Origin: Ancylobacter moscoviensis
Lineage (GTDB): Bacteria; Pseudomonadota; Alphaproteobacteria; Rhizobiales; Xanthobacteraceae
Assembly (NCBI RefSeq): GCF_007559435.1
Contig: NZ_VMBP01000003.1
Span: 186,001-250,000 of the forward strand
DNA length: 64,000 nt
Direction: 5' to 3'
The stretch's first letter is position 1; every line of letters begins with the position of its first letter. Position numbers and translations under genes: made by a program. The notes under the pieces are model-generated. The model searched no databases. It worked only from the letters and a program-made list of their open reading frames with translations, and had not been told where the DNA came from. Below, piece after piece: positions 1 through 64,000 of the stretch.

Positions 1-2
1 CC

Positions 3-872
3 TCGGCGCAGATCCTCATCCGCTACGCCAAGCGCGCCGGCGCGGCGGTCATCCTCGTCGGCCATGTCACCAAGGACGGCCAGATCGCCGGTCCGCGCGT
101 GGTCGAGCACATGGTCGACGCGGTGCTCTCCTTCGAGGGCGACGGCGCCCATCATTTTCGCATCCTGCGCGCACAGAAGAACCGCTTCGGGCCCACCGAC
201 GAGATCGGCGTGTTCGAGATGACCGGCCTCGGCCTGCGCGAGGTGGCCAACCCCTCCGAGCTGTTCCTCTCGAATCGCGACAGCGGCGCCCCCGGCACGG
301 CCGTCTATGCCGGCATGGAGGGCACCCGCCCGGTGCTGGTGGAAATCCAGGCGCTGGTCGTGCCGACGAGCCTCGGCACGCCGCGCCGCGCCGTCGTCGG
401 CTGGGACCCGAGCCGGCTCTCCATGGTGCTGGCGGTTCTGGAAGCGCGCTGCGGCATCAAGCTCGGCGCCCATGACGTGCACCTCAACGTCGCCGGCGGC
501 TTCCGCATCAGCGAGCCGGCCGCCGACCTCGCCGTGGCGGCCGCCCTCGTCTCCTCGCTGTCGGGCGCCGTGCTGCCCGCCGACAGCGTCTATTTCGGCG
601 AGGTGAGCCTCACCGGCGCCGTGCGCGCCGTGCCGCATTCCGTCGCCCGGCTCAAGGAAGCCGCCAAGCTGGGGTTCAACCGCGCCGTCGCGCCGGAAGC
701 CAAGGGGTCCGGCAAGAACGCGGACAAGGGCGCGGGCAAGGGAAACGGAGCCTCTAAGGAGACGCAGGAGCCTCCCCTCGCCATCGATACCGTCACCTCT
801 CTTGGGGATATCGTCGCCAACATCGCCGCCCGGGGCCGCCGCAGCGCCTCCCGCGAGCGGCAAGAGGGATGA
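3..872 (+). CDS. radA: DNA repair protein RadA/Sms, 3' part (5' end outside window)
   Basis: RadA is a RecA-like, Lon-related ATPase that processes branched recombination intermediates in the cytoplasm. The reading frame is open from the first bases of the window, where the RecA-core stretch ILVGHVTKDG is already in progress, so the zinc finger and Walker A lie upstream. The RadA signature KNRFG is visible at about residues 53-57 of this fragment, followed by the Lon-protease-like C-terminal domain. A low-complexity Gly/Lys insertion (GKGNGASK) sits near the C-terminus and is unusual for the family. cvpA follows after about 110 bases. The identity is secure; only the missing 5' end limits it. 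Confidence 0.95.
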   Translation, partial: SAQILIRYAKRAGAAVILVGHVTKDGQIAGPRVVEHMVDAVLSFEGDGAHHFRILRAQKNRFGPTDEIGVFEMTGLGLREVANPSELFLSNRDSGAPGTAVYAGMEGTRPVLVEIQALVVPTSLGTPRRAVVGWDPSRLSMVLAVLEARCGIKLGAHDVHLNVAGGFRISEPAADLAVAAALVSSLSGAVLPADSVYFGEVSLTGAVRAVPHSVARLKEAAKLGFNRAVAPEAKGSGKNADKGAGKGNGASKETQEPPLAIDTVTSLGDIVANIAARGRRSASRERQEG

Positions 873-981
873 CGGACGCCCTGCTCCGCGCTATACGTCG
901 CGCGGTCCCTTACGGGGCCGGAACAGCGCAGATTCGCTGCGCTTTCCTGTCGAAAGCCGCTAGGATCACGGTGCGCTCGTC

Positions 982-1581
982 TTGACGTTGCTCGACATCA
1001 TCCTTGTCGCCGTGATGGTGATCTCCGGCCTTCTGGCCATGGTGCGCGGGTTCGTGCGCGAGGTCTTCGCCATCGCCTCCTGGGTCGCCGCGGCGATCGT
1101 CACCCTCTACGCCTATCCCCACGTCCTGCCGCTGGCGAAGCAGTATATCGCCAACGACACCTTCGCGATGGCCGCGAGCGTGGGTGCGGTGTTCCTCCTC
1201 ACCCTGCTGATCGTCTCGATCATCACGGTGCGGATTTCGGACCTCGTGCTCGATAGCCGCATCGGCGCGCTGGACCGCACGCTGGGCTTCCTCTTCGGCC
1301 TCGCCCGCGGCTTCCTGATCATGGTTGTGGCCTTCCTGTTCTTCAACTGGCTGGTCCAGAACGAACAGGGCCAGCCGGACTGGATTCGCGACGCGCGGGC
1401 GAAGGTGGTCTTGCAAAGTGCGGGTGACTGGCTCATCTCCGTATTGCCGGAAGATCCCGAGAGCCTGATACGCGACATTCGCAACTCGAAGGAAGCCGAG
1501 CCGAACGAGCCGCCGCCGGAGCCCTTCAATCCGGGCACGGCCCCGGCCACTCCCGGCCCGGCGTCGCCGCCGGCGCCTTAA
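982..1581 (+). CDS. cvpA: CvpA family inner-membrane protein
   Basis: This is a 199-residue membrane protein of the CvpA family (named for colicin V production), whose members lie next to purF in many proteobacteria. The start is a TTG giving MTLLDII, the usual family N-terminus. Four hydrophobic segments lie at roughly residues 4-22, 27-45, 62-84 and 102-122. The C-terminal 40 residues are proline-rich and probably cytoplasmic or periplasmic tail. Position between radA and purF is the standard arrangement in this order of bacteria. The biochemical role is not known; envelope maintenance is the usual proposal. Confidence 0.88.
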   Translation: MTLLDIILVAVMVISGLLAMVRGFVREVFAIASWVAAAIVTLYAYPHVLPLAKQYIANDTFAMAASVGAVFLLTLLIVSIITVRISDLVLDSRIGALDRTLGFLFGLARGFLIMVVAFLFFNWLVQNEQGQPDWIRDARAKVVLQSAGDWLISVLPEDPESLIRDIRNSKEAEPNEPPPEPFNPGTAPATPGPASPPAP

Positions 1582-1680
1582 TTCGACCGCGCCCGTGGGA
1601 CAAAGCCGTCCCGGGGCGCTGTTGCATTTGAGCTAGTGGAGCGGGCGCAGCCTCGAACTGCGCCGAGGAGCGATGGTCCT

Positions 1681-3180
1681 ATGGCCGACCTGACTGTTGA
1701 CGACGTGGCGCCGAAATCGGCGGTGGCCGACGATTTCTACGACGACTACGGGGACACGCTGCGCGAGGAGTGCGGCGTGTTCGGCATTTACGGGCACCCC
1801 GACGCCGCGGCGATCACCGCCCTCGGCCTGCACGCCCTGCAGCATCGCGGGCAGGAAGCAGCCGGCATAACCACTTATGACGGCAGCCGTTTCCACTCGG
1901 AACGCCGCCTCGGCCTCGTCAGCGACGCCTTTTCCGACGGCGACGCGATCAAGCGTCTGCCCGGCCATATCGCGGTCGGCCATGTCCGCTACTCGACGAC
2001 CGGCGAGACCATCCTGCGCAACGTGCAGCCGCTCTTCGCCGAGCTCGACGGCGGCGGGTTCGCCATCGCCCACAACGGGAACCTGACCAACGGCCTCACC
2101 CTGCGCCGCCAGCTCATCCGTGACGGCGCCATCTGCCAGTCGACCTCCGACACCGAGGTGATGCTCCACCTCGTCGCCCGCTCCAAGCGCCCCCGCTTCA
2201 CCGAACGCTTCGTCGACGCCCTGCGCTCCATCGAGGGGGCCTATGCCTTTGTCGGCCTCACCAACAAGAAGCTGGTGGGTGCCCGCGACCCGCTCGGCAT
2301 CCGCCCGCTGGTGCTCGGCGAACTCGACGGCCACCCGATCCTGACCTCCGAGACCTGCGCTCTCGACATAATTGGTGCGCGCCATGTGCGCGACATCGAG
2401 CCGGGCGAGGTCATCGTCTTCTCCTCCGACAAGGTGGAGACGCTGCGCCCCTTCGGCAGCGTGCCGCCGCGTCCCTGCATCTTCGAGTACATCTATTTCG
2501 CCCGCCCGGACTCGGTCGTGGGCGGCCGCTCGGTCTACCAGGTCCGCAAGACCATGGGCATGCAGCTCGCCGCCGAGGCGCCCGCCGATGCCGACCTCGT
2601 GGTGCCGGTGCCGGACTCCGGCGTGCCGGCGGCCATCGGCTTCTCGCAGGCCTCCGGCCTTCCCTACGAGCTGGGCATCATCCGCAACCACTATGTGGGA
2701 CGCACCTTCATCCAGCCGACCCAGTCGGTGCGCGACCAGGGCGTGCGGATGAAGCACTCGGCCAACCGCGCCGTCGTCGAGGGCAAGCGCATCGTGCTGA
2801 TCGACGACAGCCTGGTGCGTGGCACGACGTCGGTCAAAATCGTCCGCATGATGCGCGAGGCCGGGGCGCGCGAGGTGCATTTCCGCATCTCCTCGCCGCC
2901 AATCACCCACCCCGACTATTACGGCATCGACACGCCGGACCGCGACAAGCTGCTCGCCGCGACGCATGACCTCGAAGGCATGCGCCGCTACATCGGCGCC
3001 GACAGCCTCGCCTTCCTCTCCATCGACGGCATCTACAAGTCGATGGGCTATGAGGGCCGCGATCCCGTGTGCCCGCAGTTCACCGATCACTGCTTCACCG
3101 GCGAGTATCCGACCCCGCTGACCGACCGCGAAGGCGAGGTTTCGCCGCGCCAGCTCTCCCTGCTGGCCGAGGCGAGCTGA
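1681..3180 (+). CDS. purF: amidophosphoribosyltransferase (first step of purine synthesis)
   Basis: PurF converts PRPP and glutamine to 5-phosphoribosylamine. The chosen ATG at 1681 follows a GAGGAG box; a GTG at 1636 would add 15 residues without family support. With this start the catalytic N-terminal-nucleophile cysteine is Cys31 in ECGVFGIYG, implying removal of a 30-residue propeptide as in the Bacillus-type enzyme. The glutaminase domain fills the N-terminal half, and the PRPP-binding loop (IVLIDDSLVRGTTS) lies at about residues 370-383. Cysteines near the C-terminus (CPQFTDHC) fit the iron-sulfur cluster seen in that subgroup. The protein is 499 residues, normal length. A VOC gene follows 6 bases after the stop. 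Confidence 0.97.
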   Translation: MADLTVDDVAPKSAVADDFYDDYGDTLREECGVFGIYGHPDAAAITALGLHALQHRGQEAAGITTYDGSRFHSERRLGLVSDAFSDGDAIKRLPGHIAVGHVRYSTTGETILRNVQPLFAELDGGGFAIAHNGNLTNGLTLRRQLIRDGAICQSTSDTEVMLHLVARSKRPRFTERFVDALRSIEGAYAFVGLTNKKLVGARDPLGIRPLVLGELDGHPILTSETCALDIIGARHVRDIEPGEVIVFSSDKVETLRPFGSVPPRPCIFEYIYFARPDSVVGGRSVYQVRKTMGMQLAAEAPADADLVVPVPDSGVPAAIGFSQASGLPYELGIIRNHYVGRTFIQPTQSVRDQGVRMKHSANRAVVEGKRIVLIDDSLVRGTTSVKIVRMMREAGAREVHFRISSPPITHPDYYGIDTPDRDKLLAATHDLEGMRRYIGADSLAFLSIDGIYKSMGYEGRDPVCPQFTDHCFTGEYPTPLTDREGEVSPRQLSLLAEAS

Positions 3181-3186
3181 CACGCC

Positions 3187-3603
3187 GTGGTCGAGCTTCG
3201 GGAATGGCATCGCGGCCGCCTCATCGACCACATCCAGCTGGTGGTGAAGGACCTCGAGGCCTGCCGCCGCTTCTACGGCGCCGCGCTTGAGGTGCTCGGC
3301 GTCCCGGTGGTCGACGGCGAAGGCTATTTCTTCGCCGACGAACTCTTCGTCAGCGCCGGCGAGCCGACCACGGGCCGCGCCCACCTCGCCTTCCAGGCGC
3401 CGGACGAGGAAACCGTGCGGCGCTTCCACGCCGCCGCCCTGAACGCCGGCGGGCGCGACAATGGCGCGCCGGGCCTGCGGGACTATCATCCCGGCTATTA
3501 CGCCGCCTTCGTGCTCGACCCCGAAGGCAACAACATCGAAGCGGTCACTCACGGCCCCGCCCGGCGTTCCGCGCCGTCGGTGGTCATGACCGACGAAACG
3601 TAA
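3187..3603 (+). CDS. VOC-superfamily (glyoxalase-like) protein
   Basis: This 138-residue protein has the vicinal-oxygen-chelate fold: it opens with IDHIQLVVKDLEACRRFY, a typical first beta-alpha-beta unit, and closes with the second module ending in DPEGNNIEAV. Such proteins bind a divalent metal and act as glyoxalases, dioxygenases or resistance proteins. The substrate cannot be told from sequence. The GTG start lies 6 bases after purF and the next SDR gene starts 17 bases after its stop, so the three genes look co-transcribed. Confidence 0.8.
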   Translation: MVELREWHRGRLIDHIQLVVKDLEACRRFYGAALEVLGVPVVDGEGYFFADELFVSAGEPTTGRAHLAFQAPDEETVRRFHAAALNAGGRDNGAPGLRDYHPGYYAAFVLDPEGNNIEAVTHGPARRSAPSVVMTDET

Positions 3604-3620
3604 GCGTTCGAGGAAACCCC

Positions 3621-4391
3621 ATGTCGGATATCCCCGCGGCGGACACGTCCGCGCGCCCGCTCGCCGGGCGCATCGCCCTCGTCACCGGCGCCACCCGCGG
3701 CATCGGCCAGGCGACCGCCCTCGCCCTCGCCGAGGCCGGCGCGCACATCGTCGCCATCGGCCGCACGACCGGCGCGCTGGAGGAGCTCGACGACGCCATC
3801 GTCACGGCCGGCTCCACCGCGACGCTGGTGCCGCTCGACATGAAGGACGGCGAGGGCATCGACCGGCTCGGCGGCGCTCTCTACGAGCGCTTCGGCAAGC
3901 TCGACATCTTCGTCGGCAATGCCGGCGTGCTCGGCCCGATGACGCCGCTGGCGCAGATCGACCCCAAGGAGTGGGACGACACGCTGGCCGTGAACCTGAC
4001 CGCCAACTGGCGCCTCGTGCGCTCGCTCGATCCGCTGCTGCGCCTGTCGACCGCCGGCCGCGCCGTGCTGGTCTCCTCCGGCGCCGCGCACAAGGCGCGG
4101 GCCTATTGGGGGCCCTATTCCATCACCAAGGCCGCGGTGGAAGTGCTGGCCCGCACCTGGGCGGCGGAGGTGATGAACATCTCGAACCTCAAAGTGAACC
4201 TCATCAACCCCGGGCCGATCCGCACCCGCATGCGGGCCAAGGCCTTCCCGAGCGAGGACCCGAACACCCTCCCCGCCCCGGAAGAGGTCGCCGCCGCCAT
4301 CCTCGCCCTCTGCCTGCCGGGCTTCGAGGAAACCGGCCGCCTCTACGACTTCCCCACCCGCAGCCTCAAGGCGTTCCCGGTTCCGGTGTGA
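3621..4391 (+). CDS. SDR family NAD(P)-dependent oxidoreductase
   Basis: This is a 256-residue classical short-chain dehydrogenase. The cofactor motif TGATRGIG is at residues 22-29, NAG lies at the end of beta-4, the catalytic Ser is in LVSSGAA and the Tyr-x3-Lys pair in YSITKAA. The C-terminal NPGPIRT loop is also standard. An SDR directly after purF is a recurrent arrangement in Hyphomicrobiales, but the substrate is unknown. It ends 20 bases before a bidirectional terminator that closes the radA-purF direction. Confidence 0.85.
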   Translation: MSDIPAADTSARPLAGRIALVTGATRGIGQATALALAEAGAHIVAIGRTTGALEELDDAIVTAGSTATLVPLDMKDGEGIDRLGGALYERFGKLDIFVGNAGVLGPMTPLAQIDPKEWDDTLAVNLTANWRLVRSLDPLLRLSTAGRAVLVSSGAAHKARAYWGPYSITKAAVEVLARTWAAEVMNISNLKVNLINPGPIRTRMRAKAFPSEDPNTLPAPEEVAAAILALCLPGFEETGRLYDFPTRSLKAFPVPV

Positions 4392-4411
4392 ACGCCCCCG
4401 CACGAGACGAA

Positions 4412-4439
4412 AAAAGGGACGGCGCGAGCCGTCCCTTTT
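4412..4439. terminator. bidirectional intrinsic terminator between the SDR gene and der
   Basis: The arms AAAAGGGACGGC and GCCGTCCCTTTT are perfectly complementary around a 4-base GCGA loop, giving a GC-rich stem with an A-tract on one side and a T-tract on the other. It sits between two convergent genes and can serve both. Confidence 0.88.
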
Positions 4440-4461
4440 GCATTCCGTCGACCGATCCCGC

Positions 4462-5808
4462 TCAGTCCTTCTCGGCGTAGGGATTGTCCTTCTCGCGCAG
4501 CGTGAGCCGGATCGGCACGCCCGGCAGATCGAAGCTCTGGCGCAGATTGTTCACGAGATAGCGGACATAGCTCTCCGGCAGCGCGTCGGCGCGCGAGCAG
4601 AACAGCACGAAGCTCGGCGGGCGCGCCTTCGGCTGGGTGATGTAGCGCAGCTTGATGCGACGGCCGGAGACGGCCGGTGGCGGATGCTCGCTGGTCACCT
4701 CGCCCAGCCAGCGGTTGAGCGGGTTGGTCGCGACGCGGCGGTTCCACACTTCATGCGCCTGGCCGACCGCGCGCACGAGACGATCGAGCCCCTCGCCGGT
4801 GAGGCCGGAGACCAGCACCACCGGCGCGCCCCGCAGCTGCGGGAGCCAATGGTCCGCCTCCCCGCGCACGCGGGTGACGAAGCCCGGCTGGTCCTTGACG
4901 AGATCGGATTTCGACAGCGCCAGCACCACCGCCCGCCCCTCGCGCTCGGCGAGGTCGGCGATGCGCAGGTCCTGCTCCTCGAAGGGATGGGTGGCGTCCA
5001 TCAGCACGATCACCACCTCGGCGAAGCGCGCCGCGCGCAGGCCATCGGCGACGGAGAGCTTCTCCAGCTTGTCGTCGATGCGGGCGCGCTTGCGCATGCC
5101 GGCGGTGTCGAAGACGCGCAGCGCCACGCCGTGGCGCTCCACATCCACGGCGATGGAATCGCGGGTGATGCCGGCCTCCGGGCCGGTCAGCAGCCGGTCC
5201 TCGCCCAGCAGCGCGTTGATCAGCGTGGACTTGCCGGCATTGGGCCGCCCGAGCACCGCGACGCGGATGCGCCGGCCGCCCTCGCCGCCTTCCTCCTCGT
5301 CCTCGTCGGCGTCGTCCGGCAGGCATTGCGCCAGCGCGCGCACGAGGTCCGCCATGCCGTCGCCGTGCTCGGCGGAAAGCTCCACCGGCTCGCCGAGGCC
5401 CAGCGCATAGGAATCGAGCGTGCCGCCCTCCGAGCCCCGCGCCTCGGCCTTGTTGGCCACGAGGATGGTGTGCTTGCCGGAACGGCGGGCGAGTTCGGCG
5501 AAGGCGCGGTCGCTCGGCGTGACGCCGGCCTTGGCGTCGATGAGGAACAGCAGCACGTCGGCGTCGTCGATGGCCGCCTCGGTCTGCGCCCGCATGCGGC
5601 CTTCGAGCGATTCGGCCTTGGCCTCCTCCAGCCCCGCCGTGTCGATCACGCGGAAGGAGAGATGGCCGAGCCGGGCATCGCCCTCGCGCCGGTCACGGGT
5701 CACGCCGGGACGGTCGTCGACCAGCGCGAGACGCTTGCCGACGAGGCGATTGAACAGCGTCGACTTGCCGACATTGGGCCGGCCGACAATGGCGACGGTC
5801 ATCGTCAT
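4462..5808 (-). CDS. der: ribosome-assembly GTPase Der (EngA)
   Basis: Der is the double-GTPase needed for 50S ribosomal subunit maturation. Both G domains are visible: GRPNVGKST with the G3 DTAG near the N-terminus, and GRPNAGKST with its own DTAG after an acidic linker ([13 protein letters not shown]). The C-terminal KH-like domain ends in LREKDNPY. At 448 residues it is normal length. It is the last gene of a minus-strand group after a TPR-like membrane protein and a lipoprotein, an order like that around der in many proteobacteria, where a YfgM-like and an outer-membrane assembly protein precede it. Confidence 0.96.
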
Positions 5809-5832
5809 GGAATGGGGGCGCCTCCGCGCCGG

Positions 5833-6114
5833 TCAGCGGGCCGGAGTGGTGCCCGAGGCGGGCGCGGCGGGAGCGGCCGAAGGCTCGGTCGACAGGCCAT
5901 AGGCCGAGTTGGCCGGCTGCGGCGGAGCCTGGTTGTAGTCGATGCCAGGCACGCCCTCGGGGAACACCGGCTGGCGCGCGCCCGGCAGGGGCTTCTCGCG
6001 CTCGTTGAAGGGGTTCAGCGATTCGAGGGTCTCGCAGCCGGCGGATGCGAGGGTCAGCCCGAGCACGGGGACCAGCAGCAGCGCGCGGCGCAACCGGAGC
6101 TTGGCATGGTGCAT
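5833..6114 (-). CDS. small proline-rich lipoprotein
   Basis: This 93-residue protein starts at an ATG at 6114. It has a basic N-terminus, a hydrophobic core and a lipobox LASAGC, with Cys27 as the predicted lipidated residue, so it is probably tethered to the inner leaflet of the outer membrane. The mature part is short and Pro/Ala-rich with no recognisable domain. Its place between the TPR-like protein and der matches that of BamB in gammaproteobacteria, but it has no beta-propeller and is far too short to be BamB. It may be a truncated or unrelated partner. The function is unknown. Confidence 0.75.
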   Translation of the reverse strand: MHHAKLRLRRALLLVPVLGLTLASAGCETLESLNPFNEREKPLPGARQPVFPEGVPGIDYNQAPPQPANSAYGLSTEPSAAPAAPASGTTPAR

Positions 6115-6125
6115 GGAGCTTCTCC

Positions 6126-6851
6126 TCACTGCACGGCAGGAGCGGCGGCCGGCGCATCTGCCGGAGCCGGAGCGGAGGTCGGGGCCGCGGCCGGCGCCGG
6201 AAGCGGCATGGAAGCGGCCGCCAGCGTGCGCATCAGCTCGGCGCGACGGCGCAGGCCGGGAGGGATCTGGCCATCGTTCAGCAGCGCGGTGAAGGTGTCG
6301 GTCGCCGCCTTGTAGTCGCCGGCCTTGTACTGGGCGAGACCGATGATCTCGCGCGCGGAATAGCGGAAGGCGCCTTCCGGCGTGTCGAGCGGCTTCACCC
6401 GGCCCTCGATGTCCGCGAACGGCGCGGTATCGACCAGCAGCAGCGCGGCGCGGATCTGCGCCACATTCTGCATCAGCCGGCTGATCGACGGATCCTTGGC
6501 GAGCGCATCGTAATCGGCGACGGCGGCGGCCCGGTCGGTCTTGGCCAGCTCGGCCGCCGCGCGGAAGCGCGCGAGAACGCGATAGCCCGGCGTGCCGTCC
6601 TTCTCGATCTGCTGGAACGCGGCATCCGCCTCGGCGGCCTTGCCATCCGCCGCGAGTTGCAGCGCGGCCTCGAACTGCGCGCCGGCCGCCTGATCCTGCT
6701 GCAGGCGCCACCATTCATAGCCGCGCCAGCCGGCGACAGCGACGACGATCAGCACCGCGAGACCGACGACATAGGCGCCGTAACGCGTCCAGAGACGGTT
6801 GAAACGCTCGCGACGCAGATCCTCGTCGATCTCGTGGAAGATGTCAGCCAT
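6126..6851 (-). CDS. TPR-like membrane-anchored protein (YfgM-like)
   Basis: This 241-residue protein starts at MADIFHEIDEDLRRER (ATG 6851; an upstream in-frame ATG at 6875 is less likely). It has one transmembrane segment at about residues 24-45, then helical repeats, then a Pro/Ala-rich tail. This layout matches the tetratricopeptide YfgM family, which in Escherichia coli associates with the Sec translocon and periplasmic chaperones. The gene lies 11 bases before the lipoprotein gene and upstream of der, the conserved YfgM neighbourhood. The assignment rests on topology and context more than on a motif. Confidence 0.75.
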   Translation of the reverse strand: MADIFHEIDEDLRRERFNRLWTRYGAYVVGLAVLIVVAVAGWRGYEWWRLQQDQAAGAQFEAALQLAADGKAAEADAAFQQIEKDGTPGYRVLARFRAAAELAKTDRAAAVADYDALAKDPSISRLMQNVAQIRAALLLVDTAPFADIEGRVKPLDTPEGAFRYSAREIIGLAQYKAGDYKAATDTFTALLNDGQIPPGLRRRAELMRTLAAASMPLPAPAAAPTSAPAPADAPAAAPAVQ

Positions 6852-7060
6852 GTCGGTCCGTGGAACTCGTCGCAAGGCGCCGGCACACAGGCGCCGGGCG
6901 GTATCTGAAAGGCCGGGTAAACTAGCGATGCGGCTTCAACAAGGCAAATCGGCGCGCCGCCTCTCCACTGCCCATCGTAATTTGCCGCCGGGCGCCAGTT
7001 GGCTCGTCATGGCCGGGGGCCCGGAGATGACGGTCCAAAGGCCGCCGCCCCGCCGGCGCC

Positions 7061-7882
7061 TCACCCCTTCTTCGGCGCGTAGACATGCTCCGGCCCGGGG
7101 AAGCTGCGGCCCCGCACCTCGCTGGCATAGGCCTCCACGGCCGCGCCGATGGCCGGGCCGATCTCGGCGAACTTCTTGACGAAGCGCGGCACGCGGTCGG
7201 ACAGGCCGAGCATGTCCTCCAGCACCAGGATCTGCCCGTCGCAGGCCACCGACCCGCCGATGCCGATGGTCGGCGGAGCGACCTCCTCGGTGATCTGCCG
7301 GGCCAGCGGCTCCGAGATCGCCTCCAGCACCATGGCGAAGGCGCCGGCATCGGCGATGGAGCGGGCGTCGTCGAGGATCAGCGCCGCGCTCGCCTCGTCG
7401 CGACCGAGCGCCTTGAAGGAGCCGAGCGTGTTGATCGCCTGCGGGGTCAGTCCGACATGGCCCATCACCGGCACGCCGCGATCGGCGAGGAAGCGCACCG
7501 TCTCGGCCATGCGGCGCCCGCCTTCCAGCTTCACGGCGCCGGCGCCGGTCTCCTTGAGCACGCGGGAGGCGGTGGCGAAGGCCTGCTGGGGCGAGCCCTC
7601 ATAGGAGCCGAAGGGCAGGTCCACCACGACGAGCGCCCGCGCGGAGCCGCGCATCACCGCCTGTCCCTGAAGGATCATCATGTCGACCGTCACCGGCACG
7701 GTGGTCTCCATGCCGTGCATCACCATGCCCAGCGAGTCGCCCACCAGCATGAAGTCGACATGCGGGTCGATGAGACGGGCGGTATGCGCGTGATAGGCGG
7801 TCAGCGAGACGATCGGATCGCCGCCCTTCTTCGCACGGATATCCGGTGCGGTCAGACGGCGCGCGGCGGACTGGACGGACAT
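7061..7882 (-). CDS. panB: ketopantoate hydroxymethyltransferase
   Basis: PanB transfers a hydroxymethyl group from 5,10-methylene-tetrahydrofolate to 2-ketoisovalerate, the first step of pantothenate synthesis. The 273-residue TIM-barrel protein shows [11 protein letters not shown], with the metal-binding Asp, then KLEGG and GHVGLTPQ. It is full length. An nnrU-family gene lies 36 bases upstream on the same strand. In methylotrophs this enzyme competes for C1 units, but nothing here indicates special regulation. Confidence 0.95.
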
Positions 7883-7918
7883 TTCAGGCGGTTTCCTCGT
7901 GTTCTTGTAAGGGCTTGG

Positions 7919-8488
7919 TCAGCCCATCACCGGCACCCCGACGATGTAGGGGTGGAACCAGAAGGCAAGGGCCGCATAAAGCACGACACCGCCGACGATC
8001 GCAATGATGTCGCCGCCCCAGCCGGCCGGCGCCACCGGCAGCGGCGCGCCGCGACGCTTGGCCATGATGCGCATCACCACCGCCCAGGCGAGGATGACCA
8101 CCGCGAGCGTCACCGTGGCGGCGTCGCCATTGGCGAGCAGATGCGCCAGCGCCCAGGTCTTGATCGCCACCAGGAAGGGAAACTTCAGCCATGCCTTGAG
8201 GTGGCTCGGCACCAATGCGGCCACGGTGGCGATGGACGCGATCAGCATCAGCAGCAGCGCCAGATGACGCAGTCCGACCGGCGGATCGTAGAGCTGCGCC
8301 GGCCCTTCAGCCCGCCACTGGCCGTAGCCATAGGCGATCAGCAGCACGCCGGCGAGGGCGACGACACCGTGAATGACGCGGTAGGTCGTCGTGCCGAGCT
8401 GGGCGGACGCCGCCGCGCCGATCTTGCGGCGCGCGGTGAGGATATGGATGGCAACGAACAGGACGAGGCCCGCCAGCATCAGGATCAT
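7919..8488 (-). CDS. nnrU: NnrU family membrane protein
   Basis: This 189-residue integral membrane protein has about five or six hydrophobic segments and the family pattern LGTTTYRVIHG and ALVPSHLKAWLKFPFLVAIKTWALAHLLANGD. NnrU was named in Rhodobacter for a link to nitrite/nitric-oxide metabolism, and the family overlaps isoprenoid-modifying membrane proteins. No denitrification genes lie nearby, so the role here is open. It probably shares a transcript with panB. Confidence 0.82.
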   Translation of the reverse strand: MILMLAGLVLFVAIHILTARRKIGAAASAQLGTTTYRVIHGVVALAGVLLIAYGYGQWRAEGPAQLYDPPVGLRHLALLLMLIASIATVAALVPSHLKAWLKFPFLVAIKTWALAHLLANGDAATVTLAVVILAWAVVMRIMAKRRGAPLPVAPAGWGGDIIAIVGGVVLYAALAFWFHPYIVGVPVMG

Positions 8489-8718
8489 GGAAATGCGCTC
8501 CCGGATTGGATTCCGGCGCGACGCTAGATCGTTTCCAATCGGAGCGCCATCCGGGTTGGCCGCGTCCGTTTGCCCATCCCCTCGCGCGTCGGTCCGCGTG
8601 CCTGTGGCGCGATCCGATGCCGGCCGATCAGCCGGATGTGTAAACCATAAGACGTTTCGAGGCTCCCGCCGTCGCCGGTATCGTGCCAGAATACCGCCAC
8701 AATGTCGGGGATGCCGGG

Positions 8719-9144
8719 ATGAGACATCTTCTTGCCGCCCTCGTTGGGGGCATGCTCCTCTTTCTCGCCGCGCCGGCCGGTGCGCAGAGCGTGACGGCCC
8801 ACATCGATCTGTCGCGTCAGGTGATGAAGGTCTCGGTGGACGGGGTGCCGCGCTATGTCTGGCCGGTCTCCACCGCCCGCAAGGGCTACCGCACGCCGGT
8901 CGGCAGCTACCGGCCGCAGCGGCTGCATCGGCGCTACTTCTCGCGCAAGTACTACAACTCGCCCATGCCCTACTCGATCTTCTTCCACGGCGGCTATGCC
9001 ATTCACGGGACGAACGATCTGAACCGGCTCGGGCGTCCGGCCTCGCATGGCTGCGTCCGGTTGCATCCGGGCAACGCCGCGACGCTGTTCGCGCTTGTGA
9101 ATGATTACGGGCGCGCCAATACGCGCATTGTCATTACCCGTTGA
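8719..9144 (+). CDS. L,D-transpeptidase (YkuD domain), exported
   Basis: This 141-residue protein starts at ATG 8719 (MRHLLAAL) with a signal peptide ending near APAGAQS. The YkuD catalytic motif is intact: a conserved His-Gly before NDLNRLG, then RPASHGCVRL with catalytic Cys112. Such enzymes form 3-3 peptidoglycan cross-links or attach proteins to peptidoglycan in the periplasm. It consists of little more than the catalytic domain. The upstream 230 bases hold no gene I can support. Confidence 0.9.
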   Translation: MRHLLAALVGGMLLFLAAPAGAQSVTAHIDLSRQVMKVSVDGVPRYVWPVSTARKGYRTPVGSYRPQRLHRRYFSRKYYNSPMPYSIFFHGGYAIHGTNDLNRLGRPASHGCVRLHPGNAATLFALVNDYGRANTRIVITR

Positions 9145-9225
9145 TCGGGGCATTGCTAGCGTCGGTAGGCACATGCCGGAGCTACCGACGGCCCGGCTGA
9201 AGGCCATTTGCGCAGGTGGGCCTTC

Positions 9226-10404
<1,179 letters not shown>

Positions 10405-12046
10405 AGACGATGCCGGGCCAGCGGTCGCCGGTATAGCCGATCATGAAGGCCGAGGGACTGAGGAAGACGAGATCGCCATCCAGATCCTCGGCGGTAGAGA
10501 GGCGATTGCCGGCGGCGAACTCGTCCAGCTTCTTCGGGTCTTCCGACGACACCCAGCGGGCGAGCTGAAACTCCGACATGTCGAAGCCGACCTCGAGGCC
10601 ATATTCGGCCTCCAGCCGGTTCTTCAGCACGTCGAGCTGCAACGGGCCGACCACGCCGACAAGCGCCGGCGAGCCGTCGGTCGGGCGGAACACCTGAACC
10701 ACGCCCTCCTCCGCCATCTCCTGCAGCGCCTGCTTGAGCTTCTTGGCCTTCATCGCGTCGGGCAGCTTCACGCGGCGCAGGATTTCCGGCGCGAAGCTCG
10801 GCACGCCGACGAAGTTGATTTCCTCGCCTTCGGTCAACGTGTCACCGATACGCAGATTGCCGTGGTTGGGGATGCCCACCACATCGCCGGCATAGGCCTC
10901 CTCGGCGAGCTGGCGGTCCTGCGCAAAGAAGAATTGCGGCGTGGCGAGGCTCATCGGCTTGCCGGTGCGCACGAGCTTGGCCTTCATGCCGCGCTGGAGC
11001 TTGCCCGAGCACAGGCGCGCAAAGGCGATGCGGTCGCGGTGGTTCGGATCCATGTTCGCCTGGATCTTGAAGACGAAGGCCGTCATGCGCGGCTCCTCGG
11101 CCTCCACCCTGCGCGCGTCGGCCTGCTGTGCGCGGGGCGGCGGGGCGTAGCGCCCCAAACCTTCCAGCAGGTCGCCGACGCCGAAATTGCGCAGCGCCGA
11201 GCCGAAGAACACCGGCGTCAGATGGCCTTCAAGGAAGGCGCCGAGTTCAAACGGATTGCAGCCCTCGCGCACGAGGGTCAGCTCCTCTTCGAGCGCACCC
11301 TCATCGAGCGTCACGTTGAGCGCTGCAATCTCAGCCATGCTCATCTGCCTGAGCGGACCGGTCTTGCCTTCGTCGCCGTCGAGCAGGCGCATGCCGCTGG
11401 TGGCGATGTCCATCGTGCCGACGAAATCGCGTCCGCGCCCGACCGGCCACGTCATCGGGGAAGTGTCGAGCGCCAGCGTCTTCTCGATCTCGTCCAGCAG
11501 TTCGAACGGGTCGCGGCTCTCGCGGTCCATCTTGTTGATGAAGGTGATGATCGGAATGTCGCGCAGGCGGCAGACCTCCAGCAGCTTGCGCGTGCGCGCC
11601 TCGATGCCCTTGGCCGCGTCGATCACCATCACCGCCGCGTCGACGGCGGTCAGCGTGCGATAGGTATCCTCCGAAAAGTCCTCGTGGCCCGGCGTGTCGA
11701 GCAGGTTGAACACGTGGCCGCCGAACTCGAAGGTCATCACCGAGGTGGCGACCGAGATACCGCGCTCGCGCTCGATCGCCATCCAGTCCGAGCGGGTCGA
11801 GCGGCGGTCCTTCTTGGCGCGCACCTGTCCGGCGAGCTGGATCGCGCCGCCGAACAGCAGCAGCTTCTCGGTCAGCGTGGTCTTGCCCGCGTCCGGGTGC
11901 GAGATGATCGCGAAGGTGCGCCGGCGCGCGACTTCGAGCGCGATGGGCGAGGCGGCGGAATTAGAGAGAGCGTTCATGCGCGCGGATGTGGCAGGGAAGC
12001 CGCGCCGGATCAAGAGGCGGCGGAGCGCTTCCGTCCCGCCGGACCG

Positions 12047-12394
12047 TCAGCCGAACTGCTTTTCGTAGATCTCCGGCTTGAAGCCGACGATCACCTTGCC
12101 GCCGGCATCCAGCACCGGCCGCTTGATGAGCGAGGGCTGGGCCTGCATCAGGCGGAATGCCTTGGCCTCGTCGATATCCGCCTTCTCGGCGTCGGTGAGC
12201 TTGCGGAAGGTGGTGCCGGCGCGGTTGAGCAACGGCTCCCAGCCGACCTTGCCGGCCCATTCCTTCAGATGCGCGGTGTCGATGCCGGACGTCTTGTAAT
12301 CGTGAAAGTCATAGGCGACGCCGTGCGTGTCGAGCCAAGCGCGCGCCTTCTTCATCGTGTCGCAGTTCTTGATGCCGTAGATCGTGACCGTCAC
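12047..12394 (-). CDS. Spx/MgsR/ArsC-like thioredoxin-fold protein (YffB type)
   Basis: This 115-residue protein has the ArsC/Spx fold: a single redox cysteine in IYGIKNCDTMKKA (Cys11), LKEW, and the C-terminal segment LIKRPVLDAGGKVIVGFKPE typical of the YffB subgroup. These are glutathione-dependent reductase-like proteins of uncertain substrate. The GTG start at 12394 has a GGAG box seven bases upstream, whereas the TTG at 12415 does not. The stop lies about 70 bases from the prfC start on the same strand. Confidence 0.85.
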   Translation of the reverse strand: MTVTIYGIKNCDTMKKARAWLDTHGVAYDFHDYKTSGIDTAHLKEWAGKVGWEPLLNRAGTTFRKLTDAEKADIDEAKAFRLMQAQPSLIKRPVLDAGGKVIVGFKPEIYEKQFG

Positions 12395-12430
12395 GCTCGT
12401 CTCCGTTCCGGGCAATCGAAACGCCTCATG

Positions 12431-12464
12431 AAAACGGCCGCGCCCCGGCTCGGAAACGCGGCCG
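12431..12464 (-). terminator. intrinsic terminator of the small glycine-zipper lipoprotein gene
   Basis: Read on the minus strand, CGGCCGCG pairs perfectly with CGCGGCCG around a 14-base loop and is followed by TTTT. It lies about 60 bases after the stop codon of the lipoprotein gene. Confidence 0.7.
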
Positions 12465-12522
12465 CCTCATCGAAAAGCGGCTGTCGGAACCCATAAGGCC
12501 CCGGCCCCTTCTCTGGAACGGT

Positions 12523-12744
12523 TCAGTTCGCCGTAGCGGCGCCGATGCCCGCGCCAGCCGCCGCGCCGATACCCGCGCCCCACGCCGCACCCGTGCCGCC
12601 GCCGGCGATGCCGCCGATCACCGCACCGGTGCCGGCACCGATCAGGGCACCCGTGCCGGCGCGGCGCTGGGTGTTGGAGCAGCCCGCCGCGATCAGAGCG
12701 ACGACGGCGACGACGGTAAGCTTGACGGCAACAGACTTGGACAT
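12523..12744 (-). CDS. small glycine-zipper lipoprotein
   Basis: This 73-residue protein has a signal sequence with lipobox LIAAGC, and the mature part is almost entirely a glycine zipper (GTGALIGAGTGAVIGG and similar). Such small lipoproteins (OmpA/SlyB/YMGG-like glycine zippers) insert into or span the outer membrane and often respond to envelope stress. It stands alone, with its own terminator. Function beyond envelope localisation cannot be given. Confidence 0.82.
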   Translation of the reverse strand: MSKSVAVKLTVVAVVALIAAGCSNTQRRAGTGALIGAGTGAVIGGIAGGGTGAAWGAGIGAAAGAGIGAATAN

Positions 12745-12849
12745 TCGGGCATTCCCCCAGTTTGAGTCGAGGTGAGAATATCGCCGGCCGATGCGCCCTA
12801 CAATCGTAGGGCACCAAGCATCACCGAAGAAATTCTTACCGAGAAAACT

Positions 12850-13176
12850 TCATCGCCAGCTACGGACCCAGCGGCCAGGTTCATACACCCACTGACCACG
12901 ACGGAGCACCCAGCGAGGACCGACATATTCGAAGCCGCGACGGTTCTCTTCCCAGTGGCCCGACGTCCAGACCCATCCCCGGCGCGGATGCCATGCCCAG
13001 TGCCCTGGAACCCAGGTGTAGCCACGGCGCGGCACCGGGCGAGGCTCGCGACGCGGCGCCGGCGGGCGGCTGGTCGGCACCGACTGCGCCTGCGCCTCCG
13101 AAAGCGCCGTTATGCCCAGCGGCGCGGCAAGGAGAGTGACGGCAAGGGTCTTCAAGAGCGAACGGCGCGAGAGCAT
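12850..13176 (-). CDS. exported WxxGxW-repeat protein
   Basis: This 108-residue protein has an N-terminal export signal beginning SRRSLLKTLAV, which resembles a twin-arginine signal, and cleavage near AQAQS. The mature part is rich in Arg, Pro and Trp and carries repeated W-x-x-G-x-W units: WVPGHW, WTSGHW and YEPGRW. Proteins with these YXWGXW/WxxGxW repeats are common small exported proteins of unknown role in alpha- and betaproteobacteria. It lies divergently from the SoxYZ-like carrier gene, with about 200 bases between them. Confidence 0.78.
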   Translation of the reverse strand: MLSRRSLLKTLAVTLLAAPLGITALSEAQAQSVPTSRPPAPRREPRPVPRRGYTWVPGHWAWHPRRGWVWTSGHWEENRRGFEYVGPRWVLRRGQWVYEPGRWVRSWR

Positions 13177-13373
13177 GACGGGCTTTCCTGTGATGCCGAA
13201 TGTTGGCGGTCCGGCGGGAACATGGCATCGGCCGGCCGCGGGAGGAAGCCGATCGCTGCGTCAAAATGATGGGGTCGTCCGCTCGCCTCTTCGTGCCTGC
13301 AATTTACGCCAGTTCAGTGTATGATGACCCGAACCGCCGGACAGCCAACGATCCGACGGCCCGGGAGGTCTCC

Positions 13374-14195
13374 ATGCATCGCCGTATCCGCCTCGTCCTT
13401 GCCGTCGCCCTGTTCTCCGCCCTGGCCGTCACCGCTGCAGCGGCGCAGGAGCCGGGCGCCGATGCCACCTGGAAGGCGTTGAGGGGGGATGTGTTCGGCG
13501 ACCGTAGCATCGAGGTAGCAAGTCCGCTTGTCCGCCTCACCGCCCCGACCCGCGCGGAAGATGCCGCCATGGTGCCCGTGGAGGTCGAGGTGATGCTGCC
13601 GGAGGGCGATCCGCGCACCGTCAGCAAGCTCACGCTCATCGTCGACGAAAACCCGGCGCCCGTCGCGGCAACCTTCACTTTCGGCGGCGAGCGCCACGAC
13701 CTGGCCCTCGGCACGCGGCTGCGCGTGAACTCCTATTCCTTCGTCCGCGCCATCGCCGAGACCAGCGACGGCACGCTGCACATGGCGGAGCGCTATGTGA
13801 AGGCCTCCGGCGGCTGCTCCGCTCCGGCGATGAAGGACGAGGAAGCCGCGCTGAAGAATCTCGGCCAGCTCAAGCTGAAATCAGTGAATGCCGGCGAGCT
13901 GGGCGACCCCACCAAGGCGAGCCGCGTCTCGCAGCTCCAGCTCATGATCCGGCATCCCAACTATTCGGGCTTGCAGATGGATCCGCTCACCCGCGCCTAT
14001 ATCCCCGCCAAGTTCGTCGACGACATCGAGGTAAAGCAGGGCGACGAGCTCATCTTCTCGATGACGGGCGGCATCTCGCTGAGCGAGGACCCGGCGATCC
14101 GCTTCACCTACCAGCCGACCGGCCAGGAGATTCGCGTCGATGCCGCCGATACGGACGGAAGCAGGTTCAACGGCGAGCTGAAGCCGGCGGGCTGA
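13374..14195 (+). CDS. quinoprotein dehydrogenase-associated SoxYZ-like carrier protein
   Basis: This 273-residue periplasmic protein starts at ATG 13374, seven bases after GGGAGG, with a signal peptide ending near AAAAQE. The N-terminal part is SoxY-like and carries the swinging-arm cysteine as ASGGCSAP (Cys148), where SoxY has its C-terminal GGCGG. The C-terminal part is SoxZ-like (RHPNYSGLQMDP, GDELIFSMTGG). In sulfur oxidation SoxYZ carries substrate on that cysteine. The fused form recurs next to PQQ-dependent dehydrogenases and is thought to act in a relay with a zinc metallohydrolase, of which a candidate lies at 36710-37669. It converges on the pqq operon's last gene. Confidence 0.85.
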   Translation: MHRRIRLVLAVALFSALAVTAAAAQEPGADATWKALRGDVFGDRSIEVASPLVRLTAPTRAEDAAMVPVEVEVMLPEGDPRTVSKLTLIVDENPAPVAATFTFGGERHDLALGTRLRVNSYSFVRAIAETSDGTLHMAERYVKASGGCSAPAMKDEEAALKNLGQLKLKSVNAGELGDPTKASRVSQLQLMIRHPNYSGLQMDPLTRAYIPAKFVDDIEVKQGDELIFSMTGGISLSEDPAIRFTYQPTGQEIRVDAADTDGSRFNGELKPAG

Positions 14196-14213
14196 CGCGC
14201 CGCCGGCACGCCC

Positions 14214-14669
14214 TCAATAGAAGCAGGTCACCTCGGCCTCGGCCTGCGCCCGGCGCAGCTCGGCCACGATGTCGCGGAAGATGCCGGTGTTGCGGAACAG
14301 CTCCGATTGCTGCCCCGCGACCTGCCCCACGCTGAGGATGGTCTCCGCCTCCACGTAGCGCTCATAGGGGAGGATCGTGGCGATGGTGTCGATGGAGCAG
14401 GAGCACTTCTCCAGCGCCTGCCGGGTCTGGCCGTTGGCGGCCATGCAGCCGAACACGTAATCGGCGCGGGCGACGGTGGGATAATCGTTGATCAGGCCGG
14501 CCTGCGGGGCCGAGGGAGCCGGCCGCGTCACGCCCGGCGTGACGCCCGGCGCGAGGCCGGGGGAAAGCCCCGGGGCGGCCTCCTGAGCCGCGACCGCGCC
14601 GGCCCCGAACGTCAGCGCCAGCAAGGTTCCGGCGACGACACGCAAGGCGGTCCCGGTGGCTTTCGTCAT
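14214..14669 (-). CDS. exported four-cysteine protein of unknown function at the end of the pqq operon
   Basis: This 151-residue protein has a signal peptide (cleavage near AVAAQE), then a short PG-repeat linker (APGLSPGLAPGVTPGV) at residues 32-48, then a domain with four cysteines at 75, 89, 91 and 149 (FGCMAANG, KCSCS, VTCFY). Two disulfides, or a metal or haem-independent redox role, are possible; there is no CxxCH haem site. I do not recognise a named family. It lies 23 bases after the preceding exported protein, in the same direction as pqqABCDE, so a role in periplasmic quinoprotein metabolism is a reasonable inference only. Confidence 0.7.
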   Translation of the reverse strand: MTKATGTALRVVAGTLLALTFGAGAVAAQEAAPGLSPGLAPGVTPGVTRPAPSAPQAGLINDYPTVARADYVFGCMAANGQTRQALEKCSCSIDTIATILPYERYVEAETILSVGQVAGQQSELFRNTGIFRDIVAELRRAQAEAEVTCFY

Positions 14670-14692
14670 GGCAGTTCCTCCCGGCCGGCCGC

Positions 14693-15409
14693 CTATTTCG
14701 CCGCCGGCGTCGCGGAAGCGCCGGTCAACGTCAGGCTGGTCTCGATGATGTTCGAGGTGCCGTCCGCTTTGGGCGTGACGACACCGATGGAATACAGCCC
14801 GCCCGGAACCGCGTCCGAGAACAGGAACTCGTAGCGGCGGCTGGCCAGTTCCTGCAGCTTGTCCTTGTTGGGATCGGTGGCGAAGGGGAGCATGGTGAGC
14901 TTCCAGCCCTCCATCTCCTTGCCGTTGAAGGTGAAGCGCGCGGGCTCCACCGTTCCGGTGCCGAGATGCTCGCGAACCCGGTTGCGGAGGTAGAAGGGGC
15001 TGCCTTTGCTGAGCTGCGCCATCTCCTTGACGTCGCGCTCCAGCAGGATGAGCGAGATCGGATTGCCGTTCATGGTGGGGAACGGGCCGGCCTCGCCTTC
15101 CTTGTCGCCGCGATGGATGACGACATCGGCGATGCGCTTGGAAGCGTCGTCGGCGGGCGCCGAGACCTTCATTTCCAGCGTCTCGTCGAAGCTGTCGCCC
15201 AGCTTCGCCTCGCTCGTCACGTGCTTGTAGGCGTAATTCAGCGTCGTGCCGGGCTCGATTTTCGACAGATAGGGCGTGTCGAAGAACAGCTCGGAAGCTG
15301 TCGGACCGGCCAGGGCGGCAGTAGCAAAAAGCGTAGCAATCGAGGTAGCAGCAACGATCGAAGTAGCGATTGAAGTAGCAGCGGCGAAGGTGGTCGCCAG
15401 ACGCAACAT
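14693..15409 (-). CDS. exported protein of unknown function, downstream of pqqE
   Basis: This 238-residue protein has an unusually repetitive signal peptide (ATSIATSIVAATSIA), cleavage near AALAGP, and a soluble mature domain rich in beta-type sequence (FFDTPYLSKIEPGTTLNYAY). It has no cysteines or haem motif in the mature part and no family I can name. The start at 15409 has a GGGAG box and lies 14 bases after pqqE, so it is very probably co-transcribed with the pqq genes. The C-terminal part (PFATDPNKDKLQEL, GLYSIGVVTP) reads like a periplasmic lipocalin- or lipoprotein-like beta protein, which is a guess. Confidence 0.7.
   Translation of the reverse strand: MLRLATTFAAATSIATSIVAATSIATLFATAALAGPTASELFFDTPYLSKIEPGTTLNYAYKHVTSEAKLGDSFDETLEMKVSAPADDASKRIADVVIHRGDKEGEAGPFPTMNGNPISLILLERDVKEMAQLSKGSPFYLRNRVREHLGTGTVEPARFTFNGKEMEGWKLTMLPFATDPNKDKLQELASRRYEFLFSDAVPGGLYSIGVVTPKADGTSNIIETSLTLTGASATPAAK
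15338..15379. repeat. imperfect 12-base repeats inside a signal-peptide coding region
   Basis: Three copies of a 12-base unit, AATCGAGGTAGC (15338), GATCGAAGTAGC (15356) and GATTGAAGTAGC (15368), encode the repeated Ala-Thr-Ser-Ile of the signal peptide of the exported protein at 14693-15409. More degenerate GTAGC copies continue to about 15320. Confidence 0.75.
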
Positions 15410-15423
15410 GGGGGCGCTCCCGG

Positions 15424-16569
15424 TCAGCTTGGGCGGTCCGGCGTCAGGTAGCGCCGGTAGTCATATTCGGAGGATCCCTCCGCATCGGCCTCGGCGAGGG
15501 CGAGCATGTGGGCGTGAAGCGGGGATTTGTGGCAGGCAGGATCGGTCGCGGCGGCATCGCCCGCGATCGCCATCGCCTGGCAGCGGCAGCCGCCCCAGTC
15601 GATCTCCTTGCGCTCGCAGCTCCTGCACAGCTCCGGCATCCAGTCCGTGCCGCGAAAGGCGTTGAAGGCGGGCGAGTCCGTCCAGATCTCGCTCAGCGAA
15701 TGCTCGCGCACGTTCCAGAAATCGAGACTGGGGATGGTTTCCGCCGCGTGGCAGGGCAGCACCTTGCCCGACGGCGTAACATTGAGCGACTGGCGCCCCC
15801 AGCCGTTCATGCAGGGCTTGGGGTACTTGGCGTAATAATCCGGCACCACCGCGTCGATGGTCAGCTTGCCCTTGAGCCGGGCGCGCGCCTCCTCCACCAC
15901 GTCGAGCGCCCAGAACACCTGCTCGCGCGTCGGCATGAGCGCGCCGCGATTGCGCAGCGCCCAGCCGTAGTACTGCGAGTGGGCGATCTCGATGCGCTTG
16001 GCGTCGAGCGACAGGGCGAGGTCGATGAAGGCCGGGATCTGGTGGATGTTGGCCCGGTGCACGACCGAGTTGATGGTCAGCGGCAGTCCGAGCCGGCGCA
16101 CCTCGCGCGCCACGGCGAGCTTGCGCTCATGGGCGCCGCGGAAATTCGACACCTTGTCGGTCGTCTCCGCCGTGGCTCCCTGGAAGGAGAGCTGCACATG
16201 GTCGATGCCGGCGTCCGAGATCGCCTGCAGCCGCTCCGGCGTCACGCCGACGCCGGCGGTGATCAGGTTGGTGTAGATGCCGACCTCGACGCAGTGGCGG
16301 ATCATGTCCTCCAGATCGCGCCGCGCCGTCGGCTCGCCGCCGGACAGGTGAACCTGCAGCACGCCGAGCCGGGCGGCCTCGGAGAAGACCCGCTTCCACG
16401 TGTCGAGGTCGAGTTCGACATTGCGGCGGTCGAGCTCGACCGGGTTCGAGCAATAGGGACATTGCAGCGGGCAGCGGTGGGTCAGCTCCGCCAGCATGCC
16501 GTAGGGCGCCGGAGGCGCCGGGCGAACCGGCGCCTCGCGGTGCGTATGCGGGTCCGCCACGACGTTCAT
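15424..16569 (-). CDS. pqqE: PqqA peptide cyclase (radical SAM)
   Basis: PqqE forms the carbon-carbon bond between the Glu and Tyr side chains of PqqA, the first committed step of PQQ synthesis. The 381-residue protein has the radical-SAM cluster motif [10 protein letters not shown] with Cys33, Cys37 and Cys40, and a C-terminal SPASM region with several cysteines ([16 protein letters not shown]) for auxiliary clusters. The ATG overlaps the pqqD stop codon as ATGA, indicating translational coupling. The length and all motifs are intact. Confidence 0.97.
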
Positions 16570-16877
16570 GATGCCGCGTCTCCGATCAGCGGCGAGGCGA
16601 TCTCGATCATTCCCTTCTCGACCAGACCGGCGAGGAAGGCATCGACATCGGTCGCCACGCGCTCGCGGTCGACGGTGAAGGCGCTCGCCAACTCGTCGAC
16701 GATGGCGTCGATGGAGCGGGTGCCGTCGACCTTCTTGAGAATCTCGACCGCAACCGGATCCGGGTTGAGCACACGTTCGGGCGCGAGCAGCACCCACTGC
16801 CCGCGCGCCTCGTCGTGGCGCAGGCGCACACCGCGCGCGAGCTTGGGAATGCCGGTCGCGACGAGAATCTCGGTCAT
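16566..16877 (-). CDS. pqqD: PQQ peptide chaperone
   Basis: PqqD is the small peptide-recognition (RRE) protein that binds PqqA and presents it to PqqE. The 103-residue product starts at ATG 16877 ([22 protein letters not shown]) and shows the winged-helix RRE pattern, with [14 protein letters not shown] and the LDG-like segment [14 protein letters not shown]. Its ATG overlaps the pqqC stop and its stop overlaps the pqqE start, so B-C-D-E form a tightly coupled unit. Confidence 0.95.
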
Positions 16878-17611
16878 CACGCCTCCTTCGGGACGAACGC
16901 CCCCGGATAGGCCATCTTCGGCTCGACATAGGCGAAATAGAGCGCGTCGAGCTGCACCCAGAGCACGTCGCACTTGAACTCGAGCGCCCGGATGGCCGCT
17001 TCCTGCTGTTCCGGCGTGCGCGCGTGCTGCTTCACGTAGTCGAGCGCGAAATCCGCATCGCGCGGCGCCTGGGTGAGACGCTTGTCGAAATAGGCCAGCG
17101 TCTCCTTCGAGACGAAATCATAGTTCTTCAGCATGCCGGCCACACGCTCGCCGATGATGCCGGGCGAGAACATCTCCGTGAGCGAGGAGGCGATGGCCTC
17201 CAGAAGGCTCTTCTCGCGCACGAAATGCACATAGGCATCCACCGCGAAGCGGGTCGCGGGCAACAGGCCGGAGAGCGAGGTCACGTAGTGCCGGTCGAGC
17301 CCGAGGCTGTCGGTGAGCACCAGCCAGCGGGCGATGCCGCCCTCGCCCTCATGGTCGCCGTCGTGGTCGATGATGCGCTGGCGCCAGACGCGGCGCAGCT
17401 CCGCCTCCTCCATGCGGGCGAGGATGGAGGAATCCTTCACCGGGATCATCGCCTGGTAGTAGTAGCGGTTCAGCGCCCAGGCCTGGATCTGCCCGAAGCT
17501 CAGCTTGCCGCCGTGCAGCAGACGATGAAAGGGATGCAGGCTGTGATAGCGGCGCTTGCCCACGTCACGCAGGCGCTCTTCAAGTTCAGTCGGCGAAAGA
17601 AGCGTAGTCAT
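16877..17611 (-). CDS. pqqC: pyrroloquinoline-quinone synthase
   Basis: PqqC is the cofactor-free oxidase that catalyses the final ring closure and eight-electron oxidation to PQQ. The 244-residue, all-helical protein carries the family signatures [16 protein letters not shown] and NRYYYQ near the N-terminus and [10 protein letters not shown] centrally. ATG 17611 (MTTLLSP) is used because it overlaps the pqqB stop; an upstream in-frame start would lie deep in pqqB. It is full length with no missing segments. Confidence 0.97.
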
Positions 17612-18546
17612 AGGGCGATCTCCATCCCATCTTGAGCGATCTCCCATCCGGCTTTATTTGCCGCGATCCGCTCTTTCGAGCCATCAACAAGCACCGGATT
17701 GGTGTTGTTGATGTGAACATAGATTTTTCGGCCCACATTGACTTGGCGCAAAGCTTCGATCGAACCATTCTCGCCCGACATCGACATGTGCCCCATGCGC
17801 GCGCCGGTCTTGGTGCCGACGCCGGCGCGGACCATCTCGTCGTCCTGCCACAGCGTGCCGTCGAACAGCACGAGATCGGCCCCGTCGAGGCGGGCACGCA
17901 GCGCATCGGTCATCGCCGCGCAGCCGGGAATGTAGAGCACCCGACGCCCCCCTGCCCGCAGCTCGACGCCGATGGTCTGCTCGCCCTCGACATCGGTGGC
18001 GAGCGCCCCCTTCTCGGCCGTCTCACGCGCTTCGAGATAGAGCGCGATCTTGCCGGGCACCGGGAAGATGGTGGCGCTGACGCCCTCCACCAGATCGAAG
18101 GACGAGCCCAGCTCGACCTCCCGGCGCGCGACCACGCCCTCGGCCAGCACGTCGAAGGCGCTGCTGGAACGCAGCACCCCCTGCACGGAGGGCGTCGCCA
18201 GCAGCGTGAAAGGCTGCGCCTCGCGCAGGCTGAGCAGCCCGGCGACGTGGTCGATATCGGCGTTGGTCAGGAGCACGGCAGCCACCGGCGAATGCCGGAG
18301 ACCCGCCTGCGGGTGCAGCGCCGGCACGGACTGGATCTGCGACAGGACTTCGGGCGCGCAATTGACCAGCGCCCAATGGACGCCATCGGCGCTCACGGCA
18401 ATCGATGCCTGAGTCCGCCGCTGCACGCGCGGGTCATTGGCCCAGGCAAGCGAGCAGACCGCGCAGCGGCAGTTCCATTGCGGGAATCCGCCACCCGCGG
18501 CCGACCCGAGGACGACGAGCCTGAAGCGGGACGGGGACGTTATCAT
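17608..18546 (-). CDS. pqqB: PQQ biosynthesis protein PqqB (metallo-beta-lactamase fold hydroxylase)
   Basis: PqqB hydroxylates the cross-linked Glu-Tyr intermediate. The 312-residue protein shows the N-terminal signature VVLGSAAGGGFPQWNC and the metal-site stretch LLTNADIDHVAGLL, plus CRCAVC, the cysteine cluster thought to bind structural zinc. ATG 18546 is chosen; the TTG six bases earlier is possible. No strong Shine-Dalgarno is seen, consistent with partial read-through from pqqA 37 bases upstream. Confidence 0.96.
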   Translation of the reverse strand: MITSPSRFRLVVLGSAAGGGFPQWNCRCAVCSLAWANDPRVQRRTQASIAVSADGVHWALVNCAPEVLSQIQSVPALHPQAGLRHSPVAAVLLTNADIDHVAGLLSLREAQPFTLLATPSVQGVLRSSSAFDVLAEGVVARREVELGSSFDLVEGVSATIFPVPGKIALYLEARETAEKGALATDVEGEQTIGVELRAGGRRVLYIPGCAAMTDALRARLDGADLVLFDGTLWQDDEMVRAGVGTKTGARMGHMSMSGENGSIEALRQVNVGRKIYVHINNTNPVLVDGSKERIAANKAGWEIAQDGMEIAL

Positions 18547-18583
18547 CGGCAAAGCGACTTCGCGCCAACCCGCCCCTCAAGGC

Positions 18584-18661
18584 TCAGAAGTCAGCCGGAT
18601 AGTAGGCGTTGACTTCCATGCCGACGCAAACTTCAACAATGCGCGGAGTGGTCCAGGCCAT
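18584..18661 (-). CDS. pqqA: PQQ precursor peptide PqqA
   Basis: This 25-codon gene encodes the substrate peptide from which PQQ is made. The translation reads MAWTTPRIVEVCVG followed by MEVNAYYPADF. Glu16 and Tyr20 are in the required E-x3-Y arrangement that PqqE cross-links. A strong GAGGAGGAA ribosome-binding sequence directly precedes the ATG, fitting the high level of PqqA needed relative to the enzymes. It is separated by 37 bases from pqqB and preceded by an AT-rich promoter region of about 200 bases. Confidence 0.97.
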   Translation of the reverse strand: MAWTTPRIVEVCVGMEVNAYYPADF

Positions 18662-18863
18662 TTCTTCCTCCTCGAATTTTTGATCTCTTTTTACTTCATA
18701 AGAAGATCATAAGAGATCATGTTGATTTGCGGTTATTACACCGCCCTAGCAATGTGAGGATCATTTTCGCCTTCGTCAAGAAAGGCGTGATCATCTTTCG
18801 TTCAGGCGTACATTATACCAGCGCGAACGGTGGCGGAACATACGCCGGAAGCCCTCTCGCGGC
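18662..18863 (-). promoter_or_regulatory. pqqA promoter/leader region with repeated operator-like motifs
   Basis: This 202-base stretch between the response-regulator gene and pqqA is markedly AT-rich compared with its neighbours. On the pqqA coding strand it holds CTCTTAT-GATC-TTCTTAT (18698-18715), a 7-4-7 direct repeat centred about 45 bases upstream of the ATG. On the plus strand GATCAT occurs four times (18705, 18715, 18759, 18789). I cannot fix the -35/-10 hexamers by eye. The same 7-4-7 repeat occurs upstream of the lut-like operon. Confidence 0.7.
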
Positions 18864-19553
18864 TCACGCCGGCTCGGCGTCGAGCATGAAGCCGCGCCCG
18901 CGCACCGTCACGATGAGGTGCCCGCCATCGGGCAGCGCCTCCGCCAGCTTGTGGCGGAGATAGCCGACATAGACGTCCACCACATTGAGCGAGGCCCCGC
19001 CATGGCCGGCCCACAGCGCGGCGAAGATGTCCGCGCGCGAGAGCGGCTCGCCGGGGTGGCGCATGAGCAGCGCCAGCAGTTCCACCTCGCGCTCGGTCAG
19101 GCGCACGCGGGTGCCGCCGAGCTGGGCCTGGCGGGTTTCGAGATCGAGCGCGAGCGCGCCCACCGCCAGCGTGCGCGGCTCGCCGTCGGCATTGCTGCGC
19201 CGGAGCGCCTGCACCTTCACCCGCGCCAGCAGCTCCTCGAAGGCGAAGGGCTTGACGATGTAGTCGTCCGCCCCCGCCATCAGCCCCTCCGTGCGCTCGT
19301 TCACGCTGGAACGGGCGGAGAGCATGATGATCGGCGCGGTCTGCCCGCCGGCCCGCAGCGCCTTGCACACCTCGATGCCGGAACGCCCGGGCAGCATGAC
19401 GTCGAGGATGATCGCCTCCCACGCCCGCCCATTGGCCGCGCGCAACGCCTCCTCGCCGTCTCCCACGAGCTGGACGTCGTAGCTCTCGGAAGAAAAGCCG
19501 CGCCGCAGCAGCGAGCCGATGTCCGGATCGTCCTCGACGATGAGAATGTTCAT
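18864..19553 (-). CDS. OmpR/PhoB-type response regulator next to pqqA
   Basis: This 229-residue regulator has a receiver domain with IVEDDPDIG, phosphoacceptor Asp51 in IILDVMLPG, and Lys101 in DDYIVKPF, followed by a winged-helix DNA-binding domain (LTEREVELLALLMRHPGEPLSR, then VVDVYVGYLRHKL and VRGRGFML). It is cytoplasmic and should bind tandem direct repeats. Its ATG overlaps the stop of the upstream kinase gene (ATGA), so the pair is co-expressed. Location directly before pqqA suggests control of PQQ or methanol oxidation genes, comparable in role to MxbDM/MxaYX systems, but I cannot assign it to either. Confidence 0.85.
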   Translation of the reverse strand: MNILIVEDDPDIGSLLRRGFSSESYDVQLVGDGEEALRAANGRAWEAIILDVMLPGRSGIEVCKALRAGGQTAPIIMLSARSSVNERTEGLMAGADDYIVKPFAFEELLARVKVQALRRSNADGEPRTLAVGALALDLETRQAQLGGTRVRLTEREVELLALLMRHPGEPLSRADIFAALWAGHGGASLNVVDVYVGYLRHKLAEALPDGGHLIVTVRGRGFMLDAEPA

Positions 19554-21184
19554 TGGGCCGCCTCCAACGTCATGTCGGGCACCGGTACGGGCAGGCGGAC
19601 GGTGACACAGGTGCCCCCCTTCCCCTCGCCTCCTCCGGCACCGCTTTCTATTTCGATGCGCCCACCATGGCGGTCGACGATCCATTTCGCCAGTGCCAGG
19701 CCGATGCCGAAGCCGGTGCCCTCGCGCGTGCCGGTGGCGCCGCGCCAGAAGCGCTCGAACACGTGCGGCAGTTCGTCCGAGGGGATGCCGGTGCCGTGGT
19801 CGCGCACCCGGATGACCACCTCGTCGCCCTCTCGCGCGGCTTCCAGATGGACGGTCTCGCCGGGCGGCGAATGGCGCACGGCATTGGCGACCAGCCCGTC
19901 GAACGTCTGGCGCAGCCAGTCGCGGTCGGCATCCACGGCAAGGCTTTCGGACGGGCAGGCGATCTCCAGCGCGAGCCCGGCGGCGCGCGCCACCGGCAGC
20001 ATGCTCTCGCGCACGTCGACCAGCAGCTCGTCGACGAGGAACAGCGAGCGGTCGAGCTCGATCTGCCCGCTCTCCGACCGCGCGATGCGCAGAAGATCCT
20101 CCACCCGGCGATGCAGGCGGCGGGCGCGGGACTGGATGACCAGCAGCGCGGCCTTGAGGTCCTCCTCGCGCGGCTGCGCCGGGCGCAGCGTGATCTCCAC
20201 CTCGCCGAGGATGACGGTCAGCGGCGTGCGCAGCTCGTGGCTCACATCGGTGAAGAAGCGCCGGCGGGCGAGGTCGACATTCTCCAGCCGCGTATTGGCG
20301 GCGCGCAGCTCGGCGGTGCGCGCGTCGACGGTCTCCTGCAGGTGCTTCTGCGCCGCCACCAGCCGCTGCTCGCGGCGGGCCAGATGCGCCGCCATGCGGT
20401 TGAAGCGGGCCATGGCGAGGCTGAGCTCGTCGTGGCCGGTCACAGCGATGCGGGTGTCGGAGCGCCCGCGCGCGATGGCGGCGGCGGCGGCGGCGACATC
20501 GGCGACGCGATTGACCAGCGAGCGGCCGAGGCGGTGATAGAGCAGCACCGCGACGAGGCAGGCCAAGGCCACGCCGATCAATCCCCAGCGTATGGTGCGG
20601 TCGCGCAGCTGGCGCACTTCGACCTGGGCGTTGTGAGCGGCGGTGCGCTCCTCCTCCATCGACTGGCTCAGCGGACCGCCGAAACCGGCGGCGAAGACGT
20701 CGAGCACGACGCGCACGCCCGTCGCGGGCTCGGGATTGGCGAGCGCCCCGGCGACCTGACGGTCGAGCACCTCGAACTGCGCCTTGAGGCGCGCGACGGT
20801 GCGGCTGCGCGCCGCCATCAGCGTGCGCTGCTCCTCGTCCTGGAAGCGCAGCACATCGTCCGACAGCGTGCTCTCGAAGCGCTCGAAGGCGGTCAGCGCG
20901 GCCTGACGGGCGGCGACGAGCGATTCATAGGTGCGCGCGCTCGGCTGCTGCGCGGTCTGCAACGCCATCAGCGCGTAGTCGCCGATGCGGCCGGAGATGA
21001 CCGACAGCAGCTCCAGCCGATGCTGGGCCGATACCAGCCGGTCGAGCTGCGTGTTGGCCGCGCCGAGCGCGAGGACGAGCGCCGCCGTCGAGGCCGCCGT
21101 CACCAGCACGGCGACGGACAGCAGCAGCGCCATGCGCGCCCTGAGCGACGCGAACAAGCCACGCCCGAACACGCCCCTTCCCAT
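19550..21184 (-). CDS. sensor histidine kinase partner of the pqq-adjacent response regulator
   Basis: This 544-residue kinase has transmembrane segments at about residues 18-41 and 200-217 enclosing a helical periplasmic sensor of roughly 155 residues, then HAMP, a short coiled coil, HisKA with the phosphorylated His316 in VSHELRTPL, and an HATPase domain with N box (LVANAVRHS), DHGTGI, and FGIGLAL. The periplasmic part has no recognisable ligand domain, no cysteine pair and few acidic clusters, so what it senses is unknown; methanol, formaldehyde, PQQ status or lanthanide are candidates by context only. Its promoter region carries a perfect 7-4-7 direct repeat. Confidence 0.87.
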   Translation of the reverse strand: MGRGVFGRGLFASLRARMALLLSVAVLVTAASTAALVLALGAANTQLDRLVSAQHRLELLSVISGRIGDYALMALQTAQQPSARTYESLVAARQAALTAFERFESTLSDDVLRFQDEEQRTLMAARSRTVARLKAQFEVLDRQVAGALANPEPATGVRVVLDVFAAGFGGPLSQSMEEERTAAHNAQVEVRQLRDRTIRWGLIGVALACLVAVLLYHRLGRSLVNRVADVAAAAAAIARGRSDTRIAVTGHDELSLAMARFNRMAAHLARREQRLVAAQKHLQETVDARTAELRAANTRLENVDLARRRFFTDVSHELRTPLTVILGEVEITLRPAQPREEDLKAALLVIQSRARRLHRRVEDLLRIARSESGQIELDRSLFLVDELLVDVRESMLPVARAAGLALEIACPSESLAVDADRDWLRQTFDGLVANAVRHSPPGETVHLEAAREGDEVVIRVRDHGTGIPSDELPHVFERFWRGATGTREGTGFGIGLALAKWIVDRHGGRIEIESGAGGGEGKGGTCVTVRLPVPVPDMTLEAAQ

Positions 21185-21213
21185 GCCGCCTCACTGGATA
21201 ACGCCATCGCAAA

Positions 21214-21231
21214 TCAATGACGTTTCAATGA
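21214..21231. promoter_or_regulatory. 7-4-7 direct repeat upstream of the histidine kinase gene
   Basis: TCAATGA-CGTT-TCAATGA is a perfect direct repeat of seven bases with a four-base spacer, 30 bases before the kinase ATG. This is the geometry bound by OmpR/PhoB-family dimers, so autoregulation by the co-encoded regulator is plausible. Confidence 0.6.
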
Positions 21232-21316
21232 TTCCACGGACCAGGGAACGGTGCACGCTGCGATGCAGCAGGAACCGGCGGGAAAAACGGCGGCGTGGGA
21301 AACGCGCGGGTGCCGG

Positions 21317-21526
21317 TCAGATGTCGCGGCCGGCCGCGCCGGGACGGGCGCAGCGCCACTTCGTGACCTTCCACTTCGGGTGCGTCTCGCTCCACTCGGC
21401 GATGACCGGCGGCGCGCCGATCATGCACTGGACCGGCGCGGGGCGAAGCTCCGCGCTGACGGAAACGGCCTCCTCGCGGCAGGTGCCGGGATTCGCGATG
21501 AGGCAGATGGAAAGAATAAGCTCCAT
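21317..21526 (-). CDS. small conserved-type exported protein, unknown function
   Basis: This 69-residue protein begins MELILSICLIANPGTCREE. It has a short hydrophobic start, four cysteines in total (residues 8, 16, 34 and 59) and the segment SETHPKWKVTKWRC near the end. Small proteins with this hydrophobic start, paired cysteines and terminal W-x-C occur in many Hyphomicrobiales and are annotated as hypothetical; I know of no function. A GAGG box lies just upstream of the ATG. It is monocistronic, pointing away from fae. Confidence 0.6.
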   Translation of the reverse strand: MELILSICLIANPGTCREEAVSVSAELRPAPVQCMIGAPPVIAEWSETHPKWKVTKWRCARPGAAGRDI

Positions 21527-22039
21527 AAGTCGTCCTCGAGGCGTGGGTTCGAAGCCGCCCGAGCGCTCCCCCTTTCACTGAACTGAACCCGACCCATACG
21601 CCGCCCGCGGCAGTTGGGTCGCGCCGATTTCGCTGCATTGCAGCAAAAAACAGACCACATCGCAAACACGCTACGCGGCTACCTCTCGGGGGGCCGGGCG
21701 TCCCGACGCCACCGATCAGCTTCACGCCGCAGCATAGTCCGTGATCGCGGCGGGATACAGAGCTGCCGCTCTTTTGACCATGCCGCCATAATTCGCATCC
21801 GCCGGGGCGGCTTCCGGCACGGCAGCAGAAAGCATGGGGCAAGCTACCGCAGCGACGTCATACGGATGAAGAATCCCTTGCGGATAAAGACGAAGCGGGC
21901 CAGTCTCTCGCTCGTTACGTGTCTGGTCGCGCTATCGGGCCAACCGGTTTGGTTCCCAAACGCTGCAACAAAGATAGCCGGGACATCGAGAGGGGCAATT
22001 CCCGTCCCTTATCATGCAACCCCGTTCTGGGAGGATTAG
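21527..22039. promoter_or_regulatory. 513-base intergenic region, fae promoter
   Basis: No gene is supported here; the open frames across it lack codon bias and homology. Near fae the strong GGGAGGA box at 22028-22034 precedes the ATG. A 10-base motif CGGATGAAGA/CGGATAAAGA is repeated at 21864 and 21882, 18 bases apart. I found no copy of the TTCTTAT repeat of the pqqA and lut-like promoters. Confidence 0.5.
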
Positions 22040-22546
22040 ATGGCCAAGATCAACAAGGTGCTCATCGGCGAGTCGCTGGTGGGTGACGGCAACGAGGTCG
22101 CTCACATCGACCTCATCATCGGCCCGCGCGGCTCGGCTGCGGAAAGCGCCTTCGTCAACGCGCTGACCAACAACAAGGACGGCTTCACCTCGCTGCTCGC
22201 CGTCGTGACCCCGAACCTGCTCGCCAAGCCGAACACCATCCTGTTCAACAAGGTGACGATCAAGGACGCCCGTCAGGCCGTCCAGATGTTCGGCCCGGCC
22301 CAGTACGCGGTCGCGAAGGCTGTCGTCGACAGCGTCGCCGAAGGCGTGATCCCGGAAGAAGAAGCCGACGACCTGTTCATCTCGGTCGGCGTGTTCATCC
22401 ACTGGGAAGCGGCGGATGACGCCAAGATCCAGCAGTTCAACTACCAGGCGACCAAGGAAGCCCTGAAGCGCGCCGTCGACGGCGAGCCGAAGATCAAGGA
22501 CGTCCTGTCGCAGGCCGCTTCGGCCAAGCACCCCTTCGCCGCCTAG
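22040..22546 (+). CDS. fae: formaldehyde-activating enzyme
   Basis: Fae condenses formaldehyde with tetrahydromethanopterin to give methylene-H4MPT, the entry point of C1 oxidation in many methylotrophs. The 168-residue protein has the family N-terminus [18 protein letters not shown] with catalytic His22, and the typical [13 protein letters not shown] and [13 protein letters not shown] segments. It is full length, cytoplasmic and homopentameric in the family. It has an excellent ribosome-binding site and a downstream terminator, as expected of a very abundant protein. Its presence implies the H4MPT pathway elsewhere in the genome. Confidence 0.97.
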
Positions 22547-22635
22547 ATCGGAAGCAACCCTGGGCAGACAACACCACCGCCCGCGGCCCAGTATCCGAAG
22601 GGCCTGCTCCAGCGGTTGGCGGCGATCTTTTTGAA

Positions 22636-22665
22636 CAAGTGACGACGGCGCGCCGTCGTTACTTG
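22636..22665. repeat. 15-base-arm inverted repeat downstream of fae
   Basis: CAAGTGACGACGGCG and CGCCGTCGTTACTTG abut with no loop and differ by one G:T pair. There is no T-tract, so it is not a typical terminator; it could be a protein-binding dyad or a transcript 3'-end stabiliser. Confidence 0.7.
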
Positions 22666-22729
22666 CGCCACGGGGACGGCGGGAAACCGCCTTCTCCTGC
22701 CCATTGATTGCCCATCTTACCGACTGACT

Positions 22730-22764
22730 GGCCCGGAGCCTCGTGCTCCGGGCCTTTTCATTTT
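22730..22764 (+). terminator. intrinsic terminator of fae
   Basis: GGCCCGGAGC pairs perfectly with GCTCCGGGCC around CTCGT and is followed by TTTTCATTTT. It lies about 185 bases after the fae stop. Confidence 0.88.
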
Positions 22765-22811
22765 GCGCGCCGACGGCCGGTCGCCGGAATGGGGGATTGG
22801 CCGCGGAGGGC

Positions 22812-23549
22812 TCAGCCGGCAGCACCGGCCAGCGCCCGGCGCAGCTCTTCCAGCCGGCCCGGCGCGGCGCGCTCCTCGCGCGACAGGTGAAGCCCGATAT
22901 CGTGGGCGATCCGCGCGGGTGTTCCTTCCAGCACGACGATGCGGCTCGCCAGCTCCACCGCCTCGCGGCTGTCATGGGTGACGAAAAGCACGGTCGCCGG
23001 ACGGCCCGCCAGCAGGCGGCGCAGCAGATCGCGCAGCCGCGCCGCGCCCACCTCGTCCAGCGAGACGAAGGGCTCGTCCATCAGCAGCACCTCGGGCTCG
23101 ATGACGAAGGCGCGGGCCAGCGCGACACGCCGCTGCTGGCCGAGCGACAGGCGCTCGGGATAGGCGGGCGCCAGCTCGGCAAGACCCACCTCCTCCAGCA
23201 TCGCCAGCGCCCGGCGGCGGCTCTCCTCGCCCGGCGGCAAGGGCAGCGCGACATTCTCCAGCACGGTGCGCCACGGCAGTAGGCGCGGATTCTGGAAGGC
23301 ATAGGCGATGCGCGGCGCGACCGCGCCTGCCCCGCCCCCCGCATCGAAGCGCACCGTGCCGCGATACTCCCGATCGAGCCCGGCGACGATGTTGAGCAGC
23401 GTCGTCTTGCCGAGGCCGGAGGCGCCCAGCAGCACCAGGAACTCCCCCGACGCGATGTCGAGGCGGAAAGCGCGGAAGATATCCCGCGCCGGCGCGCCGG
23501 CCCGCGCCGGATAGCGCTTCTCGCCGATGTCGATCGCGATCGCGCTCAT
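22812..23549 (-). CDS. ABC transporter ATP-binding protein (NitT/TauT type)
   Basis: This 245-residue ATPase drives the importer encoded by the next two upstream genes. Walker A is GASGLGKTT (residues 42-50), the Q-loop YAFQNPRLLPW, signature LSLGQQRR (a variant of LSGGQ) and Walker B LLMDEPF. The PRLLPW segment after the Q-loop is characteristic of nitrate/sulfonate/taurine family ATPases. The ATG overlaps the permease stop as ATGA. The transported substrate is not evident; see the binding-protein entry. Confidence 0.9.
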   Translation of the reverse strand: MSAIAIDIGEKRYPARAGAPARDIFRAFRLDIASGEFLVLLGASGLGKTTLLNIVAGLDREYRGTVRFDAGGGAGAVAPRIAYAFQNPRLLPWRTVLENVALPLPPGEESRRRALAMLEEVGLAELAPAYPERLSLGQQRRVALARAFVIEPEVLLMDEPFVSLDEVGAARLRDLLRRLLAGRPATVLFVTHDSREAVELASRIVVLEGTPARIAHDIGLHLSREERAAPGRLEELRRALAGAAG

Positions 23550-24295
23550 CGCCGCCACCTGTTGGCCCGCCGCTCCCAGGGCTGGAGCAACCCGACCTCG
23601 ATGAGCTGCACCACCGCCGTGAAGGCCAGCGCATAGGCGAGGATGGTCGCCACGTCGAAAAGCTGGAACGCGGTCTGCAACTCGAAGCCGACGCCGTTGG
23701 AGCGGCCGAGCAGTTCCACCACCAGCACGATCTTCCAGGTGAGCGCGAGGCCGGAACGGGCGCTCGCGGCGAAGAAGGGCACGAGCTGGGGCAAGGTGAC
23801 GTGGCGCAGCGCCCGCGACCATGGCAGGCGATAGACCTTCGCCATCTCGTCGAGATCGCGCGACAGCGCGGCCGCGCCCTCGCGCATGGTGACGGCGACG
23901 TTGGGGATCTTGTTGATCGCCACCGCGGTGATGGCCGCCGCCTCGGTGAGGCCGAACCAGACATAGCAGAGGATGATCACCACCAGCGCCGGCAGGTTGA
24001 GCAGCACGACGACCCACGGTCCGAAGAGTTCGTTGAGAGCCACCGAGCGGCCAAGGGCGATGCCGATGGCCGAGCCGACCGCCATGGCGATGAGGAAGCT
24101 CGCGGCCACGCGCCCGAGCGTGATGGCGATGTTGGTCGGCAACGCTCCGGTCTCCGTCGCGCGCACCATGGCGGCGAGCACGGCCGGCGGGCCGGGCAGC
24201 AGCGGCGAAGCCACCCAGAGCGCGGCGACCTGCCAGACGGCCACCAGCACCAGCAGCGAGACGGCGGTCAGCAGCAGGCGGGCGGCGGCCGACAT
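23546..24295 (-). CDS. ABC transporter permease (NitT/TauT type)
   Basis: This 249-residue inner-membrane protein has about six transmembrane segments and the EAA-type cytoplasmic loop that contacts the ATPase (EGAAALSRDLDEMAKVYRLPW). It forms the channel with the ATPase downstream and takes substrate from the binding protein upstream, whose stop is 12 bases away. Family membership is clear, substrate is not. Confidence 0.9.
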   Translation of the reverse strand: MSAAARLLLTAVSLLVLVAVWQVAALWVASPLLPGPPAVLAAMVRATETGALPTNIAITLGRVAASFLIAMAVGSAIGIALGRSVALNELFGPWVVVLLNLPALVVIILCYVWFGLTEAAAITAVAINKIPNVAVTMREGAAALSRDLDEMAKVYRLPWSRALRHVTLPQLVPFFAASARSGLALTWKIVLVVELLGRSNGVGFELQTAFQLFDVATILAYALAFTAVVQLIEVGLLQPWERRANRWRR

Positions 24296-24307
24296 GCTCT
24301 CCCTATC

Positions 24308-25348
24308 CTATTCGCCGACGGGGCCGAACAGCGCGCGGTCGAAGCCGGGATTCGGCCCCACCAGTTCCTCCCCTCCGGTCTGCGCGAGCACCTGGTAGAG
24401 CCGGGCGCAGGAGACCCGCTCGGCCTCGCCGAAGCTGCCAGGAATGCCGGCGCGGTAGTAGTCGCGCAGCCGCGCGAACTCGGCGTCGTCCGCCGCCTGC
24501 ATCAGCGGGCGGATCCGGTCCCACGCGGCATCGCTCGTCGCCAGCACGCGGTTGGCCGCCGCCGCGGCGCGCAGGAAGCCGGCGATGGCCGCGCCCCTCT
24601 CCGCCATCACGGCGTTGCGCCAGACGAAGCCGACCAGCGGCGGGGCGGGATCGATGCCGAGGCCCTTGATGATGTCCTTCACATCCAGCAGCCGCCGAAA
24701 GCCGCGCGCGTCGAGCCGCGCCGCATAGGGCCAGAAGGTGAGCACGGCGTCGACGCGGCCGAGCGCGAGCTGCTCGCTGACCAGCGGCGCGGCGCCGAAG
24801 ACCGGCTCGGCGGCGGTCGCGAGGTCCACGCCGAGCTCGGCCCTGGCATAGGCGCGCAGCAGCAGCCAGCTCTTGTCCAGCGCGCCGCCGGCCACGCCGA
24901 TCTTGCGGCCCTTGAGATCGGCGAGGCCCTTCACCGGACCGTCCGCCGCCACCATCACCGCGCCGAGCGCGTTGGAGAACGGGGCGAAGCGCATGCGCTC
25001 GCCATCCTGCGTGCGGCGCAGGGCCCAGAGCCAGTCGCTGACGATGAGGTCGACGTCTCCCGCCTGCAATGCGACGGTCGTCGCCTGCCCGCTCGCAAGG
25101 TCCACGCTCTCGACGGAGAGGCCCTCGCGACGGTCGAGCCCCTCGGCGCGGATGGTCTCCAGCAGCCAGTTGAGCGTGCCGAATTTCAGCGTGCCGATGC
25201 GCAGCCGCAGCGCGGGATCCGCCACCCCGCTCCCCTGCGCCATGACGGCCCCGGGCAGCGCCGCGAGCAGGGGCAGCCCCGCCAGCGCGGCGGCGCCGGC
25301 GAGCCAGGCGCGGCGCGAGAGCGCGGCGGAAAGATGCGGAATCGTCAT
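24308..25348 (-). CDS. ABC transporter periplasmic substrate-binding protein (NitT/TauT type)
   Basis: This 346-residue protein has a twin-arginine-like export signal (LSRRAWLAGAAALAG) and a type-2 periplasmic-binding fold: LRIGTLKFGTLNW at the start, LQAGDVDLIVSDWLW, then LKGRKIGVAGGALDKSWLL. Related proteins bind sulfonates, nitrate, thiamine precursors or aromatic acids. In this family, versions beside PQQ-dependent dehydrogenase clusters have no proven ligand. It is translationally coupled (ATGA) to the DUF3280 gene upstream, so that exported protein probably works with it. Confidence 0.85.
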   Translation of the reverse strand: MTIPHLSAALSRRAWLAGAAALAGLPLLAALPGAVMAQGSGVADPALRLRIGTLKFGTLNWLLETIRAEGLDRREGLSVESVDLASGQATTVALQAGDVDLIVSDWLWALRRTQDGERMRFAPFSNALGAVMVAADGPVKGLADLKGRKIGVAGGALDKSWLLLRAYARAELGVDLATAAEPVFGAAPLVSEQLALGRVDAVLTFWPYAARLDARGFRRLLDVKDIIKGLGIDPAPPLVGFVWRNAVMAERGAAIAGFLRAAAAANRVLATSDAAWDRIRPLMQAADDAEFARLRDYYRAGIPGSFGEAERVSCARLYQVLAQTGGEELVGPNPGFDRALFGPVGE

Positions 25349-25878
25349 GGGGCGGCCTTCCCGGTCAGCGGGGGATCGAGCAGTCGGTTGCGCACGAGAT
25401 AGGAGACGCCGCGCAGCCAGGATTCGTCCGTGTTGTTGCGGATATCCGCGCTGCCGGCCCGGAGCACCTGCCCGGTGGCGACGTCGCGCAGCTGGAAGTT
25501 GATGTTGAGAATGAGGTTGGAGACCTTCTGCACCAGCCCGATCACCTCGATCTGCGCGCCGAGGGAGCGGGCGATGGGGAGTTCGCAACTGTTGCAGTTG
25601 CGGAACGGCGTCGCCTCGGCGATGCGGGCCGCCTCGGGCGTGAGGTCGAGCACTTCATAGCCGGCATCCTTCAGGCGGCGGCGCACCTCCCCGGTGATGA
25701 GGGCGAGGCGCTTCGCCTCCGCCGGGCGGGGGCCGTTGAAACCGGCCTCGCCGCTGGTGTCGAACAGCTCGAAGTCGAACACCGCCACGCGCGTCGCCGC
25801 GCGGGCATCGGCGGCGAAGGCGAGTCCCAGGCCGAGGACGAGAGCGGCGAGCCTGCCGGTGCGGCTGAAAGCACTCAT
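25345..25878 (-). CDS. exported DUF3280-type protein, first gene of the NitT-like ABC operon
   Basis: This 177-residue protein starts at ATG 25878 with a GGGAGG box and has a signal peptide ending near ADARAAT. The mature part starts VAVFDFELFDTS and has a C-x2-C motif (NCNSCEL) at about residues 106-110. Proteins of this type (DUF3280/DUF2380-like) are often found beside quinoprotein dehydrogenase genes. The fold resembles TolB-N/CsgG-like periplasmic domains (ALITGEVRRRLKDAGYEVLDL). The function is unknown; coupling to the binding protein suggests substrate delivery. Confidence 0.72.
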   Translation of the reverse strand: MSAFSRTGRLAALVLGLGLAFAADARAATRVAVFDFELFDTSGEAGFNGPRPAEAKRLALITGEVRRRLKDAGYEVLDLTPEAARIAEATPFRNCNSCELPIARSLGAQIEVIGLVQKVSNLILNINFQLRDVATGQVLRAGSADIRNNTDESWLRGVSYLVRNRLLDPPLTGKAAP

Positions 25879-26145
25879 CCTATTTTGCCTCCCTGCGCCG
25901 GCTTTGTTCCCGACATGTGGCAATCATATCGCCGGAAGACGCTCCCGCAAGCCACCGGGAAAAAGTTCCCGATTTTAATACATGTGATATGCTTTGGATA
26001 ACGACGGCGTTACATTTTCTTATTAGTTTCTTATGTGCGCTATTTTATTGAATGCTTGATTTTGATTGCGTAGAGTTTTCCCACGGCAGCCGAGAAAAGT
26101 TCCGAAGACACTTGTCGCGGACAAAGACATTAGCCGTGGGATGGA
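25879..26145. promoter_or_regulatory. divergent promoter region between the two ABC operons, with a 7-4-7 repeat
   Basis: This 267-base region separates divergent operons and is strongly AT-rich from about 25960 to 26110. TTCTTAT-TAGT-TTCTTAT lies at 26017-26034, in the same orientation to the rightward operon as the pqqA copy is to pqqA. No protein-coding frame is convincing. Exact -10/-35 positions cannot be assigned by eye. Confidence 0.7.
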
Positions 26146-27408
26146 ATGCCGATGAGATGGATGGCGAGCGCCGCGGGAGCGGTGCTGATAGCGGCAGCCT
26201 GCGCAACGAGCCCCGCGCGCGCGCAAGACGCGACGCCCGCGGCACCCGCGCCCGCTACCCCCTCCTCCCCGCCGCTCGCGGCGAAGCCGGCCGCGCCGAT
26301 TCCGCCGGAGCAGACCTTCAAGATCGGCGTGGTGAGGCAGATGCCGGTGCCCCCGCCCTGGATCGCGCCGCTGCAGATGCCGCCGGATGATCTCGGCATC
26401 GCCGGCGCCGAGCTCGGCATCCGCGACAACCTCACCAGCGGGCGCTTCCTCAAGCTGGACTACAAGCTCACCCCGGAGATCGTGCCGACCGACGGCGATC
26501 CGCTGCCGGCGGTGCAGAAGCTGGTCGAGGCCGGCAACAATTTCATCCTGCTCGACGTGCCGGCCGAGCAGCTGGTGAAGATCGCCGACGCGTTCAAGGA
26601 CAGCGGCGTGATCTTCGTCAATGTCGGCGCCGCCGACGACCGCCTGCGCCAGAAGGACTGCCGTGCCAACGTGTTCCACGTCGCGCCGAGCCGCGCCATG
26701 CTGGCCGACGCGCTCGCCCAGTTCCTGGTGACCAAGCGCTGGCGCAACTGGTTCCTCATGGTCGGGCGCACCGACGCCGACAAGCTCTACGCCGAGGCGG
26801 TGCGCCGCTCGGCCAAGAAGTTCGGCGGCAAGATCGTCGCCGAGAAGGAATGGGACTACGGGCCGGACGCCCGCGCCACCGCCCAGTCGGAAGTGCCGCG
26901 CGGCACGCAGGTCGGCGAGTACGACATCCTCATCGTCGCCGACGAGCTGGGCGAGTTCGGCGACATCCTGCCCTACAACACCTGGCTCGCGCGCCCCATC
27001 GCCGGCACGCAGGGCCTGATGCCGCTCTCCTGGCACCCGACCATGGAGAACTGGGGCGCCTCGCAGCTTCAGAGCCGCTTCTTCAAGCAGTCCAAGCGCC
27101 TGATGCAGCCGCTCGACTTCCAGATGTGGGAAGGCGTGTTCGCCATCGGATCGGCCAGCCTGAAGACGCGCAGCAGCGACCCGGCCAAGGTGAAGGCGCA
27201 GATGCTGGCGCCCGACTACGACCTGCCGGTGTTCAAGGGCGTCGCCGCGAGCTTCCGCGGCTGGGACCACCAGCTGCGCCAGCCGATCCTGCTCACCCAT
27301 GCCACCAACACGGTGACGCTCTCGCCGCAGGCCGGCTTCCTGCACCAGAGCTCGCCGCTCGACACGCTCGGCTTCGACCGACCGGAATCGGCCTGCACGT
27401 TTCAATAA
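26146..27408 (+). CDS. PQQ-alcohol-dehydrogenase-associated ABC substrate-binding protein (LutA-like)
   Basis: This 420-residue periplasmic protein has a signal peptide (cleavage near PARAQD), an Ala/Pro linker, then a type-1 binding-protein fold (FKIGVVRQMPVPPPW, later DILIVADELGEFGDILPYNTW). It belongs to the binding-protein family always found in PQQ-dependent alcohol oxidation clusters. As I recall, the lut cluster of Methylorubrum extorquens, needed for lanthanide uptake, encodes the same set, with LutA as this component. Lanthanide or lanthanide-chelate binding is therefore the leading hypothesis. No EF-hand is seen. The next gene starts 27 bases after the stop. Confidence 0.82.
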   Translation: MPMRWMASAAGAVLIAAACATSPARAQDATPAAPAPATPSSPPLAAKPAAPIPPEQTFKIGVVRQMPVPPPWIAPLQMPPDDLGIAGAELGIRDNLTSGRFLKLDYKLTPEIVPTDGDPLPAVQKLVEAGNNFILLDVPAEQLVKIADAFKDSGVIFVNVGAADDRLRQKDCRANVFHVAPSRAMLADALAQFLVTKRWRNWFLMVGRTDADKLYAEAVRRSAKKFGGKIVAEKEWDYGPDARATAQSEVPRGTQVGEYDILIVADELGEFGDILPYNTWLARPIAGTQGLMPLSWHPTMENWGASQLQSRFFKQSKRLMQPLDFQMWEGVFAIGSASLKTRSSDPAKVKAQMLAPDYDLPVFKGVAASFRGWDHQLRQPILLTHATNTVTLSPQAGFLHQSSPLDTLGFDRPESACTFQ

Positions 27409-27435
27409 GACCAAATGATTGCCAGGAGGAACCGA

Positions 27436-28422
27436 ATGAAACGCCCGTTCATGCTGTCCGTCGGCATGGCCACCCTCGCCGGGCTCATGCTGGCCGACGC
27501 CCTGCCCGCCGAGGCCGGCCCGCGCGCCTTCGTCTCCAACGAGCGCGACCACACGATGAGCGTCGTGGACATGGACACGCTCAAGGTCATCGAGACCATC
27601 AAGACCGGCCGGCGCCCGCGCGGCATCATCGCCAGCCCGGACGGCAAGCTGATCTATCTGTGCGCTTCCGACGACAACCGCGTCGAGGTGTATGACGCCG
27701 CCACGCTCAAGCTGGTGAAGACGCTGCGCTCCGGGCCGGATCCCGAACTGTTCGTGCTGCATCCGTCCGGCAACCCGCTCTACATCGCCAACGAAGACGA
27801 CAACATGGTCACGGTGGTGAATGTCGAGAACAACGACCTGATCGTCGAGATCCCGGTCGGCGTGGAGCCGGAGGGCATGGGCATCAGCCCCGACGGCAAG
27901 TTCATGGTGAACACCTCCGAGACGACCAACATGGCCCATGTGGTCGACACGGCGACGAACGAGATCATCGAGAACATCCTCGTCGACTCCCGCCCGCGCA
28001 TCGCCGAATTCTCCAAGGACGGCAAGCAGCTCTGGATCTCCGCCGAGGTCGGCGGCACGGTGGCGGTGGTCGACCCGGCGACCTGGAAGATCATCAAGAA
28101 GATCTCCTTCAAGATCCCCGGCGTGACCGATGATGCCATCCAGCCCGTCGGCGTGCGCATCACCAAGGACGGCTCCAAGGCCTTCGTCGCGCTCGGCCCG
28201 GCCAACCGGGTGGCGGTGATCGACGCCAAGACGCTGGAAGTGGAGAAGTACCTGCTCGTCGGCCAGCGCGTCTGGCAGCTCGGCTTCACGCCGGACGAGA
28301 AGTTCCTCGTCACCACCAACGGCAACTCGAACGACATCTCCATCATCGATGTCGCCGAGGAGAAGGTCACCAAATCCGTCACCGTCGGCCGCGCGCCCTG
28401 GGGCGTGGTCGTGGTTCCGTGA
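27436..28422 (+). CDS. PQQ-dependent catabolism-associated YVTN beta-propeller protein (LutD-like)
   Basis: This 328-residue exported protein has a signal peptide ending near LPAEAGP and then about seven YVTN-type blades, seen in repeats such as SVVDMDTLKVIETI, VEVYDAATLKLVKTL and VAVIDAKTLEVEKYL with intervening GISPDGK. The family accompanies PQQ-dependent dehydrogenase ABC clusters; a member belongs to the lut lanthanide-uptake cluster. It could scaffold metal or protein contacts in the periplasm. A perfect AGGAGG box precedes the ATG. The function is not established. Confidence 0.85.
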   Translation: MKRPFMLSVGMATLAGLMLADALPAEAGPRAFVSNERDHTMSVVDMDTLKVIETIKTGRRPRGIIASPDGKLIYLCASDDNRVEVYDAATLKLVKTLRSGPDPELFVLHPSGNPLYIANEDDNMVTVVNVENNDLIVEIPVGVEPEGMGISPDGKFMVNTSETTNMAHVVDTATNEIIENILVDSRPRIAEFSKDGKQLWISAEVGGTVAVVDPATWKIIKKISFKIPGVTDDAIQPVGVRITKDGSKAFVALGPANRVAVIDAKTLEVEKYLLVGQRVWQLGFTPDEKFLVTTNGNSNDISIIDVAEEKVTKSVTVGRAPWGVVVVP

Positions 28423-28466
28423 CCCGCGACAACAGCAAGCAAAACGCACCATTCGGAGGATTCGCC

Positions 28467-28892
28467 ATGAAGACGCATTTCGCCATCGCCGCGGTGGCCA
28501 CGCTCGCCCTCTCGGGTCTCGCCTATGCCAAGGGTGACCTCACGCTGAAGCCGACCGAGCTGGAGGAACTCACCGTCGGGCTCGGCGATTCCGGCTTCGG
28601 CGTCTCCCAGCAGAAATACGAGCTGGAGACCGGCAAGTCCTATACCCTGACCATCAAGTCCACCGGCAAGAAGGAATGCGCCTGGCAGTCGCCGGGCCTG
28701 TTCCAGAACATCTTCCTGCGCAAGGTCGAGGCCGGCGGCATGGAGATCAAGGCCGTCCACCTCACCGAGCTCGAATTCGAGGAAGAGGGCGAGGCCGAGA
28801 TGTTCTTCGTGCCCATCAAGCCCGGCAACTACGCCTGGTACTGCAAGGGCATGGAAGAGCGCGGCATGAAGGGCGAATTCATCGTCAAGTGA
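28467..28892 (+). CDS. exported cupredoxin-like protein with incomplete copper site
   Basis: This 141-residue periplasmic protein has a signal peptide ending at LAYAKG and a small beta-sandwich of cupredoxin type, ending PGNYAWYCKGMEERGMKGEFIVK-like (Cys and two Met in the usual C-terminal loop). The His normally found between Cys and Met, and the N-terminal His ligand, are not present; the corresponding N-terminal segment has KKECAWQSPG instead. A classical type 1 copper site is therefore unlikely. It is acidic in its second half (EFEEEGEAE), which might bind cations. It sits within the lut-like operon and is followed by a strong terminator. Confidence 0.75.
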   Translation: MKTHFAIAAVATLALSGLAYAKGDLTLKPTELEELTVGLGDSGFGVSQQKYELETGKSYTLTIKSTGKKECAWQSPGLFQNIFLRKVEAGGMEIKAVHLTELEFEEEGEAEMFFVPIKPGNYAWYCKGMEERGMKGEFIVK

Positions 28893-28937
28893 CGGCGGCG
28901 CCCGCCAGGTTTTCCACTTATACTCCTCGTGAACACT

Positions 28938-28968
28938 GTCCCCGGCCCGCGCCGGGGACTTTTCTTCT
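28938..28968 (+). terminator. intrinsic terminator within the lut-like gene series
   Basis: GTCCCCGGC pairs perfectly with GCCGGGGAC around CCGC and is followed by TTTTCTTCT. It lies between the cupredoxin-like gene and the ABC ATPase gene, so it should reduce transcription of the ATPase and permease relative to the periplasmic proteins. Confidence 0.85.
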
Positions 28969-28986
28969 CTCGACGCGGGAGACGCC

Positions 28987-29784
28987 ATGACGGAACAGCC
29001 TCGCGAGACGGCTTCCCCTCGCGGAGCCGGGGCGGCGCCAGCGGCCGTGCCGGCGCTGGCGGTTCGCGACGTCACCCACACCTTCGGCGCCCGCAAGGCG
29101 CTGGACGATGTCAGCCTCGATGTGCCGGCCGGCAGCTTCACCGCCCTGCTGGGCCCGAACGGCGCCGGCAAGACGACGCTCTTCTCGCTGGTCACCCGGC
29201 TCTACGACAACCGCAGCGGCGCGATCCACGTGCTCGGCTACGATGTGCGCCGCCAGCCGGCGGCGGCGCTGAGCCAGCTCGGCGTGGTGTTCCAGGCGCG
29301 CACGCTGGACCTCGAGCTCTCCGTCCTCGACAACCTGCTGTACCACGCGACGCTGCACGGCATCGGCTTCGGCGCCGGCCGCCGCCGGGCGATGGAGCTG
29401 CTGGCGCAGGCCGGCCTCGCCGACCGCGCCCGCGACAAGGTGCGCAACCTCTCCGGCGGGCAGATGCGCCGGGTCGAGATCGTGCGCGCGCTCATTCACC
29501 GCCCCCGCCTGCTGCTGCTGGACGAGCCGACAGTGGGGCTCGACATCGCCTCGCGCGCGGCGCTGGTCGCGCAGGTGCGCGAACTGGTGGCGCAGGAGGC
29601 GATCGGTGTGCTGTGGGCGACCCACATCATCGAGGAGATCCAGCCGGGCGACCGCATCGTGGTGCTGCACCGGGGCCGGGTGCGGGCGCGCGGCAGCTAC
29701 GAGGAGATGCTGGCGCAGACCGGCACGGACGAACTCGGCGCCGCCTTCCTGAAGCTGGTCGGCGACGAGGCGGAGGCGGCATGA
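28987..29784 (+). CDS. PQQ-associated ABC transporter ATP-binding protein (LutE-like)
   Basis: This 265-residue ATPase has Walker A GPNGAGKTT (residues 56-64), Q-loop VVFQARTLD, signature LSGGQMRR and Walker B LLLLDEPTVGLD. Sequence style (GAGKTTLFSLVTRLY, EEIQPGDRIVVLHRG) is that of the ABC-2/NodI-like ATPases that normally serve export permeases. It belongs to the ATPase family of PQQ-dependent alcohol dehydrogenase systems. The first ATG is at 28987, 18 bases after the terminator hairpin's T-tract. Confidence 0.87.
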   Translation: MTEQPRETASPRGAGAAPAAVPALAVRDVTHTFGARKALDDVSLDVPAGSFTALLGPNGAGKTTLFSLVTRLYDNRSGAIHVLGYDVRRQPAAALSQLGVVFQARTLDLELSVLDNLLYHATLHGIGFGAGRRRAMELLAQAGLADRARDKVRNLSGGQMRRVEIVRALIHRPRLLLLDEPTVGLDIASRAALVAQVRELVAQEAIGVLWATHIIEEIQPGDRIVVLHRGRVRARGSYEEMLAQTGTDELGAAFLKLVGDEAEAA

Positions 29785-29820
29785 GGCACGCATCGCTACC
29801 GACCGCTGGACCTGCTCCCG

Positions 29821-29909
29821 CTCCCCGCGGGGGAGAGAGGGCTTCGCCGCGCCGCCATGGTGTCGCCCCTCACCGACCCGCTTCGCGGGCCACGTCTCCC
29901 CGCTGGGGA
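29821..29909. repeat. cluster of three short hairpins between ATPase and permease genes
   Basis: The 175-base gap between the ATPase and permease genes holds three perfect inverted repeats with 3-base loops: CTCCCC-GCG-GGGGAG (29821), CCCGC-TTC-GCGGG (29877) and TCCCC-GCT-GGGGA (29897). The sequence around them (CTCACCGACCC, TCTCCCCGCTGGGGAA) looks like the mosaic intergenic repeats common in Hyphomicrobiales genomes. It is probably a repetitive element inserted between co-oriented genes. Confidence 0.7.
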
Positions 29910-29959
29910 AAGGAAGGGAGTTGCCGCCAGCACGTACGGGCCCACCATCGGAGGCATCC

Positions 29960-30802
29960 ATGAGCGCCCCCTCGCCCCGCTTCCGGCTGCCGCTCGGCGG
30001 CTATCTCATCGTGCTCGCCGGCATCTGCTGGCGCGAGGGGCTGCGCTTCCTGAACCAGCGCGGCCGCTTCCTTTCCGCGCTGGTGCGCCCGCTGGTGTGG
30101 CTGTTCATCTTCGCCGCCGGCTTTCGCTCGGTGCTCGGCGTCTCGATCATCCCGCCCTACGACACCTACGTGCTCTACGAGGTCTATGTGACGCCGGGGC
30201 TGGTGGCGATGATCCAGCTCTTCAACGGGCTGCAGTCGTCGCTTTCCATGGTCTATGACCGCGAGGTCGGGGCCATGCGCATCCTGCTGGTGAGCCCCTA
30301 TCCGCGCTGGTTCCTGCTGGTCTCCAAACTCGTCGCCGGCATCTGCGTCTCGCTGCTGCAGGTCTACGCCTTCCTCGCCATCGCGTGGTTTTGGGAGGTG
30401 GAGCTGCCGCCCATCGGCTATTTCGCCGTGCTGCCGGCGCTGCTGCTGACCGGGCTGATGCTCGGCGCCATGGGGCTGCTGATGTCCTCCGTGTTCCGGC
30501 AGATGGAGAACTTCGCCAGCGTGATGAACTTCGTCATCTTCCCGATGTTCTTCGCCTCCTCCGCCCTCTACCCCCTCTGGCGGGTACAGGAGAGCAGCCT
30601 CGTGCTGTGGTGGATCTGCACGCTGAACCCCTTCACCTATGCGGTGGAACTGATCCGCTTCGCGCTCTACGGCCAGTTCGAGCCGTTTTCCGCCCTCGTC
30701 GTCGCCGGTTGCGCGCTCGTGTTCCTCGCGGCGTCCATCCTGGCGTATGATCCCTCCGCCGGCGTCATGGCCCGCCGCGGCGGGCCGGAGACCGCCCGTT
30801 GA
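29960..30802 (+). CDS. PQQ-associated ABC-2 type permease (LutF/PedC-like)
   Basis: This 280-residue protein starts at ATG 29960 after GGAGG. It has six hydrophobic segments and the ABC-2 signature MVYDREVGAMRILLVSPYPR and SALYPLW (about residues 96-115 and 195-210), as in NodJ and drug/polysaccharide exporters. It belongs to the permease family of PQQ-alcohol dehydrogenase clusters (PedC in Pseudomonas, LutF-like in Methylorubrum). The pairing of an export-type permease with a periplasmic binding protein is odd and leaves transport direction uncertain. Confidence 0.85.
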   Translation: MSAPSPRFRLPLGGYLIVLAGICWREGLRFLNQRGRFLSALVRPLVWLFIFAAGFRSVLGVSIIPPYDTYVLYEVYVTPGLVAMIQLFNGLQSSLSMVYDREVGAMRILLVSPYPRWFLLVSKLVAGICVSLLQVYAFLAIAWFWEVELPPIGYFAVLPALLLTGLMLGAMGLLMSSVFRQMENFASVMNFVIFPMFFASSALYPLWRVQESSLVLWWICTLNPFTYAVELIRFALYGQFEPFSALVVAGCALVFLAASILAYDPSAGVMARRGGPETAR

Positions 30803-30873
30803 GCCGGCCAAACGACAAGGGGCCCCCTAGCGGCCCCGACCAGACGCCTTGAGGAACACCCGAGGAAACGCCA

Positions 30874-31497
30874 ATGTCCGCGACGCCTTTCCGAAGCCTG
30901 CGTTTCGCCGTCCCGCTCCTGCTGCTGACCGCCGCCCCGGCGCTGGCCGCCGCCCCGACCGGCGGGCTGTGGCCGTGCATCCAGCGCAAGGTGCCCGTGC
31001 TCGCCTATGGCCAGATGTGGTCCGGCCCGTCGATCGAGAACCTCGCCTGGCAGGACGACCGCGCCGTCGCCGAGCTGGTGCCGGTGCTGGTGGCCCAGCG
31101 CACGCCGATCGACGACGCCACCAGGCGCATCGAGGAATTCGCCGGCAAGGCCGGCGCGGAGAAGAAGGAGCGGCTGACCCGGCTCTTCGCCGGCGTGTTC
31201 GACCAGATCAACGCCCGGCGCAGCCGCATCATCAGCGGCATCGAGCGCTATTCGCAGCACCAGATCGAACTTTCCAAGCGCATCAAGGACGAGAGCCTCG
31301 ACCTCGCCAAGGCGAAGAAGGCGGCGACCGGCGACGCCGACAAGGCGAAGGCGGCGGAGCTGGAACAGCGCCTGCTCTGGGACACCCGCATCTACGACGC
31401 CCGCAACCAGGCGGTGACGGCCGTGTGCGAAAGCCCGGTGCTGCTGGAACAGCGCGCCTTCTCGCTCGCCCGCGCCATCCAGAACGTGATGGAGTGA
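30874..31497 (+). CDS. exported helical protein of the lut-like cluster, unknown function
   Basis: This 207-residue protein has a signal peptide ending at ALAAAP, then LWPCIQRKVPVLAYGQMWSGP, then a long helical region with two cysteines overall (CIQRK and AVCESP). The Lys/Ala-rich section (DLAKAKKAATGDADKAKAAELE) looks like coiled coil. It is the last rightward gene of the cluster, 71 bases after the permease, and may correspond to one of the exported proteins of unknown function (LutB/C/G group) of the lut cluster; I cannot say which. It converges on the HXXEE gene with a 3-base gap. Confidence 0.7.
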   Translation: MSATPFRSLRFAVPLLLLTAAPALAAAPTGGLWPCIQRKVPVLAYGQMWSGPSIENLAWQDDRAVAELVPVLVAQRTPIDDATRRIEEFAGKAGAEKKERLTRLFAGVFDQINARRSRIISGIERYSQHQIELSKRIKDESLDLAKAKKAATGDADKAKAAELEQRLLWDTRIYDARNQAVTAVCESPVLLEQRAFSLARAIQNVME

Positions 31498-31500
31498 GCC

Positions 31501-32154
31501 TCAGCCGCGCGGCGCCGCCCGGCCGAGCCGACGCAGGCGCCACGCGACATAGGCGATGATGGCGAGATGCAGCAGCACCGCGGCCGCCAGCGCCACGGCA
31601 TGGAACCGCCAGCTCACGCCCGGCTCGCTTCCGACCACGGCGATGGTGACGAGGCCGAGCGGCAGGAACAGCGCCACCGCCGTGACGAGGCCGGGATTGT
31701 AGACGCCGAGCCGCAGCCGGGCGCCGATATGCGTCAGCCCGTTGACCAGCACCGCATAGGGCGCCACCAGCCCGTAGCCCGGCCCCCACAATAGCGCGGC
31801 GTAGAGCGCGGCGAGGTTCAGCGTCCAGACGACGCCGACATTGATGACCAGCACACCGGCCGTGCTCAGTCCCTCGCGTCCGCCGAACACGACCGCGTTG
31901 GCGAAGCGGCGGAAGCGGTCGCCGGCATGCTCCTCGACCTGGTGGAGCATATAGGCCGGGCTGTGCAGGAAGATCAGCAGCAGGGCGAGCGGCGCCGTCA
32001 CGACGAGGAGCGGCACGGCGGCGACCAGCGCGGCGGCCATGAAGCCGGCCCCCGCCACCCAATGGCCGGCGAGCCACGAACCGACGAGCGGCAGGCCGAT
32101 GAGCCGCGGCGTCAGCCTGAATTCCCGATGCGGGCCGGTTTCCGGATCTTCCAT
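31501..32154 (-). CDS. HXXEE-domain integral membrane protein
   Basis: This 217-residue membrane protein has six or seven hydrophobic segments and the defining motif HQVEEH, in an HXXEE context, at about residue 70, followed later by NGLTHIGARL. The two His/Glu clusters in the membrane suggest metal-dependent chemistry, but no member has a known reaction that I recall. It lies on the opposite strand to the lut-like operon and 70 bases downstream of the CxxxCW gene, so it could be the last gene of the xox operon. Confidence 0.72.
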   Translation of the reverse strand: MEDPETGPHREFRLTPRLIGLPLVGSWLAGHWVAGAGFMAAALVAAVPLLVVTAPLALLLIFLHSPAYMLHQVEEHAGDRFRRFANAVVFGGREGLSTAGVLVINVGVVWTLNLAALYAALLWGPGYGLVAPYAVLVNGLTHIGARLRLGVYNPGLVTAVALFLPLGLVTIAVVGSEPGVSWRFHAVALAAAVLLHLAIIAYVAWRLRRLGRAAPRG

Positions 32155-32224
32155 GCGGCGAGCATAACCTGATTTTCGCCGCCGCCGGCAGGGCGGTATC
32201 GGGAGGGTCGCCGGGTCACGGATG

Positions 32225-32812
32225 TCAGGGGAAGGGCTTGGCCTCTTCGAGCGGCAGGCCGGCCCTGGCCCAGCCGTCGCTGCCGAGCGGATACCAGATG
32301 ATGTTGGTATAGCCGTATTCGCCCTGCGCCCGGCGGGCGGCGTTCCAGCTCATCCAGCAATCGGTCTGGCAGTAGAACACCAGCGCGGCATCGCGCCGGC
32401 CCCCGGTCAGGGTCTCGAGGCTGCGGCGGAAATAGCCGTCCGTCTCGGCGGTGATGGCGCCGTAGCCGACATTGGGCAGCCAGACGCTGCCGGGCAGGTC
32501 GTCGCGCCGCTTGTCGCGCCAGATGGTGCCGGGCGGCAGATTGGCCGGCTTCACGTCGCGCGGCATCACGTCGACGAACAGCGCCGCCTTGTCGCGCCAC
32601 AGCTTCTCCGCCCCGGCGGTATCGACCACCCGCGCGCCGCGCAGCGTGGCCGGCGTCGGGGCGCGGTAGCCGTCCATGCGGTAGCCGTCCGGCTCCGGCA
32701 CGGCGGTCTCGCCGCGCCCGGTGGAGGGCGCGAGCGCGTAGAGCACGACCGCCAGCCCGGCGATGCCGAGCCACGCCAGGCGGCTGAGCGGTTTCTCGGG
32801 ACGGGTGCTCAT
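32225..32812 (-). CDS. PQQ-dependent catabolism-associated rhodanese-like protein with CxxxCW motif
   Basis: This 195-residue protein has an N-terminal membrane anchor or signal (LGIAGLAVVLYALA), then a rhodanese-like domain with the family signature FYCQTDCWMSWNAARRA; Cys148 and Cys152 could form a redox disulfide or a persulfide. Family members always accompany PQQ-dependent alcohol oxidation genes. A thiol/sulfane-sulfur role would connect it with the SoxYZ-like carrier and the zinc metallohydrolase of this window. The ATG follows GGGAGGAGG and lies 20 bases after xoxJ. Confidence 0.83.
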   Translation of the reverse strand: MSTRPEKPLSRLAWLGIAGLAVVLYALAPSTGRGETAVPEPDGYRMDGYRAPTPATLRGARVVDTAGAEKLWRDKAALFVDVMPRDVKPANLPPGTIWRDKRRDDLPGSVWLPNVGYGAITAETDGYFRRSLETLTGGRRDAALVFYCQTDCWMSWNAARRAQGEYGYTNIIWYPLGSDGWARAGLPLEEAKPFP

Positions 32813-32832
32813 CGCCTCCTCCCGCGCCTCGT

Positions 32833-33726
32833 TCAGGGGGCCTGCACGATGGGACGGTCCTGCCCATCCAGCAGCGGCACGCCATAGTCGAGCAGGATGC
32901 GATCGATGGCGCCCTGCTGGCTCTTGATGAACTCGTTGAGCTGGTGCTTCCAGTTCAGCTCGCCGGGCCGGATGCCGAAGGTGATGCGGTAGACCAGCGA
33001 GGGGTCGCCCTTCTCCTTCACCAGCGGCACGATCGACAGCGGGATCTGCGATTTCTTCGCGTAATAGCCGCCGATCGGCCCCCACAGGATGCCCGCATCG
33101 ATGTCGCCGCTGTCGATGTCGGCGATCATCGCTTCGGCAGGGCTTTCGAAGCGGCGGTCGACCATCAGCGCGTAGGGCTTCGCCATCGGCATCAGCCCGT
33201 TGCGGGTCATCAGGTCGCCCGGCGGCGAGCCGGCGACGACGCCGATGCGCCGACCCTTCAGGCGCGGATCCTCCAGCGTGTCGACGCCGGCGAGGTCGCT
33301 GTCCTTCCTGGCGACCAGCACCCAGGCGGAGCGGTAGTAGGGATTGGTGTTCAGCACCGGGTCGCCGCCGGCGACATAGCCCATCACCACGTCGCAGCGC
33401 TTGGCGCCGAGCGTCATGCGGTAGAAACCGGTCGCCTGCGGAAACCACGTGTAGTCGAGCGGCAGGCCGAGCTTCTCGGCCATGAGCTCGGCGATCTTGT
33501 TCTCGAAGCCCTGCCCTTCCTCATTGGTGAAGGGCATGTTCGCCGGATCGGCGCAGACCCGCAGCGTCGAGCGGTCGACGAGGTCGGACACCTGCGCCGC
33601 CGCGGGCATGGGAGCGGCGAGAGCGAGGGCAAGGGCAAGGGGGAGGGCGAGCGCCGGCATCAGCGCCGCGACGCCCCTTCCGGCAAGGCCGGCGGAGGGC
33701 CCGGCCACCGCGCGCACGCCCGCCAT
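32833..33726 (-). CDS. xoxJ: methanol oxidation periplasmic binding protein XoxJ
   Basis: XoxJ is a periplasmic protein of the MxaJ/XoxJ family that assists XoxF activation, with a substrate-binding fold rather than a transport role. The 297-residue product has a signal peptide (cleavage near PAAAQ) and the signature LRVCADPANMPFTNEEGQGFENKIAELMA; other family segments are RCDVVMGYVAGGD and DAGILWGPIGGYYAKK. ATG 33726 is preceded by GGAGG; an in-frame ATG at 33756 would overlap xoxG. It sits 4 bases after xoxG in the canonical F-G-J order. Confidence 0.93.
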   Translation of the reverse strand: MAGVRAVAGPSAGLAGRGVAALMPALALPLALALALAAPMPAAAQVSDLVDRSTLRVCADPANMPFTNEEGQGFENKIAELMAEKLGLPLDYTWFPQATGFYRMTLGAKRCDVVMGYVAGGDPVLNTNPYYRSAWVLVARKDSDLAGVDTLEDPRLKGRRIGVVAGSPPGDLMTRNGLMPMAKPYALMVDRRFESPAEAMIADIDSGDIDAGILWGPIGGYYAKKSQIPLSIVPLVKEKGDPSLVYRITFGIRPGELNWKHQLNEFIKSQQGAIDRILLDYGVPLLDGQDRPIVQAP

Positions 33727-33730
33727 CACG

Positions 33731-34315
33731 TCAGCCTCCGAAGCATTGCTTCTCATTGTCCGTGTATGCCTTCGCCTTGTCCTCGCGCTTGCTCGGCCGC
33801 TCGCGGCCAAGGGCGCCGTCGGCGCGGGCCTTGAGGTAGACGTAGATGTCGTCGAGGTAGCACATGACGTTCTTGTTCTCGCCGAAGGCCGGCATGACCT
33901 GGTCGGCGGTGCCGACGCCCACGGTCTTCTTGCCATTGACCACGGTTTCCATGAACTGCGCGTAGGTCAGGGTCTTCAGCGAGGTGGCCAGCGCCGGGGC
34001 GTAGGTGGAACCCATGCCGTCCGGGCCGTGGCAGACGTGGCACTCGGCGTGATAGCGGCGGTAACCGGAATAGGTGTACCAGTCCATCGTGCCGTCGGGC
34101 TGGATGTTGTAGGTCGGATCGCCGTCAGGCAGCGTGTACTTGCCCAGATCGTCCCTCTCCTTGACGACCGGCTCGGCGCTCGTCGCCGCCGGAGCGGCCT
34201 GCTGGGCAAGGGCGGGAACGGGCAGAACAAGGGCGGCCGCCAGGATCAGAGCCGACACGCCGGCGGACGCCGGCAGAGCGCCGGAAACAAGCCATCCGCG
34301 AACGGTATTCTTCAT
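33731..34315 (-). CDS. xoxG: cytochrome c electron acceptor of XoxF
   Basis: This 194-residue periplasmic cytochrome c takes electrons from the PQQ of methanol dehydrogenase. The haem site is CHVCH (Cys92, Cys95, His96) and the distal ligand is probably Met141 in VMPAFG. Two further cysteines, Cys152 and Cys191, place it in the four-cysteine, methanol-metabolism cytochrome family. A signal peptide ends at ALAQQ. It lies between xoxF, 219 bases upstream with a hairpin in between, and xoxJ. Confidence 0.93.
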   Translation of the reverse strand: MKNTVRGWLVSGALPASAGVSALILAAALVLPVPALAQQAAPAATSAEPVVKERDDLGKYTLPDGDPTYNIQPDGTMDWYTYSGYRRYHAECHVCHGPDGMGSTYAPALATSLKTLTYAQFMETVVNGKKTVGVGTADQVMPAFGENKNVMCYLDDIYVYLKARADGALGRERPSKREDKAKAYTDNEKQCFGG

Positions 34316-34445
34316 GAAGCAGTCTCCTCAGGGGGCGCCGCGAGGGGGCCATGTCCGACGGTCGAAGCGCGCACGGCTCCCGGGCCGACAGCGCTCGTTC
34401 GGAATTGTTCTAAGATTTTCATAAGGCCCAAGGGCCTGAGACGGT

Positions 34446-34483
34446 GGGGCCTGGCCCGCCGGTTCGACCGGCGGCCAGGCCCC
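34446..34483 (-). terminator. long GC hairpin between xoxF and xoxG
   Basis: A 16-17 base stem (GGGGCCTGGC... with CCAGGCCCC, one bulged base) surrounds a TTCGA loop. A second small dyad, AGGCCC-AA-GGGCCT, lies at 34423-34436. No T-tract follows on the minus strand, so this is more likely an RNA-stabilising or attenuating structure that sets xoxF above xoxG than a full terminator. Confidence 0.65.
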
Positions 34484-34534
34484 CCGCACTTACTGGAAAT
34501 GACCGGCGCCCCAAGGACGCCGGCCCTCCATGCC

Positions 34535-36340
34535 TCAGTTCGGCAGAGCGAACACCGTGAGCTGACCACCGAGGTTGGTGTAGTTCGACAGGGCCGCATA
34601 GCCACCCACCGCGCCGAGACCGGCGTTCGGGTCGGTCAGGCCGGCCGCAAGGCCGATGCCCGCCCAGCCACCGACACCCGACAGGATGGCGATGTACTGC
34701 TTGCCCTTGTGCTCGTAGGTGGTGACGTTGCCGATGATGCCCGACGGGGTCTTGAACTTGTAGAGTTCCTTGCCCGTCTTGCTATCGACCGCCTTCAGGT
34801 AGCCTTCCAGCGTGCCGTAGAACACCACGTCGCCGGCGGTGGCGAGAGCACCCGACCACACCGAGAACGGCTCGGGCAGCGACCAGACGATCTTACCCTT
34901 GGTGTTGTCCCAGGCGATGAAGTTGCCCATGCCGCCATGGCTGTTCGGCGCCGGATACATGGACAGGGTGGCACCGACATAGGGCTGGCCCGCGGTGTAG
35001 CTGACGCGGAACGGCTCGTAGTCCATGCACACGTGGTTGGTGGGCACGTAGAACAGGTTGGTCTTCGGGGAGAAGGCCGCCGGCTGCTGGTCCTTGGTGC
35101 CGAGCGCCGCCGGGCAGATGCCCTTGGTGTTCACGTCCTCGCCCTGCTGAGCGGTCGAGTACTGCGAGACGACCAGCGGACGACCGAAGGTCGGGCTGTT
35201 GCGGTCCATGTCGACCTTGGTGGCCCAGTTCACCGCCGGATCGTACTTCTCGGCGACGAGCAGGTCGCCGGACACGCGATCGAGGGTGTAGCCGAAGCCG
35301 TTGCGGTCGAAATGGGTGAGCAGCTTGCGCGGCTGGCCGTTGAACTGCTGATCCGTGAGGATCATCTCGTTCACGCCGTCATAGTCCCACTCGTCGTGGG
35401 GGGTCATCTGATAGACCCACTTGGCCATTCCGGTGTCGGCGTCACGCGCCCAGACGGTCATCGACCACTTGTTGTCGCCCGGGCGCTGGGCCGGGTTCCA
35501 GGTCGAGGGGTTGCCCGAGCCGTAATAGACGAGGTTGGTCTCGGGGTCGTAGGAGTACCAGCCCCAGGTACAGCCGCCGCCGATCTTCCACTGATCGCCT
35601 TCCCAGCTCTTCAGCGAGGAATCCTTGCCGATCGGCTTGCCGAGCGCCGTGGTCTTCTCCGGGTCGACGAGCAGGTCGCTGTCCGGGCCCATGGAATAGC
35701 CGCGCCAGATCTGCTTGCCGGTCTTGGTGTCGTAAGCCGTCACGTGGCAGCGCACGCCGAACTCACCGCCGGAAATACCGACGATCACCTTGTCCTTCAC
35801 CGGAAGAACGGTGGCGGTGTTGGTTTCACCCTTCTTGGGATCGCCGTTCACCACCGACCACTTCTTCTCGCCGGTCTTGGCGTCGAGCGCGACCAGCGTC
35901 GTGTCGGCCTGATGCAGGAAGACCATGCCGTCGGAATAGGCGAGACCGCGGTTGACGGTGTCGCAGCACATGACCGGGATGACGTTCGGATCCTGCTTGG
36001 GCTCGTACTTCCAGACGATCCGGCCGTCGTCGTTCAGGTCGAGGGCATAGACGATGTTGGGGAACGGCGTGTGGACATACATCATGTCGCCGATGATGAG
36101 CGGACCACCTTCATGGCCGCGCAGCACGCCGGTCGAGAATGTCCAGGCGACCTGAAGCTTGCCGACATTGGCGGCATTGATCTGGTCGAGCTTGGAATAG
36201 CGGGTGTTGGCGTAGTCGCCGGTCTGGATGCCCCATTGCTTGGGGTCCTTGATGATCTTCATCAGCCCGTCATTGGCCGAAGCCGGCCAAGCATAGACTG
36301 CCGCAGCACTCATCAATGCCGCCGCAAAAAGCTTGCGCAT
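34535..36340 (-). CDS. xoxF: lanthanide-dependent methanol dehydrogenase
   Basis: XoxF is the PQQ-containing periplasmic enzyme that oxidises methanol using a rare-earth ion. The 601-residue protein has a signal peptide ending near ASANDG, the vicinal disulfide Cys125-Cys126 (VMCCDTV), and beta-propeller tryptophan-docking blades. The catalytic Asp319 is followed by Asp321 (WDYDG); this extra Asp is diagnostic of lanthanide-binding XoxF and absent from calcium-type MxaF. ATG 36340 follows AGGAGGAG. The start region, a 369-base promoter gap and hairpin downstream suggest strong, separately controlled expression. No mxaF or small-subunit mxaI is in the window. Confidence 0.97.
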
Positions 36341-36709
36341 GCCTACTCTCCTCCTGAACGATCCTCCGGGACCGACCATAACGATCGATCCGCCGCGGCT
36401 TGTTTTGCCGTTCTGACCTTTCGTCCTCGGCAGCGTGTCACGACCGGCTGGGGGAGAAGCAGCCGGATTTCACGGGGGCACCTGCCCCAAGCTGGCCTAC
36501 GAACCGGATCGGGACTTCCCCCGAAAGCCGTTGAAGCCGAAGACAAAGCGAGGCTAATCCGAATTCCTGGGGCGCGCAATAAGAACTCTTAGAGAAAGAG
36601 CTCTTATTATGATTTTGCTGCAAGTGCGAACAAAAATACAATATACCAGGGATTTATACTTGAACTTACCATGATCCGCCGCGGACGCGCCTGCTGCGCC
36701 GCAACAGAA
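36341..36709 (-). promoter_or_regulatory. xoxF promoter region with AT-rich inverted repeat
   Basis: No gene is supported in these 369 bases. At 36578-36608, AATAAGAACTCTT and AAGAGCTCTTATT form an inverted repeat (one mismatch, 5-base loop) in a strongly AT-rich patch about 240 bases upstream of xoxF. On the xoxF coding strand this reads TTCTCTA-AGAG-TTCTTAT, a weak version of the 7-4-7 repeat upstream of pqqA. A 12-base direct repeat GATCCGCCGCGG occurs at 36387 and 36673. Confidence 0.6.
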
Positions 36710-37669
36710 CTATTCCCATTCGAACTCATGATAGGCGGCGATGGCGTTGCGCGCGTTGAACTCATCGAACAGCGCCCATTGCTCGCGTTCCGACGGGCGC
36801 GCGAGGTCCGGCGCCGCGCTCATCGGCTGCCCCTCGGCGATGATGCGACGCACATCGGCGCGCAGGCCGTCGAGATAGGCGCGCTCGGCCGCCGCCGCCT
36901 GCGGCCATGCGACGCTGGCCGGGCCGTGCCCGGGTACGGCTCGCGCGGCCGGCCGGGCGGTGAGCGTGTCGAGCAGCGCGAGCCATCCCTGCAGGCTGCC
37001 GTCGAGGGTCGGGATATGCCCGACGAACAGCAGATCGCCCATGATCCAGGTGCCGGTGACCGAATCGAAGACCGTCAGGTCGTTGTCGGTATGGGCCGTG
37101 GGATGCGCTTCGAGCTGCAGCGCCCTCCCGCCGAGATCGAGCGCGAGGCGGTCCTCCACGAGGAGATCGGGCAGCACGATGCGGGTGCCCTCCGCCTCCG
37201 CCCCGAGCAGCCGATTCGCCTGCGCGAGATAGGTCTCGCTGCGCAGCGACAGGGCGCGCGGGAGCTTGTGATGCCCCACGAAGCGCACGCCCTCACCGGC
37301 AAAGGCGGCGTTGCCCAGCGTGTGGTCGGGATGCATGTGGGTGTTGATCACGTAGCGCAGCGGCCGGTCGGTCACGGCCCGTACCGCCGCGAGCATGCGT
37401 TCGCCCGACAGTCGGCTGTTGCCGGTATCGACCACCGCCGCGACCTTGCTGCCGACCACCAGCGTCATGTTGGCGATCGCCCCGTCATTGGCGGGGGCGA
37501 TCAGCTCGTAGGGCGCGCGATAGACGAAGACGCCGTCAGCGACCCGCTCCAGCGGCAGCGGCCCGGCGGCGGCCGCAGCACCGGGACGCACGCCCCCGGC
37601 GCCCCCCGCTGCCAGCGCGGCACCGAGGGCGAGAAGGCGGCGACGATCCGGGCGGAACGGGACCGGCAT
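36710..37669 (-). CDS. quinoprotein relay-system zinc metallohydrolase (SoxH-like)
   Basis: This 319-residue metallo-beta-lactamase-fold protein has a twin-arginine signal (RPDRRRLLALGAALAAG), so it is exported folded, and an intact zinc site: HMHPDH at residues 111-116, LEAHPTAHTDND, and VPGHGPAS. It belongs to the SoxH-like family associated with PQQ-dependent dehydrogenases and SoxYZ-like carriers. A hydrolytic step on carrier-bound thioester or persulfide is proposed for the family but not proven, to my knowledge. The SoxYZ-like partner is 22 kb away at 13374-14195. Confidence 0.85.
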   Translation of the reverse strand: MPVPFRPDRRRLLALGAALAAGGAGGVRPGAAAAAGPLPLERVADGVFVYRAPYELIAPANDGAIANMTLVVGSKVAAVVDTGNSRLSGERMLAAVRAVTDRPLRYVINTHMHPDHTLGNAAFAGEGVRFVGHHKLPRALSLRSETYLAQANRLLGAEAEGTRIVLPDLLVEDRLALDLGGRALQLEAHPTAHTDNDLTVFDSVTGTWIMGDLLFVGHIPTLDGSLQGWLALLDTLTARPAARAVPGHGPASVAWPQAAAAERAYLDGLRADVRRIIAEGQPMSAAPDLARPSEREQWALFDEFNARNAIAAYHEFEWE

Positions 37670-37730
37670 GGGACGACCGAGCTAGGGGCCGGCGTCATGA
37701 GCCCCCGCGTCGGGCGCGGGGGCGGCGATC

Positions 37731-38135
37731 TTACTTCTTGGTGCCGTCGGCGTTGAAGCCGGAGAGATAGGCGAGCAGATCCGCGCGGTCGGTCTCCTTG
37801 GGCAGGCCGGCGAACACCATCTTGATGCCCGGCATGTAAGCCTTCGGATTCTCGAGGTACTTGCTCAACACCTCGGCGGTCCACACGTCGCCCTTGGCGT
37901 TGTGCTCCTTGAGCGTGTCGGAATAGTTGAAGCCTTCCACCGCGCCCATCTTGCGGTCGACGATGCCGTTCAGCTCCGGGCCGACCTTGTTCTTGGCGCC
38001 TTCGCCGACGGCATGGCAGGCCATGCACTTCTTGAAGACGTTGGCGCCCTTGGCCGGGTCGCCGGCCGGGCTCTGGGCGAGGGCGGCGGTGGAGCCCAGC
38101 GCGAGCAGGGCAGCGGTGATGACGAAGCGATTCAT
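37731..38135 (-). CDS. periplasmic class I cytochrome c (c550-like)
   Basis: This 134-residue cytochrome c has a signal peptide ending at AALAQS, haem site CMACH (Cys37, Cys40, His41), and a methionine ligand region AYMPGIKM. The pattern matches cytochrome c2/c550, the usual carrier between methanol-dehydrogenase cytochrome cL and the terminal oxidase. ATG 38135 has GGAAGGA upstream. It is 61 bases before the metallohydrolase gene and could be co-transcribed with it. Confidence 0.92.
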   Translation of the reverse strand: MNRFVITAALLALGSTAALAQSPAGDPAKGANVFKKCMACHAVGEGAKNKVGPELNGIVDRKMGAVEGFNYSDTLKEHNAKGDVWTAEVLSKYLENPKAYMPGIKMVFAGLPKETDRADLLAYLSGFNADGTKK

Positions 38136-38311
38136 GGCGTCCTTCCAGGCAGACATCGTTGAACGGCGCCGTCTCACGCGGCGCCTGCGACAGGGCGCCG
38201 ATCATAGCGCTCCGGTTAGAACGATCCTAGACGTGGAAAGCTCCATCGCGCGCGGTGCATTTCGTCGCGGGGGAGAGCATCCCTCGCGACCCGATCCCGC
38301 GCGCGGCCGGG

Positions 38312-39277
38312 TCACGCGGGCAGGGCCGCCGGGGCCTCGTCCGACGGCTCGCGCAGCGCCTCGAAATGCGCCATCTGCCAGGCGGACCAGCGCTCGAACT
38401 CGTCGAGGAAGGGCTCGGCCATCCAGGTGACCGACCCGCCCGGCCCCACCGCGAACCAGCCTCGCGCCTCCGCCTCCGCGAGCAGGCTGCCGACATGGGC
38501 GGGCGAGACCTGCAGCCGCCCGGCGAGCGCCCGCCGCAGCAGCGGCCCGGCCGGCGGCGCGGCGTTGAGCGTCTGCGCATAGTGCCGGCCGACCACCGCC
38601 GTCAGCAGCGGATAGCCGCAATCGCGCTGGGTGAAGTGGAGAACGCCGGGAAAGGCGTGGAGCAGCGTGCCGTTCGCCAGCACATAGGCCGCCGAACGGC
38701 TGATCAGGTCGCCGAGCCGATGGGGATCGGCGAGCGCCTCGGCATGGCCGGGGCGGCGTTCCTCGATGGCGTCGACCGCCTCGACGAAAAGGCGCATGGA
38801 GCGGCCGATCTCCGCGATGACGATGGCGGTCGGCACCAGCAGCGTGGCACGCCGGTCCGCCGGATCGGCCGCGACCTCCACCAGGCGCCCGGCCTTCAGC
38901 GCCGCAACGAAGCCGGCGGTGTGGCGGGCGCTCACCCCCGCCACCTTCTGCAGGGCGGAGAGGGTCGGCGGTGGGCCGCCCCGGTAGCGCCAGGCGTAGT
39001 AGTTGTGGATCAGCATGAAGCAGACGAGGTAACGCCCGAGCTGATCGAACAGCTTGTAATAGGGCCAACGGATCGACGCGCCGGCCGACATGCCCGCGCA
39101 GTAGCCGGCGAGAGCGGGCCGGAAGCGCGGGTGCCGCAGCAGATGGTCGGCCCGCGCGCCGAAACCCTCCGGCAGCACCTGCGCCGGGCGTCCGGTGGGG
39201 CCCGCGTCTCCCTCGATCGACCGTCGTCTCGGCACCGCGCGATACCTGCAAAGTTTGGGCTGGCCCCGGATGGCCAC
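38312..39277 (-). CDS. unrecognised protein with probable winged-helix domains
   Basis: This frame of up to 321 residues has a GTG start at 39277, but the real start is uncertain; an ATG at 39091 would give 259 residues. The central part (PTLSALQKVAGVSARHTAGFVAALKAGRLVEV) and the C-terminal part (LLRRALAGRLQVSPAHVGSLLAEAEARGWF) each read like a helix-turn-helix with a MarR-like wing. An aromatic-rich stretch (YYKLFDQLGRYLVCFMLIHNYYAW) precedes them. Two DNA-binding modules in one chain would be unusual. I do not recognise the family. It lies upstream of the cytochrome and xox genes on the same strand, so it could regulate them. Confidence 0.6.
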   Translation of the reverse strand: MAIRGQPKLCRYRAVPRRRSIEGDAGPTGRPAQVLPEGFGARADHLLRHPRFRPALAGYCAGMSAGASIRWPYYKLFDQLGRYLVCFMLIHNYYAWRYRGGPPPTLSALQKVAGVSARHTAGFVAALKAGRLVEVAADPADRRATLLVPTAIVIAEIGRSMRLFVEAVDAIEERRPGHAEALADPHRLGDLISRSAAYVLANGTLLHAFPGVLHFTQRDCGYPLLTAVVGRHYAQTLNAAPPAGPLLRRALAGRLQVSPAHVGSLLAEAEARGWFAVGPGGSVTWMAEPFLDEFERWSAWQMAHFEALREPSDEAPAALPA

Positions 39278-39473
39278 ATAGAAATACTGGCGTTCCGGCC
39301 CGGAACGAACCTACCTTCACGCGATATCCGTCCGACACACCCGCTGAAGTAAGCGAGCGGACGGATATGCGAGCGAAAGCGCGCATGTGCAGGAACATCG
39401 CGGCCGCACGGATGTCCGCCCGGCGGCCGACCCACGCCGCACCAACAACAGATCGATCCAGAGAGGAAACCTC

Positions 39474-40217
39474 ATGTGTGTCGACCACAGCCACCACGAT
39501 GATGAACGCCCTGCCCTGTCCCGCCGCCACGTCTTCGGCGCCGGGCTCGGCGTGGCCTCGGCCGCCTTTCTCGGCGGCTTCGCCCTGCCCGCTTCCGCGG
39601 ACACCGCGACGACGACTACCGCGCCGAACGCGATCAGCCCCGACGAGGCGCTGAAGCGGCTGATGGAGGGCAATGCCCGCTACGCCGGCGGGACGCCGAA
39701 CTGCACGGATTTCTCCGCCAGCCGGGCCGCCCGCGCGCTGTCGCAGCACCCCTTCGCCGGGCTGGTGAGCTGCGCGGATTCGCGTGTCGCGCCGGAGCTG
39801 GCCTTCGATCAGGGGCCGGGCGAACTGTTCGTCGTCCGCGTCGCCGGCAATTTCGTCAATGACGACGGGCTCGCCAGCCTCGAATACGGCGTGAAGTTCC
39901 TCGGCATGCCGCTCATCATGGTTCTGGGCCACACCAATTGCGGCGCCGTCGACGCCACCATCAAGGTGGTGAAGGACAATATCAGCCTGCCCGGCCATCT
40001 CGGCGAGCTGGTGAGCAACATCAAGCCGGCCGTCGAGATCGCGCTGAAGGCCAAGCCCGAGGACCAGCTCAACGCGGCGATCGTCGAGAACGTGCGCTAC
40101 AATGTGCGCGAGTTGGAAACCTCGACGCCGATCATCGCCGAGTTCATCCGCGACGGTAAGCTCAAGGTCGTCGGCGGCGTCTACGACCTCGCCACCGGCA
40201 AGGTCACTGTCATCTGA
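39474..40217 (+). CDS. exported beta-class carbonic anhydrase
   Basis: This 247-residue enzyme interconverts carbon dioxide and bicarbonate. Zinc ligands and the Asp-Arg dyad are intact: SCADSRV (Cys100, Asp102, Arg104) and GHTNCGAV (His153, Cys156). Unusually for the beta class it has a twin-arginine signal (LSRRHVFGAGLGVASAAF) with cleavage near PASADT, so it should act in the periplasm. A GAGAGG box precedes ATG 39474. The His-rich N-terminus (HSHHDD) precedes the signal. A periplasmic role in recapturing carbon dioxide from methanol oxidation is inference. Confidence 0.92.
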   Translation: MCVDHSHHDDERPALSRRHVFGAGLGVASAAFLGGFALPASADTATTTTAPNAISPDEALKRLMEGNARYAGGTPNCTDFSASRAARALSQHPFAGLVSCADSRVAPELAFDQGPGELFVVRVAGNFVNDDGLASLEYGVKFLGMPLIMVLGHTNCGAVDATIKVVKDNISLPGHLGELVSNIKPAVEIALKAKPEDQLNAAIVENVRYNVRELETSTPIIAEFIRDGKLKVVGGVYDLATGKVTVI

Positions 40218-40266
40218 CCCTTTCCGCCCGGCCCTTCCGGCCGGGCTTCCCGCCTTCGACCGGACG

Positions 40267-40285
40267 CCCCGCCCGGCGGGGTTTT
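40267..40285 (+). terminator. intrinsic terminator after the carbonic anhydrase gene
   Basis: CCCCGC pairs with GCGGGG around CCG and is followed by TTTT. A further GC hairpin (GCCCGGCC with GGCCGGGC) lies just upstream at 40226-40246. Confidence 0.75.
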
Positions 40286-40296
40286 CGGTATGTCCA

Positions 40297-40322
40297 AATA
40301 CTTAGTTATTGACCTAAGTATT
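40297..40322 (+). promoter_or_regulatory. ArsR-type operator/promoter dyad
   Basis: AATACTTAG and CTAAGTATT form a perfect 9-base inverted repeat with an 8-base spacer, 67 bases upstream of the ArsR-family start. TTGAC elements occur inside and just after it, so repressor binding would block the promoter. This is a textbook layout for ArsR autoregulation. Confidence 0.8.
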
Positions 40323-40388
40323 GACGTCCGATAGACAGATGCGAGGTGACGGCTCCTGTTGCCGGCACCGTCCCGTTCGAGGATCTCC

Positions 40389-40751
40389 ATGCCGCCTGCC
40401 GTCCCGTCTCCCGCCCCTCCCGCCGTCGTCATCGACGGCATCTTCCGCGCGCTGGCGGACCCGACGCGGCGGGACGTGGTGGAGCGGCTGACCGCCAAGC
40501 AGGCGTCGATGAGCGAACTCGCCGCCCCCTACCGCATGGCCCTGCCCTCCTTCCTTGAACACATGAAGGTGCTGGAGGGCTGCGGGCTCGTGCGCTCGCG
40601 CAAGGTGGGGCGGGTGCGGACCTATCAGCTCGAAACGGCGCAGCTGAAGCTCGCCGAGGACTGGCTCGGCCGCCAGCGTACCCTGTGGGAGCAGCGGCTC
40701 GACCGGCTCGACAGTTACCTGTTGTCCATGAAGGAGGAGACGCCGGAATGA
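40389..40751 (+). CDS. ArsR family transcriptional regulator
   Basis: This 120-residue repressor has the winged-helix domain of the ArsR subgroup that lacks metal ligands: IFRALADPTRRDVVERL, then SMSELAAPYRMALPSFLEHMKVLEGCGLVRS, then KVGRVRTYQLE. It has no CVC metal motif, so it probably does not sense arsenic. This subgroup is typically paired with an AHSA1/SRPBCC gene, and here its stop overlaps the next ATG. A perfect dyad upstream should be its own operator. Confidence 0.9.
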   Translation: MPPAVPSPAPPAVVIDGIFRALADPTRRDVVERLTAKQASMSELAAPYRMALPSFLEHMKVLEGCGLVRSRKVGRVRTYQLETAQLKLAEDWLGRQRTLWEQRLDRLDSYLLSMKEETPE

Positions 40752-41236
40752 CCTCGCCCCTCGCCACGTTCGACTCGAAATACGACCTCAAGCTGGAACG
40801 CGAGATCGACGTGCCCGTCCATCTCGTATGGAAGGCGTGGACCACGCCGGCCCATCTGAAGGAGTGGTTCGTCCCCAAGCCGTGGAGCATCTCCGCCTGC
40901 GAGATCGACCTGCGGCCCGGCGGCGTCTTCCGCACGGTGATGCGCTCGCCGGAAGGCGAAGAGCACGACAATGCCGGCTGCTATCTCGACGTCGTCCCGC
41001 AGCAGCGCCTCGTCTTCACCGACACGCTGCTGCCCGGCTTCCGCCCGGCGCCGAACCCGTTCTTCACCGGCGCGCTGATCCTGACGCCCGTGGGGTCCGG
41101 CACGCGCTACACGGCGCTCGCCATCCACGGCAACGAGGAAACCCGCGACTCCCACGAGAAGATGGGCTTCCACGACGGCTGGGGCACGGTGGCGACGCAG
41201 ATGGTGGACTACATCAAGTCCGGCGCGGTGGCATAG
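40748..41236 (+). CDS. SRPBCC (AHSA1-type) protein
   Basis: This 162-residue protein has the START/Bet v1-like fold of AHSA1-type proteins: LEREIDVPVHLVWKAWTTPAHLKEWF at the N-terminus, DLRPGGVFRTVM, and C-terminal HEKMGFHDGWGTVATQM. Members bind hydrophobic ligands. The ligand is unknown. It is translationally coupled (ATGA) to the ArsR gene, so repression is probably relieved by a ligand connected with this protein's function. Confidence 0.87.
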   Translation: MTSPLATFDSKYDLKLEREIDVPVHLVWKAWTTPAHLKEWFVPKPWSISACEIDLRPGGVFRTVMRSPEGEEHDNAGCYLDVVPQQRLVFTDTLLPGFRPAPNPFFTGALILTPVGSGTRYTALAIHGNEETRDSHEKMGFHDGWGTVATQMVDYIKSGAVA

Positions 41237-41257
41237 CGCACCGCATGGGCGGCGGCG

Positions 41258-42580
41258 TCAGACGACGGCGCCGTCCGCCGGCATCAGCCGGTCGTAGAGC
41301 GCCGACAGCCTCTCGCGGTAGCGCTCTTCCGAGAACAGCGCCGCCTGCGCGCGACCGCGCGCCGACAGCGCCGCGCGCAGCTCGCCATCCGTGGAGATCG
41401 TCTTGATGGCGTTGGCGATGGCGCGCGGATCATAGGGATCGACCAGCAGCGCGGCGTCGCCCGCCACCTCGGGGAGCGAGGCGGTGTTGGAGCTGATGAC
41501 CGGCGTGCCGAGCGACATCGCCTCCAGCACCGGCAGGCCGAAGCCCTCATAGAGCGAGGGGAACACCAGCGCCTTGGCGCCGCGGATCAGGCTGACCAGC
41601 AGCGGGAACGGCGCGTAGTCGAAGCGGCGCACGCGGTCGCGCGTGAAGGTGAGGTTGTCGAGCTGCTCCAGATAGCGGTTCGAGCCCTCGTTGAGGAAGC
41701 GCAGCTCCTCCCCCGCCTTCCACGCCGTCTTGCCGAGCAGCACCAGAGGCTCCTCCACCTGCGAGGCGAGGTAGGCCTCGATCAGGCGGGAGATGTTCTT
41801 CTTCGGTTCGACGGCGCCGAAGAACAGGAAGTAGCCCTTGTAGGGCAGGCCGAAGGCCCCCTCCACTTCCTCGCGCACCAGATCGTCCGGCTTCTCCGCG
41901 TATTTCCGCGGGATCGAGACCGCCTGATAGGTGTTGGTGATCTTTTCCTCGGGATAGCCGAACAGCTCGACGATATCGCGCTTCGAGGTCTCCGATACGG
42001 TGACGATGTGATCGGCACGCCTGAGCACGCCCTCGATCATCCGCTTGTAGAACTTCTTGTTGTCGAGCGTGGTGAAGGGCAGGCGCAGCGGCACCAGGTC
42101 GTGCAGCGTGTAGATGTTGCGCGTGCCCGGCAGCCGGATCGGCAGCGGATAGGTCCAGTGCATCAGTTCCGGCCGCGTCACGCCGCCCACGGTGAGGAAG
42201 CGCTTGTAGGCATGGAAATGCCAGTAGCTGCGCGAGAACAGCTCCGGCGCGTTCCAGATCCGGTCGTAATGGGGCATGCGCGACTGGAACGCCCGGGAGA
42301 TCACCTTGCCGGACATCGGCACCTCCCGCGCGCGGATGCCGAGCGGCGAGGTGCACAGCTGCATGAGCCGCCGGCTGAGTTCCAGCAGGAAGGACGGCGA
42401 GCCGGCATTGGGATCGAAGAACGCGATCTCGCGCAGCAGCGGGTCCGCGCTGGGCGCCGCCCGCGTGCCGTAGAGGATCTCGGTGCGGTAGCCGAGCTCG
42501 CCGCAGGCGAAGCTCAGATTGCGGGCATAGGTGGCGACACCCGTGCCCGCTTCCAGCGCCAGATTGTACCCGTCGATCAT
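41258..42580 (-). CDS. family 4 (GT-B) glycosyltransferase
   Basis: This 440-residue enzyme has the GT-B fold: [22 protein letters not shown] at the start, [12 protein letters not shown] in the acceptor domain, and a C-terminal nucleotide-sugar domain with [14 protein letters not shown] and the E-x7-E motif [17 protein letters not shown]. Related enzymes transfer mannose and other sugars to growing polysaccharide. It is the last gene of the manC-pyruvyltransferase-GT operon, starting 67 bases after the pyruvyltransferase stop. With manC in the operon, GDP-mannose or a derived sugar is a likely donor, by context only. Confidence 0.88.
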
Positions 42581-42647
42581 CACGGTTCCGCGGCGCGTCG
42601 GCCGCGAAACCGTCGAACGGACCGGCGGCGCGCCCGCGCCGCTCTCG

Positions 42648-43718
42648 TCACCCCGCAACAGCGTGCGCCTCCGGCACCCGGGCGCGCGCCGGCGCGGGAC
42701 CGCCCACATGCGCGTAGGGAATGTCGCGGATCAGCGGAAGCTCGAACACGTCGCTTCCCTTCGCCGCGCGAACCGGGGCGACGTCGATGGGGAAGGCGTC
42801 GATGAGCGGATCGATGTCGAAGTCGATCGGCTCCCACGCCAGGTCGATCGACCACATCAGGTGCTCCCAGTCGGTCGGCCGGTTTCGGCGCTGCACATAG
42901 ACCGGCAGATGCGTGCGGCCGAGCCCCTGATAGAGGTCGGTGATGCGCAGATCGTAGCCGTCGTCCGGGTCGAGCTTGCGGTTGATCAGCCCTTCCGGCG
43001 CGCCGCGCGGCGAGAAGTAGAGGCAGGGGATGCCGTAGCTCTCCGCGAACACCATGCCGTGCAGGCTGGTCGAGACGAGGCGCTTGCAGGCAAGGATCTC
43101 GTCCAGCTTCTCGCGCATCGCGCTCGAGCTGATCGCGGTCAGCGTGTTGATGATGTGGACCTTGCCTTCCAGCTCCGGCGGGATGTGATAGCGCTCATAG
43201 GCCTCGCGCGGCTTGGTATCGAGCGAGCGGTCGGTGAGGTCGGAGAGATGGACGATGACGCCGACCTCCCACTTCTTCTCGATCTTCGGATTGTAGAAGC
43301 GCGGCAGCGCCCACACCGGATCGCCGAACACCGGCGCGCCGACCGCGTTCTCCTCGCCGAGAATGGCCCGGCTGACCGGGCCGCGCGTGGCGTGCACGCG
43401 GTAGCGCGAGGCGGGATCGGGCCGGAACAGCACGCGCTCGCCCTCCTGCACCGGGTTGAGGTAGCGGGACGAGCCCGTGCCCCAGACCGAAATGTCGCCA
43501 CCCTTGAGGTTCTGGGCGATGGTGCCGACCGCCGCCATGCGGGTGCCGGTGGAGTCGTGGGCCTGGTGCATGATCGGCTTGCCGGACAGCAGCGCGACCA
43601 TGACCGGGCTGAGGGCGTCGCCCAGGTTGAGGTAGTGCTGCGTGCGCGTGGCGGCGGCCCAGGTGAGCGGAACGACGCCGGTGTCGCGCACGATGCTGCG
43701 CAGGGTGGGTGCGATCAC
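42648..43718 (-). CDS. polysaccharide pyruvyl transferase family protein
   Basis: This 356-residue enzyme would transfer a pyruvyl ketal from phosphoenolpyruvate to a sugar of the surface polysaccharide. The start is GTG 43718 with GAGAGGA upstream. Family hallmarks are NLGDALSPVMVALLSG, WGTGSS, and LVSTSLHGMVFAESYGIPCLYF. It closely resembles both halves of the fused protein at 47579-49783 (shared GDPVWALPRF and IKKKW-type segments), so it is the third paralogous domain in the locus. It lies 23 bases after manC. Confidence 0.85.
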   Translation of the reverse strand: MIAPTLRSIVRDTGVVPLTWAAATRTQHYLNLGDALSPVMVALLSGKPIMHQAHDSTGTRMAAVGTIAQNLKGGDISVWGTGSSRYLNPVQEGERVLFRPDPASRYRVHATRGPVSRAILGEENAVGAPVFGDPVWALPRFYNPKIEKKWEVGVIVHLSDLTDRSLDTKPREAYERYHIPPELEGKVHIINTLTAISSSAMREKLDEILACKRLVSTSLHGMVFAESYGIPCLYFSPRGAPEGLINRKLDPDDGYDLRITDLYQGLGRTHLPVYVQRRNRPTDWEHLMWSIDLAWEPIDFDIDPLIDAFPIDVAPVRAAKGSDVFELPLIRDIPYAHVGGPAPARARVPEAHAVAG

Positions 43719-43741
43719 TCGCTTGTCCTCTCTTGTTTCGT

Positions 43742-45193
43742 TCAGGAGACGGCGACGGCCGCAGGGGCCTCGACGCGGTTGTACACGTCGTCCAGACGCA
43801 CGATGTCGTCCTCGCCGAGATAGGAGCCGACCTGCACCTCGATGAGCTCGAGCGGGATGCGGCCGGGATTGGTCAGCCGGTGCACCGCGCCGAGCGGGAT
43901 GTAGGTGGACTCGTTCTCCTGAACCATGAACACCTTCTCGTTCACCGTGACCTCGGCCGTGCCGCGCACGACGATCCAGTGCTCGGACCGGTGGTGGTGC
44001 TTCTGCAGCGACAGCCGCTCGCCCGGATCGACGATGATCTTCTTCACGCGGAAGCGGCCGCCCAGATTGATCGTCTCGTAGCTGCCCCAGGGCCGGTGGC
44101 ACTTGGGATGCTCGTTGGCCTCGTTGCGGCGCTCCTTCTTGAGCGAGGCGACGAGGTGCTTGACCTCCTCGGAACGCTCGGAAGGCATGACCAGCACGGC
44201 ATCGCCGGTGGCGACCACCGACAGGCCGCTCACGCCGATGGCCGCGACGAGCGGGCCCTCGGAATGGACGTAGGAATTCTCGGCGTCGATGACCCGTACC
44301 GGGCCGCGCTGCACGTTGCCGAACTCGTCGGTCTCGCCGATCTCGCGCATGGCGTTCCAGCTGCCGACGTCCGACCAGGGGAAATTGCCCTCGACGACGG
44401 CCGCGCGGCTGGTGCGCTCCAGCACCGCATAGTCGATGGACAGGCTGGGAGCGGCGTGGAAGTCCGCGCCGAGCCGGCAGAAGCCGAGATCGTTCTTGGC
44501 GGTGGTGACGGCGCGGCGGACCGCGTCGACGATCTCCGGCTCGAAGCCTTCCGCCTCCTCCAGCATCACATGGGCGGGGAAGAGGAAGTTGCCGGAGTTC
44601 CAGAGATAGCCGGCCTCGACATAGTCGCGCGCCACCTCCGCGGTCGGCTTCTCGGCGAAGGCCTCGACCTGCGCGGCCGAGCCGCCGTTAAGCGCCGCGC
44701 CGCGGCGGATGTAGCCGTAGGAGGTGCGCGGCTCGGTCGGGGTGATGCCGAAGGTGACGATGTTGCCGAGCTTGGCGGCGCCGTGCGCCTTGCGGCAGGC
44801 CTCGTGGAAGAGGCCGGTGTCGCCGATGACGTGATCGGCCGCGAGCACCAGCAGCGTCGCCTCGTCGCCGTGCAGGCTCTGGGCGAGCAGCGTCGCCGCG
44901 ATCAGCGCAGGTGCGGAATCACGACGCACCGGCTCCAGCAGCACGGTCGGCTCGATGCCGACCTCGCGGGCCTGGCGCTGGGCGAAGAAGCGGAATTCCT
45001 CATTGGTGACGATGATCGGCGAGGCGAACATCTCGCCCGGCGCAACGCGCTGCAACGTGTCCTGATAGAGCGTGCCGCCCGAGGTCGACAGCGGCAGGAA
45101 CTGCTTCGGCAGCGAATCCCGCGAGATCGGCCAGAGCCGGGTGCCGGACCCGCCCGCGAGAATGACAGGGACGATCTTGGAGCCAGCGGCCAT
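43742..45193 (-). CDS. manC: mannose-1-phosphate guanylyltransferase/mannose-6-phosphate isomerase
   Basis: This 483-residue bifunctional enzyme makes GDP-mannose. The N-terminal nucleotidyltransferase has ILAGGSGTRLWPISRD and PKQFLPL. The C-terminal cupin isomerase domain shows HRPWGSYE and QKHHHRSEHWIVVRGTAEV with metal-binding histidines. It is the first gene of a three-gene operon and supplies precursor for the adjacent glycosyltransferases. The start (ATG 45193) is preceded by an AGGAG-like box and an AT-rich promoter region. Confidence 0.95.
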   Translation of the reverse strand: MAAGSKIVPVILAGGSGTRLWPISRDSLPKQFLPLSTSGGTLYQDTLQRVAPGEMFASPIIVTNEEFRFFAQRQAREVGIEPTVLLEPVRRDSAPALIAATLLAQSLHGDEATLLVLAADHVIGDTGLFHEACRKAHGAAKLGNIVTFGITPTEPRTSYGYIRRGAALNGGSAAQVEAFAEKPTAEVARDYVEAGYLWNSGNFLFPAHVMLEEAEGFEPEIVDAVRRAVTTAKNDLGFCRLGADFHAAPSLSIDYAVLERTSRAAVVEGNFPWSDVGSWNAMREIGETDEFGNVQRGPVRVIDAENSYVHSEGPLVAAIGVSGLSVVATGDAVLVMPSERSEEVKHLVASLKKERRNEANEHPKCHRPWGSYETINLGGRFRVKKIIVDPGERLSLQKHHHRSEHWIVVRGTAEVTVNEKVFMVQENESTYIPLGAVHRLTNPGRIPLELIEVQVGSYLGEDDIVRLDDVYNRVEAPAAVAVS

Positions 45194-45402
45194 CGGTTGT
45201 TCTCCTCACGTTGCGACGTCGACGCGGTATTGAAATAGGGTCTGAATTGTCAGATTTCGCACATGCGAGATAGTATATATAAGACAAAATACGTCAACAT
45301 TAGAGTCGACGTATGATTTATTTCAAATATTATTTCATTTTCGACACGTATATTCGAAACGAATATTTACCAATAGGGCGAAAGCGTGAAACATTTCTGT
45401 CA
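45194..45402 (-). promoter_or_regulatory. AT-rich promoter region of the manC operon
   Basis: This 209-base gap is much richer in A and T than its neighbours. It holds a perfect inverted repeat ATATTCG-AAA-CGAATAT at 45350-45366 and a TATATA stretch near 45275. It serves the leftward manC operon and also separates it from the end of the RkpH-like gene. No gene is seen. Confidence 0.55.
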
Positions 45403-46233
45403 TCAACGGACAGATTCACCTTCCACCCGCACCATGCCGCCCACGCGCGTAGACGGCGCGCCGCGCCGGATGTCGGCGACGAAGAGCAGCCGCAGCACCC
45501 ATTCCCGGAGCCGCGCCGGCACGCAGCGCCCCAGCCCGACCAGCGCGACGAGCGGCCAGGGGAACGCGATCCCGCGCGCCCCGCGATCGGCCGCGGCGGC
45601 GATGGCCGCCGCCGCCCGCTCGGCGCTCCATTCCAGCGGCCGCCAGCCGCCATAGTCCCGGCTCATGCCGGTCGCGACGAAGCCGGGACAGGCGACGGTG
45701 AGGCTCACGCCGCGCGCGGCCAGCACGGGACGCAGCGCCTCGCCGAAGGCGATGAGCCCCGCCTTGGTGGCGCTGTAGGTCGGCTGGTCCGGCAGCGGCA
45801 TGCGCCCGGCCAGCGAGGCGACGAGGACGACGCGCCCGGCGCCCCGCGCGCGCATCGGATCGAGCAGCGGCAGCACCGTCGCCACCGCGCCCTCGAAATT
45901 GGTGCGGATCTGCGCCAGCGCGTCGGACAGCAGCTCGGCCTGCCCTTCCCGGCCAAGGCTCGACTCGACGCCGGCATTGGCGATCACCGTGTCGATGGGC
46001 CTTTCCGCGTCGAAGCGGGCGATGAGATCGGCCAGCGCCTCGCTTTCGCGCACGTCGAGCGTCAGGGCGCTGACCTGCGCGCCCCGCTCGCGGCATGCCT
46101 CGGCGACGGCACCGAGGCGCCCCGCATGGCGGGCGACCAGCACGAGCGCCACGCCGGGCCTCGCATAGTGCCGGGCCAGCGCGGCGCCTATCCCGCCCGA
46201 GGCCCCGGTGATGAGGATGTGCCGGCCGCTCAT
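45403..46233 (-). CDS. RkpH-like short-chain dehydrogenase
   Basis: This 276-residue SDR has TGASGGIG near the N-terminus, NAGV, and the catalytic YSATKAG. The last 50 residues (FPWPLVALVGLGRCVPARL and WVLRLLF) are hydrophobic, suggesting membrane association, as in 3-ketosphinganine reductases and in RkpH of rhizobia. Its ATG overlaps the stop of the KpsS-like gene. In the rhizobial rkp locus the same enzyme type is encoded with RkpA and RkpG, both present here on the other strand. Reduction of a beta-keto amine made by RkpG is the predicted step; it is untested here. Confidence 0.8.
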   Translation of the reverse strand: MSGRHILITGASGGIGAALARHYARPGVALVLVARHAGRLGAVAEACRERGAQVSALTLDVRESEALADLIARFDAERPIDTVIANAGVESSLGREGQAELLSDALAQIRTNFEGAVATVLPLLDPMRARGAGRVVLVASLAGRMPLPDQPTYSATKAGLIAFGEALRPVLAARGVSLTVACPGFVATGMSRDYGGWRPLEWSAERAAAAIAAAADRGARGIAFPWPLVALVGLGRCVPARLREWVLRLLFVADIRRGAPSTRVGGMVRVEGESVR

Positions 46234-47552
46234 GCGGGCGCCCCCTCCGTCACCATGCGCATGACCAGCCCGTCCACCGCCCGCTGGATGGCAGCGGGTG
46301 CGAAGAAGCCGCCGGCGATCTGCGTGCGGGCGATGACGAGCCGGCGATAGGCCCGCACCAGCTCGGCATCGGGCCGCGGCGCCTCGCGCCAGAAGGCATC
46401 GAGGGAGCCCTGATGCGCGAGCCCCGGCATGTCGTAGGTGGCGCGGCCGAGCACCTTCAGGGGACGCCCGTTCCGCAGCGCGATGACCGCCGTGGTCGAG
46501 TTGACCAGCACGACGCCGGCGCTGGCCACCACCAGCGCATCGATGTCGCCTCCCTCGATGAAGACGACGCGGTCCGCCAGCCCATATTCGTCGGCGAGCC
46601 GCGCGATCATCCGGCCGGTCGCCGGCAGGCGGGTGTCATAGGGATGCCGCTTGACGACGAGACGTGCCCCCGACGGCGCCTGCCTCGCGAAGGAGCCCAG
46701 CACCAGCCGGGCCACCTCCTCCACCGAGCGGAAGTCCGAATGCACCCGCATCTGGTAGTCGCCTTCCAACTGCAGCGGCAGCAGGAAATAGGGGCGGCCA
46801 TCGGCGAGACGGGACATCGCGGCCCGGTCCCGGCGGGCCGCTGCCGGCGCACTGAACCAGCGCACCAGCCAGCCAGCATAGTCGGCGGCCGGATGCACCA
46901 GCGTGTGCCGCCGGTAGCGAAAGAACAGCGGCGCCAGAGCGGCATGGCCGGCGTGCCAGGCAATGTCCCACAGCGCGCGGCGGGCGAAAGGCTCGGGCAG
47001 CGCCTCCGCCGCGCGGATGACCTCCGGCAGGCCGGCCGATGCCTCCCGCACGCCCTCGGACGTACGCGGAAGGTCGGAATGCGCGTTCACGCCATGGCGC
47101 TCGCGGGTGATCCAGCCGGGGCGGACATAGCCTTCCTCGAGCAGATGCAGGCCGGCGCCGCGCGCGCGAGCGGCCGCCACCGCCGGCGCGTGATACGGCC
47201 GGCAGTCGCCGAACAGCACGAGATCGCTCACCGCTTCCTCGGCCATGAGCCGCTCCACATAGGCGGGCCAATCCTGCGGCCTGCCGCGATAGAACCGCGC
47301 GGGGCCGGGCCAGAAGACCACATCGCCCCCGCACAGATTCACCTTCACCACGCGCGCCCCGCGCCGACGCAGCGCACGGGCGAGACGCCAGCCGAAGGGC
47401 GAGGCCGGCCCCTGAAGGAACAGGAAGCAACGCCCGGCGAGGCCCTTCCCCCCGCCCCGGCGCCGGGTATCCTCGTCCATTCCGGACGACGTTCCCGTCG
47501 CCGTCCGGCGCGGCACGTCGAAGGCGACGCCCGCATGTTCCACGCGGTTCAT
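46230..47552 (-). CDS. KpsS-like capsule polysaccharide protein (RkpJ-like)
   Basis: This 440-residue protein belongs to the capsule polysaccharide export/modification family: FLFLQGPASPFGWRLARAL, LVLFGDCRPYH, HLLEEGYVRPGWIT, and later VKRHPYDTRL and VVLVNSTTA. KpsS and KpsC are beta-Kdo transferases that build the linker between lipid and capsule; KpsS adds the first Kdo to the lipid. A short low-complexity region (RRRGGGKG) precedes the domain. ATG 47552 is chosen. It is second of three genes reading leftward from 49783. Confidence 0.83.
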   Translation of the reverse strand: MNRVEHAGVAFDVPRRTATGTSSGMDEDTRRRGGGKGLAGRCFLFLQGPASPFGWRLARALRRRGARVVKVNLCGGDVVFWPGPARFYRGRPQDWPAYVERLMAEEAVSDLVLFGDCRPYHAPAVAAARARGAGLHLLEEGYVRPGWITRERHGVNAHSDLPRTSEGVREASAGLPEVIRAAEALPEPFARRALWDIAWHAGHAALAPLFFRYRRHTLVHPAADYAGWLVRWFSAPAAARRDRAAMSRLADGRPYFLLPLQLEGDYQMRVHSDFRSVEEVARLVLGSFARQAPSGARLVVKRHPYDTRLPATGRMIARLADEYGLADRVVFIEGGDIDALVVASAGVVLVNSTTAVIALRNGRPLKVLGRATYDMPGLAHQGSLDAFWREAPRPDAELVRAYRRLVIARTQIAGGFFAPAAIQRAVDGLVMRMVTEGAPA

Positions 47553-47578
47553 CGCCGCGCCTTGCGCCGTGGCGGCGC

Positions 47579-49783
47579 TCAATAGTCGATCCGATCGACG
47601 ATCTCGCCCGGTAGCGGCCACGAGGGCGCCTCCGGCGATACGGCGAGCGGCATCGGGAAGGCGCGGATCAGCGGCGTGTCGTCATAGACCAGCGGCTGCC
47701 ACTTGCCGTGGACCCAGGACAGCACGGCGTTCCAGTCGGTCGGCCGCGAGCGGTCGAGACAATAGGAAGACAGGGTCGAACGCCCGACGCCGGAATAGAA
47801 ATCCCGCATGCGGTGGTCGATCTGGTGCTGCGGATTGCCCAGTTCGAGCATCCGCCCCTCGCCGTCGCCATAGGTGGCGAACCAGGCGCAGGGGATGCCG
47901 TAGGTCTCCGAGATGACGAGACCGTGCAGGCTGGTGGAGACGATGGCGCGGCAGGAGACGATCTCCGCCACCTTGCGGCGCATGCCTTCCGGGGTCGGCG
48001 GGCAGTGCGTGTTGATGAGCCGGATGCGGTCCTTGAAGGCCTCTGGAATGCCGTAGCGGCGAAGCGCCGGCTTCACGGCGGCCTCCAGCGTCCGGTCTTC
48101 CAGCTCGGTGATGTGGAGGATGACCCCGAGATCGTGGGTCTTCTCGACATCCTTCATCGGCCAGAAGCGCGGCAGCATCCACACCGGATCGCCGAAGATA
48201 TCCGGCACGTGCATGCCGGCCGCGCGCAGCGTGCGCGCGCTGTTGGGGCCGCGCAGCGCGTGGATGTGGAACTGGGTGTCGGACGGGCGCACATAGCCGC
48301 GCACCAGCGGATCGACCGGATTGCGCTCGGCATCGACGCCGGTGCCCCAGAAATGCAGCACGCCGTTGCGCTGGTTGTGGCCGATGGTGCCGACGGCGAC
48401 CATGCGCTCGATGGGCTGGTCGAACCCGGCCCGGCGGACCGGCACGCCGGCCATGCCGGCGACGATGAGCGCACTCAGCGTATCGCCCAGATTCGCGTGC
48501 GGCGATTCCCGCGTCGTCGCTGCCCACGACAACGGAATGGATATCCGGTCGGCGTTCATGCGCAGGAGGGTGGCGACCTCGGGCGTCATCTGCGGTGCGG
48601 GCCCCTTCGGCTCGGCCGCGACCCCGTTCATCACCGGGCTGATCTCGGGTTCGCTCTGCCGCGCCCCGTTCAACGCGCGCGCCGGCGATTGGTTCGAAGA
48701 GGGCGCCGCGGCGGGAGCCTCCGCTTCGACCTCGCCCTCGGTGTCACGATCCTGCTGGCGCAGCAGGGCCACGTCATGCTGCAAGACAAGTCCCTTTATG
48801 GTCGGATGATCCCAGATGCTTCTGCCCGACGACGCCTTGAGCGGCGCCGGCGAGAAGGGGAAGACGTCGATCAGGCGATCGGCGTCGAACTGTACCGGCT
48901 CCCAGGCGCGGTCCACCGCATCCATCACCGCCTGCCAGTCGGTCGGCAGGCCGCGGTCCTGGAAATAGGCGGCGACGTGCCGGCGACCGAGGCCGAGATA
49001 GAGGTCGACGATCCGCAGGTCCGCCGGCCCGTCCGGATCGAGCTCCAGACGGCCGAGGCCGCGGGGTTCCGGCAGCGGCGGGAAATACAGGCACGGAATG
49101 CCGTAGGCCTCGGCGACGACCAGCCCGTGCATGCTCATGGAGACGATGCGCTCGCAGGCGAGAATCTCGTCGAGCTTGGCCTTGAGCGCCGGCACGCCGA
49201 GGGGCGTCACCGTGGTGATGAGGTGGACGTCGTCCCGGAACTCCTCCGGGACGCGGTAGCGCGCGAAGGCCGGCTGCGGGCGCGCCTCGTAGGAGCGGTC
49301 GGCAAGCTCGGAAAGGTGCAGGATGACGCCGAGCTTCCATTTCTTGCGGATGCGCGGGCGATAGAAGCGCGGCAGCAGCCAGGCGGGATCGCCGTAGAGA
49401 CCCGGGCGCGGGCCGCCGTTGCTCATCAGCTTTTCCGCCACCGGCCCGCTGGTCGCGTGCAGCACGATGGCGCCGTGACCGGACGGCGCGAAGGCGACCC
49501 GCCGGTCGGCCGGCGCGGACGGATTCTTCCACGGCGAGCAGCCGGTGCCCCAGACGTGGACCTCGCCGCCCTCGAACGTATGGCCGATCGCCCCGATGGC
49601 CGCCATCCGCACGGAGCGCGACTTGGCCGGCACGCGCCGCACCGGCAGGCCACCCACCATCGCCGTCATGACGGGACTGAGGGCGTCCTCGAAATTCAGA
49701 TAGTCCATGAGGGTGGTCGAACCGGCCCATCCGAGCCTGACCTCACCCTCGGCCCGCACGATATCTTCCAGCGGTGCCCGCAT
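47579..49783 (-). CDS. fused double polysaccharide pyruvyl transferase
   Basis: This 734-residue protein holds two complete pyruvyltransferase-type domains, about residues 1-325 and 410-734, joined by a disordered Pro/Ala/Glu-rich linker. Domain 1 has FEDALSPVMTAMVGG, WGTGCSPW and IVSMSMHGLVVAEAYGIPC. Domain 2 has NLGDTLSALIVAGM, WGTGVDAE and IVSTSLHGLVISETYGIPC. Both end in the same (PTDW...W-P-V...D..LI) C-terminal signature. Single-domain forms are the rule, so this is a tandem duplication and fusion; the two halves may modify different sugars. It is the first gene of the operon that continues into the KpsS-like and RkpH-like genes. Confidence 0.85.
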   Translation of the reverse strand: MRAPLEDIVRAEGEVRLGWAGSTTLMDYLNFEDALSPVMTAMVGGLPVRRVPAKSRSVRMAAIGAIGHTFEGGEVHVWGTGCSPWKNPSAPADRRVAFAPSGHGAIVLHATSGPVAEKLMSNGGPRPGLYGDPAWLLPRFYRPRIRKKWKLGVILHLSELADRSYEARPQPAFARYRVPEEFRDDVHLITTVTPLGVPALKAKLDEILACERIVSMSMHGLVVAEAYGIPCLYFPPLPEPRGLGRLELDPDGPADLRIVDLYLGLGRRHVAAYFQDRGLPTDWQAVMDAVDRAWEPVQFDADRLIDVFPFSPAPLKASSGRSIWDHPTIKGLVLQHDVALLRQQDRDTEGEVEAEAPAAAPSSNQSPARALNGARQSEPEISPVMNGVAAEPKGPAPQMTPEVATLLRMNADRISIPLSWAATTRESPHANLGDTLSALIVAGMAGVPVRRAGFDQPIERMVAVGTIGHNQRNGVLHFWGTGVDAERNPVDPLVRGYVRPSDTQFHIHALRGPNSARTLRAAGMHVPDIFGDPVWMLPRFWPMKDVEKTHDLGVILHITELEDRTLEAAVKPALRRYGIPEAFKDRIRLINTHCPPTPEGMRRKVAEIVSCRAIVSTSLHGLVISETYGIPCAWFATYGDGEGRMLELGNPQHQIDHRMRDFYSGVGRSTLSSYCLDRSRPTDWNAVLSWVHGKWQPLVYDDTPLIRAFPMPLAVSPEAPSWPLPGEIVDRIDY

Positions 49784-50445
49784 ACTACCTCACGAACTGA
49801 AAGCAATGTCGAAATAACCGACGCATGAAGCTCCCTTATCGAGGTCTTGTTTCCAGTAGAATGACTACTTTCGTTTCCGCTGTCCACACCAACGAAAATA
49901 TTTTCGAATTTGGAACCTTTTGGGCGGAAACGGGGCAAAGAGCCACTCGCGAGGCCGCTCGCACGCCCTCCATGCCGTTGCGGAACACCCCGCACCCTCC
50001 CCGCCGCTGGCATACCAGGGCCACATGCACCGCAAGAAGCAAGCGGCCGCAACGCAACAACCAATGATTGGTCACGTCGATAGAGCGGATCAATCAATTG
50101 ATACAATCAATCGGTATCATTGCACCTTTACGCTAGGTTTCATGTTATCGCCGCATTCAGATGAGTCTAAATAGACTGTCGATTGCATCATGACTCGCCA
50201 TGAAACGGTAAAAGATTAATTCGAAATTCGTTACATTCGCAGAATGGAGACATATTACTAAGCAAATTCGGTTATCAGATACCTCAGGTACAACATATTG
50301 GTGCAGTACTACATGAAAAAGTATCTAGACAGCCGTTTGCTTTTGATGCTGCAATGCACACCTCGCGCACCGTTTGCGGGGGCTATGTGACGGTGCCCAG
50401 GGGTTGTTTCTGTAAAAACACGTCGACCAGCGAAACGGGTGGCTC
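49784..50445. promoter_or_regulatory. 662-base AT-rich divergent intergenic region of the capsule locus
   Basis: No gene is supported; frames across it are short and lack codon bias. It separates the leftward pyruvyltransferase operon from the rightward synthase operon. Visible dyads are the perfect 14-base palindrome CGAAAATATTTTCG (49893-49906), ACCAAT-G-ATTGGT (50060-50072), and CAATTGATAC paired with GGTATCATTG (50096-50122). CAATCAA occurs directly repeated at 50091 and 50104. These look like regulator sites for both promoters. Confidence 0.6.
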
Positions 50446-52983
50446 ATGAATCTCGAGACCTTCAGGCGTCAGGCTGGGCACGATTTCGGACAGGCGGATA
50501 TCGCGTCGCTGGCCGAGAATCTGCGTGACCTTCGCGTCAGCGGAGGCGACGTCAAACCTGAAGAACAACTTCTGAACGCTCAGCAGCTGGCCGATTCGCG
50601 CCACAATTACTTACGAATTGCGAATGACCCGCACGTCGTCGGCGGCGTGTTCGTCGAAGACGGACAGTGCCTCGTCTGGGGCTTCAACCGGTCCGACGTG
50701 CTGAAGCCGGTCACGCTGCGCCTGGTGATCGACGGCACCACGGTGTTCGAGCGCACGACCTCGCCGGAAGCCGTCATGCCCATCCACAGCACGGGCCATC
50801 AGCTCTCCGCGCACCGGCAGATGGGGCTGGGGATCGACGGGGCCAGCGCCGCCGCGGGCCCGTTCGCCGGGCAGGATCTCTGGCCGGATGCGGAGACCCG
50901 CGAGGATCTGGCGAATTTCGTCATCGGCCTCGGCGCGAGCGCGCGGGACGCACGCCTGCATCACCTCGTCTGGCATGAGATTCCCAACGTCACCCGCCGG
51001 CTGGAGACCTCCGACGAGCCTGCCGCGCGCTGGCGCGCTTCGGTCTACACCCGCTACATGGCGAACCGGCTCGGCCTGCAGGGCAAGCTGTCCGGCGGCC
51101 AGTCGGTGGCCAACTGGATCGTCTCCGAGGTGTTCGAGGACTGGTACAAGCGCCAGGTCTTCTGCCTGACCGACGAGATCCACACGCTTCTCAGCGAGCC
51201 GGTGATGAACCGCCGGGTGATGAAGCACGAGATCAGCCTCACCCTCTTCGCCTTCTGGCGGCGGCACTACCCGCACATCGACATCTTCACCGAGGAAGGG
51301 CTGCGCCTCGTCCAGTACAAGTTCGCCACCGCGCCCTTCATCTCCGACAAGAACAACGTCAAGCTGGTCTCGGACGGGCTGCGCCGCTCGCTCTCCGCGC
51401 CGGCCGACATGTACCGCAACCGGGAACTGCCCTGGAGCTGGTACTGGCTGTTCCTGCTCGAGGACCAGGGCCTCGGCAACCGGATGCGCGAGGAGGGCTT
51501 CGCCCGCCTCACCAGCTTCAAGGAAGTGGCGCTCGACGTCACCCAGCCCGACCGCCTCTCCTTCGCCCCGCATGTCTGGCGGGCCTATTGGGGCGCCGGC
51601 GGCACGGGGGACTTCACCCGCTTCGATCTCGCGCTGATCTCCATCCTCGCCGACACGCCCAGCCCGGAGCGGGCCATCGCCGAGCGCGGCGCGGAGTTCT
51701 GGCGCGAACGGCTGCGGCACGACGTCTATGAGCGCATTCCCGAGCTCGCCGTCCTTTCCGCCGCCGGCCGCGTCGAGGGCCTGCCGCCGGCGGTGCAGGA
51801 CGCGGTGCCGCGGTGCGACCTGGTCATTATCGGCCACGCCAACGAGACCGGCGTCGGCCGCAATCTCAGCATGTTCGTCGAGGCACTTTCCAGCTTCAAC
51901 CCGCTCGTCTTCAACGCGGATGACGGCGCCTGCGTGAACCCGGATGCCGGCTACAACCCGGCCGTCGGGGTGCGTGCCCGCGTCGTCCTGCTCTGCGTCA
52001 ACGCCGACCGCGCGCCGGAGATGATCGCCCGCTTCGCCGGCATCTGCGAGGACGCGCACATCATCGGCTTCTATCTGTGGGAAAGCGACCGCCCGCCGGC
52101 GAACCACACGCTCGGCGCGCTCGCCGTCGACGAGATCTGGACGCCGAGCAACTACGTCGCCGAGGCCTATCGCAAGATCACCCCGGTGCCGGTGACGGTG
52201 GTCGACAAGGGGCTTCACACCCCGCTCGCCTATGTGCCGTTCCTCGACCGTTTCCGGCACGATCCGTCGGAATTCATCTTCCTCACCGCGGCCGAGTTCG
52301 GCTCGTCGATCGTGCGCAAGAACCCGCTGGATGTGGTGAAGGCGTTCCAGCGGGCCTTCGACGGCAGCGACCTCAACGTGCGGCTCCTCATCAAGATCCG
52401 CGAGGTCAATCCCGGACACTGGAGCAACATCGATTCCTACTGGGAGGAGATCGAGGAGCGGATCGCCGGCGACGACCGCATCACCATCGTCGAGGGCAAT
52501 CTGACGCCGGAGGAATACTGGACGCTGCTGTGGACCGTCGATGCGATGGTCTCGCTGCACCGCTCGGAAGGCTTCGGCTACGTCATCGCCGACGCGATGT
52601 TCGCGGAGAAGGCGGTCGTCGTCTCCGACTATTCCGGCTCGCAGGACTTCTGCGACGTGGACAACGCCTTCCTCGTTCCCGTGCAGCAGACGCCTGCGCC
52701 GCCGGAATCTCTGGCGAGCCGGGGCTATATCGGCCAGTGGGGCATCCCCGACGTCGAGGCCGCCGCACGGGCCATGTACGAGGCGGCCGAAGATGCCGAC
52801 CTGCGCGCCGTTCGCGCCAAGGCCGGCCAGGAGCGGGTCGTGCAGAAGTACGACTTCGCGAACTGGACCGGCGCGGTCGGCGCCCGAATCGCGGAACGGA
52901 TCGAGCGGGTCAGGCAGAAGCAGGACGCGGCGCCGGGTGAGCCGGCCGCGTCCGCCGATGTCACGGCGGACGCCCAGTCCTGA
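50446..52983 (+). CDS. large glycosyltransferase with an unrecognised N-terminal half
   Basis: This 845-residue protein has a GT-B family 4 domain at about residues 456-820 (VIIGHANETGVGRNLSMF, EIWTPSNYVAEAY, and EGFGYVIADAMFAEKAVV, an E-x7-D variant of the usual E-x7-E). Residues 1-455 match no domain I know; they include WGFNRSDVLKPVTLRLVIDG and a helical, Trp-rich segment (ELPWSWYWLFLLEDQGLG). The half is well formed with normal codon use, so it is real coding sequence. A disordered Ala/Glu tail ends the protein. The PKS gene follows after 106 bases. Confidence 0.83.
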   Translation: MNLETFRRQAGHDFGQADIASLAENLRDLRVSGGDVKPEEQLLNAQQLADSRHNYLRIANDPHVVGGVFVEDGQCLVWGFNRSDVLKPVTLRLVIDGTTVFERTTSPEAVMPIHSTGHQLSAHRQMGLGIDGASAAAGPFAGQDLWPDAETREDLANFVIGLGASARDARLHHLVWHEIPNVTRRLETSDEPAARWRASVYTRYMANRLGLQGKLSGGQSVANWIVSEVFEDWYKRQVFCLTDEIHTLLSEPVMNRRVMKHEISLTLFAFWRRHYPHIDIFTEEGLRLVQYKFATAPFISDKNNVKLVSDGLRRSLSAPADMYRNRELPWSWYWLFLLEDQGLGNRMREEGFARLTSFKEVALDVTQPDRLSFAPHVWRAYWGAGGTGDFTRFDLALISILADTPSPERAIAERGAEFWRERLRHDVYERIPELAVLSAAGRVEGLPPAVQDAVPRCDLVIIGHANETGVGRNLSMFVEALSSFNPLVFNADDGACVNPDAGYNPAVGVRARVVLLCVNADRAPEMIARFAGICEDAHIIGFYLWESDRPPANHTLGALAVDEIWTPSNYVAEAYRKITPVPVTVVDKGLHTPLAYVPFLDRFRHDPSEFIFLTAAEFGSSIVRKNPLDVVKAFQRAFDGSDLNVRLLIKIREVNPGHWSNIDSYWEEIEERIAGDDRITIVEGNLTPEEYWTLLWTVDAMVSLHRSEGFGYVIADAMFAEKAVVVSDYSGSQDFCDVDNAFLVPVQQTPAPPESLASRGYIGQWGIPDVEAAARAMYEAAEDADLRAVRAKAGQERVVQKYDFANWTGAVGARIAERIERVRQKQDAAPGEPAASADVTADAQS

Positions 52984-53089
52984 GGCCCGCCCTACCCGCT
53001 CCGGTTCCGTTGCCGTTCCGCTCGACCATATCGCCGCATGAGGCGACCGGCCTGCCGCATGGTCGGTTGTCGACATCCGGCGAAGCCGT

Positions 53090-56000
53090 ATGAGGTGCCG
53101 TTTGGATCGCATCGTTCATGGAGCGGATGCCCCGCACGCCGTCCCGCCGCAGCCGGTGCACGCCGCGGCCATTGTCGGCTGCGCCTGCCGTCTGCCGGGT
53201 GCGGCGGACGAGGCGGCGTTCTGGTCGCTGCTGGCGCGCGGCGAATGCTCCGTGAGCGAGATTCCGGCCGACCGCTGGTCGCATGAGCGCTTCCTGCATC
53301 CGGGCCGTGGCGTGCCGGGCCGCTCCTACACCTTCGCGGCGGGCGTGCTCGACGACATCTACGGCTTCGATCCCGGCGCCTTCGGTCTCTCCCCGCGCGA
53401 GGCCGAGCAGATCGACCCGCAGCAGCGCCTGCTGCTGGAACTGGTGAGGGAGGCGTTCGAGGACGCGAACATTCCGCTGTCGGCGGTCGCGGGGGCCAAT
53501 GTCGGCGTCTTCGTCGGCGCCTCCTCGCTCGACCATTCGCTGCATTTCGTCGCCGACATCGCGGCGGCCGACACGCATTTCGTCACCGGCAACGCGCTGT
53601 CCATCGTCGCCAACCGCATCTCCCACGTCTACGGCTTCACCGGCCCGAGCCTTGCCATCGACACGGCCTGCTCCTCCTCGCTGGTCGCCTTCGACCGCGC
53701 GGTGAAGGCCATCGAGAGCGGGGAGATCGACACCGCCGTGGTGGCGGGCGTGAACGTGCTGGCGAGCCCGTTCAACTTCGTCGGCTTCGCCCGCGCCGGC
53801 ATGCTCTCGCCGACGGGGCGCTGCCGGCCGTTCTCGGGCAGCGCCGACGGCTATGTCCGTGCCGAGGGTGGGGTGGTGACCATCCTGCGTCGTCTCGGTC
53901 CCGCCGGTGCGATGGGCGCGACGCCCCGCGCCGTGGTGATGGCGAGCGGGACCAATTCCGACGGGCGCACGCTCGGCATCGCCATGCCGGAGAGCCGGGC
54001 GCAGCAGCGCCTGCTCGAGGAACTCTACGCCGCGCGCGGCATCGACCCGGACAGTCTCGCCTTCATCGAGGCGCATGGCACGGGAACGCTGGTGGGCGAC
54101 CCGGCGGAAGCCCGCGCCGTCGGCGAGGCGATCGGCACGCGGCGCACGCGGCCGCTGCCCATCGGCTCGGTGAAGTCCAATATCGGCCATCTGGAACCGG
54201 CTTCCGGGCTCGCGGGGCTGCTGAAGGCGCTCAACGCGCTGGAACGGCGCGAGCTGCCGGCCTCGCTGCATCTCGACACGCTGAACGAGCACATCAATTT
54301 CGAGGCGCTGAACCTGCGCCCCGCCGCCGAACCGCTGGCGCTCGACGCGGACGCACGCGCCGCCGGCATTTCCTCCTTCGGCTTCGGCGGCACCAACGCC
54401 CATGCCGTCATCCGCCTTCCCGAGGCGCATGAGGTACCTACCACCGCCGCATCCCTGGCGCCGGTGCTAATGCTCTCGGCGCACAGCGCGGAGGCGCTCT
54501 CGGCGCTTGCGGAGGACTATGCCGGGCGGCTGGAGAGCGAAGCCGAACCGGAACGCCTCGCCCATGCCGTGGCGCATGGCCGCGCGCGGCTGGAGCATCG
54601 CCTCGCCATTCCGGCCAGCGATCCCGACGCGCCCGGCAAGCTGCGCCGCATCGCCCGCGGCGGCAAGGACGGCGCCCTGCTGCGCGGCACCGCGCGCGGA
54701 ACCGGCACCAAGGTCGCCTTCGTCTTCACCGGCAATGGCGGGCAATATGCCGGCATGGGCCATGCGGCCTGGCACGCCAGCGCCGGCTTCCGCGCCGCCG
54801 TCGACGAGATCGACGCCATCTTCGAGCCGCTGGCCGGCTGGTCGCTCGCCGCCGCCTTCCGGCAGCCGCCGAACGAGACGACGCTCGCCGCCACCGAGAT
54901 CGCCCAGCCGCTCATCTTCGCGCTGGAAGTCGCGCTCGCCCGGGTGCTGATGGTGTCCGGCTGCAAGCCGGCCGCCGTGGTCGGCCACAGCGTCGGCGAG
55001 ATTGCGGCCGCCCATGTCGCCGGCGCGCTGAACCTGTCGGACGCCACGCACCTCATCTACTGGCGCAGCCGCCTGCAGGCCGAGACCCGCGGCACCGGGC
55101 TGATGGCCTTTCTCATGGCGAGCCCGGACCGGGCCAGCGAACTCATCGCCGCCGCCGAGCAGCCGGACGTCGTCATCGGCGCCTTCAACGCGCCAAAGGG
55201 CGTCACGCTCTCCGGCCCGGCCGGCGCGGTGGACGCGGTGCTGCGCCTTGCCCGCCGGCAGGGCGTCGTCGGCAAGCGCCTCGGCATCGACTACCCGTTC
55301 CACGCTCCCGGCATGGGCCCGCTCTACGAGGCGATCATCGAGGCCCTCGCACCGCTGGTGCCGCAGGCCCCGGCGATCCCCTTCGTCTCCGGACTCACCG
55401 GCGAGATCGTCGACGACGCCTCGCTCGACGCCGGCTACTGGTGGGACAATATCCGCCAGCCGGTGCAGTTCGATCCCGCCATCCGCACGCTGGCGCAGGA
55501 CGACTCCATCGGCATCTTCCTGGAGATCGGCCCGAAAGCGGTGCTCACCGGCTTCGTGCGGGAGATCCTCGCCGATGTCGGGCGGCCGGCGACGGTGCTC
55601 GCCTCGCTGCAGGAAAAGGACGGGGCGGACGAAGACCCGATCGGGCGCACCATCCTGGCGACGCTGGTCAACGGCGCGGCGATGGACGAGGCGCGGCTTT
55701 TCGGCCCGGCCGCCGCGCCGGGGCGGATCGACCTGCCCAAGACGCCGTGGCACCGCCAGCCGATCCGTCCGCCGCGCACCGGCGAGGCGGTCGACCTGAC
55801 CGGCACCGGCGGCCAGCACCATCCGCTCCTCGGCACCCGGCTGCATGGCGACGGGCGCGAATGGCGCGGGCTGCTCGACCTCGATTCCCGGCCCTTCCTC
55901 GCCGACCACAAGGTCGGCGGCAACGCCGTCATGCCCGCGACCGGCCTCGCCGAGATGGCGCTGGCGGCCGGGCGCGAGACGCTGGGCACCGACCGGCTGC

Positions 56001-59000
56001 GGCTGGAAGAATTCGACATCTTCAGCGCGCTGCGGCTCACGCCCGGCGAGAGCGTCGAGACGCAGGTGCGGATGGCGGCCGATGGTGGCGTCACCATCGG
56101 CTCGCGGGCCCGCGGCTCGCAGGAATGGGCCGTTCACGCCCGGGGACGCGTCCTCGCCGACGCCGGCGTGCCGGCCGCCGAGGTCTTGCCAGCCCCACCG
56201 GCGGAAGAAGCGGAGAGCGTCCTCGATGCCGACGCGCTCTATGCCGGCGCCGCGCGGCTCGGCCTCGACTACGGCCCGGCCTTCCGGCTGGTGCATTCCG
56301 CCCGCCGTGCCGGGACGCGGATCCATCTCGATCTCATGCCGGCCGAGGCGCCGGAGCCCGGCATCTATGTGCTGCCACCCACGCTGGCCGATGCCGCTCT
56401 TCATGGGCTGGTGATGGCGGCCGAGGTGGCGGCGCAGGGCGGGCCCTCGAAAGCCGGCTCGGCCTATCTGCCGGTCCGCTTCGCCGCGCTCACCGTCCGC
56501 AGCGCCGCGCCGCCGGTACGGGCGACGCTGACCGTTCATCGCGCCAGCCCGCGCGCGCTCGCCCTCGACGTCGCCCTGTTCGATGCCGAGGACGCCGAGG
56601 TCGCGCGCATCGACGGCGTCGAGCTGCGGGCCGTCGCCCTTGCCGCCACGGAAGAATTCGACCGCGATTTCCGCCAGAGCCTCGTCCGCCTCGGGCCGGC
56701 GCGAACCGGGACCGCGGCCCGGATCGAGGCCTTCCTCGACGCGCGGGAGGAGGTGCCGGCCGCCGACGACCTGCTCGTGCTCGACGCCCTCGCCTACGCC
56801 ATCGCCCACCGCGCGGTGATGGCGGTCATCGGGAAGACGGCCACGGAAATGCCGGTCGATATCGATGCGCTGGTCGGCCGGGGCGCTCTCGCCGACGAGC
56901 GGCGCACCACCTTCCTCGCCCTGCTGCGGCTCCTCGCCGAGGGCGGTCTCGCCCGCCACACGCCGGAAGAAGGCTGGCGCGTCGAGGCCGACAGCGATCT
57001 TCCCGCGCCCGAGCCGCTGCTGCACGAGATCGCCGACACGGCGCCGGACCGCGCCGCCGAGCTCGCCATCGGCGCCCGCCTCGCGGCCGATCTCGCCGAT
57101 CATCTGCGCGGGGCCGTTTCGATCTCCCATCCCGTCGGCCTCATCGACCAGTGGGAGGCCGGATCGCCCGCCGCCCGGACCGTCGCCGCGCAGGCGGTGG
57201 CGCTGGTCGAGGCCGCCGCGCGCGACGGCGAGGCGCCCCTCGCCGTGCTGCTCGTGGAACGGCATGGCACGACGCTCGACGGATTGCGCACCCTCGTCGC
57301 CTCCGGCGCGATCTCGCTGGCGGTGCTGCCCGCCGACAGCGCCGCGCGCCTGCGCCTTGCCGACCGGATATCGCCCCGCGTGGGGATGACGCTGTGCGAG
57401 GAGGATGCGCTGCCGACGGCGGACCTCGTGCTGCATGTCGATCCGCGTGAACCGCTCGATGCCACCGACGAGGCGACGCGCCGCCTGCTCGGCACGCTGC
57501 GCCCCGGCGGCGCGCTGGCGGCGCTCCGCGTCGCTCCGAGCGGCTTCGCCCGCCTGCTGACGATGGATGTGCCGCCCCTGCCGCACGCCCGCCCCCTGTC
57601 CGACGCGCGAGCGACGACGGAGATCGCCATCCTTGCCGCCGCAACCACCGAGCCCGCCCGACAGCGCGCGGCCGCCGGGGGCATCGCGGCGCTGTACGAG
57701 GCAGACGCCGTCTCCTGCCTGATCGGCGAGCGTGGTCATCGGCTCGACGCCGATCCCGCCGACGCGGCAAGCGCCGGCACCGGGAACATCCTCGTGCTGC
57801 GGCTGGAGGCCGGCGACGACGCCGCCTCGCTCGCCGCCGTCATGGACGAGGTGCGCGGGCTGGTGGAGGCCATGCGCGCGGGCGGCAAGGCGCCGGCCCT
57901 TCGCCTTGTCGTCGCGGACAATCCGCTTGGCGAGGCGCCCACCGCCGCCGCGCTCTGGGCATTCGGCCGCACGGTCATCAACGAATATCCCGATCTCGAC
58001 ATCAAGCTCGTCGCCATCGACCGTCCGGCGCTGGACGCGGCGGCGGTGTCCGATCTCGCCCGCGCCATCGCCGGCCTGACAGACGAACGCGAGCTGGTGC
58101 TCGACGAGCGAGGGCTTCTCGCCGTCCGCATCGCCGCCGCGCCGGCACCGGCGGGCGAGCCGGACGCCGCCGTGCGGCTGGTGATGGAGCGGCCGGGCTC
58201 GCTCGACCGCCTCACCTGGGAACCGCAGGCGCGCCGAGCCCCCGGCCCGGGCGAGATCGAGATCGAAATCTCCGCCGCCGCCCTCAATTTCCGTGACGTG
58301 ATGTTCGCGCAGGGGCTCATCGGCGACGACATGCTGGCGCACGGCTTCGCCGGCCCGACGCTCGGCTTCGAGGGCGGCGGTACCGTCACCCGCGTGGGGC
58401 CGGATGTCGCCGGCCTCGTGCCCGGCGACGAGATCGTCGCCTTCGCGCCCGGCGCCTTCGCCAGCCACGCCACCCTTCCCGCCGCCGCGGCGCTGAAGGT
58501 GCCGGCCGGCATGAACATCGAGGCGGCGACGACGCTGCCCGTCGCCTTCCTCACCGCCTGGTACGGCCTCGTGCAGTGCGCCCGGCTGGAAGCCGGCGAG
58601 ACCGTGCTGATCCACGGCGCCGCCGGCGGCGTCGGTCTCGCGGCGATGCAGATCGCCAAGGCGCGCGGCGCGCGCATCGTCGCCACCGCCGGCTCGCCGG
58701 AAAAGCGGGCGCTGGTCCGGCTGCTCGGCGCCGACGAGGTTCACGATTCCCGCGACACGCTGTTCGCGGAACGGCTGAAGGCGGCGGGCGGCTGCGACGT
58801 GGTGCTGAACTCGCTCGCCGGCCGCGCCATGGAGCTTTCCCTGCGCGCGCTCAAGCCGTTCGGCCGCTTCGTCGAACTCGGCAAGCGCGACTTCATCGCC
58901 AATACCGGCCTCGGCCTGCGCCCCTTCGCGCGCAACCTCACCTATTTCGGCGTCGATGCCGACCAGTTCATCGCCGCCCGGCCGACGCTGGTGAAGGAGA

Positions 59001-60424
59001 TGCTGGCGGAGCTTGCCCGCCTGTTCGAGGCCGGCACGCTGCGGCCGCTGCCCTATCGCCTCTTCGCCGCCGACGACGTGCGCTCGGCCTTCCGGCTGAT
59101 GCAGAGCTCCGGCCATGTCGGGAAGATCCTCATCCGGCCGCCGGCGTTCCTGCCGACCGGAACGGCCCCCGGTCCCGTGGCGGACGCCGCCTTCGCCGCT
59201 TCGCCCGAGGGCGTGCATGTGGTGGTTGGCGGCACCGGCGGCTTCGGCCGGGAGACGGCCCGCTGGCTGGCGGAGCACGGTGCGCGCCACGTGGTGGTCG
59301 CCTCGCGGCGCGGCATCATCGAGCCGCCCCTGACGGTGGAAGGGGCCGAGATCGTGGCGGAGACGCTCGACGCCCGCGATCCCGACGCCTGCGCCGACCT
59401 TCTTTCCCGCCTCGCCGCCCGCTACGGGCGTGTCGCCGGCATCGTGCACACGGCGATGGTTCTCGACGACGCGCTGCTGCGCGATCTCGACCACGACCGC
59501 TTCGAAGCCGTGCTGGCCCCGAAGGTCGATGGCGCCCGCAACCTCGATGCCGCCACCGCCGGCCTCGACCTCGACTACTTCGTGCTGTTCTCCTCGGCGA
59601 CCACGCTGGTGGGCAATCCCGGCCAGTCCGCCTATGTCGCGGCGAACGCCTATCTCGAAGGTCTGGCGCGCCGGCGTCGGGCCGAGGGGCGTCCGGCCCT
59701 CGCCGTCGCCTGGGGGGCGATCTCCGATGCCGGCGTGCTGGCGCGCGATGCGGCGACCTCGGAGAAGCTGAGCCGCCGGCTTGGGCTCGGCATGCTCGGC
59801 GCCGCTGAGGCGCTCGATCACCTCGGCGCCTGCCTCGCCACGGCGGACGCGCCGCCGGTTTCCGTTCACGCGCCCGTCGACTGGCGCGCGGCGCGCGAAC
59901 TCGCGGTGATGCGTGGCGCCAGCTTCGCCGCCCTGCGCCCCGCCTTCGCGGAAGACACGGACAGCGATGCCGAAGCCGGGATGCTCGCGCTGATCGCCGA
60001 CCAGAGCGACAGCGAGGCGCGCGCCACCGTGCTGCGCCTGCTGAGTGCTGAGGTCGGCCGCATCCTGCGGCTGCCCGGCGAGAAAATCGACCCAACCCGC
60101 CCGCTCGGGGACATCGGCATGGACTCGCTGATGGCGCTGGAGCTCGACATGGAGATGCAGCGCCGCCACAAGGTCGCGATGCCCATGCTCGGCCTCGGCG
60201 CCGGAGCGACGCTGCAGGACGTCGCCGACAAGGTCATGCGCAAGCTGCGCCCCTCGGCCGAGACGGGCGGCGACGCGATCCCGGCGCCGGGCATCCATCT
60301 TCCCGAGGAGGGAGCCGGCCTCATCGACCGCCATCTGCGGGTTGAGCCCTCGGCCGGCGCCATCGAGGCCCTGCAGGCGCGGATCGGCGCCGAGAACCGC
60401 CGTGACGGGAGCCTGCTGCGATGA
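53090..60424 (+). CDS. rkpA: reducing type I polyketide/fatty-acid synthase (RkpA-like)
   Basis: This 2444-residue multidomain synthase has the order KS-AT-DH-(degenerate region)-ER-KR-ACP. KS: DTACSSSL with Cys194, His329 (EAHGTGT) and His367. AT: GHSVGE with Ser634 and an FH-type (malonyl-like) specificity motif. DH: His940 in DHKVGG and Asp1101. ER: GAAGGVG at 1843-1849. KR: GGTGGFG at 2047 and Tyr2182. ACP: GMDSL with Ser2346. All catalytic residues are present, so it should make a fully reduced chain iteratively. There is no thioesterase. The stop overlaps the alpha-oxoamine synthase start (ATGA), implying release by that enzyme. It matches RkpA of the rhizobial K-antigen locus. Confidence 0.93.
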   Translation: MRCRLDRIVHGADAPHAVPPQPVHAAAIVGCACRLPGAADEAAFWSLLARGECSVSEIPADRWSHERFLHPGRGVPGRSYTFAAGVLDDIYGFDPGAFGLSPREAEQIDPQQRLLLELVREAFEDANIPLSAVAGANVGVFVGASSLDHSLHFVADIAAADTHFVTGNALSIVANRISHVYGFTGPSLAIDTACSSSLVAFDRAVKAIESGEIDTAVVAGVNVLASPFNFVGFARAGMLSPTGRCRPFSGSADGYVRAEGGVVTILRRLGPAGAMGATPRAVVMASGTNSDGRTLGIAMPESRAQQRLLEELYAARGIDPDSLAFIEAHGTGTLVGDPAEARAVGEAIGTRRTRPLPIGSVKSNIGHLEPASGLAGLLKALNALERRELPASLHLDTLNEHINFEALNLRPAAEPLALDADARAAGISSFGFGGTNAHAVIRLPEAHEVPTTAASLAPVLMLSAHSAEALSALAEDYAGRLESEAEPERLAHAVAHGRARLEHRLAIPASDPDAPGKLRRIARGGKDGALLRGTARGTGTKVAFVFTGNGGQYAGMGHAAWHASAGFRAAVDEIDAIFEPLAGWSLAAAFRQPPNETTLAATEIAQPLIFALEVALARVLMVSGCKPAAVVGHSVGEIAAAHVAGALNLSDATHLIYWRSRLQAETRGTGLMAFLMASPDRASELIAAAEQPDVVIGAFNAPKGVTLSGPAGAVDAVLRLARRQGVVGKRLGIDYPFHAPGMGPLYEAIIEALAPLVPQAPAIPFVSGLTGEIVDDASLDAGYWWDNIRQPVQFDPAIRTLAQDDSIGIFLEIGPKAVLTGFVREILADVGRPATVLASLQEKDGADEDPIGRTILATLVNGAAMDEARLFGPAAAPGRIDLPKTPWHRQPIRPPRTGEAVDLTGTGGQHHPLLGTRLHGDGREWRGLLDLDSRPFLADHKVGGNAVMPATGLAEMALAAGRETLGTDRLRLEEFDIFSALRLTPGESVETQVRMAADGGVTIGSRARGSQEWAVHARGRVLADAGVPAAEVLPAPPAEEAESVLDADALYAGAARLGLDYGPAFRLVHSARRAGTRIHLDLMPAEAPEPGIYVLPPTLADAALHGLVMAAEVAAQGGPSKAGSAYLPVRFAALTVRSAAPPVRATLTVHRASPRALALDVALFDAEDAEVARIDGVELRAVALAATEEFDRDFRQSLVRLGPARTGTAARIEAFLDAREEVPAADDLLVLDALAYAIAHRAVMAVIGKTATEMPVDIDALVGRGALADERRTTFLALLRLLAEGGLARHTPEEGWRVEADSDLPAPEPLLHEIADTAPDRAAELAIGARLAADLADHLRGAVSISHPVGLIDQWEAGSPAARTVAAQAVALVEAAARDGEAPLAVLLVERHGTTLDGLRTLVASGAISLAVLPADSAARLRLADRISPRVGMTLCEEDALPTADLVLHVDPREPLDATDEATRRLLGTLRPGGALAALRVAPSGFARLLTMDVPPLPHARPLSDARATTEIAILAAATTEPARQRAAAGGIAALYEADAVSCLIGERGHRLDADPADAASAGTGNILVLRLEAGDDAASLAAVMDEVRGLVEAMRAGGKAPALRLVVADNPLGEAPTAAALWAFGRTVINEYPDLDIKLVAIDRPALDAAAVSDLARAIAGLTDERELVLDERGLLAVRIAAAPAPAGEPDAAVRLVMERPGSLDRLTWEPQARRAPGPGEIEIEISAAALNFRDVMFAQGLIGDDMLAHGFAGPTLGFEGGGTVTRVGPDVAGLVPGDEIVAFAPGAFASHATLPAAAALKVPAGMNIEAATTLPVAFLTAWYGLVQCARLEAGETVLIHGAAGGVGLAAMQIAKARGARIVATAGSPEKRALVRLLGADEVHDSRDTLFAERLKAAGGCDVVLNSLAGRAMELSLRALKPFGRFVELGKRDFIANTGLGLRPFARNLTYFGVDADQFIAARPTLVKEMLAELARLFEAGTLRPLPYRLFAADDVRSAFRLMQSSGHVGKILIRPPAFLPTGTAPGPVADAAFAASPEGVHVVVGGTGGFGRETARWLAEHGARHVVVASRRGIIEPPLTVEGAEIVAETLDARDPDACADLLSRLAARYGRVAGIVHTAMVLDDALLRDLDHDRFEAVLAPKVDGARNLDAATAGLDLDYFVLFSSATTLVGNPGQSAYVAANAYLEGLARRRRAEGRPALAVAWGAISDAGVLARDAATSEKLSRRLGLGMLGAAEALDHLGACLATADAPPVSVHAPVDWRAARELAVMRGASFAALRPAFAEDTDSDAEAGMLALIADQSDSEARATVLRLLSAEVGRILRLPGEKIDPTRPLGDIGMDSLMALELDMEMQRRHKVAMPMLGLGAGATLQDVADKVMRKLRPSAETGGDAIPAPGIHLPEEGAGLIDRHLRVEPSAGAIEALQARIGAENRRDGSLLR

Positions 60425-61806
60425 CCCTTCAGGACGGCATCCGGCTCGACGCGACCGCCAGGGCGACACTCCTCGCCCGCATGCGCCAGCGCGCCCCGGA
60501 ACCCGCGCGCCCGGCCGTGACGCCCAGCTACGACACCTCGTTCGAGACGCTTCCCGGCTTCGAGGAGTTGCGCCTCATCCGGGCGACGGGCGAGGCGCTC
60601 GGCATCGGCAATCCGTTCTTCCGCCCACATGAGGGACGGGCCGGGGCGGTGAGCCGTATCGAGGGGCGGGAGGTGATCAACTTCGCCTCCTACGACTATC
60701 TCGGCCTCAACGGCCACCCTGACGTGCGGCGCGGCGCGCAGGCGGCGATGGAGCTCTACGGCACCAGCGTCTCGGCCAGCCGGCTGGTGGCCGGCGAGCG
60801 GCCGATCCACCGCGAGCTGGAGGCCCGGCTCGCCAGCCTTCACGGTGCGGACGACGCCGTCGTCTTCGTTTCCGGCCACGCCGCCAACGTCACCACCATC
60901 GGCAGCCTCGTCGGCGCCGACGACGTGGTGTTCCACGACGCGCTCATCCACAACAGCGTCATCGTCGGGGCCGAGCTCGCTGGCGCGGCGCGGCGGTCCT
61001 TCCCGCACAACGACCTCGACGCGCTGGAAGACATGCTCGTCCACGAGCGCGCCAGCCACCGCCGGGCCCTCATCGTCGTCGAGGGGCTCTACTCGATGGA
61101 CGGCGACGCGCCGGACCTGTCGCGCCTGGTGGTGCTGAAGGAACGCTTCGGCGCCTGGTTGATGGTGGACGAGGCGCACAGCATCGGCGTCCTCGGAGCA
61201 CACGGGCACGGCATCGCCGAGCAGGCCGGGCTCGATCCCGCCCGGATCGACATCTGGATGGGCACGCTGTCCAAGTCGCTCGCCTCCTGCGGCGGCTACA
61301 TCGCCGGGCCGCAGCCGCTCATCGATTTCCTGAAGGTCACGGCGCCGGGCTTCGTCTACAGCGTCGGCCTGCCGCCGGCGGCGGCGGGCGCGGCCCTCGC
61401 CGCCCTCGACGTCATGGGCGAGGATACCGGCCGCGTCGCCGCGCTTCAGAGGAATGCCCGGCATTTCCTGGCGACGGCGCAGGCCGCCGGCCTCTCCACC
61501 GGCACCGCCGAAGGCCATGCCATCGCGCCGGTCATGGTGGGCGACTCGCTGAAGGCGGTCCTGCTCTCGGAGCGGATGCTCGCGCGCGGGGTCAACGTGC
61601 TGCCGATCATCCATCCGGCGGTGCCGCACAAATCGGCCCGGCTGCGCTTCTTCATCACCACCGACCATGACCGGGAACAGCTGGACGACACCGTCCGCAT
61701 CCTGGTCGAGGAACTCGACGAGAGCACCCGCCTCCTCGCCGCGCTGGGGTTTGCGGAGGGGGATCACGATGCGGCGGCGCGTGCGGCGCTTGGGGGAATG
61801 ACATGA
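60421..61806 (+). CDS. rkpG: PLP-dependent alpha-oxoamine synthase (RkpG-like)
   Basis: This 461-residue enzyme condenses an acyl thioester with an amino acid with loss of carbon dioxide. Hallmarks are SYDYLGLNGHP, the DEAHS motif (Asp250, His253) and the PLP lysine Lys285 in GTLSKSLAS. The family includes BioF, KBL, serine palmitoyltransferase and RkpG. A 90-residue N-terminal extension is longer than in BioF. Coupling to a synthase lacking thioesterase suggests it offloads the chain as an amino-ketone, as alpha-oxoamine synthases do in other polyketide pathways. The amino acid used is unknown. A glycosyltransferase gene overlaps its stop. Confidence 0.9.
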   Translation: MTLQDGIRLDATARATLLARMRQRAPEPARPAVTPSYDTSFETLPGFEELRLIRATGEALGIGNPFFRPHEGRAGAVSRIEGREVINFASYDYLGLNGHPDVRRGAQAAMELYGTSVSASRLVAGERPIHRELEARLASLHGADDAVVFVSGHAANVTTIGSLVGADDVVFHDALIHNSVIVGAELAGAARRSFPHNDLDALEDMLVHERASHRRALIVVEGLYSMDGDAPDLSRLVVLKERFGAWLMVDEAHSIGVLGAHGHGIAEQAGLDPARIDIWMGTLSKSLASCGGYIAGPQPLIDFLKVTAPGFVYSVGLPPAAAGAALAALDVMGEDTGRVAALQRNARHFLATAQAAGLSTGTAEGHAIAPVMVGDSLKAVLLSERMLARGVNVLPIIHPAVPHKSARLRFFITTDHDREQLDDTVRILVEELDESTRLLAALGFAEGDHDAAARAALGGMT

Positions 61807-63242
61807 GGGTCGTGCTGGATATCACCCGGTTGTTGCGGCGCTCGGCGCAGGCGACGCCGACTGGCATCGACCGGGTCGAGCTCGCCTATGCGCGCCACCT
61901 GATCGGCAACCGGCAGTACAAGGACCGCACGGCCTTCGTGGCGCGGGTGCGCTCGTCCACCTGGTATCTCGACGCCGATACCGTCTCCGCCTTCATCGAC
62001 ACGCTGGCGCTGAAGTGGAAGCAGTCCGAGAGCCGGGTCACGCGGCGCGAGCTGGTGGCGATCGAGAATTTCCTCGACCTCGCGCCCGGCACGCTCCCCC
62101 CGGTCGATACCGCGCCGGCCCTGCGCTCGGCCCTGCCCGACATGCTGCCACCGCTCAAGCGCCTGCTGTCGCCGGTCAACCTGCTGCCGCGGCTGATGCG
62201 CCGGCGCAACTCGCAGGGCGCCGTCTATCTCAACGTCTCGCATGAGGGGCTGAACTCGATCAACGGCGTGCGCTCGATGGTGCGCGGCCACGGGCTGCGG
62301 CCGATGTACCTCGTGCACGACCTCATCCCGCTCACCCACCCGGAATATGTCCGCCCGGGCGACGCGGAGAAGCACGAGACGCGCATGCGCACCGTGCTCG
62401 CCTCCGCCGAGGCGATCATCAGCAACTCCCATCACACGCTGAACCAGCTCAAATCCTTCGCCGAGCGCAGCGGCATGGCGGTGCCCCCGTCCATCGTCAG
62501 TCCCCTCGGGGTGGAGGACGAGTTCGACACCGAGGAAGCGCCGCCGCCGCCGGCCCATCCCTTCTTCCTCACCGTCGGCACCATCGAGCCGCGCAAGAAC
62601 CATCTCGTGCTGCTGCATGCCTGGCGCGTGCTGGTGGAGAAGCTGGGCCCCAAGGCGCCGAAGCTGATCATCGTCGGCCGGCGGGGGTGGGAGAACGAGA
62701 ACGTCATCGACATCATCGAGCGCTGCCGGAAGCTCGGCGACCACGTGCTGGAGTGCAACCGCCTGCCGGATGTGCACCTGCGCCGGCTGATGAAGCAGGC
62801 GCGCGCCGTGCTGTTCCCCTCCTTCGCCGAGGGCTACGGCCTGCCGCTGTTTGAGGCGATGGCGCTGCGCGTGCCGGTGATCTGCTCCGACCTGCAGGCC
62901 TTCCGCGACATCGCCGGTTCCGCCCCCTGCTATCTCGACCCGATCGACGGGCTCGGCTGGGCGCGGGCGATCGAGGAATATGCCCGCCCGGATTCGCAGG
63001 CACGCGCCGCACAGATGCGCCAGCTCTCCGGCCTGTGGATGCCGCGCTGGTCGGATCACTTCTCCATCGTCGACCGCATCATCGACGTCGTGGCCCGGCC
63101 GACCGGCACCCCGCGTCCGGTGGCCGGCTGGCGTCCCGCCGCGAGCAGCGAGCGCAGCAGGCCGTTGATTCCGGCCGGCGAGCACGTCGAGGACGTCCGC
63201 GCGCTCTGCTTCGCCGTCCAGCCGCATTCGAGCACGAGGTAG
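61803..63242 (+). CDS. family 4 (GT-B) glycosyltransferase
   Basis: This 479-residue enzyme begins MRVVLDITRLLRRS and contains LVHDLIPLTHPEY, FLTVGTIEPRKNHLVLL and the E-x7-E motif EGYGLPLFEAMALRVPV. It is translationally coupled to rkpG (overlap ATGA). The natural family end is near residue 435 (IVDRIIDVVARP); the last about 45 residues are unusual and lie antisense to the C-terminus of the sulfatase-fold gene, overlapping it by 187 bases. Substrate is unknown. It is the last gene of the rightward operon within the window. Confidence 0.85.
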   Translation: MRVVLDITRLLRRSAQATPTGIDRVELAYARHLIGNRQYKDRTAFVARVRSSTWYLDADTVSAFIDTLALKWKQSESRVTRRELVAIENFLDLAPGTLPPVDTAPALRSALPDMLPPLKRLLSPVNLLPRLMRRRNSQGAVYLNVSHEGLNSINGVRSMVRGHGLRPMYLVHDLIPLTHPEYVRPGDAEKHETRMRTVLASAEAIISNSHHTLNQLKSFAERSGMAVPPSIVSPLGVEDEFDTEEAPPPPAHPFFLTVGTIEPRKNHLVLLHAWRVLVEKLGPKAPKLIIVGRRGWENENVIDIIERCRKLGDHVLECNRLPDVHLRRLMKQARAVLFPSFAEGYGLPLFEAMALRVPVICSDLQAFRDIAGSAPCYLDPIDGLGWARAIEEYARPDSQARAAQMRQLSGLWMPRWSDHFSIVDRIIDVVARPTGTPRPVAGWRPAASSERSRPLIPAGEHVEDVRALCFAVQPHSSTR

Positions 63243-64000
63243 TCCGTGGCCGTGTCGTCCGCCAACCCCTCATGCCCGGGAAGGATCGGAGCATGATCGC
63301 CGTAGAAGACCAGCAGCGAGCGGTCCGTCAGCGCGTCGAGCGCTGCCGCCACCGTGCCGAGCATGGCATCGGCATTGGCGAGATGACGCGCGTATTGCTG
63401 CACGGGGTCGGCGATGCCGGACAGGCGGCCGGGGCCGTAGGGGTCGTGCGCCTCCATCGAGACCGACATGAGGAACAGCGGCTCGTCGGCCGTGCTCGCC
63501 GCCCGGATCTCCTCGACGATGCGCCGGGCCACGGCGCGATCGCCGACATAGGGACCGAAACGGTCGCCCGGCGCGAACGCCTCCTCGCCGATAAAGCGCG
63601 CGAAGCCGAGACGGGGGATCGCCCGGTCGCGCCGGAAGAAGCGGGCATCGTGCGGGTGCAGGAAGACGGTGCGCCAGCCGGCACCCCCCAGCGCCCGGGC
63701 CAGCGAGGCCGGGGCCAGCTTCTGCGGCCGCAGATAGGGATCGAAGCGGTCCATGCGCTGGCGCGCGAAGGGCACGCCGGTCAGCATCTCTACCTCGGAG
63801 CGATGGGTGTAGGCGCCGTAGCAGGAGACCTCCAGCCGGCCGTGTGCCATCGCCCCGCGGCGCAGCCGGTCGAGGTTCGGCAGGTCGAGCGGGACGCCCT
63901 CCCGGCGCAGGTCGGCGAAGGATTCCGCCTGCAGGATGATGACGGCGCGGTACGGGCTTTCCCCCGCCGGGACGCCGGCCATTCCACCCGGCCCGGCTCT
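63056..64000 (-). CDS. sulfatase-fold (LTA synthase-like) membrane protein, 5' end outside window
   Basis: The frame is open to the window edge, so the N-terminal membrane segments of the family lie outside. Visible are VIILQAESFAD, LEVSCYGAYTHRSEVEMLTG (with the region of the catalytic Thr), and LLVFYGDHAPILPG (metal ligands), as in alkaline-phosphatase-superfamily phosphoglycerol or phosphoethanolamine transferases. A protein of this class (RkpI) belongs, as I recall, to the rhizobial rkpGHIJ cluster. Its 3' end overlaps the glycosyltransferase by 187 bases in convergent orientation. Which of the two has the anomalous C-terminus is open. Confidence 0.78.
   Translation of the reverse strand, partial: RAGPGGMAGVPAGESPYRAVIILQAESFADLRREGVPLDLPNLDRLRRGAMAHGRLEVSCYGAYTHRSEVEMLTGVPFARQRMDRFDPYLRPQKLAPASLARALGGAGWRTVFLHPHDARFFRRDRAIPRLGFARFIGEEAFAPGDRFGPYVGDRAVARRIVEEIRAASTADEPLFLMSVSMEAHDPYGPGRLSGIADPVQQYARHLANADAMLGTVAAALDALTDRSLLVFYGDHAPILPGHEGLADDTATDYLVLECGWTAKQSARTSSTCSPAGINGLLRSLLAAGRQPATGRGVPVGRATTSMMRSTMEK

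Follow-up and report, generated by a model that had tools for sequence, protein, structure and literature searches.

Among the described systems closest to this locus is the rkp-1 region (rkpA-G-H-I-J) of Sinorhizobium. A passage of PMC4881576 citing Kiss 1997 says that capsule export relies on a specific lipid carrier made by rkp-1 products; other passages there report that rkp-1 is necessary for poly-Kdo secretion and call rkp-1 mutants of S. fredii HH103 KPS-deficient. Literature passages on rkpI go no further than calling its product a transmembrane protein of biosynthesis/export. The reference list of PMC4881576 includes Fraysse 2005, whose title names 'a phospholipidic anchor' for S. meliloti 1021 poly-Kdo; this anchor may be an ordinary glycerophospholipid. 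KpsS adds the first Kdo to (lyso)PG, according to a passage of PMC10148158.

The second system is that of Pseudomonas fluorescens, in which SgaA is a polyketide synthase (PKS), SgaB a serine-specific alpha-oxoamine synthase (AOS), and SgaC a proposed ketoreductase (PMC12134224). As described in passages of that paper, SgaB joins acyl-CoA and L-serine to the virtual exclusion of alanine and glycine, and sgaAB yields C24, C26, and C28 sphinganines along with compounds 154 Da heavier, which are read as putative phosphoglycerol sphingolipids. Peters 2025 (PMC12134224) presents the sga products as secondary metabolites acting on the nematode host. Passages of the paper name no head-group enzyme, and its main text contains no word beginning with 'capsul', 'wcb', 'rkp', or 'sulfatase'.

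The swf cluster of sponge symbionts, as outlined in passages of PMC3908369, has a single-module iterative PKS/FAS like that described here, but its partners are a reductase-sulphotransferase and a radical SAM enzyme rather than an AOS, and its own authors set swf apart from wcb/rkp. The wcb genes of Burkholderia are likened to the present locus by published descriptions only.

Homologues of all five rkp-1 genes are found in or at the edge of the window, which here means the whole 64,000-nucleotide stretch of Ancylobacter moscoviensis DNA that was analyzed (Table 1). The S. meliloti gene order was read directly as PKS-AOS-SDR-transferase-KpsS, and these genes were identified as rkpA-G-H-I-J by this order. 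Identity between the window and S. meliloti proteins is 51% for AOS, 42% for KpsS, and 31% for the short-chain dehydrogenase (SDR), and a PF00884 transferase is recognized in both. Unlike rkp-1, the window genes stand in separate blocks, some on each strand, and polymer genes lie between these blocks. The window shares an iterative PKS, AOS, and SDR with sgaABC of MYb115, but the sga genes were published as a secondary-metabolite pathway, whereas the window genes sit in a capsule export locus.

Table 1 Genes of the capsule locus in the window.
Feature	Coordinates	Strand	Basis or remark
GT4 glycosyltransferase	41258..42709	-	
Polysaccharide pyruvyl transferase	42648..44102	-	ORF start overlaps ManC; true start probably further in
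ManC, mannose-1-phosphate guanylyltransferase/isomerase	43742..45193	-	
SDR, RkpH/SgaC position	45403..46233	-	PF00106, TGASGGIG, YSATK
KpsS-like retaining beta-Kdo transferase (RkpJ)	46230..47621	-	PF05159; QLEGD, KRHP, EEG motifs
Polysaccharide pyruvyl transferase, two matched stretches	47579..49783	-	Putative role in capsule polymer decoration
Large glycosyltransferase, GT4-like C-terminal part	50446..52983	+	Putative role in capsule polymer synthesis
PKS/FAS, iterative type I, RkpA/WcbR/SgaA-like	53090..60424	+	Pfam, motifs
AOS, RkpG/SgaB-like	60421..61806	+	PF00155, lysine motif TLSK
GT4 glycosyltransferase	61803..63242	+	61803-61806 overlap with AOS; 3′ end runs into the convergent gene for the phosphoglycerol transferase
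LtaS/GacH-type membrane phosphoglycerol transferase, C-terminal catalytic part, RkpI position	63056..64000	-	

We give about an even chance to the reading that the locus makes and exports a capsule with a phosphoglycerol-sphinganine lipid anchor. Five steps can be conceived. First, the iterative PKS would build a long saturated chain, which would be retained on its own ACP because the PKS lacks a thioesterase. Second, the coupled AOS would join the chain to an amino acid, of which serine is the likeliest, and release CO2, giving 3-ketosphinganine. Third, the SDR would reduce the ketone to sphinganine. Fourth, the LtaS/GacH-type transferase would move glycerol-phosphate from phosphatidylglycerol to the primary hydroxyl of sphinganine, producing a single-chain lipid with the head of lyso-phosphatidylglycerol. 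Fifth, KpsS would put the first beta-Kdo on the glycerol of phosphoglycerol-sphinganine, the capsule polymer would come next, and the lipid-linked capsule would be exported by KpsMTED-type proteins. The idea of an rkp-1 lipid carrier is already known, and we infer its sphingoid and phosphoglycerol nature. We also infer that the cassette is equivalent to Sga, that the fourth step supplies the head group otherwise unaccounted for, and that the lipid serves as a capsule anchor.

The PKS has 2444 aa with the domain order KS-AT-DH-(about 500 aa without Pfam match)-ER-KR-ACP, and no thioesterase or methyltransferase family is present among its Pfam matches. It carries DTACSSS, EAHGTGT, and NIGH in KS, GHSVGE in AT, HKVGGNAVMP in DH, LIHGAAGGVG in ER, GGTGGFG in KR, and GMDSL in ACP, which we take to be active-site motifs. 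It is predicted to work iteratively. All four genes named in the preliminary description were found in their given places. The AOS gene lies directly 3′ of the PKS gene and overlaps it exactly by ATGA (60421-60424), in agreement with the coupling of a thioesterase-free synthase to an AOS in that description.

The AOS would make a 3-ketosphinganine-type amino-ketone from acyl-ACP and an amino acid, serine being suggested by analogy with SgaB. The sphingoid chemistry proposed earlier is well supported by published biochemistry on the homologous pair, in which use of serine by the AOS and formation of sphinganines and putative phosphoglycerol-sphingolipids by SgaAB have been demonstrated (passages of PMC12134224). 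For KpsS homologues, action on (lyso)PG has been shown (passage of PMC10148158). On the Pseudomonas side, the AOS encoded in a plasmid cassette was compared in place of SgaB, and it shares 54% identity with the window AOS. Its best NCBIfam model is bioF, at 359.6 bits against a cut-off of 426.45. Biotin synthesis, raised in the preliminary description as another use of RkpG, is unlikely because this cut-off is missed and bioB adjoins a bioY-like gene; no other bioF-like gene over the cut-off was found in the genome.

If the AOS used another amino acid, the anchor would be a 1-deoxy or other base without a primary hydroxyl for a head group. In line with this, the AOS scores under the cut-offs of the three matched NCBIfam serine palmitoyltransferase equivalogs (295/640, 274/500, and 208/670 bits), which does not exclude serine palmitoyltransferase activity, and the names of the enzymes that match best in the PDB refer to glycine or alanine chemistry, a serine palmitoyltransferase coming next. 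A base of this kind is nevertheless decidedly unlikely, as SgaB, which is likewise coupled to a PKS, is specific for serine (passages of PMC12134224) and the head-group transferase of the cassette requires a hydroxyl acceptor.

The SDR, a proposed 3-ketosphinganine reductase, carries the catalytic motifs. Its gene overlaps the KpsS gene by ATGA (46230-46233), as the coupling described earlier implied. On the other hand, the hydrophobic tail attributed to the SDR was not recovered as a membrane-type one: no 19-residue stretch reaches a Kyte-Doolittle mean of 1.6, so the tail would be at most peripheral.

The KpsS-like protein scores 223 bits with NCBIfam KpsS, under the 600-bit equivalog cut-off, and falls within a clade of 14 KpsS rows, every one from a transferase-positive locus or genome. 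The start of its ORF may be upstream of the true start. A PF05159 search of the genome gave a single match, the KpsS-like gene. Thus, no KpsC was found in the genome by this search, leaving no known enzyme for a poly-Kdo linker. Beyond the window, KpsE-, KpsM-, KpsT-, and KpsD-like genes for capsule ABC export follow the transferase gene (L082 2681-7435). They include an ABC ATPase, and the NCBIfam scores of KpsE (237 bits), KpsM (98 bits), and polysaccharide export protein (112 bits) are each under their own equivalog or subfamily cut-off. These export genes and the KpsS-like gene are common with the E. coli group 2 ABC-dependent capsule, from which the locus differs in having no KpsC and in a dedicated lipid pathway that would replace ordinary PG.

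The phosphoglycerol transferase and the export genes beyond the window were absent from the preliminary description. The transferase gene starts 627 bases past the window, and the full protein has 523 aa (L082:1057-2628). Its PDB sequence matches at E up to 0.01 are only GacH (5u9z/5wcx) and LTA primase (4uop). A fold search with the Ancylobacter orthologue placed LtaP and GacH at the top, then PbgA and EptA/MCR-type enzymes, with sulfatases lower; when aligned by fold, LtaP, LtaS, and GacH are 14–20% identical to it. Residues E235, T274, D444, and H445 are invariant in 27/27 homologues and presumably form the metal site of the alkaline-phosphatase-superfamily fold. The transferase thus shares fold and aligned catalytic residues with LtaS/GacH/OpgB transferases and differs in its proposed acceptor, a sphingoid base. 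Transfer of glycerol-phosphate from PG is a putative activity, proposed from sequence. The anchor had been described as unlike the usual phosphatidylglycerol; this still applies to the chain, but the head group, to judge from the phosphoglycerol transferase of the cassette, would mimic lyso-phosphatidylglycerol.

LtaS-type domains normally act outside the membrane and KpsS inside, so the fourth step before the fifth requires a flip or an inverted enzyme; the loop charges of the transferase give no clear topology. Alternatively, sphinganine itself could be the anchor with Kdo added directly by KpsS, and the LtaS/GacH-type enzyme could attach glycerol-phosphate to the polysaccharide after export, on the outer side where the polymer lies. 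GacH, among the closest solved relatives, adds glycerol-phosphate to the streptococcal group A carbohydrate, and in genome G260 the transferase belongs to a capsule locus whose 19.9-kb stretch includes neither PKS nor AOS. This alternative is rather unlikely. The transferase gene does not adjoin the SDR gene in the window, but it does in L054, L061, L063, L072, L074, and L123-L126. Phosphoglycerol-sphinganine was inferred in P. fluorescens (passages of PMC12134224). Moreover, the transferase tracks one-KpsS versus two-KpsS loci, a matter of the lipid end.

This tracking was observed in 48 genomes with PKS and AOS. The transferase is present in 22/22 with one strong KpsS (10 of these 22 supplied rows of the transferase search profile), and in 0/16 with two or more and 0/10 with none. 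As it swaps with a second KpsS-like enzyme, the transferase probably acts at the lipid end. A second sample showed the same trend with exceptions: the transferase is missing in 4/16 one-strong-KpsS genomes (G112, G210, G469, and G653) and present in G577 without a strong KpsS. G260, described above, is a further exception, as is G053, where the transferase is on a 3-kb contig of a genome without a strong AOS or PF05159. Among 289 genomes of the class, AOS occurs in 13, KpsS in 11, and both in 7, within 14 kb in 7/7 (Fisher p 1.7e-8, uncorrected for kinship; because the samples contain relatives, p-values overstate independence). The transferase occurs in 7/289, five with both AOS and KpsS.

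In 29/31 sampled stretches, the AOS has a PKS no more than 12 kb away, and 18/29 sampled PKS-AOS loci have a homologous SDR within 20 kb. The PKS/AOS/SDR lipid could be a free sphingolipid or signaling metabolite, its proximity to capsule genes being incidental. The view of Peters 2025 fits this, as do 12/29 sampled loci, where neither the transferase nor KpsS/KpsC nor a CDP-alcohol transferase lies within 20 kb. So do a Streptomyces plasmid, in which the AOS is on a larger protein and no capsule gene is annotated in the 21-kb stretch, and a Planktothrix plasmid with the AOS under the annotation 'type I polyketide synthase'. However, 20/29 sampled PKS-AOS loci have a gene for capsule, of the KpsS, KpsC, Wza, KpsM, or KpsE type, within 20 kb. 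The PKS, AOS, SDR, transferase, and KpsS set is also seen in records of S. meliloti, Shinella, Paraburkholderia, and Pseudomonas, thus in three proteobacterial classes; a Caballeronia stretch has the set without KpsS. With the KPS deficiency of the HH103 mutants in addition (passages of PMC4881576), a free metabolite is quite improbable. Such co-localization in alpha-, beta-, and gammaproteobacteria supports well the capsule link drawn in the preliminary description.

It is similarly improbable that ordinary lyso-phosphatidylglycerol serves as the anchor, with the PKS lipid assisting in export or assembly. The known use of PG by KpsS (passage of PMC10148158) and the title of Fraysse 2005 would agree with it, but rkp-1 is reported to make a specific carrier necessary for poly-Kdo secretion (passages of PMC4881576), and a dedicated head-group enzyme would be superfluous.

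The phosphoglycerol-sphinganine anchor could extend to Sga itself. In pL21564-1, PKS, AOS, and SDR are at locus-tag steps 0, -5, and -30, the spacing of sgaA, sgaB, and sgaC in MYb115, and KpsC-type and 'LTA synthase' genes lie between AOS and SDR. The Pseudomonas plasmid cassette matching the sga spacing also has a KpsS gene. We tentatively suggest, at somewhat under even chance, that many alpha-, beta-, and gammaproteobacterial capsules have PKS-made sphingoid anchors with exchangeable head-group modules, and that the MYb115 phosphoglycerol-sphingolipids are capsule-anchor intermediates. One such module would be an LtaS/GacH-type phosphoglycerol transferase paired with a single KpsS, another a second KpsS-like transferase, and a third, where KpsS is missing from the locus, a CDP-alcohol phosphotransferase. 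In MYb115, KW062_RS19780 is then predicted to be an LTA synthase-type enzyme and KW062_RS19770 a KpsS.

The identity of the rkp-1 lipid has been a question since at least Kiss 1997, as cited in a passage of PMC4881576. If the proposal is true, sphingolipids would be integral to many bacterial capsules, the PKS sphingolipids discovered recently would gain a cellular purpose and RkpI a function, and what KpsS accepts would be a head group, not one particular lipid.

The preliminary description assigned PKS, alpha-oxoamine synthase (AOS), SDR and KpsS-like genes to the window, and all four are borne out at the positions it gave, the PKS-AOS and KpsS-SDR pairs each showing an exact ATGA overlap. 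Domain search and motifs found no thioesterase in the PKS. A hydrophobic tail had also been claimed for the SDR, but it does not reach the transmembrane score, ruling out a membrane-spanning tail. Polymer genes (pyruvyl transferases, glycosyltransferases, ManC) lie between and around the core four. Among named AOS, the one from Ancylobacter mangrovi comes nearest (77%), and a PDB sequence search with the KpsS-like protein returned nothing meaningful. The window contains no tRNA, and no Rfam family at gathering score.

Features of the proposed lipid-anchor pathway in the window
Feature	Coordinates	Strand	Remarks
SDR	45403-46233	-	SDR motifs present
KpsS-like protein	46230-47621	-	QLEGD motif
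PKS	53090-60424		2444 aa; KS, AT, DH, ER, KR, ACP and motifs
AOS	60421-61806
PF00884 protein, catalytic half	63056-64000	-	whole gene 523 aa, extends beyond the window

A role of the AOS in biotin synthesis, as BioF, is rejected as unlikely because its score falls below the bioF cut-off. No gene above that cut-off was found in the window genome, where the only bioF-profile matches over 30 bits are the window AOS itself and a 5-aminolevulinate synthase (C5, 653 bits). The genome has bioB adjoining a gene that is bioY-like by eye (L195:7308-9016, G000:C11), and bioB with a bioY-like gene and without bioF probably means salvage of biotin or desthiobiotin.

The chemistry of homologues is described, as far as the main text of Peters et al. 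2025 (PMC12134224) goes, for the sga cluster of P. fluorescens. There the iterative PKS SgaA and the AOS SgaB are required for C24-C28 sphinganines, SgaB condenses acyl-CoA with L-serine while virtually excluding alanine and glycine, and the SDR SgaC is the proposed ketoreductase. The sphinganines have heavier companions (+154 Da), in all likelihood phosphoglycerol sphingolipids. The passages on these products name no head-group enzyme, and the main text contains no word starting with 'capsul', 'wcb', 'rkp' or 'sulfatase'. On the capsule side, passages of PMC10148158 state that KpsS puts the first beta-Kdo onto (lyso)phosphatidylglycerol, that KpsC extends it, and that the KpsS nucleophile is the invariant aspartate of QXXXD, with which QLEGD of the window KpsS compares.

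At the right edge of the window lies a PF00884 protein, at the rkpI position. The preliminary description had proposed a polyketide-derived sphingoid-like capsule anchor; its observation was right and its interpretation holds in outline, but is incomplete in substance, and this transferase was missed. The family label of PF00884 is sulfatase. Sulfatase is rejected as the name of this protein, as the only solved sequence relatives (PDB, E up to 0.01) are the phosphoglycerol transferase GacH and lipoteichoic acid primase, none of the three PDB matches being a sulfatase. A structure was predicted for the Ancylobacter orthologue, with a mean pLDDT of 75.5; in a fold search with it, LtaP and GacH come top, followed by PbgA, LtaS and EptA/MCR-type proteins, with sulfatases lower. 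E235, T274, D444 and H445 (window protein numbering), aligned with GacH and identical in 27 of 27 homologues, are what we take to be the catalytic residues of LtaS/GacH. LtaS-type domains normally lie outside the membrane, and KpsS inside. The N-terminus and first loop of the transferase are both positive, and the loop charges do not decide the membrane side of the domain; its sidedness relative to KpsS is the weak point of the proposed pathway. Separately, the transferase gene and a GT4 gene are convergent and overlap by ~190 bases (63056-63242), as do their Ancylobacter mangrovi counterparts by ~250 bases (L002:12584-12830).

KpsE-, KpsM-, KpsT- and KpsD-like genes follow just beyond the transferase gene, so that the capsule locus to which the window belongs is of ABC type and has its exporter. 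A PF05159 search found no KpsC in the window genome (G000), nor in the five nearest genomes searched (G001-G005), which have one PF05159 match each. In all six, which carry this locus, the KpsS-type gene is the sole PF05159 match, so by this search the enzyme that classically makes the poly-Kdo linker seems to be missing, although the window genome does have the exporter.

How often these genes travel together was counted in 289 genomes of the class. An RkpG-type AOS (>350 bits) occurs in 13 and KpsS (>220 bits) in 11; seven have both, always at most 14 kb apart (Fisher p 1.7e-8, window genome included and kinship ignored). The transferase occurs in at least seven genomes, a lower bound with up to four candidates scored per genome, and five of the seven carry AOS and KpsS. 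G053 has it on a 3-kb contig, with neither strong AOS nor KpsS. G260 has it with KpsS but no strong AOS, in the order KpsC-KpsS-GT-phosphoglycerol transferase-ManC-PMM-KpsT/M/E (L197, G260:C1:782000-801900), a stretch without PKS/AOS. In G260, then, the transferase belongs to a capsule locus with no PKS/AOS nearby.

Neighbourhoods of the AOS were taken from class and phylum matches as 31 stretches of 30 genomes, leaving out lower-scoring G329, G065, G237, G150, G310 and G367, and G479, whose gene contains stops. All but two stretches (G167, G481) contain a PKS. Within 20 kb, the 29 PKS-AOS loci have an SDR in 18, the transferase in nine, KpsS or KpsC in 15, a CDP-alcohol transferase in one, and one or more of the capsule genes KpsS, KpsC, Wza, KpsM and KpsE in 20; in 12, the transferase, KpsS/KpsC and CDP-alcohol transferase are all absent over that distance. 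A PKS is present in 78 of the 80 nearest loci, many of them on short contigs, and at least one of these capsule genes in 46. The 80 include near-copies (L074/L075; L023/L024/L027). G416 is the same genome as L045/G030 (AOS 100% identical, same coordinates) and is kept in the 29-locus tally; at 97% AOS identity, none of the other sampled stretches matches any of the 80.

The presence of the transferase tracks the number of strong KpsS copies, with exceptions. Counting was by eye, with strong KpsS above 190 bits and transferase above 320 bits, in 48 PKS/AOS genomes (the window's and those of 47 of the 80 loci, picked mostly for long contigs). The transferase is found in 22 of 22 genomes with one KpsS, although 10 of 13 rows of its profile come from this set, so that its presence is built in for those ten and not for the other 12. 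It is found in none of 16 with two or more KpsS and none of 10 with none, including G029 with a weak 50-bit match. In most of these 16 genomes the two KpsS genes are neighbours (on different contigs in G037). A further 27 genomes, reached by dropping the duplicate G416 from 28, have the transferase in 12/16 with one strong KpsS, 0/4 with two and 1/7 with none. Fisher p for one versus two KpsS is 4.5e-11 and 0.014 in the two sets, with kinship ignored; relatives among the sampled genomes inflate the statistics. The four misses are G112, G210, G469 and G653. G112 and G210 belong to the same genus, and in both KpsS has as neighbour another PF05159 gene, weaker in score and the size of a single domain. 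G577 has the transferase without a strong KpsS.

In a tree of 64 KpsS proteins, the starred clade that holds the window copy has 14 rows, each from a transferase-positive locus or genome. Two other starred clades take up 36 of the 38 copies that two-KpsS loci contribute. A CDP-alcohol phosphotransferase occurs in 13 of 113 pooled loci (L038, L048, L050, L058, L059, L060, L068, L069, L071, L076 with a weak match, L078, L079, G282), none with KpsS, KpsC or transferase within 20 kb. The L079 enzyme resembles archaetidylinositol-phosphate and PI-phosphate synthases. The swap pattern, which we read from gene content as three exchangeable ways that would give a sphingoid lipid its head, argues for the transferase acting on the lipid.

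Annotated plasmids elsewhere carry cassettes of similar content. PKS, AOS, SDR, transferase and KpsS are all present in Shinella and in S. meliloti, where the transferase is missing from the gene table and was found in this analysis. Paraburkholderia has KpsS, SDR, 'LTA synthase family', PKS, LpxC-like and AOS genes, and Caballeronia has SDR, LTA synthase, PKS, LpxC-like, AOS and exporter genes, with KpsS not in the stretch. Pseudomonas pL21564-1 has PKS, AOS, PhyH, a two-domain PF05159 protein (KpsC type), GNAT, 'LTA synthase family', SDR, KpsS, another KpsC-type gene and Kdo-synthesis genes. Its PKS, AOS and SDR follow locus-tag steps of 0, -5 and -30, the same as sgaA, sgaB and sgaC in MYb115, and on this numbering only we infer the sga cluster to be a capsule locus. 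Betaproteobacterial cassettes, with G577 counted by resemblance, have a gene for an LpxC-like deacetylase lying between those for PKS and AOS (L125:14913-15839, L126:14893-15807, G577), L126 and G577 also having a GNAT-type match; these could possibly N-acylate and deacylate the base. The AOS lies within a ~1600 aa polypeptide in a Streptomyces plasmid stretch (L128) without annotated capsule gene, and under a gene annotated type I PKS in a Planktothrix plasmid match (H12).

In the proposed working, the PKS chain would stay on the ACP, the AOS would join it with serine to 3-ketosphinganine, and the SDR would reduce this to sphinganine. The transferase would then convert PG and sphinganine to phosphoglycerol-sphinganine, a lyso-PG look-alike, onto which KpsS would add Kdo from CMP-Kdo before polymer addition and export. 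Chain and base formation have been shown, and the reductase proposed in print, for homologues, and by analogy the same may hold here; the transferase step and the capsule-anchor role are what we infer.

Among the matches listed in open-licence PMC papers, none ties PKS/AOS sphingolipids to capsule anchors, and none links the rkp-1 carrier with PKS sphinganine, names the transferase as head-group enzyme or describes the swap pattern. The special lipid carrier of rkp-1 is an old idea, and the PKS sphinganine pathway dates from 2025. Passages of a review (PMC4881576) have rhizobial rkp-1 products building and modifying a specific lipid carrier that serves to secrete the capsule, and S. meliloti poly-Kdo has, by the title of Fraysse 2005, a phospholipid anchor. 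A phosphoglycerol-sphinganine capsule anchor, to which we give about an even chance, is the best explanation of the whole, and the S. meliloti anchor could possibly be either this lipid or an ordinary phospholipid.
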